Positions 1-64,000 of a DNA stretch of 64,000 nucleotides are shown piece after piece. The DNA lies in the NCBI RefSeq assembly GCF_900115165.1, contig NZ_FOVP01000003.1:124001-188000 (forward strand), read 5' to 3'. The position numbers and the translations under genes are program-made. The stretch is from Roseovarius lutimaris. GTDB lineage: Bacteria; Pseudomonadota; Alphaproteobacteria; Rhodobacterales; Rhodobacteraceae. Position 1 is the first letter of the stretch. Each line of letters starts with the position of its first letter. The notes under the pieces were generated by a model that worked only from the letters and a program-made list of their open reading frames with translations, made no database searches and was not told where the DNA came from.

Positions 1-792
1 AAGCCGCAGAACCTCGCCTTTCTGGCCTTCCTCAGCCTTGTCTGGGCGGGCAACCTGATGGTGCATCTGGAATGGCTGGGCCTGACGGATGACACGCTTT
101 ATACCGGCCTGCGCGTCGGCCTTTTGTCGCTGTGCCTGATGATTGCCGTGCTTGGCGGGCGGGTGACGCCGGGGTTTACGCGGAATGCGATGAAGCGGGC
201 TGGGGTGGATGAGAGCACTCTGCCGACATCGCGCAAACCCGTCGACCTTGCGGCGAGCGTGATGATCGCGCTTGTGCCGCTTGCGCTTCTCTTGCGGGTG
301 CCCGATGCGCTGACCGGCGCATTGGCTGTCGCTGGCGGGGCCTTGCACCTGTTGCGCATCGCCTTCTGGCGTCCGTTCTGGACGCTTGGCCAACCGATCC
401 TCTGGGCGCTGCATCTGGGCATGGCGATGCTGGGGCTTGGGCTTGTTCTCTGGGGCAGCAGCCTTTTGGGATGGGGCAGCGAGGTCGCGGGCTTGCACGT
501 TCTGGGCATTGGCGCGGTGGGGGGCATGACCGTTGCGGTCATGAGCCGCGCCATCCTGGGCCACACCGGCCGCGCCCTGATTGCCCCGCGTGCGGTGGCC
601 CTTTCCTATGCTCTGATTGCCGCCGCCGCCGGTCTGCGCTGGAGCGCCTCGGCGCTTTCGGGCGATCTTTATGGTCCGGCGATTCTGGCCACCGGGGCGC
701 TCTGGATCGTCGGCTTTGGCCTGTTCACGGTCGCGCTCTGGCCTGCCTTTACCGGCCCCAGAGTGCCGCGCGATGCGTCGCCGGGCGCCTAG
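1..792 (+). CDS. NnrS family membrane protein, 3' part
   Basis: The reading frame is open from the first base, so the gene starts upstream and only about 263 C-terminal residues are present. The product is a polytopic membrane protein with at least seven hydrophobic segments. The sequence HTGR after a VMSRAILG stretch, and the RVTPGFTRNA and WALHLGMAMLGLGL stretches, are typical of the NnrS family, haem- and copper-containing membrane proteins linked to nitric oxide stress and denitrification. The nor cluster just downstream fits this. NnrS is recognised by pattern; the metal ligands lie partly in the missing N-terminal half, so activity cannot be judged. Confidence 0.8.
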   Translation, partial: KPQNLAFLAFLSLVWAGNLMVHLEWLGLTDDTLYTGLRVGLLSLCLMIAVLGGRVTPGFTRNAMKRAGVDESTLPTSRKPVDLAASVMIALVPLALLLRVPDALTGALAVAGGALHLLRIAFWRPFWTLGQPILWALHLGMAMLGLGLVLWGSSLLGWGSEVAGLHVLGIGAVGGMTVAVMSRAILGHTGRALIAPRAVALSYALIAAAAGLRWSASALSGDLYGPAILATGALWIVGFGLFTVALWPAFTGPRVPRDASPGA

Positions 793-957
793 GCTCTGAC
801 CCTATGGGACGCCAATACCCCGGCTTCGAGAGGTTGGTTGTATAATAAGCAACGACGGGACTGCGGGACAAAGCGTCATTCTGCTGCAAGAGCATGATCC
901 GTGGCGTCACCCACGCAACAGCTGGCAGGCAGGGCAGATTGCAGACGTTCAAACGTT

Positions 958-1197
958 TCAATCATCAAGATCGGCGTCATCCGGAGTGGTGTTCAGGTAT
1001 ATTCGCCCGATTTTCTTGACGAAAGGGATGCTCAGAAAGACGACGATGCCTGTGGCAATGAGCAGCCTGTCGAACAGGCTGACCGGCATCGGATCATTGT
1101 CATCTGCATACAGATAGATGGCAACAGTAATCACGACGAACCAGATGCATAACATTTGCAGTTTGCGCAGAACGTACTGCCTTGAAATTGCCGACAC
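958..1197 (-). CDS. small two-helix membrane protein, hypothetical
   Basis: A 79-residue protein with a GTG start, preceded by GAGGG seven bases upstream. It has a hydrophobic helix at about residues 14-31, a short charged loop (DDNDP) and a second helix at about 43-60, then an acidic tail ending DDADLDD. I do not recognise a family. It lies alone on the minus strand between nnrS and norC, facing away from norC, so its 5' region shares the 287-base intergenic stretch with the norC promoter. It could be a small accessory protein of NO metabolism, but nothing in the sequence shows this. Confidence 0.55.
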   Translation of the reverse strand: MSAISRQYVLRKLQMLCIWFVVITVAIYLYADDNDPMPVSLFDRLLIATGIVVFLSIPFVKKIGRIYLNTTPDDADLDD

Positions 1198-1407
1198 GTA
1201 ACGCCCTCAATATACCGGTCATTGCGCGACCACTATCCACAGGTCGCCATAATTCGCAAGGCAAATAGAGGGGGTGGCGTCGTCCCTCTCGATGGGTGCT
1301 AGGGGCTAAATTTGGGCCGCTCAAGGCGCCTTTCGCCCGCTGCACCGGGCCGCATGATCCGATTGTTCCTGATCGTCGGCCCAAATCACCCAATCCCGTA
1401 TCTGGCG

Positions 1408-1421
1408 TTGACTTTGGTCAA
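1408..1421 (+). promoter_or_regulatory. Dnr/NnrR-type (Crp-Fnr) box upstream of norC
   Basis: The sequence TTGAC-TTTG-GTCAA is a perfect dyad matching the Crp/Fnr-superfamily site TTGAY-N4-RTCAA used by NO-sensing Dnr/NnrR regulators. Its centre at 1414.5 is about 41.5 bases upstream of a plausible start site near 1456, and a -10-like TACAAA lies at 1442-1447. That is class II activator geometry. NorC starts at 1485. A candidate regulator of this family is encoded at 7473-8180. Confidence 0.8.
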
Positions 1422-1484
1422 GGAGCGCGGGGCGAACACCCTACAAAGTGGCCCAATTCGCATCAACGCGCAAAGGAGACCGCA

Positions 1485-1937
1485 ATGCGCGAAGTCATGA
1501 CCAAGAGCATGGCCCGGAACATATTTTATGGCGGGTCACTGTTCTTCATCATCATCTTCCTGGGCCTGTCGGTTCATTCGCACTACTATATCGTCAATAA
1601 ATCGACCAATGCCGAAACGCTGACCGACAGCGTTGTCTTGGGCAAACACGTCTGGGAAAAACACGCCTGCATCAATTGCCACACGATCATGGGAGAGGGG
1701 GCATATTTTGCGCCCGAACTGGCGAATGTGACAACCCGCTGGGGTGTTGCCGACGACCCCGAAGGCGCGTTCGAAATGCTGGACGGCTGGATGAAAGCCC
1801 AGCCAAGCGGTGTTGAAGGCCGTCGACAGATGCCCTTTTTCGACCTGACCGAAGAGGAAACCCGCGGCCTTGCCGATTTCCTGCGGTGGGTCGATTCGAT
1901 CGACGCACAGGGCTGGCCCCCGAACGACGCGGGCTGA
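1485..1937 (+). CDS. norC: nitric oxide reductase subunit C (cytochrome c)
   Basis: A 150-residue membrane-anchored c-type cytochrome that passes electrons to NorB for reduction of NO to N2O. An N-terminal hydrophobic anchor (about residues 14-31) is followed by the haem c motif CINCH (C62, C65, H66); Met116 in RRQMPFF is the likely sixth ligand. Length fits the family. The ATG at 1485 is preceded by AAAGGAGA; longer in-frame starts upstream lack this and would cover the regulatory box. First gene of norCBQDEF, 15 bases before norB, probably activated through the box at 1408-1421. Confidence 0.96.
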   Translation: MREVMTKSMARNIFYGGSLFFIIIFLGLSVHSHYYIVNKSTNAETLTDSVVLGKHVWEKHACINCHTIMGEGAYFAPELANVTTRWGVADDPEGAFEMLDGWMKAQPSGVEGRRQMPFFDLTEEETRGLADFLRWVDSIDAQGWPPNDAG

Positions 1938-1952
1938 GAAAGGACCAATCCA

Positions 1953-3317
1953 ATGAAATACCAAACCCAAAAAATCGCACTGGCCTATTTCAGCGTCGCT
2001 CTGGCGCTTTTCCTGATCCAGATCCTTGGCGGTGTTCTGGCAGGCGTGATCTATGTTCTGCCCAATTTCCTGTCTGAGGTTCTGCCGTTCAATATCGTGC
2101 GCATGCTGCATACCAACTCTTTGGTTGTCTGGCTGCTTCTGGGCTTTTTCGGCGCTGCCTATTTCCTTATTCCGGAAGAATCCGAACAGGAAATCTATTC
2201 GACCAAACTGGCCTATCTCCAGTTGATCATCCTTGTGGTGGGCACATTGGGCGTTGTCCTGACCTATGTGTTCAACCTGTTTGAGGGCAACTGGCTTTTG
2301 GGCAAGGAGGGGCGCGAGTTTCTCGAACAGCCCAAATGGGTCAAGATGGGCATTGTCGTCGCCGCGCTGATCTTCCTGTTCAACGTGACCATGACCGTGT
2401 TGAAGGGCCGCAAGACCGCCATCAGCACCATCCTGCTCGTCGGCCTCTGGGCCCTGGCGCTGCTGTTTCTCTTTGCCTTTTACAACCCCTCGAACCTGGC
2501 GCTCGACAAGCAATACTGGTGGTATGTCATTCACCTCTGGGTCGAAGGCGTGTGGGAGCTGATCATGGCCTCGATCCTGGCCTATCTGATGCTCAAACTT
2601 ACCGGTGTTGACCGCGAAGTGGTTGAAAAATGGCTTTACGTCATTGTCGCGACCGCGCTCTTTTCCGGCATCCTTGGCACCGGCCACCACTATTACTGGA
2701 TCGGCACGCCGGGCTACTGGCAGTGGATCGGCTCGATCTTCTCGACGCTTGAGATCGTCCCGTTCTTCGCGATGATGTCCTTCGCCTTCGTCATGGTCTG
2801 GAAAGGCCACCGGGATCACCCAAACAAGGCCGCTTTGCTGTGGTCACTGGGCTGTGCCACGCTGGCGTTCTTTGGCGCAGGGGTCTGGGGCTTTCTGCAC
2901 ACGCTGCACGGGGTCAACTACTATTCCCACGGCACGCAGATCACCGCCGCGCACGGACACCTGGCATTTTATGGCGCCTATGTCTGCCTCAATCTGGCGA
3001 TCTTCAGCTATGCAATGCCGATCCTGCGCAACCGTGATCCCTATAATCAGGTGCTCAACATGGCGTCGTTCTGGCTGATGTCGGGGGGCATGGTGTTCAT
3101 GACCTTCACGCTGACATTCGCAGGCACCATCCAAACCCACATGCAACGGGTAATCGGTGACTACTATATGGACGTGCAGGACCAGATCGCGGTTTTCTAC
3201 TGGATGCGCCTTGGCTCTGGCGTGGTGGTTTTCCTCGGCTTGCTGCTCTTCCTCTACGCGATCTTCGTACCGCGTAAAGAGGTGATCTCGACCGATGCCA
3301 CGGTCGCTGCGGAGTGA
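1953..3317 (+). CDS. norB: nitric oxide reductase subunit B, cNOR type
   Basis: The 454-residue catalytic subunit of cytochrome-c-dependent NO reductase, with about twelve transmembrane helices of the haem-copper oxidase fold. All known ligands can be placed with one constant offset from the Pseudomonas enzyme: low-spin haem H53 and H336, high-spin haem H334, non-haem iron H194, H245 and H246, plus glutamates E198 and E267. This indicates an intact cNOR rather than the quinol-fed qNOR, which carries an N-terminal extension. An AAGGA motif precedes the ATG. Downstream norQ begins at the norB stop. Confidence 0.97.
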   Translation: MKYQTQKIALAYFSVALALFLIQILGGVLAGVIYVLPNFLSEVLPFNIVRMLHTNSLVVWLLLGFFGAAYFLIPEESEQEIYSTKLAYLQLIILVVGTLGVVLTYVFNLFEGNWLLGKEGREFLEQPKWVKMGIVVAALIFLFNVTMTVLKGRKTAISTILLVGLWALALLFLFAFYNPSNLALDKQYWWYVIHLWVEGVWELIMASILAYLMLKLTGVDREVVEKWLYVIVATALFSGILGTGHHYYWIGTPGYWQWIGSIFSTLEIVPFFAMMSFAFVMVWKGHRDHPNKAALLWSLGCATLAFFGAGVWGFLHTLHGVNYYSHGTQITAAHGHLAFYGAYVCLNLAIFSYAMPILRNRDPYNQVLNMASFWLMSGGMVFMTFTLTFAGTIQTHMQRVIGDYYMDVQDQIAVFYWMRLGSGVVVFLGLLLFLYAIFVPRKEVISTDATVAAE

Positions 3318-3322
3318 AGCCG

Positions 3323-4135
3323 ATGGATGGATCCATGACACACCACCGGAAGGGGGCGGCCGCCGCCCCCTTCTACCTGGCCCAGGGCAATGAATGCGCT
3401 CTGTTCAAGGCCGCAAGCGAAAACAACCTGCCGGTCCTTCTCAAGGGGCCGACCGGCTGTGGCAAGACGCGCTTTGTGGCCCATATGGCCGCAGAGCTTG
3501 ATCGCCCGCTTTACACGGTTGCCTGCCATGATGACCTGTCGGCGGCCGATCTTATCGGTCGCTACCTGCTCAAGGGTGGCGAAACCGTCTGGGTCGATGG
3601 CCCGCTGACCCGCGCGGTGCGTGAGGGGGCTATCTGTTATCTTGACGAGGTGGTCGAGGCGCGCAAGGACGTCACCGTGGTGTTGCACCCGTTGACCGAT
3701 GACCGGCGCATTCTGCCGATCGACCGCACCGGAGAAGAGCTTGAGGCGGCGCCCGGTTTCATGCTGGTGGCCTCTTACAATCCGGGCTATCAGAACATCC
3801 TCAAAACCCTCAAACCCTCGACCCGGCAGCGTTTTGTCGCGATGGAGTTCGACTTTCCCACACCTGACCTTGAAATCAAGGTCGTCGCTCAGGAAAGTGG
3901 CCTGTCGCCGGATCGTGTTGCCCCTCTGGTGCGCCTCGCAGGCAAGCTGCGCGCGCTGAAAGGGCAGGACCTGGAAGAGGGCGTTTCAACCCGTCTTGTC
4001 ATCTATGCCGCAACCCTCATCGCCCAGGGCATGCCGATTGATCGCGCCATCGAGGCCACGATGATCGAGCCGCTCACCGATGATGCGGATGTAAAACGCG
4101 GGCTCCTCGATCTGGTAACGGCTGTCTTTGGGTGA
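3323..4135 (+). CDS. norQ: NorQ/CbbQ-type MoxR AAA+ ATPase
   Basis: About 270 residues; an AAA+ ATPase of the MoxR/CbbQ group needed for activation of NO reductase, probably by helping insert the non-haem iron of NorB. Walker A (GPTGCGKT) lies at about residues 41-48, with a Walker B-like CYLDEVVEA stretch after it. Three in-frame starts are possible: GTG at 3314 overlapping the norB stop, ATG at 3323 and ATG at 3335. I chose 3323 because GGAG sits eight bases upstream. Always paired with NorD, which follows after three bases. Confidence 0.93.
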   Translation: MDGSMTHHRKGAAAAPFYLAQGNECALFKAASENNLPVLLKGPTGCGKTRFVAHMAAELDRPLYTVACHDDLSAADLIGRYLLKGGETVWVDGPLTRAVREGAICYLDEVVEARKDVTVVLHPLTDDRRILPIDRTGEELEAAPGFMLVASYNPGYQNILKTLKPSTRQRFVAMEFDFPTPDLEIKVVAQESGLSPDRVAPLVRLAGKLRALKGQDLEEGVSTRLVIYAATLIAQGMPIDRAIEATMIEPLTDDADVKRGLLDLVTAVFG

Positions 4136-4138
4136 GGC

Positions 4139-6082
4139 ATGGCCATGACCCGGATCGAAATTGAGCCATGGGAACCCGAAGAAACCATCGGGAAACTGTG
4201 GCACGCTTTTGCCAGTCGCCTCGATGCACCTCTTGTGCATCACGGAGCCGCGGTTGATCTCTCTGAGGTCAGCGGGCGGCTGGCAGTCTTTTTTCGTGGG
4301 CTGGGGGGCGCGCCATCGGTTGAAATCCGGTCGGTTTCGCCCGAGGTTAGCCAACATCGCCTGAAATTCCTGCGCCGTCTCGGCACCGAGGCCGAGCTTA
4401 TCCCGCGGGCCAGCTTTGATGGCGAGGTGCTGCGCCTGCCCGAGAGCCTTGCGATCTTTCCGGACCGGGCCGCCAACGGGGCGCTTTATCTCTGGCTGGC
4501 TGCCGCTGTGGCGCATGCGCCCGCGCATGTTCTTGACGGCGATCCGCTGCGCGCGGACCTTTTGGCGATCCGCGCCGCGCAGAGTATGACACGCGCCGCA
4601 TTGGAGGCCGCGCCGGGGCTGCGCGCCCTGCAAGAGGGGCTGGGGGCGGCGGCTTTGCAACGACGGCCCCGTCAGACCCTGCCGCGCGACGAACAGGCCA
4701 TCGAGGCGCTTGTGCGCCACCGCTTGGGCGATCCTGCGCAGCTTGACCCGCGGGCGAAGATGTTCAGCGCCGCACTTGAAGCAGGCGATGTTTCGCAGAT
4801 CACCGCGCCGCGCGGCTATCGCCCGTTTGCGCCGGTGCCGCTCTGGCCTGATCTACGCGAGCTTATGATGTCGGCCAGCAGCGAGGTTGAAAGCCGCGAT
4901 ACCGAAGGCCCCCCCGAAGAGGGAAGCGAGCGGACCCACCGCGCGCGCCGCCGCAACGCCGATCAGGCAGAGCGCCGCGACAGCCTGATCCTGCATAAAT
5001 TCGAGGCGATCCTGAGTTGGGCCGAGTTCCTGAACCTGAACCGGCGGGTCGATGACGACGATCCTGACAGCGCCAAGAAGGCCGCTGACGATCAGGATGA
5101 AATCGGCCTTGGCCAGATCTCCAAGGCCCCGGCAACCCGGTTAAAGCTTCACCTTGACCTTGCCCCGGAAGATGTTGATCGCGAACGCCTTTCCGACAAG
5201 ATCATGTATCCCGAATGGGACGTGCGCACCGGTGCGTACCTGCCCGATCATGTGCGTGTTCTGCACAGCGTGGCCCCCTCGGGCGATGGTGTGCCCGCCT
5301 TTCGCGACGATCCGCGCGCCATGCGCCGTATCACCCATGTCAAACGCCAGTTCGAGGCGCTGCGCCCCGGTCGTGTCTCGATCCCCGGCCAGCTTGACGG
5401 CGATGAGCTTGATATGGAGGCCGTGGTGCGCGCGCAGGTCGATATTCGGGCCAATGGCGCGGGCAGCGAAGGCATCTGGCGCCAGACCCGGCCACAGGCG
5501 CGCGATCTGGCGGTCTCGATCCTTCTCGACGTTTCACGCTCGACCGAAAGCGCCGTGGGGGACCGCGCAGTGATCGACATCGAGCGCGAGGCGCTGGCGG
5601 CCCTGGCCTGGGGGCTTGATGCCTGCGGCGACGATTTTGCTATCCACGCCTTTTCCTCGCTCAAGCGCGACCGGGTCTATATCCAGACCTGCAAGGGGTT
5701 CAGCGAACCGATGAACGGTGCGGTCGAAGACCGGATCGGCGCGCTTCGGCCCGGGTTTTATACCCGGCTGGGCGCGGCCGTGCGGCATTGCTCGACCGAG
5801 CTTGCAGGGCAATCCAAAAAGCGCCGTCTGCTATTGGTCATCACCGATGGCAAGCCCAACGACCTTGACCATTACGAGGGTCGCCACGGCATCGAGGATA
5901 CCGCCATGGCCGTGCGCGAGGCGCGCCGTGCCGGGCAATCGGTGTTTGGCATCACCGTCGACAAACAGGCCAAAAGCTGGTTCGCGCGGATGTTCGGGCG
6001 CGGCGGGTTTCACGTGATCCCCAACCCCGAGCGCCTGACTGAGGTCCTGCCGCTGATCTATCGTGAGTTGGTCGGCGGATGA
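4139..6082 (+). CDS. norD: NorD, VWA-domain activation protein for NO reductase
   Basis: A 647-residue cytoplasmic protein, the VWA partner of NorQ. The C-terminal von Willebrand A domain carries the metal-ion site DVSRS (DxSxS) at about residues 463-467, followed by VITDGKPND near 567. The N-terminal half is helical and variable, with a highly charged stretch near residues 245-330. Together NorQ and NorD form an ATPase-chaperone pair acting on NorB. The gene starts three bases after norQ and its last four bases overlap norE, so the operon is translationally coupled. Confidence 0.93.
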   Translation: MAMTRIEIEPWEPEETIGKLWHAFASRLDAPLVHHGAAVDLSEVSGRLAVFFRGLGGAPSVEIRSVSPEVSQHRLKFLRRLGTEAELIPRASFDGEVLRLPESLAIFPDRAANGALYLWLAAAVAHAPAHVLDGDPLRADLLAIRAAQSMTRAALEAAPGLRALQEGLGAAALQRRPRQTLPRDEQAIEALVRHRLGDPAQLDPRAKMFSAALEAGDVSQITAPRGYRPFAPVPLWPDLRELMMSASSEVESRDTEGPPEEGSERTHRARRRNADQAERRDSLILHKFEAILSWAEFLNLNRRVDDDDPDSAKKAADDQDEIGLGQISKAPATRLKLHLDLAPEDVDRERLSDKIMYPEWDVRTGAYLPDHVRVLHSVAPSGDGVPAFRDDPRAMRRITHVKRQFEALRPGRVSIPGQLDGDELDMEAVVRAQVDIRANGAGSEGIWRQTRPQARDLAVSILLDVSRSTESAVGDRAVIDIEREALAALAWGLDACGDDFAIHAFSSLKRDRVYIQTCKGFSEPMNGAVEDRIGALRPGFYTRLGAAVRHCSTELAGQSKKRRLLLVITDGKPNDLDHYEGRHGIEDTAMAVREARRAGQSVFGITVDKQAKSWFARMFGRGGFHVIPNPERLTEVLPLIYRELVGG

Positions 6083-6627
6083 GCGAAACGAGCGTTTTGG
6101 ACGAACTTCCGGGCGATCTGATGATCTGGGTTCTGATCGTCAGCGAACTTCTGGTCTTTGGCGCGGGGCTGGCGGCCTTTCTGTCGGTGCGGGCCAGTGA
6201 CCCGGTCGGGTTTGGCGCCGCGCAGGACGCGCTTTACCGGACCGGGGCAGGGATCAACACGGTGGTGCTGGTGAGCAGTGGTGCGCTTGCCGCCTGGGCG
6301 CTGCGCCTGCGAGATGGCGCGCAGCGTGGCGCGGCACGTCTGGCCCTTGTGGTGGCGGCGCTTCTTGGGGTGGTATTCCTGGCTATCAAGGGGTTTGAAT
6401 ATGCCGGAAAGGCGGCGGATGGCATTGGCTGGGACACGCATCCGTTTTTCACCTTCTACTACCTGCTGACCGGGTTTCACGCCGCTCATGTGGTGGCCGG
6501 GGTCATTGTCCTGCTGCTTGTGGCGTGGAAGGATGCGCCGCGCAATATCGAGGCGGGGGCCGCGTTCTGGCACATGGTCGATCTGGTCTGGGTGATCCTT
6601 TTCCCTGTCCTTTATCTGCTCAGGTGA
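6079..6627 (+). CDS. norE: NorE, cytochrome c oxidase subunit III-like protein
   Basis: A 182-residue membrane protein with five predicted helices, homologous to subunit III of haem-copper oxidases. Motifs such as GFHAAHVVAG (about residues 132-141) and FWHMVDLVWV (about 161-170) are the conserved subunit III signatures. NorE is not part of the purified cNOR complex; in Paracoccus it is needed for full activity in vivo. It overlaps norD by four bases and is followed by norF, which matches the norCBQDEF order of Rhodobacterales and Paracoccus. Confidence 0.92.
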   Translation: MSETSVLDELPGDLMIWVLIVSELLVFGAGLAAFLSVRASDPVGFGAAQDALYRTGAGINTVVLVSSGALAAWALRLRDGAQRGAARLALVVAALLGVVFLAIKGFEYAGKAADGIGWDTHPFFTFYYLLTGFHAAHVVAGVIVLLLVAWKDAPRNIEAGAAFWHMVDLVWVILFPVLYLLR

Positions 6628-6631
6628 TGGC

Positions 6632-6901
6632 ATGATCCGCGACCCGCTTTTGCGTGCATGGGGCACGCTCATTGTCCTCAGCCTTGGCTCGACGCTGATC
6701 TCGCTCTGGCATTGGCCGCCGGGATTTTCTGCTGTTGCGGGGATGCTCATTCTGACCTTCGCCTGGCTCAAGGCGCGGGTGATCCTGTCCTATTATCTGG
6801 GGCTCAATGCCGCCCCGTTCTGGCGCCGGGGGTTCGGGATATCGCTCGGGATTTTCTGTCTGCTTTTGCTCGGCCTTTATCTTTTGCCGGGGCTATTTTA
6901 G
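6632..6901 (+). CDS. norF: NorF, small membrane accessory protein
   Basis: An 89-residue protein with three hydrophobic helices, resembling NorF and the small cytochrome c oxidase subunit IV-like proteins. The LAWLKARVILSYYLGL-like segment in the middle is typical of this family. It is the last gene of the nor operon, four bases after norE. It ends 14 bases from the oppositely oriented DUF4202 gene, so the two transcripts converge here. Its exact function is unknown; with NorE it supports NO reductase activity in related species. Confidence 0.85.
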   Translation: MIRDPLLRAWGTLIVLSLGSTLISLWHWPPGFSAVAGMLILTFAWLKARVILSYYLGLNAAPFWRRGFGISLGIFCLLLLGLYLLPGLF

Positions 6902-6915
6902 GCCGCGCCGGCCTG

Positions 6916-7476
6916 TCAGATCGCGAATTTCTGCGCCAGGTCTTCGGGCAGGTCGAATTCCCTCAACACCTGTGCGCGCGCCTCTGGCGACATTTTTCTG
7001 GCCGTTCGGGTGACGATTGTGTCAAGCTTTTCAGCGCTTTGGGTCGGGGCAAAGGGGGCAAAATACCACTTCAGAAAGGTGAAACAGATCACATCCTCAA
7101 GCGCCTGCACCTCGGTGTCGCGCTTGATCCCGTCCTTGCGTATCATTTTCTGTGCTTTTTCAATATCCTGCGTAGAATATCCTGCGTCTTTCATGATCTC
7201 GCCCACGCGGGTCGCGTGATGTTTTGCCAATTCGGTGCGCCAGGTCAGATACCCGGCGCGACCCTCGGGAAAGTCCTTCCTTTTCAACACCCAACGCTCA
7301 ATATGCTGGCCCCGTGCGGCGATTTTCAGCGGCTCGGAGGCGTCTGGGAAAAGCCGCTGCGCTTCCTCGCTCATTCGCTGCCCGTAAAGCTGGGCTGCGG
7401 GTTTGCCTTCGCTGACGTCCGGGTCATGCGCATTGGCCGCGTCAATCGCGGCAAGGGCGGTGTTCAGTTTGCTCAC
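6916..7476 (-). CDS. DUF4202 family protein
   Basis: A 186-residue soluble, mostly helical protein of the DUF4202 family. Recognisable features are the AARGQHIERWVLKR segment (about residues 53-66), the paired His in LAKHHATRV (about 83-91) and a second conserved block around EVQALEDVICFTFLKWYF. The arrangement of His and Asp/Glu residues recalls HD-type metal hydrolases, but this is only a resemblance. Its start codon overlaps the stop of the Crp/Fnr regulator gene (7473-7476), so it is co-translated with it. Function is not established. Confidence 0.85.
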   Translation of the reverse strand: MSKLNTALAAIDAANAHDPDVSEGKPAAQLYGQRMSEEAQRLFPDASEPLKIAARGQHIERWVLKRKDFPEGRAGYLTWRTELAKHHATRVGEIMKDAGYSTQDIEKAQKMIRKDGIKRDTEVQALEDVICFTFLKWYFAPFAPTQSAEKLDTIVTRTARKMSPEARAQVLREFDLPEDLAQKFAI

Positions 7477-8180
7477 AGGGATTTACTCCATGAATCGGCA
7501 GGATCTTTTTCGGCGTACTCCTGCAACAGCTTGATGTCCTCGATCTTGGCATGGTGACGCGACACGCATACGCCGGCAACTTTCAACTTGGAAAACGCCC
7601 GCGACAGGCTTTCGGGTTTCATCCCCAGACGCCCGGCAATCAGCGCCTTGTCGTAAGGCAAAGTCACCTCGCAAGGTCCGGTCTGGCAATTGCACAGCCG
7701 GAGCAGAAAATCCGCAACCCGCTGCGCCCCGGTCTGGGCCTTGATCTGTTCCACCTGGGCGACAAGATCATGAAGGTGCTGAAATGTCGATGCAATGACC
7801 GCAAGGCTTAGTTCGGGATTCTGCTCAAGAATCGAGATGAAACTGCGTGCCGCTATCAACATCAGGGTACAATCGCTCACCGCCTCGGCCGACACCGGAT
7901 AGGGTTGCTGACGAAAGGCCACCGCCTCACCAAAACTGTGACCACGGGTAAACACATTGACGACGGCCTCATTTCCGTTGGGGGACACGCGGTAAAGCTT
8001 GACCCAGCCATCCAGCACCACATGGATCACCTGCGCGCGCTCGCCGTGCAGAAAAACCGTTTCGCCGCGTGTGATTTCCCGAAAGGTGGCATCCGACAAC
8101 AACCTGTCAGCCACCGCATTGGGCAGGCTGCGCAGCAAGAGTGAGTCTCTGGCGATGTTGTGACGTTCCGCTTTATCCAT
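7473..8180 (-). CDS. Crp/Fnr-family regulator (Dnr/NnrR-like)
   Basis: A 235-residue transcription factor with an N-terminal cyclic-nucleotide-binding-type beta-roll (about residues 20-130), a long dimer helix (about 135-165) and a C-terminal winged helix with recognition helix MKPESLSRAF near residue 193. No N-terminal cysteine cluster like that of Fnr is present, which points to the Dnr/NnrR side of the family. Being next to nor genes and a matching box at 1408-1421, it probably controls norCBQDEF in response to NO. No clear box lies in front of its own start. Co-translated with the DUF4202 gene. Confidence 0.88.
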   Translation of the reverse strand: MDKAERHNIARDSLLLRSLPNAVADRLLSDATFREITRGETVFLHGERAQVIHVVLDGWVKLYRVSPNGNEAVVNVFTRGHSFGEAVAFRQQPYPVSAEAVSDCTLMLIAARSFISILEQNPELSLAVIASTFQHLHDLVAQVEQIKAQTGAQRVADFLLRLCNCQTGPCEVTLPYDKALIAGRLGMKPESLSRAFSKLKVAGVCVSRHHAKIEDIKLLQEYAEKDPADSWSKSL

Positions 8181-8316
8181 GAATCACCTTTGATGATCTG
8201 TTACCGTCATATGTATTATGGATTCTTCGGGAATGCACGGTGCAGCCAGCCGGAGCAGGCAAATTTCCAAGCTGGCGATTTGGCGCACTCGGACTCTGCC
8301 TATTTGGAGGAGGGGG

Positions 8317-9030
8317 TTAATCTGGTGACACGATAAGCGTGACACGCTCGCCGACAAACCAGGTGGTGCCGTACTCGACCGGGTGGCCTTGCAGGTCGAT
8401 ATTCACCGCCACGGATTTCAACAAAGGGTCGCCCTCGCGCAGCCGCAGATGCAGCGCCTGCGTGGCATTGGCGGTCTCGGCGGTCAGGCGGGTTTCGCGG
8501 CGGGTGTAATCCTCGACCCCGTTCAGGCGCAGGGCCTCGGTGACCGAGGGTGTTTGGCGCAGGGTATCGGCGATGCCCGGCAGCCGCGTCTTGGGAAAAA
8601 CGCTTTCGAAATGCGCAATCGGCGCGCCGCCGGATATCGACAGCCCCTCAAAAACGACAACCCGCTCGCCGGGTCGCAGCCCAAGCACCCTGGCCTCGGT
8701 TTTACCGGCAAGGCGCGTCTCGATCCTCAGCATCTGCCTTTCGGGCACTCGCCCGGTTGCCGCGATGTTCTGGTGAAACCTGACCCTGCGGCCAATCGGA
8801 TATTCGGTCGGCGGGGCCTCGACAAACACGCCGGCCCCCCGGCGCGGGCGCAGCATGGCGCGCTCGGTCATGTCGGCGAGGGCGCGGCGCACTGTGTGTC
8901 GGTTCACGCCAAAGCGGGCCGCAAGTGCCGCCTCGGTCGGCAGCTTGTCGCCGACCCGGTAAAGCCCCGAGGCGATCTCGCCTTCAAGCGTGGTGGTTAT
9001 GGATTTCCAGATCGGGGTGCGGGGCATCAT
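8317..9030 (-). CDS. phnF: PhnF, GntR/HutC-family regulator of phosphonate genes
   Basis: A 237-residue regulator: N-terminal GntR winged helix (about residues 8-70, with PTEAALAARFGVNRHTVRRAL) and a C-terminal UTRA ligand-binding domain (about 90-230). The HTH sequence and UTRA length match PhnF, which controls C-P lyase operons. Start is ATG 9030 or the next codon, 9027. In relatives phnF is usually beside and divergent from phnG; here phnG is 23.6 kb away. A conserved operator-like sequence lies about 49 bases upstream and recurs upstream of phnG. Confidence 0.85.
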   Translation of the reverse strand: MMPRTPIWKSITTTLEGEIASGLYRVGDKLPTEAALAARFGVNRHTVRRALADMTERAMLRPRRGAGVFVEAPPTEYPIGRRVRFHQNIAATGRVPERQMLRIETRLAGKTEARVLGLRPGERVVVFEGLSISGGAPIAHFESVFPKTRLPGIADTLRQTPSVTEALRLNGVEDYTRRETRLTAETANATQALHLRLREGDPLLKSVAVNIDLQGHPVEYGTTWFVGERVTLIVSPD

Positions 9031-9078
9031 CTGTCACCATGAATCACGCTAGGGGTTTCCATTGTGTTTGGGGTAATT

Positions 9079-9094
9079 TGTCTAATTGTATAGG
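9079..9094. promoter_or_regulatory. putative PhnF operator upstream of phnF
   Basis: TGTCTA-ATTG-TATAGG, an imperfect dyad of GTNTA-type half sites as expected for a HutC-class GntR regulator. The surrounding TTTGTCTAATTGTATA (9077-9092) matches a 16-base sequence in front of phnG with a single difference, and a TTTGGG lies just upstream in both copies. It probably serves phnF autoregulation. Binding is inferred from this repetition and position. Confidence 0.6.
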
Positions 9095-9284
9095 GTGGTT
9101 GGTACATCGGCAAGATATGCCGACTGGCGATCCTGCGTTTGCCACGCGAAACCGATCAGGGGCCGCATTGACCGGCTCGGGGTCGGGGCCCAAAGGCACA
9201 GAGGGTTTGCCATCGCGGTTCAATGCTTTTAAGGGTAGCGCCGCGATCAGCACAGTCCGGGCATCCCATATCAAGGCATTTTCC

Positions 9285-10457
9285 ATGCGTATAGGCGTGA
9301 TCCTCAATCATTTCGAGCCGCACCAGGTGCCGCATGCGGCGCCCTATGGCTTTGCGCTGTCGCGGGTGCGCCCGGAGTGGACGGTGGATATCCTATGCTC
9401 CACCCGGTCCGAGATGGCGTTTGCCAAAGAAATCGCCGGGCGGTTTGACGGCCAGACCGCCACTATCCGGGCCTTGAAGGTGCCGTTGATTTTCCGCTTG
9501 GCCGATCCGCTTTTGCGTCAGTTCACCTTTGCGCGCAAGGTTGCGGTGTTGCAGGCCAATATTGCGCGCCTGTCGCAATATGATGCGCTGATCATGCCGG
9601 AGATGACCTCTCTTGCGCTGCGCCGGTCGGCCAAAATGGCCGGGGTCAAGATGATCTTTACCGGCCATGGTGCGGGCGATCTTTACAGCAATCCCTTTGG
9701 CAATTTCGACAAGAGGGTGGAAACCTTTGATCTGGTGCTGTTGCAGGGCCGCCGCTTGGCGCGGGCGATGTGGGCCGAAGGGCGGCTAAAGGACACCAGC
9801 CATGCGATAATCGGCTATCCCAAGTATGAGGCCGTGCCGCAAGCGCCGCTGCGCCTGTTTGACGATGACAAGCCGGTCGTGGTCTATAATCCGACGCAAA
9901 ACCCGCGCGGCTCGTCCTGGCATCGCTGGGGCGAGGCGGTTCTCGACAGGCTGGCGGCGCGCGATGATCTCAACGTGATCTTTGCGCCGCATGCCTTGTT
10001 GTTCAAACGCAGCTGGACGCGCGGCGCGCGCCTGCCCAAGCGGTTTCGCAACCACCCAAGGATCAAGGTCGATCTGGGCAGTCGCGCCTCGTCGGATATG
10101 ACCTATCTGCGGGCGGCCGATCTTTATCTCGGGGATCAATCCAGTCAGGTTTACGAGTTCATCAACCGGCCAAGGCCCTGTGTCTTTCTGAACCCCGATG
10201 AGGATAATTGGAAGGGCAACCCGTCGTTCCGGTCCTGGACCTTTGGCCCGGTGGTTGAGGATGTTGCCGATCTGGATGGTGCGATTGATGCGGCCTTGAG
10301 TGAGTTTGAACGCTGGCGCCCGGCGCAACAGGCCGCATTGGACGAAGATGCCATCGGACCAGAGGCACCCTTTGCCGATGCACCCGCCTCGGAGCGCGGC
10401 GCGCGGGCGATTGCGGCCTATATGGAGCAGGGCAGCCTGTCGAAAGACTGGGCATGA
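9285..10457 (+). CDS. CDP-glycerol glycerophosphotransferase-like glycan enzyme
   Basis: About 390 residues. The N-terminal Rossmann-like half contains TGHGAGDLY (about residues 124-132), and the C-terminal half has YNPTQNPRGSSW, FAPHALLF and a late DLYLGDQSSQVYEF segment. This H-G and D-x-S-S pattern is typical of the Glyphos_transf/TagF-like family, which transfers glycerol phosphate or related groups to surface glycans. ATG 9285 was chosen because the sequence upstream lacks family similarity. It heads a same-strand glycan run and overlaps the next gene by four bases. The natural substrate is unknown. Confidence 0.7.
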   Translation: MRIGVILNHFEPHQVPHAAPYGFALSRVRPEWTVDILCSTRSEMAFAKEIAGRFDGQTATIRALKVPLIFRLADPLLRQFTFARKVAVLQANIARLSQYDALIMPEMTSLALRRSAKMAGVKMIFTGHGAGDLYSNPFGNFDKRVETFDLVLLQGRRLARAMWAEGRLKDTSHAIIGYPKYEAVPQAPLRLFDDDKPVVVYNPTQNPRGSSWHRWGEAVLDRLAARDDLNVIFAPHALLFKRSWTRGARLPKRFRNHPRIKVDLGSRASSDMTYLRAADLYLGDQSSQVYEFINRPRPCVFLNPDEDNWKGNPSFRSWTFGPVVEDVADLDGAIDAALSEFERWRPAQQAALDEDAIGPEAPFADAPASERGARAIAAYMEQGSLSKDWA

Positions 10458-11662
10458 GCCAGCCACATGATATCGGCACCCGCCCGCCCGAGGATGCGGT
10501 GGTCGTCATGCTCGCGTCCGACGGCGTGACCGTTCCGGGGGCGCAGGCGGTGATTGAGGCCTTCTGCGATAGCCCCAAACGCCTGTCGGTGGTGCTGGTC
10601 TCGCCCCCCGCAGAGGCAGGGGCGCTGGCCCAACGGTTCCCGCGCGCCTTTGTGCACAAGGCAAGGCCGGGCCTGACACTGGCACAGCTGCGGGCGCGGG
10701 CGATGCTGAGCATCGAGGCCGCAGCGCCCGCACACAGGCCCGCCCTGATAAAACGGGCGATCCGGCGCGGCCTTCCGGTTTTCGGGCTTGCAAGTGAGGG
10801 CTTGCAGAGTGGTAGCACCGATCACCCGCTGACGGCGCTGTCGCAATCGGCCCGTGACGGCCTGCCCGAGCACGGCGATGTGGCGATGATTGCGGATCAC
10901 CTGATTTCGGCAATGGGGTTTGAGCGCGGCGATGGCCCGGTGCTTGGGGCCCTCTCTCGCGGGGCGCAAAGGCTGATGCGTGGCCGCGCACGCACCTTGT
11001 TTTCCCCGCTGGTCCGCCGGATCGCAAGCCGCGATGCGCTTTGCGCGCAATTGAACCAGCCGCAGGTGATCATGTGTCTTGGTAATGGTCCGACCTCAGC
11101 CGACCCCCGGCTTGAAACGCTCGCGCATGACGCGCTGTTCCGGGTCAATCATCAGTGGATGCAAGACGGTTACATGACCCGCGCCGATGTGCTTTTTGCC
11201 GGGGTCAAACGCTCCATGCGCGCGGCGGGGCCAACGCTGGTCGGGGTGGCGTCGCGGCGCAAGGAAGAGGCCTTGCTTGGCGCGCGCCTGCTTACCCCCT
11301 GGCGCGGACGGTTGTCCTATGTCGTGGTCGAGGACATTGCCGATCTGGGTAGCTCTTTGCAGGGTCACCCGCGCCCGACCACCGGTGCGGTGATGCTGGC
11401 CGCTGCCATTGCGCTTGCACCGCGCCGGTTGATCGTGGCGGGCATGGATATGTTCGCCGACAAGGCCGGGGCCTATCCGGGGCGCACAACCGCAGTGAAC
11501 GCCTATACCGCCGCCCATGACCGGCAAACCGATGAGGGGTTTATCCGCGCCCATCTGGCGCGTTATGAGGGTGAAATCATGACTCTCAGCCCTGCCTTTT
11601 CAGAGCTTGCGCATAGTGTCGCAGACAGCCGGTTTACGCTTGTGGACCCACCGCAGGCTTGA
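10454..11662 (+). CDS. sialyltransferase-like (GT42/GT29-type) protein with extra N-terminal domain
   Basis: A 402-residue protein. From about residue 205 it shows the glycine-rich GNGPTS motif (210-215), then LFRVNHQW (229-235) and a VLFAGVKRS stretch, an arrangement resembling bacterial GT42 sialyltransferases such as CstI. The first 200 residues are a separate Rossmann-like domain I do not recognise. The gene overlaps its upstream neighbour by four bases and belongs to the surface-glycan run. No CMP-sialate synthesis genes are visible here, so the sugar may not be sialic acid. Family call is moderate; the substrate is unknown. Confidence 0.5.
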   Translation: MSQPHDIGTRPPEDAVVVMLASDGVTVPGAQAVIEAFCDSPKRLSVVLVSPPAEAGALAQRFPRAFVHKARPGLTLAQLRARAMLSIEAAAPAHRPALIKRAIRRGLPVFGLASEGLQSGSTDHPLTALSQSARDGLPEHGDVAMIADHLISAMGFERGDGPVLGALSRGAQRLMRGRARTLFSPLVRRIASRDALCAQLNQPQVIMCLGNGPTSADPRLETLAHDALFRVNHQWMQDGYMTRADVLFAGVKRSMRAAGPTLVGVASRRKEEALLGARLLTPWRGRLSYVVVEDIADLGSSLQGHPRPTTGAVMLAAAIALAPRRLIVAGMDMFADKAGAYPGRTTAVNAYTAAHDRQTDEGFIRAHLARYEGEIMTLSPAFSELAHSVADSRFTLVDPPQA

Positions 11663-11731
11663 CTCTGTACGCAACGTCGAAGATGTGAAGATCGACCCCG
11701 CATCCGACGAGGTAACGAAAGGTCATTCAAG

Positions 11732-13066
11732 ATGAAGAACCCGTACAAAACCCATTGGTATCACCGCCAGATGGCCTATTGGCTGGATAAGGATCCGGGT
11801 CGCGATTCCGGTGACATGCAGGAGATGGAGGTAATCCGCCTTGATCCCCAGCCCGGTACGACGCCGTCGGACAAGCCAGCGGTACGGATTTTTCTCGGCA
11901 CCGAGCCGGGGCAGTATCGTGCCACGCGGATTTTCGTCTGGTCGGTGATGCAGGTGCGTGACCCAGGCCGCGCCTATGAAATTCATCTGATGTCGAATGT
12001 GGCGGGCATTGCGCGCGTGGGCTGGAAAACCGGCTTTACCAATTACCGCTATGCAATCCCGCATTGGGCGGGCAACACCGGCCGCGCGATCTATAACGAT
12101 GTTGACCAGATTTATCTACAAGACCCGGCGGGTCTGTTTGACATGGATATGCAGGGCAAGGGCGTGCTGGCGATTTCCGTCAAGGAAAACTCGGTCATGC
12201 TGATTGATTGCGAAAAGATGGCCAAACTCTGGACGCTTGAGGATGTGGCCGCAGGCAAGAAGCACGATCATTTCAAGGGCGCAATGAACGAGGCCGGCCT
12301 GTTTGGCGAAATGCCCGGCACCTGGAATTCGCGCGATGGCGAACATCCGGTCGAGCAAACCAACTGCCTGCATTACACCACCCTGCATTCGCAACCCTGG
12401 AAACCCTTTCCCGGTTATCTTCGCTATCGCGAGGGGCCGCTTTATGGCCTTTGGCACGACCTTGAGAAATCCGCCGATGAGGCCGGATATCTGATGTTCA
12501 CAAAAGAGCATCCCAGCGGCGAATTCGCCCGCTTGAGCGCGCAATATCGCAAGATGAACGACACGCCGGAGGTTGGCGTCCGGGTCGAGGACCATGTCGC
12601 GGCGCTGGCCAAACTGGCCAAGGCGACCGGGGCCACAGACATCCTTGGGCTCGTGGCAGGTGAGGGCACCGACATTGCGCCCATTCCCGGTGCGCGCATC
12701 CACTGGCATGATCCCTTGCGCTCGTCGATTGCCGACATCGGCGAGACCACCTATGACGGGGTGATCGCGGCCGGTATGCTTGAACGCTTGTCGCCCTCCG
12801 ATGTGCCTTGGGTCCTTGAAGACATGTTCGCCCGCGCCAGCGGCTTTGTGATGGTGGTCGCAGCCTGCGACCCGGCGAGTACAAGCCTTCCGGATGGGCG
12901 CGATGTGAACCGAACCCAGCAACCGCCCTATTGGTGGCATGTGCAGATGTCGCTGGCCTCGCGCCGTTACCCTGATGTACGCTGGTCCCTGATTTGCGAG
13001 GAAAACCGCAAGGGACAGCGCAAGCAGCGGGTGTTCACCGCGGCTTCGGCCTCGCCGCTGGACTAG
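11732..13066 (+). CDS. GT8-like glycosyltransferase fused to a methyltransferase-like domain
   Basis: A 444-residue protein. Residues about 45-255 look like a GT-A glycosyltransferase of GT8 type: RIFLGTEPGQ opens the domain and the metal-binding DVDQ follows at about residue 122, then ETNCLHYT-like segments. Residues about 285-430 resemble a class I methyltransferase (YDGVIAAGMLERL, PWVLEDMFARA), but the glycine-rich SAM loop is degenerate (LVAGEGTD), so methyl transfer is doubtful. Separated by 69 bases from the preceding gene. Probably acts on the same surface polysaccharide. Confidence 0.6.
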   Translation: MKNPYKTHWYHRQMAYWLDKDPGRDSGDMQEMEVIRLDPQPGTTPSDKPAVRIFLGTEPGQYRATRIFVWSVMQVRDPGRAYEIHLMSNVAGIARVGWKTGFTNYRYAIPHWAGNTGRAIYNDVDQIYLQDPAGLFDMDMQGKGVLAISVKENSVMLIDCEKMAKLWTLEDVAAGKKHDHFKGAMNEAGLFGEMPGTWNSRDGEHPVEQTNCLHYTTLHSQPWKPFPGYLRYREGPLYGLWHDLEKSADEAGYLMFTKEHPSGEFARLSAQYRKMNDTPEVGVRVEDHVAALAKLAKATGATDILGLVAGEGTDIAPIPGARIHWHDPLRSSIADIGETTYDGVIAAGMLERLSPSDVPWVLEDMFARASGFVMVVAACDPASTSLPDGRDVNRTQQPPYWWHVQMSLASRRYPDVRWSLICEENRKGQRKQRVFTAASASPLD

Positions 13067-13099
13067 ACGTACCGCCGTAATGATGCATCCGGGGCCTTT

Positions 13100-14428
13100 G
13101 TGAGCAACAAAGACATTCACCGCCGTTTCCTGCACAATGCCGGCTTGATTGTTGGCAGCAGGGTGGTTTTTGGCCTGCTCAATCTTGGCACCAACGTGAT
13201 CATCCTGCGGGCCTATGGTGCTGCCGATCTTGGTATGGTGATGCTTTTGATCGCCTATGTCCGGGTGTTCGCCGAGGTGGCGAAATTTGAATCCTGGCAG
13301 GCGGTTCTGCGCTTTGGGGTGATTGCGCAGGAACGCGGCGAGGAAAACAACCTGCGCCGGTTGATAGGCCTCGCCCTCAGCATTGATGTCATCACCATGT
13401 TTCTGGCCATTGTCGCCGCGGTCCTGCTGATCCCGCAGGCGGCGGACTGGTTTGGCTGGAATGCGCAGGTCACCGAGTTTGCGCCGTGGTTCATGATCCT
13501 GATCATTTTCCTGACCAATGCCACCCCGAACGGGGTGATGCGGCTATTTGAACGGGTCGAGATATTGGCGCTGCAACACGGGCTGAACGCGGTCATCCGG
13601 CTGGTGGCTGTGCTGATTGCAATGATGCTGGGCGGGACGGTCGTGCATCTTGCGATGGCCTGGTTTGCGGGGTTCGTGATCAGCGGCGCGATGACCATGG
13701 CGGTTTGCGCCTATGAGCTTATCAAGCGCGACCTGCGGCCAAAGTTTTCGCTAAATCTGCGCAAGACCGGCGCGCTATTTCCCGGTATCTGGCATTTTCT
13801 GGTGATGTCGAACCTGATCGGCATCGGGCCGCTTGCGGTGAACCATCTGACGACGCTGTTTGTCGGGGCGCAGCTTGGGGCGGCTCAGGCGGCAGTGCTT
13901 CAGCTTGCCCGCCAGCTTTCCACAGGTATTTCCGGCCCGACGCGGCTTTTGGGTCCGCTACTTTTGCCGGATTTCTCGCGCCTGTCAGGGCGCGGGGACT
14001 GGGCCGGGTTGCGCACTCTGGTGGTGCAGCAGATCAAGGTCGCGGCGATCTTCGTCGTCGTTGGCGGTGGCATCCTGTTTGCGGTGCTGCCGATTGTTGT
14101 GGAACTGGCATTTGGCGCGGACCTGCTTGCGCATATCTGGTTGTTCCGCCTGCTGATTATGGCGGCTCTGATCAACATTCTGGGCTTTGCGCTACATCAT
14201 GCGATGTTTTCGGCCAACAAGGGCGGCACCGCCCTGTTGATTCAGATCGCGGCAATGACGGTCTATACCATCATCATGCTTGGCGGGCTTTGGGTGATCG
14301 GGCTCAATGCCGTGGGTTTTGGGATGATCGGCTTTGCGCTTACTTCACGTGGGCTGAGCGTCTGGATCGGGCGCGGTCTGTTGAAAAAGCGGATTAAACG
14401 TTCAAAGCTCAGGGAAGATGCGCCTTGA
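13100..14428 (+). CDS. polysaccharide flippase-like membrane protein (MOP superfamily)
   Basis: A 442-residue membrane protein with about twelve hydrophobic helices and cytoplasmic basic loops, of the Wzx/MATE-type oligosaccharide flippase class. It starts with GTG 33 bases after the GT8-like gene. The position inside a glycan cluster suggests that it flips the lipid-linked repeat unit across the inner membrane. No polymerase (Wzy) or chain-length regulator (Wzz) is visible nearby, so the product may be a short glycan or a glycolipid, or assembly genes may lie elsewhere. Confidence 0.8.
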   Translation: MSNKDIHRRFLHNAGLIVGSRVVFGLLNLGTNVIILRAYGAADLGMVMLLIAYVRVFAEVAKFESWQAVLRFGVIAQERGEENNLRRLIGLALSIDVITMFLAIVAAVLLIPQAADWFGWNAQVTEFAPWFMILIIFLTNATPNGVMRLFERVEILALQHGLNAVIRLVAVLIAMMLGGTVVHLAMAWFAGFVISGAMTMAVCAYELIKRDLRPKFSLNLRKTGALFPGIWHFLVMSNLIGIGPLAVNHLTTLFVGAQLGAAQAAVLQLARQLSTGISGPTRLLGPLLLPDFSRLSGRGDWAGLRTLVVQQIKVAAIFVVVGGGILFAVLPIVVELAFGADLLAHIWLFRLLIMAALINILGFALHHAMFSANKGGTALLIQIAAMTVYTIIMLGGLWVIGLNAVGFGMIGFALTSRGLSVWIGRGLLKKRIKRSKLREDAP

Positions 14429-14539
14429 TCTGGCCATCGGCCAAACCGGCTTGGCTTTGATTTGCAACAGGCTGGCCTTGCCAGCCAATCGTTGTTAGGA
14501 CGAGCGGCATCAGGCAGATCGGAAAGGCTCTTCCCTGAC

Positions 14540-15463
14540 ATGGATATAGATTTCAAGGCAATCTTGGCGCGTTATGCCTCACGCTGGCGGTCGACACGCC
14601 ATATCGAGGCGCACCTGCGCTTTCCCGGCATGGATTTCCACGAGGCGCTGATCCGGGTGACCTACAAGCGCATTTTCGGGGCATGGCCCGATCTTGAAAA
14701 CCCGCGCACCATCAGTGAGAAAATGTGCTGGCTCAAGATTAACGACCGGCGGCCGATAAATGCCGTCGTCACCGACAAGTACAGGCTGCGCGGCTATGCA
14801 GAGCAGCATGGGCTTGGCCATCTCATGAACGGGTTGCACGCAGTCTGGGACAGCGCCGCTGATGTAGATTTTCGCGCGCTGCCCGATGCCTATGCTCTCA
14901 AGGTCACTAACGGCAGCGCCTGGAACGTGATCAAGGCCCCCGGTCAGGTGATCGACGAGGCGGCCGTGCGCAAGCGGCTTGATCTCTGGATGAACACGAA
15001 CATGGCCGATAACAAGGGCGAGTGGTACTATGCCGCCTCACCAGCGCGGATCATCGCAGAGCATTATCTGGACAATGGCGGCGGCGATATCCCGGATTAC
15101 AAGCTGTTCGTGTTCAACGGCGACGTGCGCATCATCCAATATTGCGAGGGCCGCTATATCAATTTCCGCAGCATTTTTATGGATGCTGACTGGCAACCGA
15201 TGCCTTGTACCTATGCCAATTTTACCCCTTATGGGCCCCCCCCTCCAAGGCCTGCGGAACTCGACGAGATGATCGAGCTTGCACAAACCCTGTCGCAGGG
15301 GTTTTCGCTGGTGCGGGTGGATTTCTACATCCATGAGGGTCGGCTTTTGTTGGGTGAATTGACGCTCAATCCGGTTGGCGGTTACACCCATTTCACCCCC
15401 GATGAGTGGAACCATAAGATCGGTGATTGGCTGGAGCTGCCGGACAAGGCGACACTCGTTTAG
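14540..15463 (+). CDS. TupA-like ATP-grasp protein
   Basis: A 307-residue protein of the TupA-like ATP-grasp family found in capsule and teichuronopeptide clusters. Typical segments are NPRTISEKMCWLKI near residues 53-66, KVTNGSAWN near 118-126, PDYKLFVFNG near 186-195 and the catalytic end LGELTLNPVGG near 273-283. ATP-grasp enzymes form amide or peptide bonds, so it may attach an amino acid to the glycan. ATG 14540 is chosen over upstream starts because similarity begins there. It overlaps by four bases with the oppositely transcribed gene that follows. Confidence 0.75.
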   Translation: MDIDFKAILARYASRWRSTRHIEAHLRFPGMDFHEALIRVTYKRIFGAWPDLENPRTISEKMCWLKINDRRPINAVVTDKYRLRGYAEQHGLGHLMNGLHAVWDSAADVDFRALPDAYALKVTNGSAWNVIKAPGQVIDEAAVRKRLDLWMNTNMADNKGEWYYAASPARIIAEHYLDNGGGDIPDYKLFVFNGDVRIIQYCEGRYINFRSIFMDADWQPMPCTYANFTPYGPPPPRPAELDEMIELAQTLSQGFSLVRVDFYIHEGRLLLGELTLNPVGGYTHFTPDEWNHKIGDWLELPDKATLV

Positions 15464-16395
15464 CGGAACGCCCCGGCGCGATAGAGCCGCCAGGCAAGTT
15501 TTGGTGCGTGCAGGACCGGGTGGCGGCGCTCAGATTCGCTGACCTCCAGCTTCACGCCGGAATGGCTGGCCACCTTTTCAAGAATGTAATCCAGCCCCGC
15601 ATCGAATGTCGTCGCGGCCTTGAGTACGCGCAGCGCGCCAAGCGGTTTGCCGATCACCCGGCGCAGCGCCCATTTCCCCGCGCAGGCCATGCGGCGCAGC
15701 CCCCCGGCATCCGGCAGGTCCGGTGCGCCGTCCTTGTCCTGCGGCAACAGGATCGCCGACAGGCGAGCATAGCGCTCGGGGAAGCGCGCAACGATCTCTA
15801 TCGCGCGCGGGGCGGGGTTTTCGGGGCGCAACTCGGTGCGATAGCTTTCGCATAAGCCGCGCACCCAGACGTCACCGGGCTGTTGCTGGCCGCACAAAAG
15901 CGGGGTGACCTGCGCCGCAAAATGCCGGCAGGCATGCGCCAGCGTGTCAATCAGCCGAGCGCGCAGGCCCGGATCATCGGTGACAACGGTGGCGGGCTGG
16001 GTGAACCGCGCCCAGAGCATCGATTCCAGCGACCCGCCACTGGCCCGGCGCAGAAACGCGGCCTCGGACACCACCGCGTATTTGCTGCGCAGGCGGTTGC
16101 CGTTGGCATCGGTGATCTCCAGGAAATGCACGCTTGGAGGCAACAGCCAGGCCGCAAGACTGGCAAGCCCTCGGCCATGAACCGCGCGGTAGCTGTCCAC
16201 GATCACGTAGAAATCCAGCATCTTCTCCGCCGCTTCCCCCTCGCGCAGGGCTGATCCGTAAAAGATCAGCGCGCGCACCGCCGCGCCGTGGCGGGCACGG
16301 ATGGCCTCGGCCATGGTCTGTGCAGGAGTCGAAAGCGGGGCCTGATCGGCCTCGATCACCTGGCGCAATTGCGCCATCACCTGCGTCGCGTTCAT
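15460..16395 (-). CDS. nucleotidyltransferase-fold protein, degenerate active site
   Basis: A 311-residue soluble protein. Near the N terminus IFYGSALR (GS at 47-48) followed by DFYVIVD (61-67) looks like the core of a MNT/KNT nucleotidyltransferase fold, but the usual D-x-D/E pair reads D61-F-Y63, so catalysis is uncertain. The remaining 240 residues are helical and unrecognised. It is the last gene of a four-gene leftward operon (LptF-like, LptG-like, lipid kinase, this gene) and overlaps the kinase by four bases. A role in processing the sphingolipid head group is inferred only from context. Confidence 0.6.
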   Translation of the reverse strand: MNATQVMAQLRQVIEADQAPLSTPAQTMAEAIRARHGAAVRALIFYGSALREGEAAEKMLDFYVIVDSYRAVHGRGLASLAAWLLPPSVHFLEITDANGNRLRSKYAVVSEAAFLRRASGGSLESMLWARFTQPATVVTDDPGLRARLIDTLAHACRHFAAQVTPLLCGQQQPGDVWVRGLCESYRTELRPENPAPRAIEIVARFPERYARLSAILLPQDKDGAPDLPDAGGLRRMACAGKWALRRVIGKPLGALRVLKAATTFDAGLDYILEKVASHSGVKLEVSESERRHPVLHAPKLAWRLYRAGAFR

Positions 16396-17357
16396 CGCAG
16401 GAACACCAGCGGTTCGGTCGTGGTAATATGCAGCTTGCCGTCCTCGGCACAGGCCACCGGTTCGCCGTCGATCACAATCGGGTCGTCGTGGACAAGGTCA
16501 AACCGGTCACTGCGATAGCTGGTCATGCCGTGGGCGGCAAGACGCGGGCCGGACAGGTGCAGCAATATCTTTGTAATCGCCCGGCGAAACCCTTTGATCG
16601 GCCAGGCGGCATGGGTGAGGGCGATTGGCCCCGAACCTGTGCCCCAAAACGGGTTCAGCCCAAGGCTCAGCCGGGGCAGGGAGCTTACCAACCCAAGGGC
16701 ATGCGGCCCGTCAAGTTCTACGCCCGCGCCGCGCACTGTAAGATGCGAGGCCCGCAGTACCGGGGCGCCATCAGTGTCGCGATACCTGCCCGGTGCCATC
16801 ACGAAGCGCACAATCGCCAGGATGACAGTGCGCAAACCGCGCTGCTCATCGTCGTGAAACTCGCGCTGCGCAAAAAGCATCGCACGCGCCAGCGATCCGG
16901 TGGACAGGACAAACCCGATCGCAGGGCTGGGCAGGGCGGCGCTTTCGATGCGTAGCGCCCGGTGGGTTTCGCGTGTCGGTTCGTCTACTTCGTTGGCAAG
17001 GGCGGCAATGCGGCGGGTGATCTCGCCTGCGGTCCTGCCGCGAAAGCCAAAGCTGCGCGCCGCCAGATTGGTGCTGCCGCCGGGCAGGATCGCGAATTCG
17101 GGCGGCGAGGCAAAACCGGCCTCGGGGGCAAGACAGGCCGAGAGCACCGCCAAAAGCGTGCCATCGCCGCCCTCGATAAATATCTTTTCCACGCCGTCGC
17201 GCGCCATTTGATGCACAAACCCGTTGAGGTTCGCAAAATCATCCAGCCGCAAAAAGCTGGCATGCGGCAGCTCAAGCGCGACGGCCTCAAGCATGGCGCC
17301 GCGCTTTTCAACGGCATGGCTGCCGTGGTTGACGATTAGGCCGATGCGATGTGTCAT
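16392..17357 (-). CDS. lipid kinase of the diacylglycerol/ceramide kinase fold
   Basis: A 321-residue cytoplasmic or membrane-associated kinase. The nucleotide-binding GGDGT motif is at residues 63-67 and the second conserved loop PGGSTNLA at 92-99, both diagnostic of the DAGK catalytic domain shared by YegS, diacylglycerol, sphingosine and ceramide kinases. Caulobacter CpgB, a ceramide kinase, has this fold; here the surrounding sphingolipid genes make ceramide the likely substrate. The ATG at 17357 overlaps the stop of the LptG-like gene (ATGA), which decides the start over ATG 17387. Confidence 0.75.
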   Translation of the reverse strand: MTHRIGLIVNHGSHAVEKRGAMLEAVALELPHASFLRLDDFANLNGFVHQMARDGVEKIFIEGGDGTLLAVLSACLAPEAGFASPPEFAILPGGSTNLAARSFGFRGRTAGEITRRIAALANEVDEPTRETHRALRIESAALPSPAIGFVLSTGSLARAMLFAQREFHDDEQRGLRTVILAIVRFVMAPGRYRDTDGAPVLRASHLTVRGAGVELDGPHALGLVSSLPRLSLGLNPFWGTGSGPIALTHAAWPIKGFRRAITKILLHLSGPRLAAHGMTSYRSDRFDLVHDDPIVIDGEPVACAEDGKLHITTTEPLVFLR

Positions 17358-18409
17358 GCCGATGCCGTTCGATGATAAGAAAGCCACAGACCTATCAGCA
17401 TCAGCGTGCCGACCGGCACCACCACTGCGATGATCGCACTCAGGCTACCATTCTCTGACAGGGTCTTGAACACCCCATCCGTCACCATGAAGACAAATCC
17501 CGCCGCAATGCCGATGGCGAGCGAAAACTCGCCACCGTCGCGCCGCCCGAGGTGCTGCATGATCGGCACGGTCATCATCAAGAACCCGATGGCAATGAAC
17601 GGCAGCGACAGCCGATTGAGGAACCACACGAAATAGGCATCCGACGGCAGGCTGCCCGAGCCGGTCATCTGAGACAGGCGGTAAAGGTCGGCGAGCGCCA
17701 GATTGCGAGGCTCTGACATCAACAGCCGCAGGGTGTGCGGCGTCTGTTCGCTCTGCCAAATTGCGGGCGGCGCGACCGTGTTGCCGTCATAGCGGATCTG
17801 GCGCACATCGCTCAATGCCCAGCCCCCGGATACCGCCATGGCGGAGCCGGCCCTTGAGATCGCGCTGACCTTGCCGTTTTCGCCGCGCTCGAACAGTGTC
17901 ACATCGCTCAGGCTGCGATCGGTGTTGAGCCCGCCGATCTCGATCAGCAGGCGCCCATCGGCCAGCCAGAGCGATTTCGGGGCTTGACCGTTATCATGGA
18001 CCGCCTCGGGCCCGAGCCAATCCTCAAGTGCGCGGGTGGTCATGGGGGTGATCTGGTCAACCAGAAGCGCCGAGGCGATCGTGGCGATCAGGACCGCCGG
18101 AATCAAGGCGCGCACCTGACCGAAAACAGAGATGCCCGCGCCGACGATCGCCACAAGCTCGTTGCGCCGGATCAGGCTCATATAGGTCAGCAAAAGCGCC
18201 ATCAGAAGCGCAAAGATCATGATCCGGTCAAACAGGATCGGCATCCGCAGCGCCATATAGCGAAACTGATCCGACAGGCCTGCATTCTCGGGCAGCAGAT
18301 CGGCATTGCTCAGCGCATCAAGCACGCCAAGCAGCGCCACCAGCCCAAAGACTGTGAGCACAAACCGTTGCAGAAACATCACGGCAAGATAGCGGTTAAG
18401 GTGGCTCAT
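17354..18409 (-). CDS. LptG-like permease, second copy
   Basis: A 351-residue protein of the LptF/LptG (YjgP/YjgQ) family: three N-terminal helices, a periplasmic beta-jellyroll (about residues 130-255) and three C-terminal helices. In LPS export, LptF and LptG form the inner-membrane channel above the LptB ATPase. A clearly canonical pair lies at 45-47 kb next to lptD, so this is a paralog. It lies eight bases after the LptF-like gene and is co-translated with a ceramide-kinase-like gene, suggesting that it handles a sphingolipid instead of LPS. That role is inference. Confidence 0.8.
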   Translation of the reverse strand: MSHLNRYLAVMFLQRFVLTVFGLVALLGVLDALSNADLLPENAGLSDQFRYMALRMPILFDRIMIFALLMALLLTYMSLIRRNELVAIVGAGISVFGQVRALIPAVLIATIASALLVDQITPMTTRALEDWLGPEAVHDNGQAPKSLWLADGRLLIEIGGLNTDRSLSDVTLFERGENGKVSAISRAGSAMAVSGGWALSDVRQIRYDGNTVAPPAIWQSEQTPHTLRLLMSEPRNLALADLYRLSQMTGSGSLPSDAYFVWFLNRLSLPFIAIGFLMMTVPIMQHLGRRDGGEFSLAIGIAAGFVFMVTDGVFKTLSENGSLSAIIAVVVPVGTLMLIGLWLSYHRTASA

Positions 18410-18417
18410 TCAGAGGT

Positions 18418-19590
18418 CTATGTCGTTGTTTCAGGGCGTGTCGGTTGGTTTCCGGTTTTGGGTTTCACCCGCCATAAAGCGGGAAAGGCGGATCGTCCAC
18501 TGGCGGTGCGCCTGAAGGTGTAAATTGCCAGCCCGGCCACCAGTGCCACAACCGGCCATGTGCCGGCCCAGGGCGGCACCGCCCCGCGTTGGGCGAGCGA
18601 CAGGCCAAATTCCAGGAGTTTCTGAACCACCAGCAACAGCAAAATCCCGACCGCCAGCCCGCCCGAGCGGGCAACCCGCCCAAGTTGCAGCCCAAGCACG
18701 ATGCTGATCAGCGGCAGCGCGATCAAAAGCGCCGCGCGGCTAAGCCGGTCATGCATGTCTGCCTGGGCGGCGGCGGGGTTGATGGTCTTGTCGCTGGCCA
18801 GATAGGATTTGCTCAGCAGTTCCTTGAGGGTCAGCTCGCGCTGATCATCGCCGCGGTCGCGGTAGCCCTCGATTGGTGTCGGCATCTTCCACGTCACCTT
18901 GGCGGTATAAAGCCGGTTGCCCTGCGATGTGGTGATCTCTGCGGGCAGGTCGCCGATCATCGCATCCTGAAGATTGATGGTCCAGGTGCTGTCCTCGTCT
19001 TCGCTCAGAACGCCGGTATGGCCGGTGATGAACTTGTAATTGCCGTCCTTGCTGGTGTCGATAATAAAGGTTTCGCCCAGTTTTCGACCGGCAAAATTGA
19101 CCTTCGAGGTCCAGACGACCTTATCGTCGAACTGAACGAATTTGCGCTCCTTGAAGGCGGTCACGATCGAGCTTTGCTTCAGCTCATGCACAATCTGGCG
19201 GTAGTTGTAGCGCGACACCGGCTGTAAAAAACCCGAAATCAGGATCGAGACAAGCGCCAGCACCACCGCCAGCCCCAGATAGGGCCGCAGGATACGGCGC
19301 AGCGACACGCCGGTGGACATCAGCGCGACAATCTCGCCCGAGCGGCTTAGCCGTTCGATGGTGATGATGGTTGCGATCAACAGCGCCCCCGGCAGCGCCA
19401 TGCCAAGATAATGCGGCAACAGATTGGCGATCATCCGGGCCGCCGATTGCAACGCGTCATCCGACCCGGCAATCAGATCGGTGATGCGGATCAGCCGTTC
19501 CAGCATCAGGATCGCCAGCGCCACGGCAATCAAGCCGACCAACAGGCCAATGTTGTTGCGCAACAGGTAACGGTCTAACTTGAAAAACAT
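18418..19590 (-). CDS. LptF-like permease, second copy
   Basis: A 390-residue YjgP/YjgQ-family membrane protein with paired N-terminal helices (about residues 10-30 and 50-80), a periplasmic domain of about 170 residues and three C-terminal helices. It heads the leftward operon and its start is divergent from the DUF2141 gene, 146 bases away. It is distinct in sequence from the canonical LptF at 45.1 kb; for example it opens with FFKLDRYLLRNN, not TRFDRYMLSQF. Probably forms a heterodimer with the LptG-like protein and uses the LptB-like ATPase encoded at 26.0 kb. Confidence 0.8.
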   Translation of the reverse strand: MFFKLDRYLLRNNIGLLVGLIAVALAILMLERLIRITDLIAGSDDALQSAARMIANLLPHYLGMALPGALLIATIITIERLSRSGEIVALMSTGVSLRRILRPYLGLAVVLALVSILISGFLQPVSRYNYRQIVHELKQSSIVTAFKERKFVQFDDKVVWTSKVNFAGRKLGETFIIDTSKDGNYKFITGHTGVLSEDEDSTWTINLQDAMIGDLPAEITTSQGNRLYTAKVTWKMPTPIEGYRDRGDDQRELTLKELLSKSYLASDKTINPAAAQADMHDRLSRAALLIALPLISIVLGLQLGRVARSGGLAVGILLLLVVQKLLEFGLSLAQRGAVPPWAGTWPVVALVAGLAIYTFRRTASGRSAFPALWRVKPKTGNQPTRPETTT

Positions 19591-19736
19591 CGCTGGCGTT
19601 CTCTCCGGGCCGTCGGGGGTGTTACATGCCTTGCAATGACTTGTGATCGCCCCATTCCTTGTAGTCTGTTACTAGAAAACCTTTATAACCGCCAGCGGCT
19701 GACTGTAACCAGGTCGTGACACAAAGGAGAGTGCCA

Positions 19737-20234
19737 ATGTTCATCAAACGCACCCTGTACACGCTCGGCATGGCTGGCGCGCTTGCGCTGTCGGTCTCTG
19801 GCTTGCCCACGCAGGCCGCAACGCTGGATATCCGCCCGCATGAGGCGGCGGCGGTTTGCGGTGCGCGCGCGCCTCAGGTCAAGGTGATTGTCGAGAACGT
19901 CACGTCGCAAGGCATTCTCACGGTCGAGCTTTACCGCCCCAGCAAGCGCGATTTCCTGAAAAAGGCGTCGCGGGTGCATCGTATCCGGGTGCCCGCCAAA
20001 AGTGGCTCTCAGACGGTGTGTTTCGACATCAAGGCCGCTGGCGCCTATGCGGTGGCCGCCTATCAGGATCTGGATGCCGACAGGGATCTGGATCAGAAAT
20101 GGAACATGATGCCCGCAGAACCCTTTGCGCTGTCGAGCAATAAGAAGCTGGCGTTTGCGATGCCGGTGTTCGATGATGCGGCCTTTCAGGTGCCCAGTGA
20201 AGGCGCCGCCATAAGGATTAGACTGCAACGATGA
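19737..20234 (+). CDS. DUF2141 secreted protein
   Basis: A 165-residue precursor with a signal peptide (basic start FIKR, hydrophobic core, AQAA-like cleavage region near residue 28) and a mature domain of the DUF2141 family, seen in VEVELYRP-like and AYQDLDADRDLDQKWNM segments. The domain is a predicted beta-sandwich acting in the periplasm. ATG 19737 is preceded by AAAGGAGA; the earlier GTG at 19716 is not. It is the first gene of a rightward run and overlaps bcerS by four bases. The tight coupling hints at a periplasmic role for the lipid, but function is unknown. Confidence 0.8.
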   Translation: MFIKRTLYTLGMAGALALSVSGLPTQAATLDIRPHEAAAVCGARAPQVKVIVENVTSQGILTVELYRPSKRDFLKKASRVHRIRVPAKSGSQTVCFDIKAAGAYAVAAYQDLDADRDLDQKWNMMPAEPFALSSNKKLAFAMPVFDDAAFQVPSEGAAIRIRLQR

Positions 20235-21406
20235 CCCAAAGTACGCCCCCCTTGTCCGCAACCTCTGATATAACGGTGAGCGAGGCCACCTCGCGTGCGG
20301 ATAGGGCGGCCTTTGTCGACCTGCCATACCGCGCCTATCGCGATGTTGCCCATTGGCGCGCGCCGCTGCGGTTCGAACGCAAGGCACAGCTAGAGGCAAA
20401 GCATAATCCGGGCCTCGCGAAGATTGATCATGCGCTTATGCTGGCGCGCCGCGACGGTCAGGTTGTCGGGCGCATCGCCGCGATTCTCAACAAGGGCCAC
20501 CTAGAGCTTTATGAGGACGCCACCGGGCATTTCGGTTTTTTCGACACGCTCACCCCCGACGCCGATATCGCCGGGGCGCTGATGGCGGCTGCCGAAGACT
20601 GGGTGCGCGCGCGGGGCATGAGCCGCATTGCCGGGCCGTTCAGCTTTTCGATCAACGAGGAATCCGGCCTGCTTGTCGATGGTTTTGACACGCCACCGAT
20701 GATGATGATGCCGCACGGCCGACCTGATTACGCCCCGACGCTTGAGGGGCTGGGCTTTGCCAAGGCGATGGATCTTTATGCTTTCCTGCATGAGTTTGAC
20801 GAGACCTATCATATCCCGCCCACCGTCAAGCGCTGGAAAGACGCGTTTGACCGCGATCCGGCACTGAGCATCCGACCGCTCGACATGAAGAATTTCAAAT
20901 CCGATATCCGACTGGTGATGGAAATATTCAACGATGCCTGGTTGCAAAACTGGGGGTTTGTCCCGTTCAGCGCCGATCAGATCACTGTGATGGCGCAGGA
21001 ACTCAAACCGCTGCTGCGTTCCGAGTCTCTCTGGATTGCCATGATAAATGGCGAACCGGCGGGGTTCACCTTTCTGTTCCCCGATCTCAACGAAATCGTC
21101 GATGGGCTTGACGGGAAAATCCTGCCGTTTGGCTGGGCGCAACTGCTCTATCGGCTCAAACTGCGCGGGCCGACACGGGCGCGCCTGCCGCTGGCGGGAT
21201 TACGGCGCAAGTTTCACAAGACCCGCCGTGGCATGGTCGCCATGGCAGGATGCTTCGAGGCCGCCTTTGCCGCGCAACATGCGCAGGGCGTGCGCCAGGT
21301 CGAGGCGTCGTGGATTCTTGAGACCAACAAGGATCTGCTCAATCTTGTCGATCTCTACGAGATGAAGCGTTACAAAACCTACCGCGTTTACGAGAAGACG
21401 CTATGA
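20231..21406 (+). CDS. bcerS: bacterial ceramide synthase-like GNAT N-acyltransferase
   Basis: A 391-residue protein with two GNAT-like halves. The N-terminal half has VGRIAAILNK (about 79-88) and a highly conserved block near 135-160 containing GPFSFSINEE, LLVDGFDTPP and MMMMPH. This block marks the family that includes Caulobacter bCerS, which acylates the sphingoid base to give (keto)ceramide. In bacteria the acylation probably precedes keto reduction. It overlaps the upstream DUF2141 gene and the downstream nucleotidyltransferase gene by four bases each. The call rests on this motif plus Spt, ACP and CerR genes in the same block. Confidence 0.78.
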   Translation: MTQSTPPLSATSDITVSEATSRADRAAFVDLPYRAYRDVAHWRAPLRFERKAQLEAKHNPGLAKIDHALMLARRDGQVVGRIAAILNKGHLELYEDATGHFGFFDTLTPDADIAGALMAAAEDWVRARGMSRIAGPFSFSINEESGLLVDGFDTPPMMMMPHGRPDYAPTLEGLGFAKAMDLYAFLHEFDETYHIPPTVKRWKDAFDRDPALSIRPLDMKNFKSDIRLVMEIFNDAWLQNWGFVPFSADQITVMAQELKPLLRSESLWIAMINGEPAGFTFLFPDLNEIVDGLDGKILPFGWAQLLYRLKLRGPTRARLPLAGLRRKFHKTRRGMVAMAGCFEAAFAAQHAQGVRQVEASWILETNKDLLNLVDLYEMKRYKTYRVYEKTL

Positions 21407-22191
21407 CCGGCAATCCATCCCAACCCGTTCAGGTGCTTGTTCTGGCAGGCGCGCGCGCCGCCGGCGATCCGCTCTGCGAGGCCGAAGGCGTGGCCAGCAA
21501 GGCGGTGATCGACATCGTCGGTCAGCCGATGCTGTCGCGGGTGTTGCGCGCCCTTGGCGCCAGCCGCGCCAATGCCCCTCCTTGGGTTCTCGGGCTTGAG
21601 GGTGACGCGCTTGCGACCGCCGCCGATGGCATCGCGTGCCAGCCGCTGGCGTCCCAAGGGCGTGGCCCGGCCTCCAGTCTTATCCGCGCTCTGGAGGGGC
21701 CGGTTTCGACACCGCTTCTGGTGACAACCTGCGATCATGCCCTGCTGACGCCCGAGATGGTCGACAGCTTTCTGGCGAAATCCATGGCCAGCGATGCCGA
21801 CCTCTGCGTCGGCTTTGCCGAGCGCGCCGTGATCGAGGCCGACTATCCGGAAACCAGACGCACCTATCTGCGCCTTGGCGGGGCCGAGCTGTCGGGTTGT
21901 AACCTGTTTTATCTGGCCAGCCCCGAGGCCCTCAAGGTGATCCGCTTTTGGCAAAGCGCCGAACAGGACCGCAAGAAACCCTGGCGCATCGCCTGGCGCT
22001 TCGGCCCGCTCACGGCGCTGCGCATTGTTTTGTCGCGCAGAGGTCCGGATGCGGTCTTTGCCTTGCTGTCGCGCCAGCTTGGCGCGCGGGTCAGCCCCGT
22101 CACGCTTGAATTCGCCGAGGCCGCGATTGACGTCGATAAACCCGGCGATCTTGTGCTTGTGCGCGAGATTCTCGCCGCGCGCGAAGCCTGA
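21403..22191 (+). CDS. MobA-like NTP transferase
   Basis: A 262-residue protein of the MobA/GT-A nucleotidyltransferase type. VLVLAGARAAGD opens the fold, SKAVIDIVGQPMLSRVL follows near 35-51, and TTCDHALLTPEMV near 108-120 supplies the metal-binding aspartate. The usual GxG-x-R loop is altered (AGARAAG). Such enzymes activate a sugar or alcohol phosphate with CTP or GTP. It is co-translated with bcerS. A second, different nucleotidyltransferase is encoded at 24554, so two activated head-group precursors are possible. The substrate cannot be read from the sequence. Confidence 0.7.
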   Translation: MTGNPSQPVQVLVLAGARAAGDPLCEAEGVASKAVIDIVGQPMLSRVLRALGASRANAPPWVLGLEGDALATAADGIACQPLASQGRGPASSLIRALEGPVSTPLLVTTCDHALLTPEMVDSFLAKSMASDADLCVGFAERAVIEADYPETRRTYLRLGGAELSGCNLFYLASPEALKVIRFWQSAEQDRKKPWRIAWRFGPLTALRIVLSRRGPDAVFALLSRQLGARVSPVTLEFAEAAIDVDKPGDLVLVREILAAREA

Positions 22192-22196
22192 GGGTG

Positions 22197-22646
22197 TTAC
22201 GTGGGCCAATTTTTTTGCAGGGCCACGCGCACCCGCGCCGTCGCATCCGGGGCCTCGGGTGCATGGCCAAGATCGGGCACCGCAGGCCAGCCGGGATCGG
22301 CGAATGTGATGCCCTCAAACGCAACCTCTTTGTCATAGCGTGGCAGAACGTGAAAATGCACATGCGGATCGACCATCATCAGCATCAGGTAGTTGATCTT
22401 CTGATTGCCAAAGCGCGCCACGGCGGCCTCGATATCGCGGGTGATCTGTGCCAGTTCGCCATGCGCGCGACCGTCCAGATCACCAAAGGCCTGCGTCGGC
22501 CCATGTGCCAGCAGGATCATCGCCCCCAGCGTCGCCTGCTGTGGCCGCGCCTGTACACTCCACCATTGATAATCCCGGATCAGCGTGTCCTCACCGCCGA
22601 AACGGGAAAAAGTGGCGTTTCGTTCTGGCATTTCGGCGCTTTCCAT
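22197..22646 (-). CDS. HIT-family hydrolase
   Basis: A 149-residue histidine-triad protein. The triad DPHVHFHVLPRY (H-x-H-x-H) lies near residues 93-104, with the LLAHGPTQAFGDL segment upstream. HIT proteins hydrolyse nucleotide phosphoramidates, dinucleotide polyphosphates or nucleotide-sugar-type bonds. Start ATG 22646 is preceded by AAGGGGAA. It lies antisense between two rightward sets of the sphingolipid block, only five bases from the end of the MobA-like gene and 81 bases before the CDP-alcohol transferase gene. A role in hydrolysing CDP-linked intermediates is conceivable but unproven. Confidence 0.85.
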   Translation of the reverse strand: MESAEMPERNATFSRFGGEDTLIRDYQWWSVQARPQQATLGAMILLAHGPTQAFGDLDGRAHGELAQITRDIEAAVARFGNQKINYLMLMMVDPHVHFHVLPRYDKEVAFEGITFADPGWPAVPDLGHAPEAPDATARVRVALQKNWPT

Positions 22647-22727
22647 GGTTATTCCCCTTGTCGTCCGTGACTGGTTCAGGGCGACACCAGGGCCAGCCCG
22701 CAAAACGATGATAAATGGAATTACCCG

Positions 22728-23861
22728 ATGACAAAAGACACAAGCCTGCGCCTGATTGGCGAAATGCCAGCCCGGCTTTGGGGGCTTGAGTTGCATGAAT
22801 GGCAGCGCCGCGCCTGGAAAAAGGCCGGGGCAGTGTCGGTCGATGACCCCTCGGCGCGGCTTTTGGTGGGGGTCGAATGGGTTCTGTCGCCGGCCTTGCA
22901 GCGCGCGCTTTTGGCGACGCCGGGGGCGGCCCTTGTTGTGCCTGACAAAGCAGGCGGTGCGCCGCGTCTGGCCGCGCTGCACCTGCCAGAGGGCAGCTTG
23001 CCTGCGGATTTCGAGGCACAGATCGGTCAGGAAAACCCTGATCTGGCAGCGCTTCAGGCGGCGGGTTTTACGACCGGCGATGCCGATGAGTTCGCCGGCG
23101 CCTATGACGAGGCGCTGCGCAAACGCGAGGCCCCCTATGCCCTGTCGATGCGCACGCAGACCCCGCGCAGCGTGGAAAAGCGGCTGTTCAAAGGCTCTTA
23201 CAAGGGCGTCACCGATCTGGTGACAAAATACGCCTGGCCCTGGCCCGCCTTTCACGCCACCCGCGCCGCCGCGACCCTGCATATTTCGCCCAACACGGTG
23301 ACCACTGTCAGCCTTGTTATGGTCTTTGCCGCGCTCTGGTTCTTCTGGGAAGGGCACTGGGCGCTTGGCATCATTTCGGCCTGGATCATGACCTTTCTGG
23401 ATACGGTCGATGGCAAGCTGGCGCGCACCACGATGAGCTATTCCAAATGGGGCGATCTTTACGATCACCTGATTGATCTTATCCATCCGCCGTTCTGGTA
23501 CTGGGCGATGTGGGTCGGGTTGTACCCGGTGACCAGTGGGCCGGGGGCGTTCCTGCTGGATGCCTCGCTGGCGGTTCTGGTGATCGGTTATGTGCTTAAC
23601 CGGGTGCAGGAGGGGGCCTTTATCGGTCTCTTCGGCTTTCACATCCATGTCTGGAAGCGGATCGATTCAATCGCGCGCGAAATCACCGCGCGGCGCAATC
23701 CCAACATGCTGATCTTCATGCTGTTTGTCATGCTTGGCGCACCGGGCTGGGGCTTTGTCGCCATGGGCGTCTGGACGCTGTTCTGGCTGATCTTTCATCA
23801 GGTCCGCCTGTTTCAGGCGTGGCGCCTTCCGGTCAAGCCGACCTCGTGGATGGCAGGCTGA
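22728..23861 (+). CDS. CDP-alcohol phosphotransferase with N-terminal extra domain
   Basis: A 377-residue protein. The C-terminal part (about residues 155-370) is a CDP-alcohol phosphatidyltransferase: the catalytic set DG (228-229), AR (232-233), G242, D246, D250 fits the signature exactly, within about six helices. The N-terminal 150 residues are soluble; VPDKAGGAPRLAALHLP is a conserved-looking stretch but I do not recognise the domain. It moves a phospho-alcohol from a CDP-linked donor to an acceptor in the inner membrane. Its setting between bcerS, a HAD phosphatase and a nucleotidyltransferase points to head-group transfer to ceramide. Confidence 0.85.
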   Translation: MTKDTSLRLIGEMPARLWGLELHEWQRRAWKKAGAVSVDDPSARLLVGVEWVLSPALQRALLATPGAALVVPDKAGGAPRLAALHLPEGSLPADFEAQIGQENPDLAALQAAGFTTGDADEFAGAYDEALRKREAPYALSMRTQTPRSVEKRLFKGSYKGVTDLVTKYAWPWPAFHATRAAATLHISPNTVTTVSLVMVFAALWFFWEGHWALGIISAWIMTFLDTVDGKLARTTMSYSKWGDLYDHLIDLIHPPFWYWAMWVGLYPVTSGPGAFLLDASLAVLVIGYVLNRVQEGAFIGLFGFHIHVWKRIDSIAREITARRNPNMLIFMLFVMLGAPGWGFVAMGVWTLFWLIFHQVRLFQAWRLPVKPTSWMAG

Positions 23862-23867
23862 TCCGGC

Positions 23868-24557
23868 ATGGCGGGCACGGCACTCTTTGATCTTGATCGC
23901 ACGATCACCCGCGCGCCGACCTGGACGTGGTTTTTGATCCATGTGAACGGTCGCCGACCCCGGTTTGTTGGTCAGTTCGCGCTGATCGCCCTGCGCATGA
24001 TCGCCTACAAACTGCGCCTTGTGCCGCGCACTTCGATCAAGGCGGCCGGGGTGCGCAGCCTCGCCGGGCACAGCCGCGCCGAGTTACAGGCCAAGGCCGA
24101 TATCTTCGTGGCCGATATTCTGGCCAATGGCCTGCGCCCCGGTGCCGAGGCCGCGATCAAGGCGCATAAGGCGCGCGGTGACCGGCTGGTGCTGGTTTCG
24201 GCTGCCGTCGATGTGGTGGCCGAACCGCTGGCGCGCGCACTTGGTTTTGACGATGTGATCTGCACCCGCCTGACATGGCCCGCCAGGGCGCATGGCCCGG
24301 TGCTTGACGGCGAGAATTGCTATGGCGCGGAAAAACTGCGCCGCATCGCCGATCTTCGGGCCGAGCGCCCCTTCAGCCCCCCGACCTATGCCTATAGTGA
24401 TCACGTCTCTGACCTTGAACTTCTGCGCGAAGCGGATCACGGTATCGCGGTAAACCCTTCTAAACGCCTGCGGCACGCCGCATCGGAACACGGCCTTGAA
24501 ATTGTCGATTTCGAAGCCTCTCCCTCATATTCTGACAGACTGGAGCCCCCCCAATGA
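23868..24557 (+). CDS. HAD-IB family phosphatase
   Basis: A 229-residue haloacid-dehalogenase-type phosphatase. Motif I is FDLDRTI (about residues 7-13, nucleophile and acid Asp), motif II VLVSAAVD (about 107-114), and the late YSDHVSDLELL (about 181-191) supplies the metal-binding aspartates, the SerB/PhoSc subgroup pattern. It starts six bases after the CDP-alcohol transferase gene and overlaps the following nucleotidyltransferase gene by four bases. A likely task is to remove phosphate from a phosphorylated head group after transfer, as in phosphatidylglycerophosphate or phosphoinositol-phosphate routes. Confidence 0.85.
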   Translation: MAGTALFDLDRTITRAPTWTWFLIHVNGRRPRFVGQFALIALRMIAYKLRLVPRTSIKAAGVRSLAGHSRAELQAKADIFVADILANGLRPGAEAAIKAHKARGDRLVLVSAAVDVVAEPLARALGFDDVICTRLTWPARAHGPVLDGENCYGAEKLRRIADLRAERPFSPPTYAYSDHVSDLELLREADHGIAVNPSKRLRHAASEHGLEIVDFEASPSYSDRLEPPQ

Positions 24558-25282
24558 AAGCCATCATCCTAAGCGCCGGTCGCGGTTCGCGCCTTTTGCC
24601 GCTGACGGAAACCCGCCCCAAATGCCTTTTGGAAATCGGCGATACCACTATCCTTGGCCGTCAACTCGATACGCTTGAGGCCGGCGGGGTGAGCGAGGTC
24701 GTGGTGGTCACCGGTTTCATGGCCGCTCTGGTCGAAGAAGAGGTTGCCAAACGCAGTGGCCCGATGAAGGTCACCACCTTCTATAATCCATTCTACCAGA
24801 TCGCCGACAACCTCGCGAGTTGCTGGATGGTGCGCGACTTTATGGATAGTGACTTTCTGCTGATCAACGGCGACACCCTGTTCGAGGAAGGGTTGCTGAA
24901 CGCTGTGATCTCCAGCCCGCATGTTCTGCCGGTTCAGGTGACGATTGATCGCAAGGGCTCTTACGATTCAGACGATATGAAAGTGCAGCTTGACGGCACC
25001 CGGCTGGCCGCGATCGGCAAGTCGCTCTCTGCGGAAAAGACCGATGCTGAATCCATGGGGCTTTTGCGCTTTACCGGCGAGGGACCGGCCATTTACCGCG
25101 CCAAACTTGAACAGATGATGCGCACGCCCGAAGGGGTGTCGAACTGGTTCCTCAAGGCGATTGACGCGATTGCCAATACCACCGGTCAGGTCGGCACGTT
25201 TTCAATCGAAGGCCGCCGCTGGAACGAGGTGGACACCGTCGAGGATTACAACGGCATCGACGCGCATTTCCGCCAAAGTTAA
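24554..25282 (+). CDS. sugar/alcohol-phosphate cytidylyltransferase-like enzyme
   Basis: A 242-residue nucleotidyltransferase. The N-terminal signature ILSAGRGSRLLPLTETRPK followed by CLLEIG spans residues 5-29; LLINGDTLF near 98-106 gives the metal-binding Asp, and RRWNEVDTVEDY near 223-234 closes the active site. This resembles phosphocholine and inositol-1-phosphate cytidylyltransferases. Co-translated with the HAD phosphatase and just after the CDP-alcohol transferase, so it probably makes the CDP-activated head group that the transferase uses. Which alcohol (inositol, glycerol, choline or other) is not decided by the sequence. Confidence 0.82.
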   Translation: MKAIILSAGRGSRLLPLTETRPKCLLEIGDTTILGRQLDTLEAGGVSEVVVVTGFMAALVEEEVAKRSGPMKVTTFYNPFYQIADNLASCWMVRDFMDSDFLLINGDTLFEEGLLNAVISSPHVLPVQVTIDRKGSYDSDDMKVQLDGTRLAAIGKSLSAEKTDAESMGLLRFTGEGPAIYRAKLEQMMRTPEGVSNWFLKAIDAIANTTGQVGTFSIEGRRWNEVDTVEDYNGIDAHFRQS

Positions 25283-25395
25283 CCGCGCCGATATGCAATG
25301 CGAGGGTCTGCAACTCTCGGTGAGGTGCAAGAGGTTGTGGTTTCCAAGGCTGAGGCGATGCTGATATACCTCTCCAAAAGTTGGGGGAATTGAGA

Positions 25396-26046
25396 ATGGC
25401 ATCTACATCGGCTCGGGCGCGCGGCGCGGCATGTCTTTTGGGCGCGGCCCTTGTTGGCCTGGTGTTTTCCGCCCCCCCGATGCAGGCACAAGACCAGGCG
25501 GTCGCAATCGAGCCGGCAACCGGGCAACCCGCCGCCGGGTTGGCCGCGCCGCGCGGGACCAACCTGTCGTTTGGCGGGTTCAAGGTGTCGGCGGATATGC
25601 CAATTCAGGTGGTCTCGGACGAATTGCAGATGGATCAGAACGTCAACACCGCGATGTTTGCCGGTAACGTCGATGTCGAGCAGGGCGATCTGAAACTCAA
25701 CTCTGCCACTGTTTTTGTCGAATACGGCATGATCGAGGGCTCGTCCAAGCCCAATCAGATCATCCGTCTGACCGCCAGTGGCGGCGTGACGATCACAAGC
25801 CCGACCGAGACAGCCGAAGCCGCCGATGCGGTCTATACGATCGCCACGCGCGAAATCGTGATGACCGGCGATGTGCTTGTCACGCAGGGGCTGAATACCG
25901 TCGCTGGCGAGCGGATGGTGGTGTATCTTGATGATGGAACGGCCGAGATGCAGGGCAGGGTGCGCACCTTTATCGACAAAAGCAGATCCAAAGACCCGGA
26001 GCCGGTTCAGTCCGACAGCGACCCGGCGGGGGAGGCCGGTCAATGA
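25396..26046 (+). CDS. LptA-like periplasmic protein, OstA domain
   Basis: A 216-residue precursor with signal peptide (cleavage probably after MQAQ near residue 31) and an OstA/LptA beta-jellyroll: IQVVSDELQMDQ, TAMFAGNVDVEQGDLKLNS and TNTVAGERMVVYLDD-type repeats are typical of the LPS bridge protein. ATG 25396 follows a GGGGGAA stretch; the gene overlaps the LptB-like gene by four bases. In relatives lptA normally sits with lptC, lptB and rpoN; here lptC and rpoN are missing and the neighbours are sphingolipid genes. It may be a dedicated bridge for a sphingolipid or, less likely, the sole LptA of the cell. Confidence 0.78.
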   Translation: MASTSARARGAACLLGAALVGLVFSAPPMQAQDQAVAIEPATGQPAAGLAAPRGTNLSFGGFKVSADMPIQVVSDELQMDQNVNTAMFAGNVDVEQGDLKLNSATVFVEYGMIEGSSKPNQIIRLTASGGVTITSPTETAEAADAVYTIATREIVMTGDVLVTQGLNTVAGERMVVYLDDGTAEMQGRVRTFIDKSRSKDPEPVQSDSDPAGEAGQ

Positions 26047-26801
26047 CGGCAGACGACCTCGGCGCTACACCGGGATCGGACGGGCTGCGGATTATCAACC
26101 TGCGCAAGAGTTACAAGCGCCGGATGGTGATCCGCGATGTCAGTCTTGAATTGCACCGCGGCGAGGTCGTGGCGCTTCTCGGCCCGAACGGTTGTGGCAA
26201 GACAACCTGCTTTTACATGATCGCCGGGCTGCTTGCGCCCGACGGCGGGCAGGTGACCATCGACGGAACCGATATTATCGGGCTGCCGATGGATAAACGG
26301 GCAAAGCTTGGGCTTGTCTATCTGCCTCAGGATGTGTCGATCTTTCGCGGGCTGAGTGTCGAGGACAATATCCTGACCATCCTCGAAATCATTCAGCCCG
26401 ATGCAAGATTGCGGCGCGAAAAGCTTGAAGAGTTACTGTCAGATTTGTCTATTGACCATCTGCGCCATGCGCCCGCGCTGTCCTTGTCGGGCGGCGAGCG
26501 GCGCCGGGTCGAGATTGCGCGCTGTCTGGCCGCCAATCCAAAATACCTGTTGCTCGATGAACCCTTTGCCGGGGTCGACCCGATTGCCGTCGGCGAAATT
26601 CGCACCATCGTGGCCGACCTGAAAAACCGTGGCATCGGCGTGCTGATCACCGACCACAATGTGCGCGAAACCCTGGAAATCGTCGATCGCGCCTATATCC
26701 TGCACGATGGCGGCGTTTTGATGAGCGGAACCCCGGATGAAGTGGTGCGCGACGAGAACGTGCGCCGTGTCTATCTTGGCGAGGATTTTCAGATGGCCTG
26801 A
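26043..26801 (+). CDS. LptB-like ABC transporter ATPase
   Basis: A 252-residue ABC ATPase of the LptB type. Walker A GPNGCGKT at 47-54, Q-loop Q96, signature LSGGER at 148-153, Walker B LLLDEP at 169-174 and switch H205 are all intact. VYLPQDVSIFRGLSVEDN near 92-109 and the short C-terminal end are typical of LptB. It is co-translated with the LptA-like gene and would energise the LptF/LptG-like pair encoded at 17.4-19.6 kb. LptB could also be shared with the canonical LptFG; a second lptB elsewhere would argue for specialisation. Confidence 0.85.
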   Translation: MTADDLGATPGSDGLRIINLRKSYKRRMVIRDVSLELHRGEVVALLGPNGCGKTTCFYMIAGLLAPDGGQVTIDGTDIIGLPMDKRAKLGLVYLPQDVSIFRGLSVEDNILTILEIIQPDARLRREKLEELLSDLSIDHLRHAPALSLSGGERRRVEIARCLAANPKYLLLDEPFAGVDPIAVGEIRTIVADLKNRGIGVLITDHNVRETLEIVDRAYILHDGGVLMSGTPDEVVRDENVRRVYLGEDFQMA

Positions 26802-26958
26802 CGGCCTCTGCCGGGTTAACCCCGCCTGCCGCAGCGCAGCACGTTGAAGTTTTCACGCCAAGCTGTATTGTCGGTCCGGCCTAAAGGATTTACCAGACCC
26901 CAAAGAAGCCTGCCGCATGATCCTGCGGCGCTATGGTTCAGTTCAAAGGAAGCCCCCG

Positions 26959-27771
26959 ATGACAAGCGTCAACGACCCCCAGCCCGCCAAGCCCAAGACG
27001 CTCAACCGGCCGGTCCGTAGATTCGTGAAGCGCCGTGGTAAAAAGCTGATGCGGTGGGCGGCCAAGTTTCAGAGCAAGCAAAGTATCGTTCCCGATACGC
27101 CGTTTATCGACAACAGCCATTTCCCGTTTCTGACCGAGTTTGAGGACAAGTGGGAAACGATGCGCGATGAGGTTCAGGAAATCCTGAAAAATCGCGAGGA
27201 TATTCCGGGCTTTGAAGAGGTCTCGCCCGATCAATACCGGCTTGCCAAGGCCCGTCAGTGGAAAACCTTTGTGCTTTATGGCTTTGGTCAGCAATTGCCC
27301 AAGAATTGCAGCAAGGCCCCGGTCACAACCGAGGTTCTCAGCCGCGTGCCGCATGTGCAGACCGCCTGGTTTTCGATTCTGGCGCCGGGCTATCACATCC
27401 CGGCCCATACCGGCGTGACTAAGGGAATTGTGCGCGCCCATCTTGGCCTGATCATCCCCAAGGACCGCGAAAAATGCCGGATTCGGGTGCAGGATCAGAT
27501 CATGGCATGGGAGACCGGCAAGGTCTTTGCCTTTGATGACACCTATGAGCACGAGGTCTGGAACGACACCGACGAAGAGCGGGTGATCTTGCTGTTTGAT
27601 TTCGACCGGCCGATGCGGTGGCGGGGACGGATGCTCAATAACCTCATGCTTTGGTTGATGAAATTCACGGCGTTTTATCAGGAGCCCAAGAAAAACCTCG
27701 CCGATTTCGAGGACCGCTTCGAGGCCGCCGCACGCCGGGCAGATGCCAATCTGGAAAAGCTGAGCGACTGA
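26959..27771 (+). CDS. aspartyl/asparaginyl beta-hydroxylase family oxygenase (LpxO-like)
   Basis: A 270-residue protein with a basic N terminus and the AspH jellyroll: SILAPGYHIPAHTGVTKG near 138-155, RAHLGLIIP near 157-165, and FDDTYEHEVWN near 195-205 supply the two iron-binding histidines and the 2-oxoglutarate Arg region. LpxO, which hydroxylates a lipid A acyl chain at C2, belongs to this family. Between the Lpt-like genes and the ceramide core it could hydroxylate the ceramide fatty acid. ATG 26959 follows AAGGAAG. Family call is firm, lipid role is inference. Confidence 0.82.
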   Translation: MTSVNDPQPAKPKTLNRPVRRFVKRRGKKLMRWAAKFQSKQSIVPDTPFIDNSHFPFLTEFEDKWETMRDEVQEILKNREDIPGFEEVSPDQYRLAKARQWKTFVLYGFGQQLPKNCSKAPVTTEVLSRVPHVQTAWFSILAPGYHIPAHTGVTKGIVRAHLGLIIPKDREKCRIRVQDQIMAWETGKVFAFDDTYEHEVWNDTDEERVILLFDFDRPMRWRGRMLNNLMLWLMKFTAFYQEPKKNLADFEDRFEAAARRADANLEKLSD

Positions 27772-28262
27772 GGCCCGGCCTTTTCGCTCGGAAAATGAGC
27801 GGCATAGCTGCGGGTGCAGGCCAAACAGAGGGGGGGCTGGCGCGCGCAGGGCGAAATGAGCGGGATTTCGCCGAAGCGCTCACAAAGCCTGTGAACAGCT
27901 GCCGCAGCAAAAGGTCAGAAAGCTGCGTCCTGTTGGGGGGATCGTGTTCGCCTGATAACATGTCACCCAAGGCATGCCTTACCTTTGATATGCTCGGCAA
28001 GTTGATGATTTAAAAGATTAATTTTTGGTTTCTTTTGCTTGTGCGGCGGCTTTGGCCGGGCCAGGGGCGCTTTGTGCGCAATTTGGCCCAAAGCTTTAAC
28101 CTGCCGGGGCTTTCTGGCTGAAAAAGCAGGCTTTTATGGCAAAACTGTAATACCAATGTGATGTGCGTTGAGGCGCCTTTTCGTGGCATTGCAACATACC
28201 AAGATCGTCGACGGCGAATCTGTCGTGTGATGACGCCCATTGAGCAGAACCAGAGGTGACTG
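27772..28262. other. 491-base intergenic region before the ceramide core operon
   Basis: No convincing gene, RNA or repeat is seen. The second half is clearly more AT-rich than the surroundings (for example GATTTAAAAGATTAATTTTT near 28005-28024), so it probably holds the promoter of the four-gene ceramide core operon that begins at 28263. No Fnr-type box or clear terminator was found. Confidence 0.5.
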
Positions 28263-30017
28263 ATGTTGACCCCCAGCGTAACTGAAAGCGGTGTGCCGCG
28301 TCGTAGCGGAAATTTTTCATCGCTTACCGATGCCCTTGATTATGCGGCGACCGGCAATACCGGGCTGAATTTCTATGCGGCGGATGCCTCGCTCATTGCG
28401 GCGGTGTCCTACTCGGAGTTGCGCGATCAGGCGATGACGCTTGCAGGTCGGCTTGCGGCGGTTTTCCCGCGCTTGTCGCGGATCGGCCTTATCGCCGAGA
28501 CCTCACAGGATTTCATGGTTGCCTTCATGGCCTGCCAATATGCCGGGCTTGTGCCTGCTCCGCTGTCGCTTCCGGCGGCGTTCGGTGGGCGTGATGCCTA
28601 TCAGGGACAGGTCGCGCGCACCGCGGAAACCGCCGATCTGGCGGTTGTCATGGCGCCCGAGGATCTGGTGGAACTGCTGACAGGTGCGCTTGCGCCGCTT
28701 GATATCCCGGTCATCGCGCTCTCAGGTGCCGATCTTGCCGGGGGCAGTGTCACGCCGGTTCCGCATGGCGCCGGTGATCCGGCCTATATCCAGTTTTCTT
28801 CGGGCAGCACCAGCGCGCCCAAGGGCATCTATGCCACTCAGGCCAGCGTTTCGGCAAACTGTCACGCGATCATCAACGAAGCGTTGATGATGGATGAAAC
28901 CGATCGCTGCGTGTCCTGGCTGCCGCTTTATCATGACATGGGCCTTGTCGGCTTTTTCATGGTGCCGCTCTATTCCCAGACCACTGTCGATTACATTTCG
29001 CCGACATCTTTCGCACGGCGCCCGACAACCTGGCTGAAGCTGATCAGCGAAAACCGTGGCACCATCGTCTATAGCCCGAGCTTTGGCTATGACCTTTGTG
29101 CGCGTCGTTACCGCGGTGAGCCGCTTGATCTTAGCTCGCTGCGGGTTGCCGGCATTGGCGGCGACATGGTGCGCGATGACGCGATGATGGCCTTCAGCAA
29201 TGCGTTTGAGGCCAGCGGATTCAAGCAAACCGCGCTGGTGCCCAGCTATGGGCTTGCCGAAACCACCCTTGGCGTGGCGTTTGCGCCGCTTGGCGTCGGC
29301 CTGCGTCGTGACAAGGTCGATACCGGGCGCATGCAGACATCCGGCCGGGCCGTGCCCGCGTCGGACCTGTCAAAGCCTGGCCAGGTTCGCACCTTTGTCG
29401 CCTGCGGCAAGCCGATGGCCTCGCTTGATCTGCGCATTGTCGATGAGACCGGCAAGAACCTTGAAGACCGCAAGATCGGTCAGATCATCCTGCGCGGCCC
29501 GAGTGTCGCGGCCGGGTATTTCCGCGCCGAAGAAGATGCGCTTACGCCGCTGACGGACGCGGATGGCTGGTTGGAAACCGGCGACCTCGGCTATTGGCTT
29601 GATGGCGAAGTGGTGATCACCGGGCGCTCCAAGGATCTGATCCTGTGGAACGGGCGCAACATCTGGCCGCAGGACATCGAATGGGTCGCCCAACAGACCG
29701 GCGGCAAGAACATTTCGGGCGCAGGCGCGTTTGAAATCAACGAAACCGATGGCGGCACCCGCATCGTTCTTCTGGCGGAATGCTGGTCGCGCGACGAGGC
29801 CGTGCGCGAGCAGCTCTTGCACGACATCTTGGCGGCCACCCGCAAAACCACCGGCGCGCCGGTCTCGGTTGAGCTGGTTGGTGTGCGCTCGTTGCCGATG
29901 ACCAGCTCGGGCAAGCTTAGCCGGGCAGGCGCACGCGCGCGTTATCTTGCCGGCGGCTATAATACTGCCCCGGTAGAAGATTCGCTTGCTGCTACCGCTC
30001 CGGTTCGCGGTGCCTGA
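28263..30017 (+). CDS. fatty acyl-AMP ligase / acyl-ACP synthetase
   Basis: A 584-residue adenylate-forming enzyme of the FAAL class. The P-loop YIQFSSGSTSAPKG spans residues 175-188, WLPLYHDMGLVG follows near 219-230, YGLAETTLG near 325, and the C-terminal GDLGYW, GRSKDLI and NIWPQDIE segments near 440-478 complete the fold. FAALs activate fatty acids as acyl-AMP and load them on an acyl carrier protein. It heads the operon with cerR, acp and spt; an acyl-ACP synthetase gene is also part of the Caulobacter ceramide locus. Start ATG 28263 follows GAGGTG. Confidence 0.88.
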   Translation: MLTPSVTESGVPRRSGNFSSLTDALDYAATGNTGLNFYAADASLIAAVSYSELRDQAMTLAGRLAAVFPRLSRIGLIAETSQDFMVAFMACQYAGLVPAPLSLPAAFGGRDAYQGQVARTAETADLAVVMAPEDLVELLTGALAPLDIPVIALSGADLAGGSVTPVPHGAGDPAYIQFSSGSTSAPKGIYATQASVSANCHAIINEALMMDETDRCVSWLPLYHDMGLVGFFMVPLYSQTTVDYISPTSFARRPTTWLKLISENRGTIVYSPSFGYDLCARRYRGEPLDLSSLRVAGIGGDMVRDDAMMAFSNAFEASGFKQTALVPSYGLAETTLGVAFAPLGVGLRRDKVDTGRMQTSGRAVPASDLSKPGQVRTFVACGKPMASLDLRIVDETGKNLEDRKIGQIILRGPSVAAGYFRAEEDALTPLTDADGWLETGDLGYWLDGEVVITGRSKDLILWNGRNIWPQDIEWVAQQTGGKNISGAGAFEINETDGGTRIVLLAECWSRDEAVREQLLHDILAATRKTTGAPVSVELVGVRSLPMTSSGKLSRAGARARYLAGGYNTAPVEDSLAATAPVRGA

Positions 30018-31011
30018 TCAAACCGGCACGGCGGGCCAGGTATCACAGATCAAAATTGCGCTGACGGGGGCCACCGGTTTTGTCGGGCGCACCCTTCTGG
30101 CAAAGCTTGACGCCGCGCAGGTGGCTGTCACGGCGCTTGCGCGCGCGCAACCCGGTCGCGAATTGACCGATGGCGCCAACCTGCGCTGGATCACCGGCGA
30201 GATGGATCAGCCCGACAGGCTGGCGGATTTTCTGGCCGGGGCCGATGTAGTGATCCATTGTGCCGGGGCCACCAAGGCGCTTGACGCCCGCGCGTTTCAC
30301 GCGGTCAACGCCACCGCCACCGAGACCCTTGTGCGCGCCGCGGCGCAGGCCGGTGTCGGTCATTTCATCCTGATGTCGTCACTGGCGGCCTCGCGCCCCA
30401 GGGTTTCGGATTACGCCGCCTCCAAGGCCGCCGGCGAAGAGCTTGCGCTTGCCGAGGCTGGCGATATGACCCTGACCACGGTGCGTGCGCCCGCAGTGAT
30501 CGGCCCCGGCGATCAGGCCACGGCGCCGCTTTTCTCGCTCATCGCCCGTGGCTGGATGCCGGTTTTAGGCGGAAAAGCGCGCAGCGCGCGATTTTCCGTG
30601 ATCGACGTTCAGGACCTCGCCACCCTGCTGATTGATCTCGCAAGGCCCGGTGCCACGCCCGTCAAGGGCAGGACGTTCGCCCCCTATGGTCATCACAGCC
30701 TTGGCTGGTCGGATATGGCCGCCAGCGGCGCACGGGTAACTGGCCGAAAGGTGCGCGAAATTCCCCTGCCGATGCCACTTGCAACACTGGTCGGCCATGG
30801 CGCCGATCTGGCCGCGCGGGTGACCGGGACGGCACAGGTTTTTTCCTCGGGCAAGGTTCGTGAAATGCGCGCCGGTGACTGGATCGGGGATACCCCCCTT
30901 GAAACAATTACGCCGCTTGATGTTACAATGCGCCGTTGCCTTAATCCGTTTCTGAGGCTAGGGAATGCGACAAACCAAGTCGTAGCAGACAACGACCGGA
31001 GTCCAGAATGA
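30010..31011 (+). CDS. cerR: CerR-like NAD(P)-dependent reductase
   Basis: A 333-residue extended short-chain dehydrogenase. Nucleotide loop GATGFVG lies at residues 20-26, with the catalytic set Ser124, Tyr135 and Lys139 (YAASK). In Caulobacter, CerR of this family reduces the 3-keto group of the ceramide precursor. No in-frame ATG fits; GTG 30010, which overlaps the end of the ligase gene by eight bases, is the best start. It overlaps acp by four bases. The general epimerase/dehydratase fold is certain; the ceramide role follows from the operon. Confidence 0.8.
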   Translation: MPDQTGTAGQVSQIKIALTGATGFVGRTLLAKLDAAQVAVTALARAQPGRELTDGANLRWITGEMDQPDRLADFLAGADVVIHCAGATKALDARAFHAVNATATETLVRAAAQAGVGHFILMSSLAASRPRVSDYAASKAAGEELALAEAGDMTLTTVRAPAVIGPGDQATAPLFSLIARGWMPVLGGKARSARFSVIDVQDLATLLIDLARPGATPVKGRTFAPYGHHSLGWSDMAASGARVTGRKVREIPLPMPLATLVGHGADLAARVTGTAQVFSSGKVREMRAGDWIGDTPLETITPLDVTMRRCLNPFLRLGNATNQVVADNDRSPE

Positions 31012-31256
31012 ACCAGAAGACCGAAACCATGTTCGACCAGATTTGCGGCATCCTGCGCGCCCATACCAAGGTCGATACCAAGATCGAGCCCGAAACCCTG
31101 ATCGGGGCCGATCTTGCAATTGATTCCGTCGAGATGTTCGATCTCGTGATGGAGATCGAAGAGCAATACGATATCAGTTTCCCGCTCGAAGAAGCCTCCG
31201 AGATTGATACCGTCCAATCCCTGGTAACAGCGATCGAGCGCATTACAAATGTTTGA
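31008..31256 (+). CDS. specialised acyl carrier protein
   Basis: An 82-residue acidic acyl carrier protein. The phosphopantetheine site is Ser40 in AIDSVEMF, where the usual housekeeping ACP motif has DSLD, so it is not the fatty-acid-synthase ACP. Helical pattern and length fit. Its gene overlaps cerR by four bases and spt by eight. It most likely holds the acyl chain delivered by the FAAL and presents it to serine palmitoyltransferase, as proposed for the dedicated ACP of the Caulobacter sphingolipid locus. Confidence 0.9.
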   Translation: MNQKTETMFDQICGILRAHTKVDTKIEPETLIGADLAIDSVEMFDLVMEIEEQYDISFPLEEASEIDTVQSLVTAIERITNV

Positions 31257-32451
31257 CACCGAAGCCAACAAAAACACCGTATTCGCCAAGTTCGAGAAGC
31301 TGTCCGAACGGGTCGATAAACTGCGCTCTGCCGGGCGCACGCCGTTTGGCATGCGGTTTGACGAAATGCTGTCGCAGACCCGTGCCCGTGTCGGCAACAC
31401 CGAGGTTCTGCTGGCCGGCACCAACAACTATCTTGGCCTGACCTATAACCCCGACGTGATGGCCGCCGCCAAGACGGCGATTGATACCCATGGCACCGCC
31501 ACCACCGGCAGCCGTCTGGCCAATGGTACCTATAGCGATCACCTTGATCTTGAATCCGACCTCAAGGATTATTTCGGCGTGGCCTCGGCCATTGTCTGCA
31601 CCACCGGCTATCAGGCCAATCTGGCCGCCCTCAGCACTCTTGCCGGGCGAGGCGATCACCTGTTGATCGACGCCGACAGCCATGCCTGCATCTATGATGC
31701 CTGCCGCCTCAGCGATGCCGAAACCATCCGGTTCCGGCACAACAGCCCCGAGGATCTGAACAAACGCCTGTCGCGCCTGCCCGCCGAGGGCGCCCGTCTT
31801 GTGGTGATCGAGGGGCTTTATTCGATGCTGGGTGATGTCGCCCCGGTCGCCGAATTTGTCGAGGTCGCCCATTCGCACGGCGCGATGATCTTTGTCGATG
31901 AGGCGCATTCCATCGGCTGCTACGGCGAAAACGGTCGCGGTGTGTCGCAGGCACAGGGCGTGCTGGACAAGGTCGATTTCATTTCCGGCACGTTTTCCAA
32001 AAGCTTCGCCTCGATCGGCGGCTTTTGCGTGTCGCGCCACGAAGCACTTGAACTGATCCGTCTGGTCAGCCGCCCCTATCTTTTCACCGCTTCGGGCTCG
32101 CCCGCCAATATGGCCGCCGCGCGGGCCTCGCTCAAGATAATCGCGAGCGATACCACCCTTGGCAAATCGCTCTGGGATCGGGTGCATCAGCTCTACAACG
32201 GGCTGAGTGACGCGGGCTTTACCATCTCGTCGCCTCCGGGCCCGATCATGGCCATTTCGCGCCCCGACGAACATGTCGCCGTGGCCGAATGGAATCACCT
32301 GATGGACCAGGGGGTCTATGTCAATCTGGCGGTGCCCCCGGCCACGCCGCAGGCCAAGTCCCTGCTGCGCCTCAGCGTTTCGGCGGCCCATACCGAGGCG
32401 GAAATCGATCAGCTTATCGCGGCGTTCCGCAGCCTGCCCAAGACCGCCTGA
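31249..32451 (+). CDS. spt: serine palmitoyltransferase
   Basis: A 400-residue PLP-dependent alpha-oxoamine synthase that condenses L-serine with an acyl thioester to give 3-keto-sphinganine, the first sphingolipid step. H145, D217, H220 and K251 (GTFSK) correspond with one constant offset to H159, D231, H234 and K265 of the Sphingomonas enzyme. It ends the operon and overlaps acp by eight bases. KBL or ALAS alternatives are unlikely given the acp, FAAL and bCerS-like genes. It ends 219 bases before phnG. Confidence 0.9.
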   Translation: MFDTEANKNTVFAKFEKLSERVDKLRSAGRTPFGMRFDEMLSQTRARVGNTEVLLAGTNNYLGLTYNPDVMAAAKTAIDTHGTATTGSRLANGTYSDHLDLESDLKDYFGVASAIVCTTGYQANLAALSTLAGRGDHLLIDADSHACIYDACRLSDAETIRFRHNSPEDLNKRLSRLPAEGARLVVIEGLYSMLGDVAPVAEFVEVAHSHGAMIFVDEAHSIGCYGENGRGVSQAQGVLDKVDFISGTFSKSFASIGGFCVSRHEALELIRLVSRPYLFTASGSPANMAAARASLKIIASDTTLGKSLWDRVHQLYNGLSDAGFTISSPPGPIMAISRPDEHVAVAEWNHLMDQGVYVNLAVPPATPQAKSLLRLSVSAAHTEAEIDQLIAAFRSLPKTA

Positions 32452-32555
32452 TAAACACCGGTCGGGCTTTCCCTTCCTTACGACAGCCCCCGGTCTCGGG
32501 TCTATTTCCCGCGACGTTTCCTCAAAACACGTGCCCCTCGCGGCAACTCTGATCA

Positions 32556-32583
32556 GATCCGGCCACCCATCGGGGGCCGGATC
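32556..32583. terminator. hairpin between spt and phnG
   Basis: A perfect 9-bp stem, GATCCGGCC and GGCCGGATC, with a 10-base loop. It lies 105 bases after the spt stop and before the phnG operator. There is no T-run on the plus strand, so it may be a weak or Rho-assisted terminator, or an RNA-stabilising hairpin. Confidence 0.4.
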
Positions 32584-32636
32584 ATCAAACTGTTGCATCA
32601 CCGGGATTGGCAGGCCGGATGATTTGGGTTATGATT

Positions 32637-32652
32637 TGTCTAGTTGTATACA
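32637..32652. promoter_or_regulatory. putative PhnF operator upstream of phnG
   Basis: TGTCTA-GTTG-TATACA, a near-perfect dyad of GTNTA half sites, 19 bases before the phnG start. The same sequence with one change in 16 bases lies upstream of phnF at 9077-9092. A further TGTCTAGA at 32664-32671 touches the phnG start codon and could be a second site. PhnF binding here would couple the distant regulator to this operon. Confidence 0.65.
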
Positions 32653-32670
32653 TCCTTGAAAGATGTCTAG

Positions 32671-33126
32671 ATGACCATGACGAGCGATCAGGACGCGGCG
32701 CGCAAAGCCTGGCTTGGCCTGTTGGCAAAGTCGCCTGCGGCGGATGTCGCACGGCTTTGGGCGGCGTTACAGATTGATCCCAGCTATAGCGTTTTGCGGG
32801 CGCCTGAAATTGGCGGTGTCATGCTGCGGGGCCGGGCCGGGGCCGTTGGGGCGGCCTTCAACCTCGGCGAGATGACCGTGACCCGCGCTTCGGTCAAGCT
32901 TGCCGATGGGGTGGTCGGGCACGGCTATGTGCAGGGCCGGGGTAAATCCCACGCTCTGACCGCCGCGCTTGTCGATGCTTTGATGCAGACCGGCGCCGCA
33001 GGGGCCGTCGATGCGGGTCTGTTGGCGCCGCTTCGGGCGGCGATGGCCGCGCGCAAGGCGGATCGGGCCGCGAAGGCGGCGGCGACCAAGGTTGATTTCT
33101 TCACGATGGTACGAGGTGAGGATTGA
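32671..33126 (+). CDS. phnG: C-P lyase subunit PhnG
   Basis: A 151-residue subunit of the PhnGHIJ core complex, which with PhnM activates and cleaves alkylphosphonates. Typical segments are ARKAWLGLLAKSPA near the start, PEIGGVMLRGRAGAVGAAFNLGE near 45-67 and GHGYVQGRGKSHA near 90-102. First gene of phnGHIJKLNM, with all junctions overlapping or nearly so. Two starts six bases apart are possible (32671, 32677). The likely PhnF site overlaps the promoter region, implying repression when no phosphonate is present. Confidence 0.93.
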   Translation: MTMTSDQDAARKAWLGLLAKSPAADVARLWAALQIDPSYSVLRAPEIGGVMLRGRAGAVGAAFNLGEMTVTRASVKLADGVVGHGYVQGRGKSHALTAALVDALMQTGAAGAVDAGLLAPLRAAMAARKADRAAKAAATKVDFFTMVRGED

Positions 33127-33686
33127 TGCAGGCGCATATCCTTGAGGGCGGCTTTGCCGATCAGCCAATCGAGGCATCCCACGCGTTTCGCGCAGTGATG
33201 ACGGCGATGGCGCGACCCGGTGAAATTCTTGCCGTAAACGGCGCGCAGCCGCCTGCGCCGCTGTCCCCTGCGGCGGGGGCTGTTGTGCTGACGCTTTGCG
33301 ATCCTGAAACGCCGATCTTTCTGGCGGCAAGCCACGACACGCCACAGCTGCGTGAGTGGATCGGCTTTCACACCGGCGCGCCGTTTGTGGCGGCGCAGGA
33401 TGCGATGTTTGCCTTGGGCACCTGGGGCGCCCTTCCTCTGGCGACATTCCCGCGCGGCACGGCGCAATTTCCGGATCGCTCTGCCACGGTGATCGTCGAA
33501 TGCGACGCGCTTTCCAACAGCGGCGCAACCCTGCGCGGGCCGGGGATCAAGCGGGAAACACAGCTTTCCTTGCCCGAGGTTGCGGCGTTTCAGGACAATG
33601 CGGCACGCTTCCCGCTGGGGCTTGATTTCATTTTCACCAGCGGGGCGCATCTTGCGGCCCTGTCAAGAACCACAAAGGTGTTCTGA
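33126..33686 (+). CDS. phnH: C-P lyase subunit PhnH
   Basis: A 186-residue subunit of the C-P lyase core; part of the complex that displaces the adenine of ATP with the phosphonate. The start HILEGGFADQP, the SHAFRAVMTAMARPG block near 18-32 and HTGAPFVAA near 80 are conserved in PhnH. ATG 33126 overlaps the last base of phnG; a TTG three bases earlier is a less likely start. Overlaps phnI by one base. Confidence 0.93.
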   Translation: MQAHILEGGFADQPIEASHAFRAVMTAMARPGEILAVNGAQPPAPLSPAAGAVVLTLCDPETPIFLAASHDTPQLREWIGFHTGAPFVAAQDAMFALGTWGALPLATFPRGTAQFPDRSATVIVECDALSNSGATLRGPGIKRETQLSLPEVAAFQDNAARFPLGLDFIFTSGAHLAALSRTTKVF

Positions 33687-34774
33687 TGTATGTGGCCGTC
33701 AAGGGGGGCGAGCGCGCCATCGACAACGCCCATGCCTGGCTTGCCGAAGAGCGGCGCGGCGACCGAGCCGTGCTGGAGCTGAGTGTTGCGCAAATCCGCG
33801 AGCAGATGACATTGGCGGTCAATCGCGTCATGGCCGAAGGCTCGCTTTATGACCCTGACCTTGCGGCCTTGGCGATCAAGCAGGCGCGCGGCGATCTGAT
33901 CGAGGCGATCTTTCTGATCCGGGCCTATCGCACCACGCTGCCGCGGTTCGGCGCCTCAAACCCGATTGAAACCGGGGATATGCTCTGCGAGCGTCGCGTT
34001 TCGGCGACCTTCAAGGATGCGCCGGGCGGGCAGGTTCTGGGGCCGACCTTTGATTACACGCATCGTTTGCTGGATTTCAAGCTGGCGGCTGACGGTGAAG
34101 CAGGTGACGTGCCCAAGGGGACACCGACCCACGATCCCACGCCGCACATCATGTCGTTTCTGGACCGGGAGGGCCTGATTCAGGATGAGCGGGCCGGCGA
34201 GAATACGCCCCCCGACCTGACGCGCACGCCGCTTGAATTGCCCGCAGACCGGGCCTTGCGGCTGCAATCTCTGGCGCGCGGCGATGAGGGATTTATCCTT
34301 GGCCTGGCCTATTCCACCCAACGTGGGTACGCGCGCAATCATGCCTTTGTGGCCGAGTTGCGGATCGGGGCGGTGGCGGTTGAAATGGAGATTCCCGAGC
34401 TTGGGTTTGCCATCGAGATTGGCGAAATCACCCTCACGGAATGTGAGACGGTGAACCAGTTTCAGGGCTCGAAAACCGCGCCGCCGCAGTTCACACGCGG
34501 CTATGGTCTTGTGTTCGGCATGTCCGAGCGCAAGGCAATTTCCATGGCCCTGGTGGATCGGGCGCTGCGCTGGAAAGAGCTTGGCGAGGATAACCTCGGC
34601 GCGCCTGCGCAGGACGAGGAATTCGTTTTATATCATAGCGATAACATTCAGGCGACGGGGTTTTTAGAGCATATCAAGCTGCCGCATTATGTCGATTTCC
34701 AATCCGAGCTTGAGCTGATCCGCAAGCTGCGCCGCGAGGCGAAAGAAAACATCCCTCGCGAGGCGGCAGAATGA
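33686..34774 (+). CDS. phnI: C-P lyase subunit PhnI
   Basis: A 362-residue subunit with nucleosidase activity, which with PhnG, PhnH and PhnL forms alpha-D-ribose-1-methylphosphonate triphosphate from ATP and phosphonate. Typical blocks include MYVAVKGGERAI at the start, RRVSATFKDAPGGQVLGPT near 106-124 and QGSKTAPPQFTRGYGLVFG near 255-273. Length matches the family. It overlaps phnH by one base and phnJ by four. Confidence 0.95.
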   Translation: MYVAVKGGERAIDNAHAWLAEERRGDRAVLELSVAQIREQMTLAVNRVMAEGSLYDPDLAALAIKQARGDLIEAIFLIRAYRTTLPRFGASNPIETGDMLCERRVSATFKDAPGGQVLGPTFDYTHRLLDFKLAADGEAGDVPKGTPTHDPTPHIMSFLDREGLIQDERAGENTPPDLTRTPLELPADRALRLQSLARGDEGFILGLAYSTQRGYARNHAFVAELRIGAVAVEMEIPELGFAIEIGEITLTECETVNQFQGSKTAPPQFTRGYGLVFGMSERKAISMALVDRALRWKELGEDNLGAPAQDEEFVLYHSDNIQATGFLEHIKLPHYVDFQSELELIRKLRREAKENIPREAAE

Positions 34775-35640
34775 GCGACTATAATTTTGCCTATCTGGAC
34801 GAGCAGACCAAGCGGATGATCCGCCGTGCAATCCTCAAGGGGCTGGCGATCCCCGGCCATCAGGTGCCCTTTGCCAGCCGCGAAATGCCGATGCCCTATG
34901 GCTGGGGCACCGGCGGGGTACAGGTGAGCGCCGCCATTCTGACGCCGGAGGATACCTTGAAGGTGATTGATCAGGGGGCCGATGATACCACCAACGCCGT
35001 CTCGATCCGCCGCTTTTTCCAGAAAACCGCAGGTGTCGCCGTAACCGAGGCCACGGCGCAAGCCAGCGTGATCCAGACCCGGCACCGTATCCCCGAAGCG
35101 GACCTGCGCGCCGATCAGATCCTTGTCTATCAGGTGCCGATCCCCGAGCCGCTGCGCTTTCTGGAACCTTCGGAGGTGGAAACCCGCAAGATGCACGCGC
35201 TTGAGGATTATGGCCTCATGCATGTCAAGCTTTACGAGGACATCAGCCAGCACGGCGATATCGCCACCGCCTATGCCTATCCGGTCAAGGTCGAGGGGCG
35301 CTATGTAATGGATCCCTCGCCGATCCCGAAATTCGACAACCCCAAGCTTGAGATGGCCGGAATTCAGCTTTTCGGCGCCGGGCGTGAACAGCGGATCTAT
35401 GCGATTCCGCCCTACACGCGGGTGGTGAGCCTTGATTTTGACGACTATCCGTTTCAGCCCACCAAAGCCGATCACGCCTGTGATCTGTGCGGTGCGCAGA
35501 ACAGCTATCTTGACGAGTTGATCGTCGATGACGACGGCGGGCGCGTGTTCATGTGTTCGGATACCGATTATTGCAGCACCCGGCGCAAACAGGGCCATGT
35601 CGGCGCGCAGGGCTTGCCCTATGCGGAGGGTGCGACGTGA
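34771..35640 (+). CDS. phnJ: C-P lyase PhnJ, radical SAM enzyme
   Basis: The 289-residue enzyme that breaks the carbon-phosphorus bond by radical SAM chemistry. The cysteines C237, C240, C262 and C268 align with one constant offset of four to C241, C244, C266 and C272 of the Escherichia coli enzyme, so the iron-sulphur cluster and the thiyl-radical cysteine are all present. It overlaps phnI by four bases and phnK by four (GTGA). An intact PhnJ indicates a functional pathway, able to release methane from methylphosphonate. Confidence 0.97.
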   Translation: MSDYNFAYLDEQTKRMIRRAILKGLAIPGHQVPFASREMPMPYGWGTGGVQVSAAILTPEDTLKVIDQGADDTTNAVSIRRFFQKTAGVAVTEATAQASVIQTRHRIPEADLRADQILVYQVPIPEPLRFLEPSEVETRKMHALEDYGLMHVKLYEDISQHGDIATAYAYPVKVEGRYVMDPSPIPKFDNPKLEMAGIQLFGAGREQRIYAIPPYTRVVSLDFDDYPFQPTKADHACDLCGAQNSYLDELIVDDDGGRVFMCSDTDYCSTRRKQGHVGAQGLPYAEGAT

Positions 35641-36407
35641 CACCGCTTTTAGAGGTTGAAAACATTTCCAAATCCTATGGCGCACGGGTTGGTTGCACGG
35701 ATGTGTCGTTTGATCTTTATCCCGGCGAGGTGATGGGGATTGTCGGCGAAAGCGGCTCTGGCAAATCCACCTTGCTCAATTGTCTGGCCGGGCATCTGTG
35801 CCCCGACCTCGGCGCGGTGCGGTTTGACACCCGTGCCGATGGATTGCGCGACACCCTCACCATGAGCGAGCCCGAGCGCCGGATGCTGGGGCGCACCGAT
35901 TGGGCCTTTGTGCATCAAAACCCGCGTGACGGCCTGCGGATGAACGTGAGTGCGGGGGGCAATGTGGGCGAGCGGCTGATGGCGGTGAACGCGCGGCATT
36001 ACGGCGATATCCGCGCCTCGGCGATGGACTGGCTTGGCCGGGTCGAGATCGCCCACGACCGGATCGACGACCGTCCGACCGGCTTTTCCGGCGGCATGCA
36101 ACAGCGCCTTCAGATCGCGCGCAATCTGGTGATGGGTCCACGGCTCGTGTTCATGGATGAGCCGACCGGCGGCCTTGATGTGTCAGTGCAGGCGCGTCTG
36201 CTGGATCTGTTGCGCGGGCTGGTGCGCGACATGAACCTGAGCGCGATCATCGTCACCCACGACCTTGCCGTCGTGCGCCTTCTGGCGGATCGCCTTATGG
36301 TGATGAAAGACGGGAATGTGATCGAAACAGGCCTGACCGATCAGGTGCTGGACGATCCGCAACATGCCTATACCCAGCTTCTTGTGTCTTCTGTCTTGCA
36401 GGTGTGA
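35637..36407 (+). CDS. phnK: C-P lyase ABC-type protein PhnK
   Basis: A 256-residue ABC ATPase that docks on the PhnGHIJ core. Walker A GESGSGKST, signature FSGGMQQR and Walker B LVFMDEPT are intact. The GTG at 35637 overlaps the phnJ stop, and the protein then starts with TPLLEVENISKSYG as expected; longer in-frame extensions read through phnJ and are discounted. Four bases separate it from phnL. Confidence 0.94.
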   Translation: MTPLLEVENISKSYGARVGCTDVSFDLYPGEVMGIVGESGSGKSTLLNCLAGHLCPDLGAVRFDTRADGLRDTLTMSEPERRMLGRTDWAFVHQNPRDGLRMNVSAGGNVGERLMAVNARHYGDIRASAMDWLGRVEIAHDRIDDRPTGFSGGMQQRLQIARNLVMGPRLVFMDEPTGGLDVSVQARLLDLLRGLVRDMNLSAIIVTHDLAVVRLLADRLMVMKDGNVIETGLTDQVLDDPQHAYTQLLVSSVLQV

Positions 36408-36411
36408 CGCC

Positions 36412-37095
36412 ATGATCCATGTTGAAAACGTCTCGAAATCCTTCACCCTTCACAATCAGGCGGCAGCCGAAATCCCGGTCATGGCGGGGGCCTCTCTCTG
36501 TGTTGCGCCCGGCGAATGCGTGGCGCTGACCGGGGCCTCTGGGGCGGGGAAATCCACCCTGATGCGGATGATCTATGGCAACTATCTGACCGCCTCTGGC
36601 CGGATCATGGTGGGCGAGGTGGATGTGGCCAGGGCCGCCCCGCGCGAGATCATTGCGCTGCGTCGCTATACGCTTGGGTATGTCAGCCAGTTTTTGCGCG
36701 TTGTGCCGCGTGTCTCGACGCGCGATGTGGTGGCAGAGCCGCTTTTGGCGACGGGTGCGACGCGCGCCGAGGCGCTTGCGCAGGCTGAAACGCTTCTGGC
36801 GCGGCTGAATATTCCCGAGCGGCTCTGGCCGCTGAGCCCGACGACGTTTTCGGGCGGCGAACAGCAGCGGGTGAACATCGCGCGCGGCTTTGCCTATCCC
36901 TATCCGGCGCTGTTGCTGGATGAGCCGACGGCGAGCCTTGACCCGGATAATCGCGCGACGGTGCTTGCGATGATCGGCGAGGCCAAGGATCGCGGTGCGG
37001 CCATCATCGGGATTTTCCATGACCGGATGGCGCGCGACGAGGTCTGTGATCGCACATTGGACGTCAGCCAATTCACACCGGGCCGGGCCACATGA
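36412..37095 (+). CDS. phnL: C-P lyase ABC-type protein PhnL
   Basis: A 227-residue ABC ATPase resembling the LolD group, required for the first step of phosphonate activation and binding PhnK. Walker A GASGAGKST near residues 41-49, signature FSGGEQQR, Walker B ALLLDEPT and the switch His in GIFHD are present. ATG 36412 lies four bases after the phnK stop. Overlaps phnN by four bases. Confidence 0.94.
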   Translation: MIHVENVSKSFTLHNQAAAEIPVMAGASLCVAPGECVALTGASGAGKSTLMRMIYGNYLTASGRIMVGEVDVARAAPREIIALRRYTLGYVSQFLRVVPRVSTRDVVAEPLLATGATRAEALAQAETLLARLNIPERLWPLSPTTFSGGEQQRVNIARGFAYPYPALLLDEPTASLDPDNRATVLAMIGEAKDRGAAIIGIFHDRMARDEVCDRTLDVSQFTPGRAT

Positions 37096-37658
37096 GCGGC
37101 CGTTTCATCGCCATTGTCGGCCCTTCGGGCGTTGGCAAGGACAGCGTGATGCAGGCCCTGGCCGCGCGTGATCCGCGTCTTGGTCTGGCCCGGCGCGTCA
37201 TCACCCGCCCCGGTGATGCGGGCGGTGAGGAGTTTGACGGCGTGACCGAGGCGGCGTTCGAGGCGCAAGAGACCGCCGGAGTCTTCGCGCTTAGCTGGCG
37301 CGCGCACGGGCTTTGCTACGCAATCCCTGCCACGGTCGATGCGGTGCTGGCCGCAGGGCGCGATGTCATGGGAAACCTGTCGCGCAGTGTTCTGATCGCG
37401 GCGCAGGCGCGGTTTGCCCGGATAGAGGTCATCGCGCTCAGCGCAGACCATGCCACGCTTGCTGCGCGGCTTGTTCGGCGCGGGCGTGAAACCGATGCAG
37501 AGATTACCCGCAGGCTTGAACGCGCGACCTTCACGCTTCCACAAGGGGTCAAGGCCCATGTGGTTGAAAACAATGGCGTGCTTGACGATTGCGTCGCGGC
37601 CATTCTGACGCATCTTTATCCGGGGGCGATGGCCTGCAACACGGGGACCGACAAATGA
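37092..37658 (+). CDS. phnN: ribose 1,5-bisphosphokinase PhnN
   Basis: A 188-residue kinase that converts ribose 1,5-bisphosphate to PRPP, recycling the ribosyl group left by C-P lyase. The P-loop GPSGVGKDS lies at residues 10-18, followed by RRVITRPGDAGGEEFDGVTE near 35-54, as in guanylate-kinase-like PhnN. In this organism it precedes phnM, the order phnGHIJKLNM common in Rhodobacterales. Overlaps on both sides are four bases. Confidence 0.93.
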   Translation: MSGRFIAIVGPSGVGKDSVMQALAARDPRLGLARRVITRPGDAGGEEFDGVTEAAFEAQETAGVFALSWRAHGLCYAIPATVDAVLAAGRDVMGNLSRSVLIAAQARFARIEVIALSADHATLAARLVRRGRETDAEITRRLERATFTLPQGVKAHVVENNGVLDDCVAAILTHLYPGAMACNTGTDK

Positions 37659-38800
37659 CCGATGACACCATCCTTGCCAATGCGCGCCTTGTTCTGAACG
37701 ACGAGGTGATCCTTGGATCGCTCTGCATCAAGGATGGGGTGATCAGCGATATTGCCAGTGGCGGAGCGGTTTCGCCGGGTGCGCGCGATATGCAGGGCGA
37801 TTTTGTGGCACCCGGTCTGGTCGAATTGCACACCGACAACCTTGAGCGGCATCTGGCACCGCGCCCCAAGGTCGACTGGCCGCATCGCGCCGCCATTCTG
37901 GCGCATGATCGCGAATTGGCGGGCACCGGCATCACAACCGTGTTCGATGCGATCCGGGTCGGGTCTATCGTGTCGGGGGCCAGCAAACGCTATGGTCGAT
38001 ATGCCCGAAAGATGGCCGACGAAATCCTTGAAATGCGGGACGGGGGCCGGCTCAGGGTCAGCCACCATATTCACCTGCGTGCCGAGATTTGTTCCGAAAC
38101 GCTGGTCGATGAATTTACCGAGTTTTCGGCTGATGACCGGATCGGCATTGTCTCGATGATGGATCACACACCCGGACAGCGGCAGTTTTCAGACCTGGCA
38201 AAGTTTGAAACCTATGTCCGGGGCAAGCATGCGTTTGGCGAACAGGAGTTCCGCGAATACGTGGATTTTCTCTATGATCTTCAGGGTCGGGTGGGCCCCA
38301 GCCATGAGGCCGCGATCGTAAAGGCCGCCAAACGGCTTGGGGCGACCCTGGCCAGCCACGATGATACAACCGCCGATCAGGTCGCGACCAGCAAGGCCTA
38401 TGGCGTCACACTGGCCGAATTTCCGACCACGCGTGCCGCGGCGGAGGCCTGTCACGCGCATGGCATTGCCACGATCATGGGCGCGCCGAACCTTATTCGT
38501 GGCGCGTCGCATTCCGGCAACGTCGCGGCGCGCGATCTGGCGCGGCTGGATCGGCTGGATATCCTGTCGTCGGACTATGTGCCATCGGCATTGCTGATGG
38601 CGGCGGTTCAGCTGGGCGATCTTTGGGGCGACCTGCCGCGCGGCATGGCGACCGTCACCGCGCGCCCCGCCCGGGCCGTCGGTCTGAGCGACCGGGGATC
38701 GCTGCGCCTCGGACAAAGGGCCGATCTCATCCGGTTCGCGGTGCTGGATGGCACACCGGTCTTGCAGGAAACATGGGGGGCCGGGAAACGGGTGTTCTGA
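37655..38800 (+). CDS. phnM: PhnM, alpha-D-ribose-1-methylphosphonate-5-triphosphate diphosphatase
   Basis: A 381-residue amidohydrolase-fold enzyme that removes pyrophosphate from the ribosyl phosphonate triphosphate before PhnJ acts. Metal-binding features include GLVELHTDNLERH near 59-71, HHIHLRAEI near 134-142 and ASHDDTT near 231-237. ATG 37655 overlaps the phnN stop. The phosphonate transporter genes phnCDE, often next in the operon, do not follow; the next bases belong to a pseudogene mosaic. Confidence 0.95.
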   Translation: MTDDTILANARLVLNDEVILGSLCIKDGVISDIASGGAVSPGARDMQGDFVAPGLVELHTDNLERHLAPRPKVDWPHRAAILAHDRELAGTGITTVFDAIRVGSIVSGASKRYGRYARKMADEILEMRDGGRLRVSHHIHLRAEICSETLVDEFTEFSADDRIGIVSMMDHTPGQRQFSDLAKFETYVRGKHAFGEQEFREYVDFLYDLQGRVGPSHEAAIVKAAKRLGATLASHDDTTADQVATSKAYGVTLAEFPTTRAAAEACHAHGIATIMGAPNLIRGASHSGNVAARDLARLDRLDILSSDYVPSALLMAAVQLGDLWGDLPRGMATVTARPARAVGLSDRGSLRLGQRADLIRFAVLDGTPVLQETWGAGKRVF

Positions 38801-38814
38801 AAACCTGTCGGCCC

Positions 38815-38967
38815 TTAATCCCAGAATTCCGCCCGCAGTTTGCGTTTGTAAAGCTTTCCGGTGGCCGAGCGCGGCACCTCCTGGCGTAACTCAAGGCTGC
38901 GTGGGCATTTCATGGCCGAGAGTGTTTCGCGGCAATGGGCCAGCAGGGTTTCGCGCAGGGCATCCGT
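38815..38967 (-). pseudogene. 3' fragment of an acyl-CoA synthetase gene
   Basis: The minus strand encodes a C-terminal end of about 50 residues with TLSAMKCPRSLELRQEVPRS and ATGKLYKRKLRAEFWD before a TAA stop at 38815-38817. This is the AMP-binding enzyme C-terminal domain with the catalytic Lys of TGK. The frame differs from the acyl-CoA dehydrogenase fragment joined to it at about 38967, and the remaining 500 or so residues are missing. A deletion remnant. Confidence 0.8.
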
Positions 38968-39638
38968 CGGCGGGTGAATGGATGTTCCGGGCGCAGCCCT
39001 TCGGCGCCCATCAGTTGCAACACTTGCGGCAGGTGGGTTTGCGCAGCGGTCACGGCGACGATCTTGGCCTCGGCGGCGGCAAGCTGGGCGTCCTCGGCGT
39101 TTGTCACCAGAGCGACGGCCTTGGCTGTGACGGCGGTTGACGCGTCAGGGGCGGCCACGGCATCGGCCAGATGCGCCTGCCAGCTTGGGATCGCATTGAG
39201 CGGTTTGCCAAAGCTGTGACGGGTCGCGCCATAGCTCTGCACGGTTTCGATCGCGGCCGACATCATGCCGTTGCACATGGCCGCAACATAGGTGCGCGCG
39301 GCGTTGATCTCGGTCAGGATCGCCTTGAAGGCAGTGCCGGGTGCGATCAGCTTTGCCTGCGTCGGCAGGGCGACATCGTTGAACGTGAACCCGCCGGGGG
39401 CCGCGTATTGGGCATAGACAATCGACAGCCCCGTGTGGCGCCCGTTGATGATCCAGGTTTTCTCGCCATTCAGACGCCAGCCATCGCCGTCTTGCCGCGC
39501 CGTGGTGGTGGCGGCGGCAAAATCGCTGCCGGTGCCGGGTTCGGTGAGCGCCGTGCAGGCCGAGACCTGACCCGAGAGCAGCGCCGGAAGGTATCGGTCG
39601 CGCAGGTCGCGGGGCGCGATCTGGCACAGGCGCAGGGC
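38967..39638 (-). pseudogene. internal fragment of an acyl-CoA dehydrogenase gene
   Basis: About 224 codons encode the middle and most of the C-terminal domain of an acyl-CoA dehydrogenase: TALTEPGTGSDFAA, the NGEKTWIINGR motif, and YGATRHSFGKPLNAI. The N-terminal domain is replaced by livM sequence at about 39638 and the extreme C terminus is lost at the junction with acyl-CoA ligase sequence. The frame is open through the livM junction, so a hybrid product could be translated, but it cannot be a working dehydrogenase. Confidence 0.8.
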
Positions 39639-39956
39639 GATGCCGATGGCGCCGACCAGACCTTCGTTCTGGCGGGTTGCCACAAGCGTCTGCCCGATGC
39701 GCGAGCGCACGATCAGCGCGGCAAGCCCGGTCATCAGCGTGGCAATGATCAACACCATATAACAATAGGTCTCGCGGTCGCGAAAGTTGAACAGCCCATC
39801 CTTGCTTCCGGGTTTGGGGATGCCGGTGATGCCGGCCTCGCCTTGAGCCAGGTCATGAAAATTCATCAGCACGATGAAGATCACCATGTTGAACGCCAGC
39901 GTCACAATCGTGAAATAGTGCCCCTTGACCCGCAGGCTCCGATAGCCTGGCCGGTC
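39639..39956 (-). pseudogene. internal fragment of livM (branched-chain amino acid permease)
   Basis: About 105 codons match the middle of LivM: LRVKGHYFTIVTLAFNMVI, HDLAQGEAGITGIPKPG and SRIGQTLVATRQNEGLVGAI are characteristic. It lacks both ends. The upstream side joins livH sequence and the downstream side joins acyl-CoA dehydrogenase sequence, both in frame. It cannot form a permease. Confidence 0.8.
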
Positions 39957-39962
39957 TTGGTC

Positions 39963-40235
39963 TTCGACAAACAGCGTCATGGCGACGAACAGCATCGCGG
40001 CGGCGAGGATCACGTAAAGCCGCAGTTCGGGAATGCTCACCCCGCCGATATTGAACACCCGGTTCAGGTTGGTCGGGATGACCACCTGTTCATGGTCAAA
40101 GAATTCAAGGTTAAGGCCTTCTATCATCATTGTCAGGCCTAGCGCTACGATGAAGGCGTTGATGTGGCTGGCATCGCGCACCGGTCGATAGGCCAACAGC
40201 TCAATCAGCGCCCCAGAAAGACCTTGCAATACCAA
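39963..40235 (-). pseudogene. internal fragment of livH (branched-chain amino acid permease)
   Basis: About 90 codons match the central part of LivH (ALIELLAYRPVRDASHINAF, IVALGLTMMIEGLNLEFF, NIGGVSIPELRLYVI). The first 70 or so residues are missing; an in-frame TGA lies just upstream at 40239-40241 and the first possible start is a TTG without ribosome binding site. The end is cut at the livM junction. This is the 5' edge of the mosaic. Confidence 0.8.
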
Positions 40236-40326
40236 ACGTCAGCGGAGAAATTTCAAGCCTGTGTTGCAGCGACCCGTTGAAACCGCACCGCAGAGCAGAC
40301 ATCCAGGCCGACCGAAACCCGCCACC

Positions 40327-40623
40327 TCAGCGGATGACAATCTCATCGCTGCGCAGCAGGCCGAGAACATCGCGTGCCTGTTGATCGAGAAGATCAAGGT
40401 CAAGGTAGGTGTCAGAGAGCCGATGCGTCAGGTTTTCCATCCGCGCCACTTGCGTGTTGAGCTGATCAAGCTGAGCCTGCAACAACGTGCTTTGCGCCTC
40501 GATTTCGGCGCGGCGGAACAGGCCGTAATCGCCTTGCACGGCGGCAAAGGTGAAATATGCGCCCAAAAAGAACGCCACCGTAAAAAAGATAAGCATGCCC
40601 CAGGGCCTGTTACGGGTGGTCAT
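40327..40623 (-). CDS. ftsB: FtsB/DivIC-family septum protein
   Basis: A 98-residue bitopic membrane protein: short basic N terminus, one helix (about residues 10-30), then a periplasmic coiled coil (about 38-75) and a C-terminal tail with ARDVLGLLRSDEIVIR, as in alphaproteobacterial FtsB/DivIC. It forms the FtsQLB complex that triggers septal peptidoglycan synthesis. The gene stands alone, between the pseudogene mosaic and the divergent aidB. Confidence 0.85.
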   Translation of the reverse strand: MTTRNRPWGMLIFFTVAFFLGAYFTFAAVQGDYGLFRRAEIEAQSTLLQAQLDQLNTQVARMENLTHRLSDTYLDLDLLDQQARDVLGLLRSDEIVIR

Positions 40624-40753
40624 GATGCGTGGTCTGCCTCTTCATCCGCCTCTGACGGGCGCTCGGGTCACCATGCCACAGGGCGCGCGCTTTGTGAATC
40701 CCCTTTCGCAGGATTTGCCGGCGCTTTACGGTACGCCTTAAAGGAGAGCCTGA

Positions 40754-42385
40754 ATGCAAGATACACCACCGCCTGCGGCCACACTCTGGCATGACGCGCT
40801 CAATCAGCCCGCGCTGCGCGGTGACCTTGACCTATGGGCCAGCGATCCGGCCCTCAGGGCCCATGCCACGGCGGCGGGGGCGGATGCGGGGCATCTGGCC
40901 TCTTACGGCGCGCGGATCGGCACCGCCGAGATGCGCCGCCTCGGCGACGAGGCCAACCGCCATGCGCCGGAGCCGGTGTTGTTTGACACCGGTGGTCGCC
41001 GCCTTGACGAGGTGCGCTTTCATCCCGCCTATCATCAGCTGATGCAGGTCGGCATCGGCGCGGGCTATGCCGCCATCGCCTATGAGGGTGGGCAGGGCGG
41101 GCATGCCACGCATGCCGCGATGGTCTATCTTACCTCTCAGGTCGAGGCGGGTGTGTGCTGTCCGATGACCATGACCTATGCCGCGGTGCCCGCGCTCAAG
41201 GCCGATAAGGCGCTGTTTGCCCGATGGGTGCCCAAGCTGATCGCGCGCACCTATGACGGGATGCCAAGACCGCTGGCGCGCAAGGCCGGGGCGACGCTTG
41301 GCATGGCGATGACCGAAAAACAGGGTGGCTCTGATCTGCGCCACACCAACACCACCGCCACGCCCGAGGGCGATCTTTACCGGCTTGAAGGCCATAAGTG
41401 GTTCTGCTCGGCGCCAATGTCGGACGGGTTTCTGACGCTGGCGCAGGCGTCCGGCGGGCTGACCTGCTTTCTGGTGCCGCGCTGGTTGGAGGACGGGCGC
41501 AACGCGATCCACCTGCAACGGCTCAAGGACAAGATGGGCAATCGTGCCAATGCCTCTGCGGAAATCGAGTACCACGGCGCCTATGCGCATCGGCTTGGCG
41601 ATGAGGGCGCAGGCGTCAGCACGATTATCGAAATGGTCCATCACACCCGGCTTGATACCGCTCTGGCCCCGGCGGGATTGATGCGCGCCGCGCTCGATCA
41701 GGCCCATCACTGGGTACGCCAACGCTCGGTCGCGGACGCCATGCTGATTGATCAGCCGCTGATGCGGCAGGTTCTGGCCGATCTCTGCCTCGATTGGGAA
41801 GGGGCGCTTGCGCTTGGGATGCATGTGGCGCGCGCCTTTGACGGTACAACGCCGGGTGATCGCGCCTTTGCGCGCCTCGGGGTGGCGCTGGCGAAATTCA
41901 TCAACAACAAGCTCTGCCCCGGCGTGATTTCCGAGGCGATGGAATGCCTTGGCGGCATGGGCTATGTCGAGGAGACCGGCATGCCGCGGCTCTACCGCGA
42001 GGCGCCGCTGAATTCGATCTGGGAAGGCTCGGGCAATGTCATCTGTCTTGATATCCTGCGCACCCTGCGCCGTGAACCGCTGGCAGGTGAGAGCCTGAGC
42101 GCGGAGCTTGGCGCGGCGACAGGCCATGACCGGGGCTTTGATGCGGCCCTCAAGGCGCATATGCAGCAGTTTCCGAAATTGCCCGATCTGGCGCAGGCGC
42201 GGTGGTACTGCGAAAGCCTTGCCACGTTGCTGACCGCCTCGGTTCTGATCCGCACTGCGCCCAATGAGATATCGGGCGCCTATATTGCCGCGCGCCTTGC
42301 CGGGCCGCGCGGGCGGGTTGCCGGGGCGATGGGACAGATTGACTGCGCGGCTGTTCTGGCGCGTCTTGGCACTGGCGGAAGATAA
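40754..42385 (+). CDS. aidB: AidB-like acyl-CoA dehydrogenase-fold protein
   Basis: A 543-residue flavoprotein of the AidB family, part of the adaptive response to DNA alkylation in Escherichia coli. Typical blocks are AMTEKQGGSDLR near 193-204, GHKWFCSAPMSDGFL near 217-231, RLKDKMGNRANASAEIE near 257-273 and EMVHHTRLDTALA near 295-307. Length is that of AidB and longer than ordinary acyl-CoA dehydrogenases. AAAGGAGA precedes the ATG. It is not linked to ada or alkB here. Confidence 0.88.
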   Translation: MQDTPPPAATLWHDALNQPALRGDLDLWASDPALRAHATAAGADAGHLASYGARIGTAEMRRLGDEANRHAPEPVLFDTGGRRLDEVRFHPAYHQLMQVGIGAGYAAIAYEGGQGGHATHAAMVYLTSQVEAGVCCPMTMTYAAVPALKADKALFARWVPKLIARTYDGMPRPLARKAGATLGMAMTEKQGGSDLRHTNTTATPEGDLYRLEGHKWFCSAPMSDGFLTLAQASGGLTCFLVPRWLEDGRNAIHLQRLKDKMGNRANASAEIEYHGAYAHRLGDEGAGVSTIIEMVHHTRLDTALAPAGLMRAALDQAHHWVRQRSVADAMLIDQPLMRQVLADLCLDWEGALALGMHVARAFDGTTPGDRAFARLGVALAKFINNKLCPGVISEAMECLGGMGYVEETGMPRLYREAPLNSIWEGSGNVICLDILRTLRREPLAGESLSAELGAATGHDRGFDAALKAHMQQFPKLPDLAQARWYCESLATLLTASVLIRTAPNEISGAYIAARLAGPRGRVAGAMGQIDCAAVLARLGTGGR

Positions 42386-42405
42386 ATTCACAAAATTAGA
42401 TGTGT

Positions 42406-42419
42406 TTGATTTGGATCAA
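42406..42419 (+). promoter_or_regulatory. perfect Fnr/Dnr box upstream of the DsrE-like gene
   Basis: TTGAT-TTGG-ATCAA, a perfect Fnr-family palindrome. Its centre at 42412.5 puts a start site near 42454 in class II position, and TATCTT at 42438-42443 is a suitable -10. The DsrE-like gene begins at 42507. This suggests induction at low oxygen or by NO, via FnrL or the Crp/Fnr protein at 7473. Confidence 0.8.
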
Positions 42420-42506
42420 CGCCTGTCGTCTGGCGTGTATCTTAGGGTGGGGCGGTAAACAGTCATTCAAGGTTCATCTTTACCTACACCCGAAAGGATC
42501 ACTCCA

Positions 42507-42944
42507 ATGCGCAAAACCCTTGCTGCCGCCACCCTTGGCCTTGCCGCCCTGACCAACACCCCGGCCATGGCCGAAGAGGTTCCCCGGCTGGTGACCATTG
42601 TAACCAGCCCCGACGCCCAGACCCAGTTGATGAGCATGGTGCTGACCATGCAATCCATGCAGCAGGGGGCAGAGGCCTATATGCTGCTCTGTGGTCCGGC
42701 GGGCGATCTGGCGCTCAAGGACGCGCCCGCACCCGCCACCGCGCCGCAAAAACCCAAGGGCATGAGCCCGCAGGGCCTGATGCAGAAAATCATGGCGGCT
42801 GGCGGAACCGTCGAGGTCTGTGCAATTTACTTGCCAAACAAGGGGATAGAGGCCTCTGCCTTGCTTGATGGGGTCGGCTCGGCTAAACCACCTGCAGTGG
42901 CCGCGCGTTTGCTGGCCGACGAAACGCGGATCATGTCCTTTTAG
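42507..42944 (+). CDS. secreted DsrE-like protein
   Basis: A 145-residue precursor. Signal peptide about residues 1-22 (cleavage near AMA-EE). The mature part resembles the DsrE/peroxiredoxin-like fold: VTIVTSPDAQTQLMSMVLTM and AEAYMLLCGPAGDLAL are typical, with Cys61 at the DsrE cysteine position and a later Cys103 (VEVCAIYLPNKG). A proline-rich linker lies between. It probably acts in the periplasm in sulphur or redox chemistry. AAAGGAT precedes the ATG, and a perfect Fnr box lies 88 bases upstream. Confidence 0.78.
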   Translation: MRKTLAAATLGLAALTNTPAMAEEVPRLVTIVTSPDAQTQLMSMVLTMQSMQQGAEAYMLLCGPAGDLALKDAPAPATAPQKPKGMSPQGLMQKIMAAGGTVEVCAIYLPNKGIEASALLDGVGSAKPPAVAARLLADETRIMSF

Positions 42945-43027
42945 GGCAGGATTCGCAGGGCCGTCTTGCACCCTCGCCCGATTTGAACGGTGTTCTGGTT
43001 TCCAAGTGCCGGGCCGGGAGTGCGAGG

Positions 43028-43048
43028 CGGCCCGCCTTGGCGGGGCCG
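43028..43048. terminator. hairpin between convergent dsrE-like and holC genes
   Basis: CGGCCCGCC pairs with GGCGGGGCCG around a short loop, with one bulged base. It lies in the 117 bases between the two convergent stops. No T-run follows on either strand, so termination is plausible but not shown. Confidence 0.35.
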
Positions 43049-43061
43049 AAGAGCGCGCGAA

Positions 43062-43520
43062 TCAGGCCTCGGCTTTTTTCTCCCAGCGGCCCGATTCTTC
43101 TGACCAGTATTGCGCCGAACAGCCCGCGCCGGTGAGCGCCTTCCACTGGCCACGCGCCACAGTCAGCGCCGCGTCGTCATTGCCGTCAAACAGGACGCAG
43201 ACCCGCTCCAGCGCCTGCACCTCTTCGGGCGCCACCTCGGCGCCGTCGATGCACATGACACAGACCGCACCATTGGCTCGCTCTGCTGCGGTGCTGAGCA
43301 GGATCGGCTGATCCGCCTCATGCGGCGCCCCGGCAAGACCGTGCGGCAAAAACCCGTCTTCGGCCCCGAGCCAGAGCTTTTCATCAAGCCATTCCATCCG
43401 CGCCCGGTCACGCCCGCGCACCAGAACCCGCCAACCCGCGCCCTGTGCCTTGCCCAGAAGCATGGGCAAGGTCACCTCAAGCGGGGCGCGGGTCAGGTGG
43501 TAGAAATAGGCGGCCCCCAT
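43062..43520 (-). CDS. holC: DNA polymerase III chi subunit
   Basis: A 152-residue HolC protein, the clamp-loader subunit that links the polymerase to single-strand binding protein. YFYHLTRAPLEVTLPMLL at the start and the LWLGAEDGFLPHG and PILLST segments in the middle are conserved. Its ATG overlaps the pepA stop by one base (TGATG), an arrangement common in alphaproteobacteria, so it is translationally coupled to pepA. Confidence 0.93.
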   Translation of the reverse strand: MGAAYFYHLTRAPLEVTLPMLLGKAQGAGWRVLVRGRDRARMEWLDEKLWLGAEDGFLPHGLAGAPHEADQPILLSTAAERANGAVCVMCIDGAEVAPEEVQALERVCVLFDGNDDAALTVARGQWKALTGAGCSAQYWSEESGRWEKKAEA

Positions 43521-44995
43521 CAGTCTTGCTCAAGCATATCCGCGATCATCCGGTTGAGCGCCATCACCCCCCAGCCGGTCGCGCCCTTGGGGGCATAGGC
43601 GGTTTCGGCCTTCACACTGGCCACACCGGCGATATCAAGGTGAATCCAGGGCATGTCGTCCTTGACGAAGCGCTTGATGAATTGCGCCGCCGTGATCGAG
43701 CCCGCTTCGCGCCCGCCGACGTTTTTGACATCGGCGATCTGGCTCTTGAGCTTGTCGTCATAGGCCTGGCCCATCGGCATCCGCCAGGCGCCTTCGCCCT
43801 CGGCCTCGGCGGCCTTGAGGAAGGCCTTGCAGAGATCGTCATCGTTGGAAAACACGCCGGCGTTTTCATTGCCAAGCCCGACGATGATCGCCCCGGTCAG
43901 GGTGGCAAGGTCGATCACGCCGCGCGGTTTGTATTTTTCCTGCGCGTACCAGATCACATCGGCCAGCACCAAACGCCCCTCGGCATCGGTGTTGATCACC
44001 TCGATGGTGTCGCCCTTCATCGACGTCACCACATCGCCGGGGCGGGTGGCGCGATCCGATGGCATGTTCTCGACCAACCCGACAAGACCGACCACATTGG
44101 CGGCCGCCTTGCGCAGGGCCAGCGCGCGCATCGTGCCCGCCACAACGCCGGCGCCGCCCATATCCATGGTCATGTCTTCCATGCCCGCAGCGGGTTTGAG
44201 GCTGATACCGCCGGTGTCAAACACCACGCCCTTGCCGACAAGCGCCAGCGGCGCTTCGCCCTTGGGCCCGCCATTCCATTCCATTACGGCAATCTTCGAG
44301 GGCGTCGCACTTCCAAGACCAACGCAGAGCAGGGCACCCATGCCCAGCTTTTCCATTTCGGCCTCATCCAGAATGGTGATCTTGAGGCCAAGCTCCTTGA
44401 GCGCCTCAATCCGTTTGGCAAATTCGGTGGTGGTCAGGTGGTTGGCCGGATCAGACACCAGATCGCGGGTAAAGAACACGCCCTCGGCCACCGCAAGCAC
44501 CGTCGCGGCCTCGGCCTTGACCTCGTCCGGCTTGCTGACCATCAGGGTTACGCCGCCGTTTGGCTTGGCGTCGGCGGTCTTGTGGGTCACAAATTCATAG
44601 GCCCTGAGCACTACGCCAAGCACCAGATCCACCGGACGACGCAGAGAGCCGCCAAGCACCAGAACCGCCTTGCCGCCCTTGGCCCGGCCAAGCGCGGCCC
44701 CGGCGCGGCGGGTCTCGGTGATGCTGGCATTGCGCGGCAGGCAGACCACGTCAAGCGCCTCGGCGGCAAGCCCGGCGGGCCAGGCAAGGGTGATGACATC
44801 GCCGGGCTTTTTCTTTTCAAAGGCGCCCTTGTCCACCATCCGCGCCAGCACGCCCTTGGTCAGCCGGTTGACCCGCCGCGCGGCGGCATCAAGCTTGCCA
44901 TCGGGGGTGACAAAGACCGCAACGCGGCCCTCGGCGGTGGCAATGGCATCAAGATTGGTCTCTTCAAAAGCAACGGAAACAGGCGTAGTCATCAT
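43520..44995 (-). CDS. pepA: leucyl aminopeptidase (M17)
   Basis: A 491-residue cytoplasmic di-metal aminopeptidase. GKGVVFDTGGISLKP contains the catalytic Lys and metal-binding Asp, and NTDAEGRLVLAD near residue 335 is the M17 signature; both are intact. The start is ATG 44995 or the next codon, preceded by AAGGAG. It is divergent from lptF, with 124 bases between them, and co-translated with holC. Involved in peptide turnover; PepA homologues can also bind DNA, which is not testable here. Confidence 0.96.
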   Translation of the reverse strand: MMTTPVSVAFEETNLDAIATAEGRVAVFVTPDGKLDAAARRVNRLTKGVLARMVDKGAFEKKKPGDVITLAWPAGLAAEALDVVCLPRNASITETRRAGAALGRAKGGKAVLVLGGSLRRPVDLVLGVVLRAYEFVTHKTADAKPNGGVTLMVSKPDEVKAEAATVLAVAEGVFFTRDLVSDPANHLTTTEFAKRIEALKELGLKITILDEAEMEKLGMGALLCVGLGSATPSKIAVMEWNGGPKGEAPLALVGKGVVFDTGGISLKPAAGMEDMTMDMGGAGVVAGTMRALALRKAAANVVGLVGLVENMPSDRATRPGDVVTSMKGDTIEVINTDAEGRLVLADVIWYAQEKYKPRGVIDLATLTGAIIVGLGNENAGVFSNDDDLCKAFLKAAEAEGEGAWRMPMGQAYDDKLKSQIADVKNVGGREAGSITAAQFIKRFVKDDMPWIHLDIAGVASVKAETAYAPKGATGWGVMALNRMIADMLEQD

Positions 44996-45119
44996 CAGGC
45001 TCCTTCATGTCGGTTTCCCAAGACCTAGCCTGCCTTTGCGGCGATGACCAGTTAGCAGTTTTCCCCCGCACTCAATTCCGATAAGTTGTCGGACAAGTCG
45101 GCTGTACTCGGGGGGTGAT

Positions 45120-46262
45120 TTGACCAGATTCGACAGATACATGCTGTCGCAATTCATGGTGTTGTTCGGTTTCTTTGCGCTTGTTCTGGTGTCCATCTTC
45201 TGGATCAACAAGGCCGTGCGCATGTTTGACCGGCTGATCGCGGATGGCCAGCCCGCCTGGGTTTTTCTGGAATTCACGGCACTGACTCTGCCGGGTGTGA
45301 TCGGCGTTGTCCTGCCGATTGCGGCTTTTGCGGCCACGGTTCATGTGGTCAATCGCATGACTACCGAAAGCGAGCTCACAGTGATGCAGGCCACGGGGTA
45401 TTCGCCGCTGCGCCTGTTGCGCCCGGCGATCATGTTCGGTCTGATCATCACGGTACTGATGTCATTGCTGTCGCATTTTCTCATTCCGACAAGCCTGACC
45501 CAGCTGCGCCTGCGCCAGCATGAAGTGTCGCGCAATATTTCCGCGAAACTGCTGAGCGAGGGCGAATTTCTGCATCCTGCGCCGGGTGTCACCCTTTATA
45601 TTCGTGACGTCACCCCCCTGGGCGAGCTCAAGGATGTGTTTCTGTCTGATCGCCGCCGTCCGGAAAGCCCGATCACCTATACCTCGGCCAAGGCTTACCT
45701 TGTGCAGGAAGGCGGCGGTGTCAGGTTGGTGATGGTGGCCGGGCTTGCCCAGATCCTGCGCCAGCCGGGCAGCCGCCTTTTTACCACGCATTTCGATGAT
45801 TTTTCATATGATATCAGCGCATTGATAAGCAGTTCCGCGCTCAATCTGAACCGGGTTTCCTATCTCACCACGCCCGAGCTTTTGATGCATCCGCATCAGG
45901 TGGTGGAACGTACCGACACCACCTATGGCATCGTGATGTCCGAGCTGCATGGCCGCTTTACCCGCGCGCTGCTTGGGCTGATTGCCGCGATGATGGGGTT
46001 TTCGGCTTTGCTTGTCGGCGGCTTTAGCCGGTTCGGCGTCTGGCGCCAGATCCTGCTGGCCTTTGCGCTTTTGGTGATTGTGAAGGTCGTCGAGGGCATG
46101 GTCGTGGGGCCGGTTCTTGCCAATGGCGCGCTCTGGCCGATCCTCTATCTGCCAACCCTTTTGGGCGCGCTGGTGTCGCTGGCGCTTATCTTTATCGCCT
46201 CGCGACCGGGGGTGTTCCGACGACTCTTTGCGCATTGGTCGCGTGCGGGGGCGCCGGCATGA
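45120..46262 (+). CDS. lptF: LPS export permease LptF (canonical copy)
   Basis: A 380-residue YjgP/YjgQ-family protein: helices at about 12-32, 52-75 and 100-122, a periplasmic jellyroll (about 125-270), then three C-terminal helices. With LptG and LptB it extracts LPS from the inner membrane. The start is a TTG at 45120 after GGGGGTG; no in-frame ATG fits better. It overlaps lptG by four bases and heads the run lptF-lptG-lptD-surA-pdxA-rsmA, the standard alphaproteobacterial order. Confidence 0.93.
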   Translation: MTRFDRYMLSQFMVLFGFFALVLVSIFWINKAVRMFDRLIADGQPAWVFLEFTALTLPGVIGVVLPIAAFAATVHVVNRMTTESELTVMQATGYSPLRLLRPAIMFGLIITVLMSLLSHFLIPTSLTQLRLRQHEVSRNISAKLLSEGEFLHPAPGVTLYIRDVTPLGELKDVFLSDRRRPESPITYTSAKAYLVQEGGGVRLVMVAGLAQILRQPGSRLFTTHFDDFSYDISALISSSALNLNRVSYLTTPELLMHPHQVVERTDTTYGIVMSELHGRFTRALLGLIAAMMGFSALLVGGFSRFGVWRQILLAFALLVIVKVVEGMVVGPVLANGALWPILYLPTLLGALVSLALIFIASRPGVFRRLFAHWSRAGAPA

Positions 46263-47350
46263 TCCTGCACTATTATATCGCGCGCCGCTTTTTCTGGAGC
46301 GTTTTGGGCGTGGCGGTCGTGCTGGCTGTCCTGATGGCGTTGATTGATCTGGTGGACGAGCTGAATGATTACCCGCACCTGCCGTTTGTCAGGGTGCTCG
46401 GGGTGGTCGCGCTCAGGATGCCCGAGGCAAATTACGAAATTTTGCCGTTGGTGATGGTTCTGGCCTCGGCCGCGCTTTTCCTGCGGATGTCGCGCAGTTC
46501 GGAACTGGTTGTGCTGCGCGCCTCGGGGCGTTCGGCGATGCGCGGGCTTGTGGCGCCGGCCGTGGTGGCGCTTTGCATCGGCCTTTTGGGGCTGGCAATT
46601 GGCAATCCGATCGTCGCGGCCACGGCAAAGCGCTATCACGATCTGGTCAACACCCTGGATGGTCGCGGCTCTGCTATCTTGGCCATCGCCAGTGAGGGGC
46701 TTTGGCTGCGTCAGGGCGGGGAAACCGGCCAGACGGTGATTTTTGCCGCGCGCGCCAGCTCTGATCTGGCCATTCTCTATGAACCGAATTTCGTGGATTT
46801 CGCCCCCGACGGCCAGCCGTTGCGCCGCATCAGCGCCGCGACCGCGCATCTTGGAAACGGGGACTGGGCGTTGAGCGACGTCAAGATCTGGGATCTCTCG
46901 AAAGGCGTCAACTCCGAGGCCACCGCAAAACAGCTTGCCAGCCTGTCGTTCCCTTCAGAGCTGACCCGCGACCGGATCATCGACAGCTTTGGCAAGCCGG
47001 TCTATGTCCCGATCTGGGAGTTGCCCAGGTTTATCGCCCAGCTAGAACAGGCCGGGTTTTCGGCGCGGCGTTATGCGATCTGGTTTCAGACCCAATTGGC
47101 CAGCCCGCTGTTTCTGGTGGCATTGGTGCTGAGTTCAGCGGCCTTCACCATGGGCCATGCACGTGGCCGCAATACCGGCTTGTCGGTGCTGGCGGCAGTG
47201 CTTATGGGATTTGGATTGCACTATGTTCGCAATTTTGCACTGATTCTCGGTGAAAACGGCCAGATCCCGATCCTTCTGGCCGCCTGGGCGCCGCCTGTGG
47301 CCGCGCTTTTGCTGGCGACCGGCATTTTGTTGCATCTGGAGGACGGATGA
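46259..47350 (+). CDS. lptG: LPS export permease LptG (canonical copy)
   Basis: A 363-residue partner of LptF with the same six-helix plus jellyroll architecture. ILHYYIARRFFWSVLG opens the first helix; the periplasmic domain spans about 120-265. The ATG at 46259 overlaps the lptF stop; an upstream in-frame GTG is discounted. The gene overlaps lptD by four bases, tying inner- and outer-membrane parts of LPS export in one operon. Compare the diverged copy at 17354. Confidence 0.93.
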   Translation: MILHYYIARRFFWSVLGVAVVLAVLMALIDLVDELNDYPHLPFVRVLGVVALRMPEANYEILPLVMVLASAALFLRMSRSSELVVLRASGRSAMRGLVAPAVVALCIGLLGLAIGNPIVAATAKRYHDLVNTLDGRGSAILAIASEGLWLRQGGETGQTVIFAARASSDLAILYEPNFVDFAPDGQPLRRISAATAHLGNGDWALSDVKIWDLSKGVNSEATAKQLASLSFPSELTRDRIIDSFGKPVYVPIWELPRFIAQLEQAGFSARRYAIWFQTQLASPLFLVALVLSSAAFTMGHARGRNTGLSVLAAVLMGFGLHYVRNFALILGENGQIPILLAAWAPPVAALLLATGILLHLEDG

Positions 47351-49533
47351 CCCTGATTTCGCGACTTTTCATCTTGATCGGCCTGGTTGCGGCGCTCGGC
47401 GTGACGGCGGTTTCGGCACAAGAAGCAGAGCCTTTGCCCGCAGTTCTGGTTGCGGATGATGTGCGCGTGACCGCCGATGATCAACTGATCGCAACCGGTA
47501 ATGTCGAGGCGCTCTATCAGGGCCGCCGCCTGACGGCGCGCGAGATCACCTATGACCGCGCGACCGACAGCTTGCTGATCACCGGGCCGCTGACCCTGAC
47601 CGAGGCGGGCAATACGGTTGTTCTTGGTGATAGTGCCGAGCTTGACCGCGACATGCAAAACGGTCTGTTGTTCGGGGCGCGGATCGTAATGGAGGATCAG
47701 CTTCAGCTGGCGGCCCATGAAATGCGCCGGGTCGATGGCCGCGTGACGCAGCTTTACAAGGCTGCCGTAACCTCTTGCCGGGTCTGCGAAACCGGGCGCC
47801 CGCCGCTCTGGCAAATCCGCGCAGAGCGGATGGTGCATGATGCCGATGAACGCCAGCTTTATTTTCACAATGCCCAGTTTAGGGTGCTGGATTTTCCGGT
47901 CTTTTACCTGCCACGCCTGCGCCTTCCCGACCCGACGGTCGAGCGCGCCTCGGGGTTTCTGACGCCTTCCATTGAAAATTCGTCGCTGTTGGGGACGGGG
48001 GTCAGCGTGCCCTATTTCGTTGTGCTGGGCGATCACCGCGATTTGACGGTGGCGCCGTTCTGGGCGACCGATTCACGCCGTCTTGACCTGCGGTATCGTC
48101 AGGCGTTCCGGCGCGGCACGATCGAGTTCAACGGGGCGGTGGCGGATGACGATTTCAACCCGCGCAAGACCCGCGGCTATCTTTTTGGCGAAGGCCGGTT
48201 CGACCTTGAAAAGGATTTTGTGCTGCGTTTCAATATCGAGGTGGTCAGCGATGATACATTTCTGCTCGATCACGGCTTTTCCGACAAGGACCGGCTTCAA
48301 AGCGATATCTCTCTCGAACGCGCGCGGCGAGACGAATATATGCGCGTCGCACTCACGCATTTCCGTTCGCTGCGGGTCGATGAAAAAAAGGCGACCCTGC
48401 CGTCGATTGTTGGCAATGGCGATTATGAGCGGCGCTTCTTTCCCCGTCGCCTGGGCGGCGAGTTGCGGTTTTCGGCCGAGGCGCAAAGCTCTTACCGGTC
48501 GTCTGACCTTACCACGGACGGGGCTGACTTTGATCGGTTTTCCGATGGGCGCGATGTCACGCGCCTGACCACAGCACTTGACTGGCGGCGCAACTGGGTG
48601 CTGGCGTCGGGTGTGCTTGCATCTGTTCAGACCGGTTTGGCCGTGGATCACTTTCAGATCGCTCAGGCGGGGACGACCAGCGTGTCGGATGCGACCGAGC
48701 TGACTCCGACGGTTGCGGTGCAATTGCGTTGGCCGCTGATAAACGCAAGCCGGAATGGCGTGACCCATGTGGTTGAACCGGTCGCACAACTGGCGTGGTC
48801 GGGCGGCTCGAACCCCGATATTCCGCTTGAGGAAAGCACCGCCGTCGACTTTGACGAGGGCAATCTCTTCAATGTGTCGCGCTTTACCGCCCCCGACCGG
48901 CGCGAGCGCGGCTTTAGCGCTGCGTATGGCGCAAGCTGGACCCGGATTGCCCCGAGCGGCTGGCAGGGCTCTCTTGCCCTGGGGCAGGTGGTGCGTGACG
49001 AACGGCTGCGTGAAGCGGATGGGATCACGCCATCCTTTACCAAATCCTCTGGCCTGCGCGATCGTACCTCTGATCTATTGATTGCCGCACAGTTTCGGAA
49101 CGACAATGGCTTGACCGTGACCGGGCGCAGCCTGTTTGACAGCGTCTTTGATGTCCCAAAGGCCGAGGCACGCGCAAGTTGGCGTAATGACAAGACCAAC
49201 ATCGGCGCCACCTATATCTGGCTGGCCAGCGATCCGGGCGAAGACCGCAATGAGGCCGTGTCGGAATGGTCAATTGACGGAAGCTACCGCTTTGCCCGCC
49301 ATTGGACCGGCAGCGCCGACTGGCGCTATGATGTGGCCGCTGATCGCAGCGTGCGCGCAGGCGTTGGCGTGACGTATTCCAATGAATGCGTGGATGTGAC
49401 GCTTTCGGCCTCGCGCCGCTTTACCTCATCGACTATCCTTGAACCCGACACCAGTTTCAGCTTTACCGTGGGGCTACGGGGCTTTTCGGCCGCGACGCGC
49501 GATCAAAGCTTTACTCGGACATGCAGGAAATAA
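47347..49533 (+). CDS. lptD: LPS assembly protein LptD
   Basis: A 728-residue outer-membrane barrel precursor. Signal peptide about 1-25 (VSAQE), an N-terminal OstA-type jellyroll (about 35-190), then a long beta-barrel. PVFYLPRLRLPDPTVERASGF-type sequence near 184-205 marks the domain boundary. Cysteines are few (SCRVCETG near 139-146 and a C-terminal pair), consistent with the disulphide-linked fold. It inserts LPS into the outer leaflet, together with LptE, which is not seen here. Co-translated with lptG, and followed closely by surA. Confidence 0.95.
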   Translation: MTLISRLFILIGLVAALGVTAVSAQEAEPLPAVLVADDVRVTADDQLIATGNVEALYQGRRLTAREITYDRATDSLLITGPLTLTEAGNTVVLGDSAELDRDMQNGLLFGARIVMEDQLQLAAHEMRRVDGRVTQLYKAAVTSCRVCETGRPPLWQIRAERMVHDADERQLYFHNAQFRVLDFPVFYLPRLRLPDPTVERASGFLTPSIENSSLLGTGVSVPYFVVLGDHRDLTVAPFWATDSRRLDLRYRQAFRRGTIEFNGAVADDDFNPRKTRGYLFGEGRFDLEKDFVLRFNIEVVSDDTFLLDHGFSDKDRLQSDISLERARRDEYMRVALTHFRSLRVDEKKATLPSIVGNGDYERRFFPRRLGGELRFSAEAQSSYRSSDLTTDGADFDRFSDGRDVTRLTTALDWRRNWVLASGVLASVQTGLAVDHFQIAQAGTTSVSDATELTPTVAVQLRWPLINASRNGVTHVVEPVAQLAWSGGSNPDIPLEESTAVDFDEGNLFNVSRFTAPDRRERGFSAAYGASWTRIAPSGWQGSLALGQVVRDERLREADGITPSFTKSSGLRDRTSDLLIAAQFRNDNGLTVTGRSLFDSVFDVPKAEARASWRNDKTNIGATYIWLASDPGEDRNEAVSEWSIDGSYRFARHWTGSADWRYDVAADRSVRAGVGVTYSNECVDVTLSASRRFTSSTILEPDTSFSFTVGLRGFSAATRDQSFTRTCRK

Positions 49534-49538
49534 GCAGT

Positions 49539-50783
49539 ATGATATCGAAATTCCGCCAAACCCTTGCCGCCCTGGCCATTCCCGCTCTTGTTGCTGTGAC
49601 GGGTGGGCTTGGTTTGGCGCCCGCACAAGCGCAAAACCTGTTTGAGCCGGTGATCCGTGTCAATGATCAGGCGATCACGCGCTATGAGCTGCAACAGCGC
49701 GCGCGCATGATGACATTGTTTCGGGCGCCGGGCGATCCGGCAAAACTGGCGCGTGAGCAATTGATCGAGGAACGTATCAAACTAGATGCGGCGCGGGCCA
49801 ATGGCGTGGTCATTGATGATGAGGCAATCAATGCCGGCATGGCCGAGTTCGCAGGCCGCGCCAATATGGAGGCTGAACAGTTCGTGAGTGAACTGACGCG
49901 GGCAGGGGTGTCTGAACCCTCGTTTCGCGCCTTTGTTCGGGCCGGGATCACCTGGCGCGAGCTGACGCGGGCCCGCTTTGCCAGCCGGGTCTCGGTCAGC
50001 GAGGAAGATATTGAGCGCGCCACGCTTGCCCTGACCGGTGGCTCAAGTGTGCGGGTCCTGCTGTCTGAGATCATTCTACCGGTGGCCGATCCGGGGCAGG
50101 CGGAAAGCGTACAGGCGCTTGCCGGGCGCATTGCCCAGTCAGAGGGCGAGGCCGCATTTGCCGCTCAGGCGCGTCAGCATTCTGCCTCCGCCTCTGCCGG
50201 ACGCGGCGGGCGTATGGATTGGGTCGAGCTTTCCGGTTTGCCGGGGGGGCTTCGGCAGGTGATCCTTGGGTTGGCGCCGGGCGATGTGTCGGATCCTTTG
50301 CCGATCGAGGGGGCCGTGGCCTTGTTCCTGTTGCGCGATATCGAGGAAACATCCGTTGCCACGCCGGAATATTCCGCCATCGAGTACGCCGCCTATTACA
50401 TTCCCGGCGGGCGCAGCGAACAGGCATTGGCGCAAGCCGCCCGCGTGCGGGCAGAGGTTGATGTCTGCGATGATCTTTACGGAGTGGCCCAGGGCCAGCC
50501 GCCCGAGGTTCTTGAACGCGGCAGCCGCGCACCTGACGAAATCCCCTCTGATATCGCCGTGCAACTGGCCCAGCTTGATCCCGGCGAGGTCTCGACCAGC
50601 CTGACGCGGGCCAATGGTCAGACGTTGGTGTTTCTGATGCTCTGCGGGCGCTCGCCGAAACTTGACGGGGAACAGCCTTCGGTCGATGATCTGAGCAACT
50701 TCATCCGCAACCGCCGGATTGAATCCTTCGCCAACAGCTATCTGGAACAACTGCGCGCCGAGGCGCGGATCGTCGAGAAATGA
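49539..50783 (+). CDS. surA: SurA-like periplasmic peptidyl-prolyl isomerase
   Basis: A 414-residue precursor: signal peptide about 1-32 (AQAQ), an N-terminal chaperone domain (RVNDQAITRYELQQRARMM near 43-61), one parvulin-type PPIase domain around residues 165-265 and a C-terminal helix. It folds outer-membrane proteins, including LptD, encoded next door. ATG 49539 follows AGGAA; starting at 49521 would overlap lptD and add an unlikely preface. Overlaps pdxA by four bases. Confidence 0.9.
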   Translation: MISKFRQTLAALAIPALVAVTGGLGLAPAQAQNLFEPVIRVNDQAITRYELQQRARMMTLFRAPGDPAKLAREQLIEERIKLDAARANGVVIDDEAINAGMAEFAGRANMEAEQFVSELTRAGVSEPSFRAFVRAGITWRELTRARFASRVSVSEEDIERATLALTGGSSVRVLLSEIILPVADPGQAESVQALAGRIAQSEGEAAFAAQARQHSASASAGRGGRMDWVELSGLPGGLRQVILGLAPGDVSDPLPIEGAVALFLLRDIEETSVATPEYSAIEYAAYYIPGGRSEQALAQAARVRAEVDVCDDLYGVAQGQPPEVLERGSRAPDEIPSDIAVQLAQLDPGEVSTSLTRANGQTLVFLMLCGRSPKLDGEQPSVDDLSNFIRNRRIESFANSYLEQLRAEARIVEK

Positions 50784-51751
50784 GCCTTGCTGTCGCCCTG
50801 AGCTGTGGCGAACCTGCCGGTATCGGCCCCGAAATCGCGGCCAAAGCTTGGGGCCTTCTTGGAGCGGATCTGCCGTTTTTCCTGATCGGTGATCCTGCCC
50901 ATCTGCCGCATGACACGCCGGTGATCGAGATCAGCGACCCGTCCGAGACCAACCTGGCGGCGGCGCGCGGCCTTCCGGTGCTGCGCCATGCGTTTGACGG
51001 GCCCCTGACCCCCGGCACGCCCAATCCGGCCCATGCGCGGGGCGTGATCGAGGTGATCGCGCGCGGTGTCGATCTTGCGCAAACCGGGCAGGCGCTTGCG
51101 CTTTGCACGGCACCCATTCACAAACAGGCGCTTCAGGACGGGGCGGGCTTTGCCTATCCTGGTCATACCGAATATCTCGCCGCTCTTGCGGGGGGCGCAA
51201 AGGTCGTGATGATGCTCGCCAGCGAGGCGCTTCGGGTGGTGCCGACGACCATTCATATCCCTCTGTCGGAGGTGCCCGGCGCCCTGACACCCGCGCTGTT
51301 GGAGGACACGATCCGCATTACCCACGCCGCGCTTATCCGCGATTTCGCGGTGGCGCACCCGCGCCTTGCCATTGCCGGGCTTAATCCGCATGCGGGCGAA
51401 GGCGGCAAGATGGGCCTAGAGGAAATCACCGTGATCACCCCCGTTCTGGACCGCCTGCGCGCCGAAGGGTACGATCTGCGCGGGCCGATGTCGGCGGATA
51501 CGATGTTTCACGCGGCGGCGCGCGCGGGCTATGACGCGGCGATTGCGATGTATCACGATCAGGCGCTAATCCCGATCAAGACGTTGGATTTTGATCGCGG
51601 CGTCAATGTCACGCTTGGCCTGCCGTTCGTGCGCACCTCGCCCGATCATGGCACTGCGCTTGATATCGCAGGGCAGGGCACCGCCAACCCCACCTCCTTG
51701 ATCGAGGCCCTCAAGATGGCCCATGGCATGGGGGCCGCGCGCCGGGCATGA
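50780..51751 (+). CDS. pdxA: 4-hydroxythreonine-4-phosphate dehydrogenase
   Basis: A 323-residue enzyme of pyridoxal 5'-phosphate synthesis, oxidising 4-phosphohydroxy-L-threonine. [12 protein letters not shown] at the start, PGHTEYLA near 128-135, [10 protein letters not shown] near 197-206, and [11 protein letters not shown] near 256-266 are the metal- and substrate-binding blocks. The gene is coupled to surA and to rsmA through ATGA overlaps. Its presence between envelope and ribosome genes is the normal pdxA-rsmA linkage. Confidence 0.95.
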
Positions 51752-52602
51752 GCACGATTGACAGCCTTCCGCCCCTGTCTCAGGTTATTGCCACGCATGG
51801 CCTCTCGGCGCGCAAATCTTTGGGACAGAACTTTATCCTCGATTTGAACCTGACCGCGCGGATCGCGCGGCTGGCGGGCGATCTTAGCGAATGCGATGTG
51901 CTTGAAATCGGCCCCGGCCCCGGCGGGTTGACCCGTGGGCTTTTGGCGGAGGGCGCGCGCCGGGTTCTGGCGATTGAAAAAGACGCCCGCTGTATGCCCG
52001 CGTTGCAGGACATTTCTGATGCGATGCCGGGGCGGTTGCAGGTGATCAATGCCGACGCGCTTGATCTTGACCCGCTGCAATACCTGACGCCGCCAATCCG
52101 GGTGGTGGCCAATCTGCCCTATAATGTCGGCACAGAGCTTTTGATTCGCTGGCTGACGCCAAAGGACTGGCCGCCATTCTGGCAAAGCCTGACCCTGATG
52201 TTTCAGCGCGAAGTGGCCGAGCGAATTGTCGCCACACCGGGCAGCAAGGCCTATGGCCGTCTTGCGCTTTTGGCGCAATGGCGCGCGCGCCCGCGCATCG
52301 TGCTTGGCCTGCCGCCCGAGGCCTTTACCCCGCCGCCCAAGGTGTCGAGCGCGGTGGTACATGTCGAGGCCTTGCCCGAGCCGCGCTATCCGGCCGATCC
52401 CAAGATCCTTGAATGGGTCGTGGCGCGCGCCTTTAATCAACGCCGCAAGATGCTGCGCGCCGCTTTGAAGGGCAGTGCGCCTGACCTTGAGGATCGCCTG
52501 ATCGCGGCAGGGATCAAGCCCACTGATCGCGCCGAAACCGTTGGTCTTGAGCAATTTTGTGCGTTGGCGCGGCGCATGCCGGGTGGGTCCGAGGCGGGTT
52601 AA
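51748..52602 (+). CDS. rsmA: 16S rRNA dimethyladenosine transferase
   Basis: A 284-residue KsgA/RsmA methyltransferase that dimethylates two adenosines near the 3' end of 16S rRNA. SAM loop [15 protein letters not shown] near 51-65, NADALDLD near 90-97 and the catalytic NLPYNVGT near 121-128 are present. Its TAA stop shares bases with the TAA stop of the converging protease gene at 52599-52601, so the ends of the two genes overlap by four bases. Confidence 0.96.
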
Positions 52603-53177
52603 CGCGTGAGAACAAGCGTGCCGCCGGTGATCTCGATGCTTGAATAAAGCTGAAGATAGCTCATGCCCAAAAGCGATTGCTCCATATCGCCCTCATTGAC
52701 CACGGCGCGCACGTCACTGTGGCGCACCCCGCCAACCGCGACACTCTCAAGGCGCACCGGCGCCGTGCGCACCATGCCATTGGCGGTATAGGCGCGCCCC
52801 AGATAGGCAAGCTTGCTTGTATCAATCCCGACCTTTTCGGCGTCGGCATGGCTAAGAACCACCTGCGAGGCGCCGGTATCGACGACAAAGCGCACCGCCT
52901 TGCCGTTGATATCGGCGGTCAGGTAATAATGCCCATCGGGCGCGCGCGGCAGCTCGATCCGTCCATCCGACGCAGTGGTCTGCATCGGGCGAACGGTCTG
53001 GCGGATGTCATCCCAAAGCCCGACAACGGCAATCGCACCCAGAAAGATCAACCCCCAGATCAGCGCCTGTTGCACCAGCTTGCCAAGCGAGGCGCGGTTT
53101 TGCGCCACGAACCAGAACAGCACCGCCGCCGCGAGGATCACCAGATAGGTCAGCCGTGCGTAATCGAAATTTTCCAT
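52599..53177 (-). CDS. membrane-anchored retropepsin-like aspartic protease
   Basis: A 192-residue protein with two N-terminal helices (about residues 8-25 and 35-58) and a retropepsin-like domain of the TIGR02281 type. The catalytic motif VDTGAS (about 110-115) is intact, as are MGMSYL-like [10 protein letters not shown] and the late [12 protein letters not shown]. The protease is predicted to face the periplasm. ATG 53177 is preferred to 53231, which would overlap marC. It converges with rsmA and follows marC by 37 bases, probably as one transcript. Confidence 0.85.
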
Positions 53178-53214
53178 CAGCCTGATATAGGTCGCATCCT
53201 GCGGATTTGTAAGA

Positions 53215-53841
53215 TCAACCGGCCAACCCAAAGCCGCGCAACCCGTCGAGCACGAATTGCACCGCGAGAGCCGCCAGCAGCATCCCCAAAAGCCGGGTCA
53301 CCACATTGGTGCCGACCCGACCAAGCGCGCGCTCCAACAGGCCCGACATCAGGAACATCAAAAACACCAGAAGGACCACCGACAGCATCACCCCGATGAC
53401 CCAGGCCAGCCCCTCGATCCCCGGCTTTTGCCCGGCCAGAAGGATCACGGTGGCAATCGAGCCGGGCCCGGCAATCAGCGGAATGGCGATCGGAAAAATC
53501 GAGGGGTCATGGCTGTCATCTTCTTCGGCCTCTTCGGCCTGATCCGCGCGCCGTTTGGTGCGTTTTTCAAACAGCATCTCAAGCGCGGTGAGAAAGAGCA
53601 AAATCCCCCCCGCGATCCGAAAGGCGGGCATGGAAATGCCAATGAACCCAAGCACAGCCTCGCCAAAGGCGGCAAACATCACCAGCAGCAGCGCCGAGGT
53701 GACACAGGCCCGCACCGCAATCGCACGCCGCTTTTGCGCGCTCATGCCCTGGGTCAGCGCCACGAACAGCGGCGTCATGCCAATCGGGTCGATGATCACG
53801 AAAAGCGTGACAAAGGCGGTGATCAGAAAAGCGGTGTCCAT
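53215..53841 (-). CDS. MarC-family integral membrane protein
   Basis: A 208-residue protein with six predicted helices. The start FLITAFVTLFVIIDPIGMTPLF and the SIFPIAIPLIAGPGSIATVI block in the middle are the MarC/UPF0056 hallmarks; a charged loop (KRRADQAEEAEEDD) separates the halves. The family's transport substrate is not established, and an early link to multiple-antibiotic resistance was not upheld. It precedes the protease gene on the minus strand. Confidence 0.9.
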   Translation of the reverse strand: MDTAFLITAFVTLFVIIDPIGMTPLFVALTQGMSAQKRRAIAVRACVTSALLLVMFAAFGEAVLGFIGISMPAFRIAGGILLFLTALEMLFEKRTKRRADQAEEAEEDDSHDPSIFPIAIPLIAGPGSIATVILLAGQKPGIEGLAWVIGVMLSVVLLVFLMFLMSGLLERALGRVGTNVVTRLLGMLLAALAVQFVLDGLRGFGLAG

Positions 53842-53892
53842 CGTATGACCTTAGCGTGGTTTGATGCGGGACGCACCCTGCGGATTTCCTGC

Positions 53893-55749
53893 CTAGCCTT
53901 CGGCCACTTCGAGGCGTTCAAGCGATTCCATCCAGAGAGTTTCGGCAAGGGTTAGGGCCTGTTCAATTTCGGCAAATTTCTTTTGCCATTCTTTCAGCCC
54001 GTGAATGTCGTCGTAAATCGCCGGGTCGGCCAACTTCTCTGCAACGCGAGTTTTCATTTCTGAAAGTTTTTCAATGCGTTGCTCGCACTTCTTCGCGTCT
54101 TTCTTTAACGCAAGAATGGCATCGCGCGACGGCTTTTTAACCTTGGCGGGCTTGGTGTTTTCTGCCGTCTTGGCGGCTTTGGCGGGCTTGTCACTGCTGA
54201 GCAACATCGCACGATAGCTTTGCAAATCACCATCGTAGGGCGCGACATCGCCGTCCTTCACAAGCCAGAGCCGATCCGCCACAAGGCTCAGCAGGTGCAT
54301 GTCGTGGCTCACCAGAATGACCGCGCCGGAATAGGTGGTCAGAGCCTCGACCAGGGCCTCGCGTGATTCGATGTCAAGGTGGTTGGTCGGCTCATCGAGG
54401 ATAAGCATATGCGGCGCATCAAGCGTCGCCAGCATCAACGACAGTCGCGCCTTTTGCCCGCCCGACAGGCGCCCGACAAGGGTTTCGGCCTGTTCGGCAC
54501 CAATGCCAAACCCGCCGAGGCGCGCGCGAAGCCGCGCCGGGGTTTCGGTGGGGCGCATGCGGCGGATGTGATCAATCGGGGTTTCATCAATGTGCAACTC
54601 GTCCACCTGATGCTGGGCGAAAAAGCCAACGCGCAGTTTCGAGGCCTTGGTGATCCGCCCTTGCATAAGATCAAGTCTGCCCGATAAGAGCTTGGAAAGA
54701 GTTGATTTTCCCTCACCGTTTCGGCCCAGAAGGGCGATCCGGTCGTCTTGGTCGATCCGCAGGTCAAGGCGCGACAAGACCGGCTTGCCATCATAGCCGA
54801 CAACGCCGTTCTCAACCCGGATGATGGGGGGCGAGAGTTCCTCGGGTTCGGGGAAAGTGAAGCGCTTGAGGGCGGCCTCTTGCGGTGTCGTGATCGGCTT
54901 GAGCTTGGCGATCATCTTGAGGCGCGATTGCGCCTGCACGGCCTTGCTGGCCTTGGCGCGGAACCGATCGACAAAGCTTTGCAGATGGGCGCGCCTTGCA
55001 TCCTGTTTACGGGCTTCGGATTCGGCCGCCGCAAGGCGTGCGGCGCGGGTTTCGGCGAAGGTTTCGTAGCCGCCTTGATAGAGCGTCAGCTTTTTGTCTT
55101 CGAGATGCAGGATCGAGCCGACGGCGCGATTCAACAATTCGCGATCATGGCTTACGATCAACACCGTATGAGGATAGCGGCCCAGATAACTTTCGAGCCA
55201 GAGTGCACCTTCAAGGTCTAGATAGTTGGTCGGCTCATCAAGCAGCAACAGGTCAGGTTGCGCAAACAACACCCCGGCAAGCGCCACGCGCATCCGCCAG
55301 CCGCCGGAAAAGGCAGAGCAGGGCATGCGTTGTTCGGCATCGGTGAAACCAAGCCCCTTGAGGATGCTGGAGGCGCGCCCCTCGGCCGACCAGGCGTCGA
55401 TATCGGCAAGCCGGGTCTGAATGTCGGAAATCCGCCCGGCCGCGGTGGCGGTCTGGGATTCCGCAAGCAATTCAGCACGTTCCGTGTCAGCCGCCAGAAC
55501 GGTATCAATCAGCGAGACCTCGTTTCCCGGCACCTCCTGGGCGACGCCGCCGATGCGCGCGCGCGACGGCAGGCTGATCTCGCCGCTCTCAAGCGCAAGC
55601 TCGCCCCGGATCAGACGAAACAGCGTGGTCTTGCCGGTGCCATTGCGCCCGACTATGCCCACCTTGTGGCCATCGGGAATGGTGACCGACGTGTGATCAA
55701 TCAGCACGCGTCCGGCGACGGAATATGAAATATCGTTTATACGCAACAT
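53893..55749 (-). CDS. ABC-F family ATPase
   Basis: A 618-residue cytoplasmic protein with two ABC domains (about residues 1-240 and 305-520), a charged linker around 240-290 and a coiled-coil C-terminal region. Both Walker A loops (GRNGTGKTT and GRNGEGKST), both signatures (FSGGWRMR and LSGGQKARL) and both Walker B motifs (LLLDEPTNYLD, LILDEPTNHLD) are intact. ABC-F proteins act on the ribosome E site. The order of domains and tail resembles the Uup/YheS group. Start ATG 55749 gives LRINDISYS, as usual. Divergent from ndk. Confidence 0.92.
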   Translation of the reverse strand: MLRINDISYSVAGRVLIDHTSVTIPDGHKVGIVGRNGTGKTTLFRLIRGELALESGEISLPSRARIGGVAQEVPGNEVSLIDTVLAADTERAELLAESQTATAAGRISDIQTRLADIDAWSAEGRASSILKGLGFTDAEQRMPCSAFSGGWRMRVALAGVLFAQPDLLLLDEPTNYLDLEGALWLESYLGRYPHTVLIVSHDRELLNRAVGSILHLEDKKLTLYQGGYETFAETRAARLAAAESEARKQDARRAHLQSFVDRFRAKASKAVQAQSRLKMIAKLKPITTPQEAALKRFTFPEPEELSPPIIRVENGVVGYDGKPVLSRLDLRIDQDDRIALLGRNGEGKSTLSKLLSGRLDLMQGRITKASKLRVGFFAQHQVDELHIDETPIDHIRRMRPTETPARLRARLGGFGIGAEQAETLVGRLSGGQKARLSLMLATLDAPHMLILDEPTNHLDIESREALVEALTTYSGAVILVSHDMHLLSLVADRLWLVKDGDVAPYDGDLQSYRAMLLSSDKPAKAAKTAENTKPAKVKKPSRDAILALKKDAKKCEQRIEKLSEMKTRVAEKLADPAIYDDIHGLKEWQKKFAEIEQALTLAETLWMESLERLEVAEG

Positions 55750-55884
55750 GGCCCCCGCATGCCGCATGCGCGCGCCCGCGTCAATCGCGGCTTTTCAAGA
55801 CGTGGTCCGCGTGGTATCGGGGCCGCGATCAAAAGCGGTCGGGCAAGGGGCCTGATCGATGATTTTAACTGAAAAGAGGCTGAA

Positions 55885-56307
55885 ATGGCTGTTGAACGCA
55901 CGCTGAGCATCATCAAACCCGACGCAACCAAACGCAACCTGACCGGCAAGATCAATGCCAAGTTCGAAGATGCCGGCCTGCGCATCGTCGCACAAAAGCG
56001 CATCCAGCTGACCCCGGCACAGGCCGGCGTTTTCTACGAAGTCCACAAAGAGCGCCCGTTTTACGGCGAATTGTGCGATTTCATGGCATCTGGCCCGGTT
56101 GTGGTTCAGGTTCTGCAAGGCGAAGGCGCAATTGCCAAAAACCGCGAAGTGATGGGCGCCACCAACCCCGCCGACGCAGCCCCCGGCACCGTGCGCGCCG
56201 ATTTTGCCGAGTCGGTTGGCGAAAATTCGGTTCACGGCTCTGATGCCGCCGAGACCGCAGCCAAGGAAATCGCGTATTTCTTCTCGGGCCTCGAACTGGT
56301 CGGTTAA
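55885..56307 (+). CDS. ndk: nucleoside diphosphate kinase
   Basis: A 140-residue enzyme that balances nucleoside triphosphate pools. The catalytic H117 sits in ENSVHGSD, and the [13 protein letters not shown] block at 11-23 is conserved. The ATG follows AAAGAGG; the gene is monocistronic, with a clear intrinsic terminator 27 bases after its stop. Confidence 0.97.
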
Positions 56308-56334
56308 AACCTAAAGCAAGACTTTAAGTTTATG

Positions 56335-56364
56335 CCGCATCCTATTCATAGGGTGCGGTTTTTT
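56335..56364 (+). terminator. intrinsic terminator of ndk
   Basis: CCGCATCCTA and TAGGGTGCGG form a 10-bp stem (one G-T pair) around a four-base loop, followed directly by six T residues (56359-56364). This is the clearest Rho-independent terminator in the window. Confidence 0.93.
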
Positions 56365-56380
56365 CGTGTGTGTGCTTTGC

Positions 56381-56497
56381 CTAAATGCTGGCAAAATCGT
56401 CAAAAACCTGCGCCGGTTTGGGCGCTGTATCCTTCGGGGAAGAGGGCTTGGGATCGGGCGGTTTTGCCTCGCTTTTGGGTGGTTTTGCCTGTGCCAT
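56381..56497 (-). CDS. 38-residue lysine/proline-rich small protein
   Basis: The frame starts with ATG 56497, preceded by GAGGAG at an ideal seven bases, and encodes MAQAKPPKSEAKPPDPKPSS and a tail ending VFDDFASI. About a third of its residues are Lys or Pro, so it is likely disordered. It is convergent with ndk and lies downstream of mtkB on the same strand, after a GC hairpin. I do not recognise it. The strong ribosome binding site is the main argument that it is real. Confidence 0.5.
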   Translation of the reverse strand: MAQAKPPKSEAKPPDPKPSSPKDTAPKPAQVFDDFASI

Positions 56498-56632
56498 GGG
56501 TCTGCTCCTCGGCTTGCTTTTTTTGATTGGCAAGGTCCGGGCGCGCCGGGCCTGCGCTTGATGTACCCGGTAGGAAAGCATGATTTCGCGGCTCTGATGC
56601 GGCGGAAATGTGGCGACAATTGGGCGGCCCTG

Positions 56633-56667
56633 TCCTGCGCGCGCGCTTTGGGGCCGCGCGCGCAGGA
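56633..56667 (-). terminator. GC-rich hairpin after mtkB
   Basis: A perfect 13-bp stem (TCCTGCGCGCGCG with its complement) around a nine-base loop, starting 15 bases after the mtkB stop. No T-run follows on the minus strand, so it may end the sga-mcl-mtkAB transcript with Rho or protect its 3' end. Confidence 0.5.
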
Positions 56668-56681
56668 TCTCTGGCATCGCC

Positions 56682-57563
56682 TCAGGCGACCATTTTCTCG
56701 ACCACGCCGCCAAAGGACGAGGGCGTCGGCACGATTGTCACGCCCGCCTGCGACAGGATTTCGACCTTTTCCTGGGCTGATTCGCCAAAGGCCGACACGA
56801 TTGCGCCCGCATGCCCCATGCGCCGCCCCTTGGGGGCCGAAAGGCCGGCCACATAGGCCGCGACCGGCTTGGTCATGTGATCGCGGATATAGGCGGCGGC
56901 TTCGGCCTCTTGCGGGCCGCCGATTTCGCCGACCATGACCACGGCGTCGGTGTCGGGGTCGTTTTCAAACAGCTCAAGCACGTCGCGAAAGCTTGACCCG
57001 TTGATCGGATCGCCGCCAATCCCGACCGAGGTCGAGACCCCGATGCCGCGTTCTTTCATCTGGCTGGCGGCCTCATAGCCAAGCGTGCCCGAGCGTCCGA
57101 CAATGCCAATGCGCCCCGGCAGATAGATCGAGGGCGGCATCAGCCCGGCAAAGGCCTCACCGGGGGTAATGATCCCGGCACAGTTGGGACCGATCAGGCG
57201 CATGCGCTTTTCCGCCTTGTAGCGGCGCATATAGCGCTTCACCTGGATCATGTCTTGCGCGGGGATGCCATCGGCGATGCAAATACAGGTTGTGATCCCC
57301 GCATCGGCCGCCTCCATGATGGAATCGGCGGCAAAAGGCGGTGGGACGAAACAGATTACAAGATCTGCGCCGGTTTCGGCCACGGCGCCCTTGATCGTGT
57401 TGAAAACGGCCAAGCCGTTATGCTTGGTTCCGCCCTTGCCGGGGGTCACGCCACCCACCACATTGGTGCCATGGACGATCATGTCCTGGGTGTGAAAGCT
57501 GCCGATGCGCCCGGTCAGGCCGGTCACCAAGACGCGGGTCGATTTATCAATGAGAATGGACAT
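56682..57563 (-). CDS. mtkB: malate-CoA ligase alpha subunit (MtkB)
   Basis: A 293-residue SucD-like subunit. The CoA-binding part has [13 protein letters not shown] near 12-24; the phosphohistidine is H251 in MGHAGAI, and [10 protein letters not shown] near 183-192 is conserved. With MtkA it makes malyl-CoA from malate, CoA and ATP. A succinyl-CoA synthetase is the alternative, but mcl and sga in the same operon favour malate. ATG 57563 overlaps the mtkA stop by one base (TGATG). Last gene of the operon. Confidence 0.87.
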
Positions 57564-58753
57564 CAAGCAGCCCCTTGTTGTGCAGGTTTCGTTTCTTTCC
57601 AAGCGTTTACCACCAGGTTTGCGGCATCGACGAGGGTTTCGGCAGTGATGATTGGAAGGCCGCTTTCCTTGATGATCCTGCGGCCCTCATCGACATTCGT
57701 GCCCGACAGGCGCACCACCAGCGGCATGCTCAGGTCCAGTTCGCGGTAAGCGCGAATGACGCCCTCGGCGATCCAGTCGCAGCGGTTGATACCGGCAAAT
57801 ATGTTGACGAGAATCGCCTCGACGTTGCGGTCATTCAGCACCGCCTTGAACGACATCAAGACCCGCTCGGGCGAGGCGCCACCGCCCACGTCAAGAAAGT
57901 TCGCAGGCTCGCCACCGGCCATCTTGATCATGTCGAGTGTCGCCATCGCAAGGCCCGCGCCATTGACGATACAGCCGATTTCACCGTCGAGCCCGATATA
58001 GGCAAGCCCGCGATCCTCGGCGTAGGTTTCGCGCGGATCCTCCTGGCTTTTGTCGCGCAGTTCGGAAATTTCGGGCCGCCGGTAAAGCGCGTTGTCATCA
58101 AACGACATCTTGGCATCAAGCGCCATGATCTCGCCGCTCTGGGTCACCACAAGCGGGTTGATCTCGACCATATTGGCGTCAAGCTCGGCCATGGCGCGAT
58201 AACAGCCGGTGATCGTCTTGACCGCCTGCGGGATGAGCGCCGGGTCAAGCCCGAGCGAAAAGGCGATCTCGCGGGCCTGAAAGGCCTGCATGCCGACGGC
58301 GGGATCAACCACGGAGCGGATGATCGACTCGGGTTCATTGGCCGAAATATCCTCGATCTCCATGCCGCCCTGCGCCGAGGCGACCACGACGACGCGCTCT
58401 TCCTTGCGGTCCAGAACAAAGCCGAGATAAATCTCCTGGGCAATGCTGGTGGCCTCTTCGACATAAAGGCGGCTGACCAGCTTGCCTTGCGGGCCGGTCT
58501 GATGGGTGACAAGCATGCGCCCAAGCATCCATTGCGCGGCCTCGCTGATCTCTCTTTCATCGGCGCAGATCCGCACGCCGCCCGCCTTGCCGCGTGCGCC
58601 GGAATGAATCTGGGCCTTGACCACCCATCTATCCCCCGACAACTCACTGGCGCGGTAAACCGCCTGTTCGGGGCTATAGGCAATGCCGCCGCGCGGCACG
58701 TTGACGCCGAACCGTTTGAGCAGATCCTTGGCCTGATATTCGTGAATGTCCAT
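57563..58753 (-). CDS. mtkA: malate-CoA ligase beta subunit (MtkA)
   Basis: A 396-residue SucC-like ATP-grasp subunit. [16 protein letters not shown] opens the fold, [17 protein letters not shown] near 44-60 binds nucleotide, and EINPLVVTQ near 207-215 and GIAGINRCD-like [13 protein letters not shown] near 322-334 are conserved. It starts 12 bases after mcl. Together with MtkB it activates malate for cleavage by Mcl into glyoxylate and acetyl-CoA, the key step of the serine cycle. Confidence 0.87.
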
Positions 58754-58765
58754 GTTCTGTCCTCC

Positions 58766-59707
58766 CTATCCCTGCGCGACGATGGCATCGGCCACCGTAA
58801 GCACGTTGCGGGCCATGCGTTCGCTGGCGGCGTCGATCATCTTGCCATCAAGGCTCGCGGCGCCACGGCCCTCGGCGGCCGCTTTCTTGAGCTCTTGGAT
58901 GATGCGCTGCGCGCGGGTGACCTCGGCCTCGGGGGGCGAGAACACCTCATTGGCAAGGGCGATCTGGCTGGGGTGAATTGCCCATTTGCCCTCGATCCCC
59001 AAAGCGGCGGCGCGTTTTGCCGACAGGGTATAGCCGTCGGGATCGTTGAAATCGCCGAACGGGCCATCGATGGCGCGCAGGCCAAAGGCGCGACAGGCCA
59101 CGGTCATCCGGCTCAGAGCAAAATGCCACTGATCGCCAGGATAATCGGGGTTGAGCCCGCCAATCACCACAGTGCGCGCCCGGTTCGAGGCGGCGTAATC
59201 GGCGACGCCAAAGTGCAGCGCCTCGAGGCGGCCCGGCGTGGCGGCAATCGCCTCGACATTGGCCATGCCAAGCGCGGTTTCAATCAGCGCCTCAAGCCCG
59301 ATCTTGTGGGTAAACCCCATGGCTGTCTCGATCTGACTGACCGTGGTTTCGACCGCGTAAAGATCGCCCGGCACGCCGACCTTGGGCACAAGGATCGTGT
59401 CAAGATGCTGGCCGGCCTGTTCCAGGATCTCGACCACGTCGCGATACATATAATGCGTATCAAGGCCGTTGATGCGGATCGACATGGTTTTGCCCTTGGC
59501 CTTCCAGTCGATATCGTTGAGCGCCTGAATGATGTTCGAGCGCGCCTGAACCTTGTCGGGCGGGGCGACCGCATCTTCGAGGTCGAGAAAGATGTAATCG
59601 ACGTCCGACTCGGCGGCCTTTTCGATCATCGTCGGGTTCGAGCCGGGCACGGCCAGTTCAGAGCGTTGCAGTCGTTGCTTTTTCAGCGGGTGCAGGGTGT
59701 AGCTCAT
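58766..59707 (-). CDS. mcl: malyl-CoA lyase
   Basis: A 313-residue CitE-like lyase that splits malyl-CoA (or methylmalyl-CoA) into glyoxylate and acetyl-CoA (or propionyl-CoA). RSELAVPGSNPTMIEKA near 15-31, FLDLEDAVAP near 40-49 and GVADYAASNR near 186-195 match Mcl1 of Rhodobacter and Methylobacterium. It lies 21 bases after sga and 12 before mtkA. It could serve the serine cycle, the ethylmalonyl-CoA pathway or both; the neighbouring mtkAB and sga genes favour the former. Confidence 0.92.
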   Translation of the reverse strand: MSYTLHPLKKQRLQRSELAVPGSNPTMIEKAAESDVDYIFLDLEDAVAPPDKVQARSNIIQALNDIDWKAKGKTMSIRINGLDTHYMYRDVVEILEQAGQHLDTILVPKVGVPGDLYAVETTVSQIETAMGFTHKIGLEALIETALGMANVEAIAATPGRLEALHFGVADYAASNRARTVVIGGLNPDYPGDQWHFALSRMTVACRAFGLRAIDGPFGDFNDPDGYTLSAKRAAALGIEGKWAIHPSQIALANEVFSPPEAEVTRAQRIIQELKKAAAEGRGAASLDGKMIDAASERMARNVLTVADAIVAQG

Positions 59708-59728
59708 TTTATCTGTCCTTTTCGGCGC

Positions 59729-60937
59729 TTACGCTGCGCGGGCCTTGGCGATTGAGTGTTGAACCGGTGGGGTGGTGGCGCGGAAATGCTCCTGTGCGGC
59801 GGCAACCCCGGCGCCGGGTTCGATCGCGACGCCGACATCGACAAGCGCCATTTCCGCCGCCGACAGCGCCCCGCAGAGCATCACCGGGTTGAGCGAGCCA
59901 AGATGCCCGATCCGAAACGCGCGACCGGCCAGTTGCGCAAGGCCTGAACCAAGCGAGGTCTGGTATTTGTGGTAGGCGGTTTCGATCACATGGCGCGCAT
60001 CCACGCCCTCGGGGGTATAGATCGCCGACACGGTATCGGAGTGCCATTCAGACCCCTGCGCCACAAGGCGACAGCCCTGCCATTGCTCGACCGCGCGACG
60101 CACGCCGGCGGCAAGGCGATTGTGGCGATCCCAGACGCTTTCCATACCCGCCTCAAGCAGCATGTCGACCGACACCCGAAGCCCGCGCAAAAGCTGGGTC
60201 GCGGGGGTATAGGGGAAATAGCCGGTATCGTTGAGCTTGATCATGTCCGAAAAGCTGAAGTAACAGCGCGCCATGCTGGCATCTTCATGCGCGGCAAGCG
60301 CCTTGTCACTGACTGCCAGAATGCCAAGCCCTGCGGGCAGCATGAAGCCCTTCTGCGAGCCGGCGACCGCAAGATCGACGCCCCATTTTTCCATCTCAAA
60401 CTCGATCGACGCGATCGAACTTACGCCATCGACAAACAACAGGGCAGGGTGGCCGGTGGCATCAAGGGCCGCGCGAATGCCCGCGATATCCGAGGTCACG
60501 CCGGTCGCGGTTTCATTCTGGGTGGCAAAGACCGCCTTGATCTTGTGGTCCTTGTCGGCGGCAAGGCGCGCGGCATAGTCCTCAAGCGGCACGCCCTTGC
60601 CCCACTCGACCTCGCAAAGGTCCACCTCAAGCCCAAGCCGCTCGGCCATATCGACCCAAAGCATCGAAAACTGGCCAAAGCGCGACATAAGAACCCGGTC
60701 GCCGGTGTTCAGCGTGTTGGTGATCGCTGCCTCCCAGGCGCCGGTGCCCGAGGTCGGATAGATGAATACCCGCCCGCCGGCCTGACGGAACACCTGTTTG
60801 AGATCGCTCAAGAGCGGGGTCACGAAATCCGCGAAATCCGGCGCGCGCATATCCTCCATCGGGATGTTCATGGCGCGCCGGATGACGTCGGGCACATTGG
60901 TGGGGCCGGGGATGAAAAGATGCGGGTTGCCGTTCAT
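59729..60937 (-). CDS. sga: serine-glyoxylate aminotransferase
   Basis: A 402-residue class V PLP aminotransferase that converts serine and glyoxylate to hydroxypyruvate and glycine. The PLP lysine is K196 in AGSQKGF, and IPGPTNVPDVIRRAMN near 9-24 is the usual opening. ATG 60937 follows AGGAGG; longer in-frame extensions run through a region full of palindromes. It is first in the operon sga-mcl-mtkA-mtkB. The remaining serine-cycle genes (hpr, gck, ppc, glyA) are not here. Confidence 0.92.
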   Translation of the reverse strand: MNGNPHLFIPGPTNVPDVIRRAMNIPMEDMRAPDFADFVTPLLSDLKQVFRQAGGRVFIYPTSGTGAWEAAITNTLNTGDRVLMSRFGQFSMLWVDMAERLGLEVDLCEVEWGKGVPLEDYAARLAADKDHKIKAVFATQNETATGVTSDIAGIRAALDATGHPALLFVDGVSSIASIEFEMEKWGVDLAVAGSQKGFMLPAGLGILAVSDKALAAHEDASMARCYFSFSDMIKLNDTGYFPYTPATQLLRGLRVSVDMLLEAGMESVWDRHNRLAAGVRRAVEQWQGCRLVAQGSEWHSDTVSAIYTPEGVDARHVIETAYHKYQTSLGSGLAQLAGRAFRIGHLGSLNPVMLCGALSAAEMALVDVGVAIEPGAGVAAAQEHFRATTPPVQHSIAKARAA

Positions 60938-61024
60938 GGGGTGTCCTCCTCTGATTGCACCCAGTATCGCCCCGGATGGCGCCACCGGGGTATCCCCACG
61001 CGCATGGAAAAGCGCGACCCTTAG

Positions 61025-61064
61025 AGGGGCAGGTGCCCCTTGCGGGTAGGGCGCCCTACCCGCA
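61025..61064. repeat. two abutting perfect palindromes upstream of sga
   Basis: AGGGGCAGGTGCCCCT (61025-61040, 7-bp arms) is followed without gap by a 24-base perfect palindrome (61041-61064, arms TGCGGGTAGGGC and its complement). Both lie in the 244 bases between the divergent sga and luxR-type genes. They could be a regulator binding site, an RNA hairpin pair in a leader, or a dispersed repeat unit. Confidence 0.8.
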
Positions 61065-61075
61065 GGTGACGCCCC

Positions 61076-61102
61076 CGGCATGCGGTTGCATGCCGATTTT
61101 TT
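61076..61102 (+). terminator. terminator-like hairpin upstream of the luxR-type gene
   Basis: CGGCATGC and GCATGCCG form an 8-bp stem around GGTT, followed after one A by six T residues (61097-61102). It is oriented so as to stop plus-strand transcription before the regulator gene at 61182. An attenuator or the end of a short leader RNA is possible; no upstream promoter could be assigned. Confidence 0.6.
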
Positions 61103-61181
61103 GTTTGATTTCATCGGGTTCCGATGCCTTTCTGTCGCAATCCAGATGTCAGACCCTTACCGGAACGTGCTTAAAACCCTC

Positions 61182-61808
61182 ATGAGTGACACCGATCAAA
61201 CACCCCCTGACGTGATCGTCGCCGACCGACAATTGATTGTCTGTCAGGGGCTTGGCTCGCTTGTGGCGCAGATCCCCGAGGTGCGCCTTGGCCCCTTTGC
61301 CACCGATATGGCGAGCCTGCGCAAGGCCCTGTCAGAGCGTCCCGGTCCGGTGATCGTGGTGCTTGGGGTGCGCCTTGCCGATGCCGATCTCGCGCGCGCG
61401 CTTGACATGCTGCGGCGCGATTACGCGCGGGCGATGGTGGTGGTGGTGGCCGAAGAAAGCGAGTTCGCCTTTATCCGCAGTGCGATCAAGGCGGGGGCGC
61501 ATGGAATTTGCATGATGGATCAGATCCTGACCAGCCTGCCGCGCATTCTGGGCCATCTGATCGAGGGGCACAGCATCCTGCCGATCGAGGTTCTCAAGCG
61601 GCTGAGCGGCGAGCAGACCGATGTGCTGACCCGGCGAGAGCATGAAATTCTCGGGCTTCTGGTGGATGGGCTGACGAATTTTCAGATTTCCGCCCGGCTT
61701 GGCCTGTCGGAAAACACCATCAAATATTACCTCAAGGCGATCTATCAAAAGCTTGACGTCAATTCGCGTGGCGGGGCGATTGCGAAATATGTGGCGGGCA
61801 CCTACTAG
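61182..61808 (+). CDS. LuxR/NarL-type regulator with degenerate receiver
   Basis: About 208 residues. The C-terminal GerE/LuxR domain is clear: [20 protein letters not shown] and [19 protein letters not shown]. The N-terminal part has the shape of a receiver domain ([29 protein letters not shown]), but the phosphoacceptor region reads [14 protein letters not shown] without the usual Asp, so phosphorylation is unlikely. Start 61182 fits normal length; 61146 is possible; neither has a strong ribosome binding site. Divergent from sga, so it is a candidate regulator of that operon. Confidence 0.82.
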
Positions 61809-61820
61809 GCGGCTGATCCG

Positions 61821-63308
61821 TTACTCCACGCTGACAAGGTGCCATCTCAGGGCGTCGTTGGGCACCGGATCAAAATGGGTGACGCGGTTCGAGAGCACGA
61901 CAAGCTGGGTCACATGAAACGGGATCAAGGAGCCCGAGGTTTCGCGCAGTTTCTCTTGCGCGGCCACGTAAAGCGCGCGGCGTTTGCCAAAATCAAGCTC
62001 GGCGCGGGCCCTGGCCAGAAGCGCGTCAAACTCGGCGTTGTGGTAATGGCTTTCGTTCCATTTGGCGGTGGAATGAAACGCCTCGTTGAGCGCCTGATCG
62101 GCGGGGCGATCGCCCCAGCTTGTGGTGAAGGCGTCCTTTTTCATCCAGACATTCGACCAATAGCCATCAGCCGCGGCATTCACCAGCGTGACGCGAATAC
62201 CGGCGGCGGCGGCCTGGTGCTGAAACGTGACCCCGATCAGCGGCCAGGATTGATCGAGCGAGGAAACATAGACCTTGATGTCGATCCCGTCGGGATAGCC
62301 TGCCTCGGCCAAGAGGGCGCGGGCGCGATCAATGTCGCGCGGACAGGTCATATCGGCGCGGTATTGATCATTGGGGGCCACCGGCGTGTCGCAGGACACC
62401 ACCCCGCCACCATCAAGTGCCAGTTTGAGGATTTCGTCGCGATCCACGCTCAGCCGCATCGCGCGGCGCACCCGCACATCGTCAAACGGCGCCACATCGG
62501 TGCGAAATATCAATCCCATCCAGTTGCCTGTCGGGATTTCAAGCAATTGATAGCGAAGGGATTGATCAAGCGCGCGGCGCAGGATCGGCACGATGCCGCG
62601 CTCCATGTCAAGCTGTCCGCTCAGAAACGCCTGAAGGCGGGCCTGTGCATCGGGGACGCCGATCACTTCGATCCGGGCAAGCGCGGGCGGGCCTTCCCAA
62701 TAATCCTCATTGGCGGTGAGAACGGTGATGCCGTCTGGGTCAAACTTTTCAACCCGAAACGGCCCGGTGCCAACGCCGGTTTGCCCCACGGTTTTGCCTG
62801 AGCCTTCGGGAATGATGCGCAGGCGTGGGTCCATCAGTTGCAGCGGCAGGTCGGCAAAGGTCGAGGCCAGCGTCATCCGTACGGTCAGCGGATCAAGCGC
62901 CTCGACGGTTTTGATCATCTTGACGGCGGCGCGCGCAGGGCTGCCGTAATCGGGGTCGATCACGCGCCTGAGGGAATAGACCACATCACCGGCATCAAAT
63001 GCGCTGCCGTCGTGAAAGCGCACATTGTCGCGCAAATGAAAGGTCCAGATCGTGCCGGTCGCATCCGGTTCCCACCGCATCGCCAGATCGGGCGCGGGTT
63101 TGCCGCCGCGTCCGGGGCGCACAAGGCGGCTCTGGATCTTCTCGATGATCTGAAGCACCCGACCCTTGGAGGCCGGATCAAGGCTTGAGTGCGCGCCAAA
63201 CCCCACATTATGGGCATGGCGAAACGTGCCGGTCGATTCGGCTCTGGCAACAGAGGCGCCCGCCATGAGCAGGCCAGATACCAAAGCGGCAAGCACGAGG
63301 GGGCGCAT
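61821..63308 (-). CDS. family 5 extracellular solute-binding protein
   Basis: A 495-residue periplasmic protein of the SBP_bac_5 type, the binding component of peptide, nickel or opine ABC importers. Signal peptide about residues 1-23 (ARAES). DLAMRWEPDATGTIWTFHLR near 74-93 and FHDGSAFDAGDVVYSL near 98-113 are the family signature. No permease or ATPase genes adjoin it: it converges with the luxR-type gene and is divergent from a small hypothetical gene. The partner transporter must be encoded elsewhere, or the protein acts as a sensor. Confidence 0.93.
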   Translation of the reverse strand: MRPLVLAALVSGLLMAGASVARAESTGTFRHAHNVGFGAHSSLDPASKGRVLQIIEKIQSRLVRPGRGGKPAPDLAMRWEPDATGTIWTFHLRDNVRFHDGSAFDAGDVVYSLRRVIDPDYGSPARAAVKMIKTVEALDPLTVRMTLASTFADLPLQLMDPRLRIIPEGSGKTVGQTGVGTGPFRVEKFDPDGITVLTANEDYWEGPPALARIEVIGVPDAQARLQAFLSGQLDMERGIVPILRRALDQSLRYQLLEIPTGNWMGLIFRTDVAPFDDVRVRRAMRLSVDRDEILKLALDGGGVVSCDTPVAPNDQYRADMTCPRDIDRARALLAEAGYPDGIDIKVYVSSLDQSWPLIGVTFQHQAAAAGIRVTLVNAAADGYWSNVWMKKDAFTTSWGDRPADQALNEAFHSTAKWNESHYHNAEFDALLARARAELDFGKRRALYVAAQEKLRETSGSLIPFHVTQLVVLSNRVTHFDPVPNDALRWHLVSVE

Positions 63309-63408
63309 CTCCGTCTCCCTTTTTGGATCGGTTATATATTTGTGACAAGCTGAGCGCGGAAAATCAAATCCTTAAAGGCGACCTGCAATCACGAAGAAAG
63401 GAAATCAC

Positions 63409-63549
63409 ATGGCTGACTTCCAGGCCAGGGCTGCGCTTGGCGCGATCTGTGATGGATTGTCGGACCTGTGCCGAGATGAAAAAGGTGGCCGCCCCGAGGC
63501 GACCACCAGACTGATTGAAAACGGACAATTAAATCCTGATACCTTTTAA
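63409..63549 (+). CDS. 46-residue hypothetical protein
   Basis: ATG 63409 follows AAAGGAAA, and the frame encodes ADFQARAALGAICDGLSDLC then a basic, polar tail ending NGQLNPDTF. Cys residues at 14 and 21 form a C-x6-C pair. It has no signal peptide or membrane segment. It stands alone, divergent from the solute-binding protein gene. I do not recognise a family; the ribosome binding site supports it. Confidence 0.45.
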   Translation: MADFQARAALGAICDGLSDLCRDEKGGRPEATTRLIENGQLNPDTF

Positions 63550-63782
63550 GCTACTACACACTTGTTGTGGCGTGCCTCTTACTGTCAAATGAGAGCCCAA
63601 GGCATTGCCGTAACGTCAATAAACGTGGCTTTTGTGGCGTAAATGCGGACGCTGAAAGGTCAGGTTTTGACATATGGCCGATGGCGACGGGTCTGGATTG
63701 CATTGCTGTGATCAAAGGTCGCGCAAGAGTTGATTTCGGGGCCAAACCCGCTCTGGCGGATAAGACAGGAAGAGGACGAGCA

Positions 63783-64000
63783 ATGGAAATGACATTGGGA
63801 ATGCGGCCGCAGATGCGGGCGCTGTTGGACCGGGTTGCGGCGATGGTGCGTGACGAAATCATGCCGCTTGAGGCCGAGTATCACGCCGAGATCGGCAAAG
63901 GCGATCGCTGGGAATACACCCCGCGACAGGCCGAAATCCTTGAGGGCCTCAAGGCGCGGGCCAAGGCCGAGGGGCTGTGGAATTTCTGGCTCACGGATAG
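63783..64000 (+). CDS. acyl-CoA dehydrogenase, 5' part
   Basis: The first 72 codons of a gene that runs off the window. The N-terminal helical region has MRALLDRVAAMVRDEIMPLE, then WEYTPRQAEILEGLKARAKA and GLWNFWLTD, the pattern of FadE-like/ACAD10-type acyl-CoA dehydrogenases. The ATG follows an AGGA-containing stretch. Nothing can be said about substrate from this part. Confidence 0.8.
   Translation, partial: MEMTLGMRPQMRALLDRVAAMVRDEIMPLEAEYHAEIGKGDRWEYTPRQAEILEGLKARAKAEGLWNFWLTD

Follow-up and report, generated by a model that had tools for sequence, protein, structure and literature searches.

A candidate ceramide-phosphoglycerate gene block with a second set of Lpt genes in Roseovarius lutimaris

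Which lipid does the gene block at positions 15460-32451 of this stretch make, and how would that lipid cross the cell envelope? The window analysed is 64,000 nucleotides of the Roseovarius lutimaris genome. In the Alphaproteobacteria, a taxonomic survey reports sphingolipids from Sphingomonadales only (PMC7179689; this survey, PMC11087976 and PMC11324152 are cited from partial texts), and a literature search by titles and abstract starts gave no recognisable study of Rhodobacterales sphingolipids. A first-pass annotation had described a ceramide gene block of the Caulobacter type, and every gene it named is at its place (Table 1). The block encodes all five ceramide-synthesis families and a CpgB-type ceramide kinase. 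Head-group genes of the CpgA, CpgC and CpgD types are present too, and LptF, LptG, LptA and LptB each have an additional copy there. We consider it probable that these genes specify a ceramide-phosphoglycerate (CPG) pathway of the Caulobacter kind, with the second LptF/G/A/B likely carrying the sphingolipid from the inner to the outer membrane.

Table 1. Features of the block and its left flank, with predicted roles
Feature	Positions	Strand	Evidence
TagF-like transferase (GlyPT), doubtful outer block member	9285-10457	+	PF04464 25.4 bits, cut-off 22.1
Wzx-like flippase, predicted inner-membrane lipid flipping	13100-14428	+	PF01943 30.4 bits, cut-off 28.2
CpgC-like, predicted CTP:ceramide-1-phosphate cytidylyltransferase	15460-16395	-	Tam41 fold
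CpgB-type ceramide kinase	16392-17387	-	PF00781 (DAGK_cat) 43.2 bits; GGDG in translation
LptG2, second-copy export permease	17354-18409	-	PF03739 164.8 bits; LPS LptG 197.2, cut-off 240
LptF2, second-copy export permease	18418-19590	-	PF03739 198.8 bits; LPS LptF 195.7, cut-off 230
DUF2141 protein, conserved beside bCerS	19716-20234	+	PF09912 78 bits
bCerS-type acyltransferase (predicted ceramide synthase)	20231-21406	+	55% to H. neptunium P0075; fold; tree
MobA-like nucleotidyltransferase (CC_1153 position)	21403-22191	+	PF12804 48.6 bits; position kept in order-mates
HIT-family protein (CC_1157 position)	22197-22646	-	HVHFHVLP in translation, which we take to be the HIT motif; 42-45% in order-mates
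CpgA-type CDP-alcohol phosphatidyltransferase	22728-23861	+	PF01066 42.7 bits; 43-44% in order-mates
HAD-IB phosphatase	23868-24557	+	TIGR01490 125.8 bits, cut-off 98.3
CpgD-type CTP:phosphoglycerate cytidylyltransferase	24554-25282	+	PF00483; contact residues
LptA2, second-copy periplasmic bridge protein	25381-26046	+	PF03968 73.9 bits
LptB2, second-copy export ATPase	26043-26801	+	TIGR04406 356.3 bits, cut-off 240; tree
OlsC/LpxO-related hydroxylase, predicted ceramide acyl-chain hydroxylation	26917-27771	+	PF05118 177.8 bits
AasR-type fatty acyl-AMP ligase	28263-30017	+	NF006624 652.3 bits, cut-off 600
CerR-type reductase	29986-31011	+	PF01370 81.8 bits; NAD-dependent epimerase/SDR family
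AcpR, dedicated acyl carrier protein	31008-31256	+	PF00550 32.7 bits (PP-binding ACP)
Spt, serine palmitoyltransferase	31249-32451	+	NF047599 565.5 bits, cut-off 500; PDB 2x8u E 1e-121

The ceramide system is supported by scores against family profiles, by the alignment to a solved structure, by two trees and by the conservation of gene order. The serine palmitoyltransferase, dedicated ACP, acyl-AMP ligase and ceramide-kinase-fold enzyme proposed earlier are each backed by the matches in Table 1, and the alignment of Spt to solved Spt chains covers most of its length. The reductase owes the name CerR to its similarity to proteins in relatives and to the order AasR-CerR-AcpR-Spt, which is repeated there. 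The acyltransferase matches Hyphomonas neptunium P0075 over 97% of its length, and H. neptunium is a published ortholog case for bCerS (PMC11324152). Its structure model is a tandem GNAT; a single-sequence search returned no solved relative. In a tree built with other Hyphomonas it is placed with the Hyphomonas bCerS; a position outside the bCerS clade, which would have refuted the first-pass annotation, was not seen as far as this could be tested. The neighbouring DUF2141 protein is matched in 61 of 115 rows, among which some records appear twice.

The genes are closely packed. Intergenic gaps are at most 125 bases, the minus-strand HIT gene included, except for 491 bases upstream of AasR, and all reading frames are open in translation. 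A plus-strand ORF at 22194-22670 was dismissed as a shadow of the HIT gene. LptF2/LptG2, LptA2/LptB2 and the HIT gene are additions to the first-pass list. The main gene order is found again in Roseovarius, Maritimibacter, Hyphomonas and Henriciella, suggesting that the block is more than a chance assembly.

By gene families, the block appears to correspond to the published CPG/CPG2 cluster of Caulobacter crescentus (CC_1168-CC_1152; PMC11324152, PMC10331486, PMC12275187). Both contain the five ceramide genes, CpgA-D, a CC_1153-type nucleotidyltransferase, LptF2 and LptG2, and relatives of the CC_1157- and CC_1167-position genes also occur here. It lacks LptC2 but has LptA2 and LptB2, and a HAD phosphatase replaces the CC_1158 metallophosphatase. 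Its hydroxylase is of the OlsC/LpxO kind, whereas that of Caulobacter is reported as the DesA-type CC_0202, outside the cluster. The adjoining flippase is not the best match of the Caulobacter-type flippase. Outside Rhodobacteraceae the nearest cluster in sequence and order is that of Hyphomonas, known from the H. neptunium ortholog (PMC11324152) and read here in other Hyphomonas genomes. These loci share the HAD gene with the block, but their Spt operon sits at the other end, no LptA2 or hydroxylase match lies near the cluster, and each of two genomes searched has one LptB match.

How would the product be exported? LptF, LptG, LptB and LptA of the LPS transport complex (LptB2FG-C-A-DE) are homologous to the block copies. 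LptF2, LptG2 and LptA2 (62.9 bits, NCBIfam cut-off 71.7) fall below the LPS equivalog cut-offs, which the housekeeping copies of the genome pass. LptB2 passes its cut-off and, by identity (~73-75%) and by tree, is a close relative of the housekeeping LptB. LptA2 is 41% identical to the genome's own LptA1 over 141 residues; equating it with Caulobacter LptC2 was discarded, since E was 0.004 over 45 residues when it was compared once with the G711 protein. The block contains no LptC2 and no LptD, and the genome's one LptC match and one LptD match lie elsewhere. The first-pass annotation had proposed a self-contained lipid system. Head-group, hydroxylase and transport genes are indeed present, but 'self-contained' is too strong, since export of the LPS type would share this single LptC and LptD.

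An alternative is that the ceramide and head-group genes act as described while LPS or some different lipid is the cargo of the second LptF/G/A/B, the sphingolipid taking another route to the outer membrane. With one LpxC, the organism is probably an LPS producer, and the closeness of LptB2 to the housekeeping copy and the single LptC and LptD would fit such a role, as would the Parvularculaceae loci, which have Spt and bCerS and no LptF2 match in the stretch read. We nevertheless regard it as unlikely, because LptF2 is matched in 48 of 52 CpgB-bearing loci, the LPS cut-offs are missed by three of the block copies, and in Caulobacter the mutant fitness of CC_1156 (lptF2) and CC_1168 (lptC2) tracks that of CC_1159 (0.60 and 0.78; PMC11324152). 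Two observations count against the main reading. MAG-88 (L038) keeps LptA2-LptB2, yet the 16 kb of this locus contain neither a CpgA nor a CpgD match; two loci of the same genus (L047 and L149) have bCerS, CpgB, CpgC and LptF2/G2 with no CpgA, CpgD, HAD or LptA2 match in the stretch read. In print, such export is a suggestion rather than a result, and the available text of PMC11087976 knows of no transporter for bacterial sphingolipids.

The CpgC-like protein has no Pfam match and does not reach the gathering score of Tam41 (PF09139); a relative (L151) scores 21.3 bits, below the cut-off of 24. A single-sequence search found no solved relative, and the fold is that of Tam41. Identity to the mitochondrial and bacterial Tam41 CDP-diacylglycerol synthases (PDB 7ecd, 6ig2, 6ig4) is 13%, and the predicted acceptor differs, being ceramide-1-phosphate; the fold points to CDP-ceramide as the product. 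CpgD has the CTP and glycerate contact residues, with R13, K23, N86, N105, G106, D107, M142 and K156 conserved in 28 of 28 rows and S89 where the reported enzyme has Thr93. These were matched by numbering, and the N86-N105 spacing is one residue shorter than the reported N90-N110; the placement of Ser170 is unsure. No C. crescentus CpgD chain is among the PDB matches of the block CpgD.

An inositol or choline head group, read from the NTP-transferase/CDP-alcohol pair, was the first idea and found only weak matches. We keep it as a rival in which enzymes of these kinds attach another phospho-alcohol, and consider it slightly less likely still than an LPS role for the Lpt copies. The best NCBIfam matches of CpgA are archaetidylinositol- and phosphatidylinositol-phosphate synthases, but far below cut-off (47.6 against 180 bits). 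By sequence, CpgD has its best solved relative in the CTP:phosphocholine enzyme 1jyk; against this, the reported glycerate contacts N90/N110/M147/K161 correspond to the invariant N86/N105/M142/K156, residues that might be conserved for other substrates too.

The HAD gene occupies the slot of the CC_1158-type metallophosphatase, which the block lacks. The two are never matched together in 109 loci, an exclusion that may reflect a single event, as all HAD loci in the bCerS tree fall within one 27-row clade. The metallophosphatase is published as dispensable for CPG2 and is missing from H. neptunium, and CC_1157 mutants show no high cofitness in Caulobacter. The hydroxylase shares the Asp_Arg_Hydrox domain with OlsC/LpxO. 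OlsC is the best named family, although the scores stay under the NCBIfam cut-offs (OlsC 227.9 of 450 bits, LpxO 129.9 of 500). Of 109 loci, 15 have it no more than 7 kb from bCerS, and this position suggests ceramide as its substrate.

The block may extend leftward to the TagF-like gene and the flippase, both outside the coordinates first proposed; three Roseovarius relatives retain the flippase next to the block. GlyPT is related to the CC_1167-position gene; it is 38-40% identical to the flippase-adjoining gene in three order-mate genomes, and in Hyphomonas a relative follows CpgD. Its TagF-like identity is a weak prediction: PF04464 matches 2 of 9 members, and the best PDB profile match, the TagF-like Cps3D, has E 0.55. 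Of four order-mate genomes read next to the flippase, one (G828) shows no GlyPT match there; such a match is also missing from two (L041, L042) of the six Hyphomonas-type loci and from those of Henriciella, Robiginitomaculum and Maritimibacter. In Caulobacter CC_1167 was set aside as probably unrelated, and prediction of CPG2 in three species without it runs against our reading (PMC11324152, available text). We recognised no study of CC_1167 function among titles and abstract starts. The family looks like a candidate phosphoglycerate transferase.

In the proposed pathway, AasR would load a fatty acid onto AcpR and Spt would join the acyl group to serine; bCerS would attach the second acyl chain and CerR would reduce the product, steps whose chemistry the cited papers demonstrate in Caulobacter. 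CpgB would phosphorylate the ceramide, CpgC would make CDP-ceramide and CpgD CDP-glycerate. Phosphoglycerate units would be transferred by CpgA, perhaps with the TagF-like protein; the HAD protein would strip a surplus phosphate, and hydroxylation of the acyl chain would fall to the OlsC/LpxO-related enzyme. The flippase may then turn the lipid over for extraction by LptB2-F2-G2 and passage through LptA2 to the genome's single LptD. It counts against this scheme that Caulobacter makes CPG without CC_1159 (CpgA), according to the available text of PMC11324152; the CDP-ceramide-using enzyme is therefore not pinned to CpgA. That the block is silent, decayed or for another amino-lipid, in a strain without sphingolipid, is very improbable: the restriction to Sphingomonadales in PMC7179689 would favour it, but the same survey says that absence is rarely stated outright, the frames are open, and R. 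marisflavi keeps bCerS 90% and Spt 94% identical.

Blocks of this type occur in 5 of 295 members of the family, in agreement with the rarity suggested earlier. A single origin of the Roseovarius clusters was rejected by AU tests for bCerS (p 5e-9; 6 and 4 rows) and Spt (p 9e-7; 6 and 6 rows), run on quickly built trees that contain long branches. Should these trees be correct, a single marine genus acquired sphingolipid clusters on at least two occasions; we infer transfer from nesting and patchiness. Its direction is likely from Hyphomonas to Rhodobacteraceae, not proved, because the grouping of the type-1 Rhodobacteraceae rows with L056 in one clade was not rejected (p 0.56). Taking L178 (G095) for a Caulobacter was abandoned, as its bCerS relatives carry the name Dongia. 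A wider reading, which we offer tentatively, takes the block for a mobile second pathway of outer-membrane lipid. This pathway would couple a CPG line, via CDP-ceramide and a TagF-like (CC_1167 family) transferase, to a chimaeric exporter of transferred LptF2G2 and duplicated host LptA-LptB, with separate bridges for LPS and sphingolipid and one shared LptD.

How bacterial sphingolipids cross the envelope was described as an open question in 2024 (PMC11087976, PMC11324152, as far as their available texts go). With a nearly whole second Lpt set inside a biosynthesis block, and with cultured strains in the genus, it becomes directly testable. So does the attachment of phosphoglycerate to ceramide, for which the Tam41 fold of CpgC suggests CDP-ceramide and CC_1167 would be a candidate transferase. 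If the trees are right, the repeated entry into this genus would go against the view, taken from the available part of PMC7179689, of sphingolipids as a Sphingomonadales trait.

The genes named in the first-pass annotation, which described a nearly complete ceramide block, were all found in their proposed places within the 4.28 Mb Roseovarius lutimaris genome (72 contigs). Spt scores 565.5 bits against an NCBIfam cut-off of 500, and AasR also exceeds its NCBIfam cut-off. AcpR and CerR lie in an AasR-CerR-AcpR-Spt gene order that relatives share. Spt can be aligned to a solved Spt and the stretches flanking the PLP lysine are conserved. A sequence search with bCerS returned no solved relatives. 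Its predicted structure is a tandem GNAT fold (pLDDT 91.7), and it is 55% identical to the Hyphomonas neptunium protein P0075.

Positions of the sphingolipid genes and their neighbors in the window
Feature	Positions	Strand
COX1-family, CbbQ/NorQ-type AAA, VWA and COX3-family genes	1953-6627	
TagF-like gene	9285-10457	
Two genes with no Pfam match (10454, 11732) and TupA-like ATP-grasp gene	10454-15463	
LptF2, LptG2	17354-19590	-
bCerS	20231-21406	
HAD phosphatase	23868-24557	
LptA2, LptB2	25381-26801	+
Hydroxylase	26917-27771	
AasR	28263-30017	
CerR	29986-31011	
AcpR	31008-31256	
Spt	31249-32451	
C-P lyase operon	32671-38800	
Housekeeping LptF, LptG	45135-47329	
Housekeeping lptF, lptG with the only lptD match	45120-49533	

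Spt exceeds the NF047599 cut-off in 17 of 60 genomes of the genus and, elsewhere in the class, in 5 of 40. bCerS at 37% identity or more occurs in 5/295 family genomes, the remaining 21 matches being at 31% or less, and 42/289 genomes of a class sample have a match (40 at E ≤1e-41). Among 84 genomes of the genus, the window type of bCerS (55-100% identity) is present in six, a second type (35-40%) in 14 and weak partial matches alone in four; both types together were found in none. In quick trees of bCerS and Spt, built from 55 and 37 chosen rows and containing long branches, the window type lies next to Hyphomonas, nested among Hyphomonadaceae, and a single clade uniting the two Roseovarius types was rejected for both proteins. 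Six of the distant second-type clusters, from six Roseovarius-genus genomes and examined over 20 kb each, all have metallophosphatase and Elm1-like matches, and no LptF2/G2, CpgA, CpgD or HAD match was found within those 20 kb; the one typed by Pfam has an additional lipid A acyltransferase-like gene. Relatives of Spt, bCerS, CpgA, CpgB, CpgC and CpgD occur together in two genomes of 1.6-1.8 Mb (G624 and G409), so the gene set persists in reduced genomes. The bCerS from a record titled Candidatus Kuenenia groups tightly with proteobacterial rows, and the title or binning of this record may therefore be wrong. Four bCerS relatives from Dongia/Rhodospirillaceae (P0124, P0126, P0130 and P0135) are publicly labelled 'dATP pyrophosphohydrolase', probably a carried-over misannotation.

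A CpgD match was found in 36/249 order-mate genomes. In three of the nine whose stretches were examined (G711, G735 and G838; bCerS 39-41% identical to that of the window), the genes between the CC_1167 position and CC_1152 follow the published Caulobacter order; CC_1157 and CC_1167 are labelled by position, and the comparison was made through order-mate genomes rather than named C. crescentus sequences. G735 differs from the published order in having ~5 kb between NTP3 and CpgD, and in both G711 and G735 a DUF2141-like match separates the HIT gene from that for the metallophosphatase. The TagF-like protein of the window aligns at 38-40% identity with the product of the flippase-adjacent gene in these three genomes, and its family was assigned to CC_1167 from position. 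A relative (34% over 350 residues) immediately follows CpgD in Hyphomonas polymorpha; no match was found near several related clusters. HGAGD, APH and SSQ.YEF stretches are invariant in the alignment and may resemble TagF motifs. Judged by sequence, membership in the TagF family is tentatively suggested. In PMC11324152, CC_1167 was judged probably unrelated, although its mutants have a shared fitness of 0.57 with spt mutants and 0.54 with CC_1159 mutants.

Across 109 non-duplicate bCerS loci (115 rows minus six duplicates), a HAD match is present in 29 and a metallophosphatase match in 28, never together. In the 52 loci bearing CpgB, 26 have HAD, 19 metallophosphatase and seven neither. All HAD loci present in the bCerS tree fall inside a single 27-row clade, so few events underlie these counts. 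CC_1158 is reportedly absent from H. neptunium, where CPG2 production is nevertheless expected; the HAD gene present in the Hyphomonas loci examined offers a possible reason. The hydroxylase scores higher for OlsC (227.9 bits) than for LpxO (129.9 bits), each below its own cut-off. In 15/109 loci, from several families, a relative with 52-97% identity is found no more than 7 kb from bCerS, which favors ceramide rather than ornithine lipid as the substrate.

To the left of the block, the genes at 10454 and 11732 and the TupA-like gene stay next to it in Roseovarius relatives, with TupA relocated in A-2; relatives of 11732 (44-45%) are close to the sphingolipid clusters of genomes G482 and G583. 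Further left, the COX1-to-COX3 genes resemble a nitric oxide reductase cluster. To the right, an operon for phosphonate C-P lyase starts 219 bases past Spt; it comprises PhnG through PhnJ, identified with Pfam, along with ABC proteins and an amidohydrolase. In R. marisflavi, the frame following Spt probably encodes a PhnM-like protein, and matches to PhnG, PhnH and PhnI were not seen at this locus.

The genome has two LptF/LptG pairs, one in the block and one adjoining the sole LptD match, together with two LptA, two LptB (75% alike), one LptC and one LpxC. The housekeeping lptF, lptG and lptD genes are ~13 kb right of the block. Housekeeping LptF, LptG, LptA and LptB score above the LPS equivalog cut-offs and LptF2, LptG2 and LptA2 below. 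The corresponding proteins of six Hyphomonas-type clusters share 51-58% identity with LptF2 and LptG2. In a 14-row tree, LptB2 clusters with Rhodobacteraceae LptB (98/98 support), apart from Hyphomonas LptB. LptA2-LptB2 was found in 4/109 bCerS loci, every one from Rhodobacteraceae, and two LptB matches at E ≤1e-60 occur only in R. marisflavi and Roseovarius sp. A-2 among eight genomes searched. C. crescentus has LptC2 (PMC11324152) in place of LptA2-LptB2. In G711, the opposite neighbor of the flippase-adjacent TagF-like relative scores 34.2 bits for LptC (cut-off 38), and this cluster also seems to have LptC2 rather than LptA2-LptB2. Separate lineages thus appear to have fitted differing spare Lpt parts onto a common LptF2G2 core.
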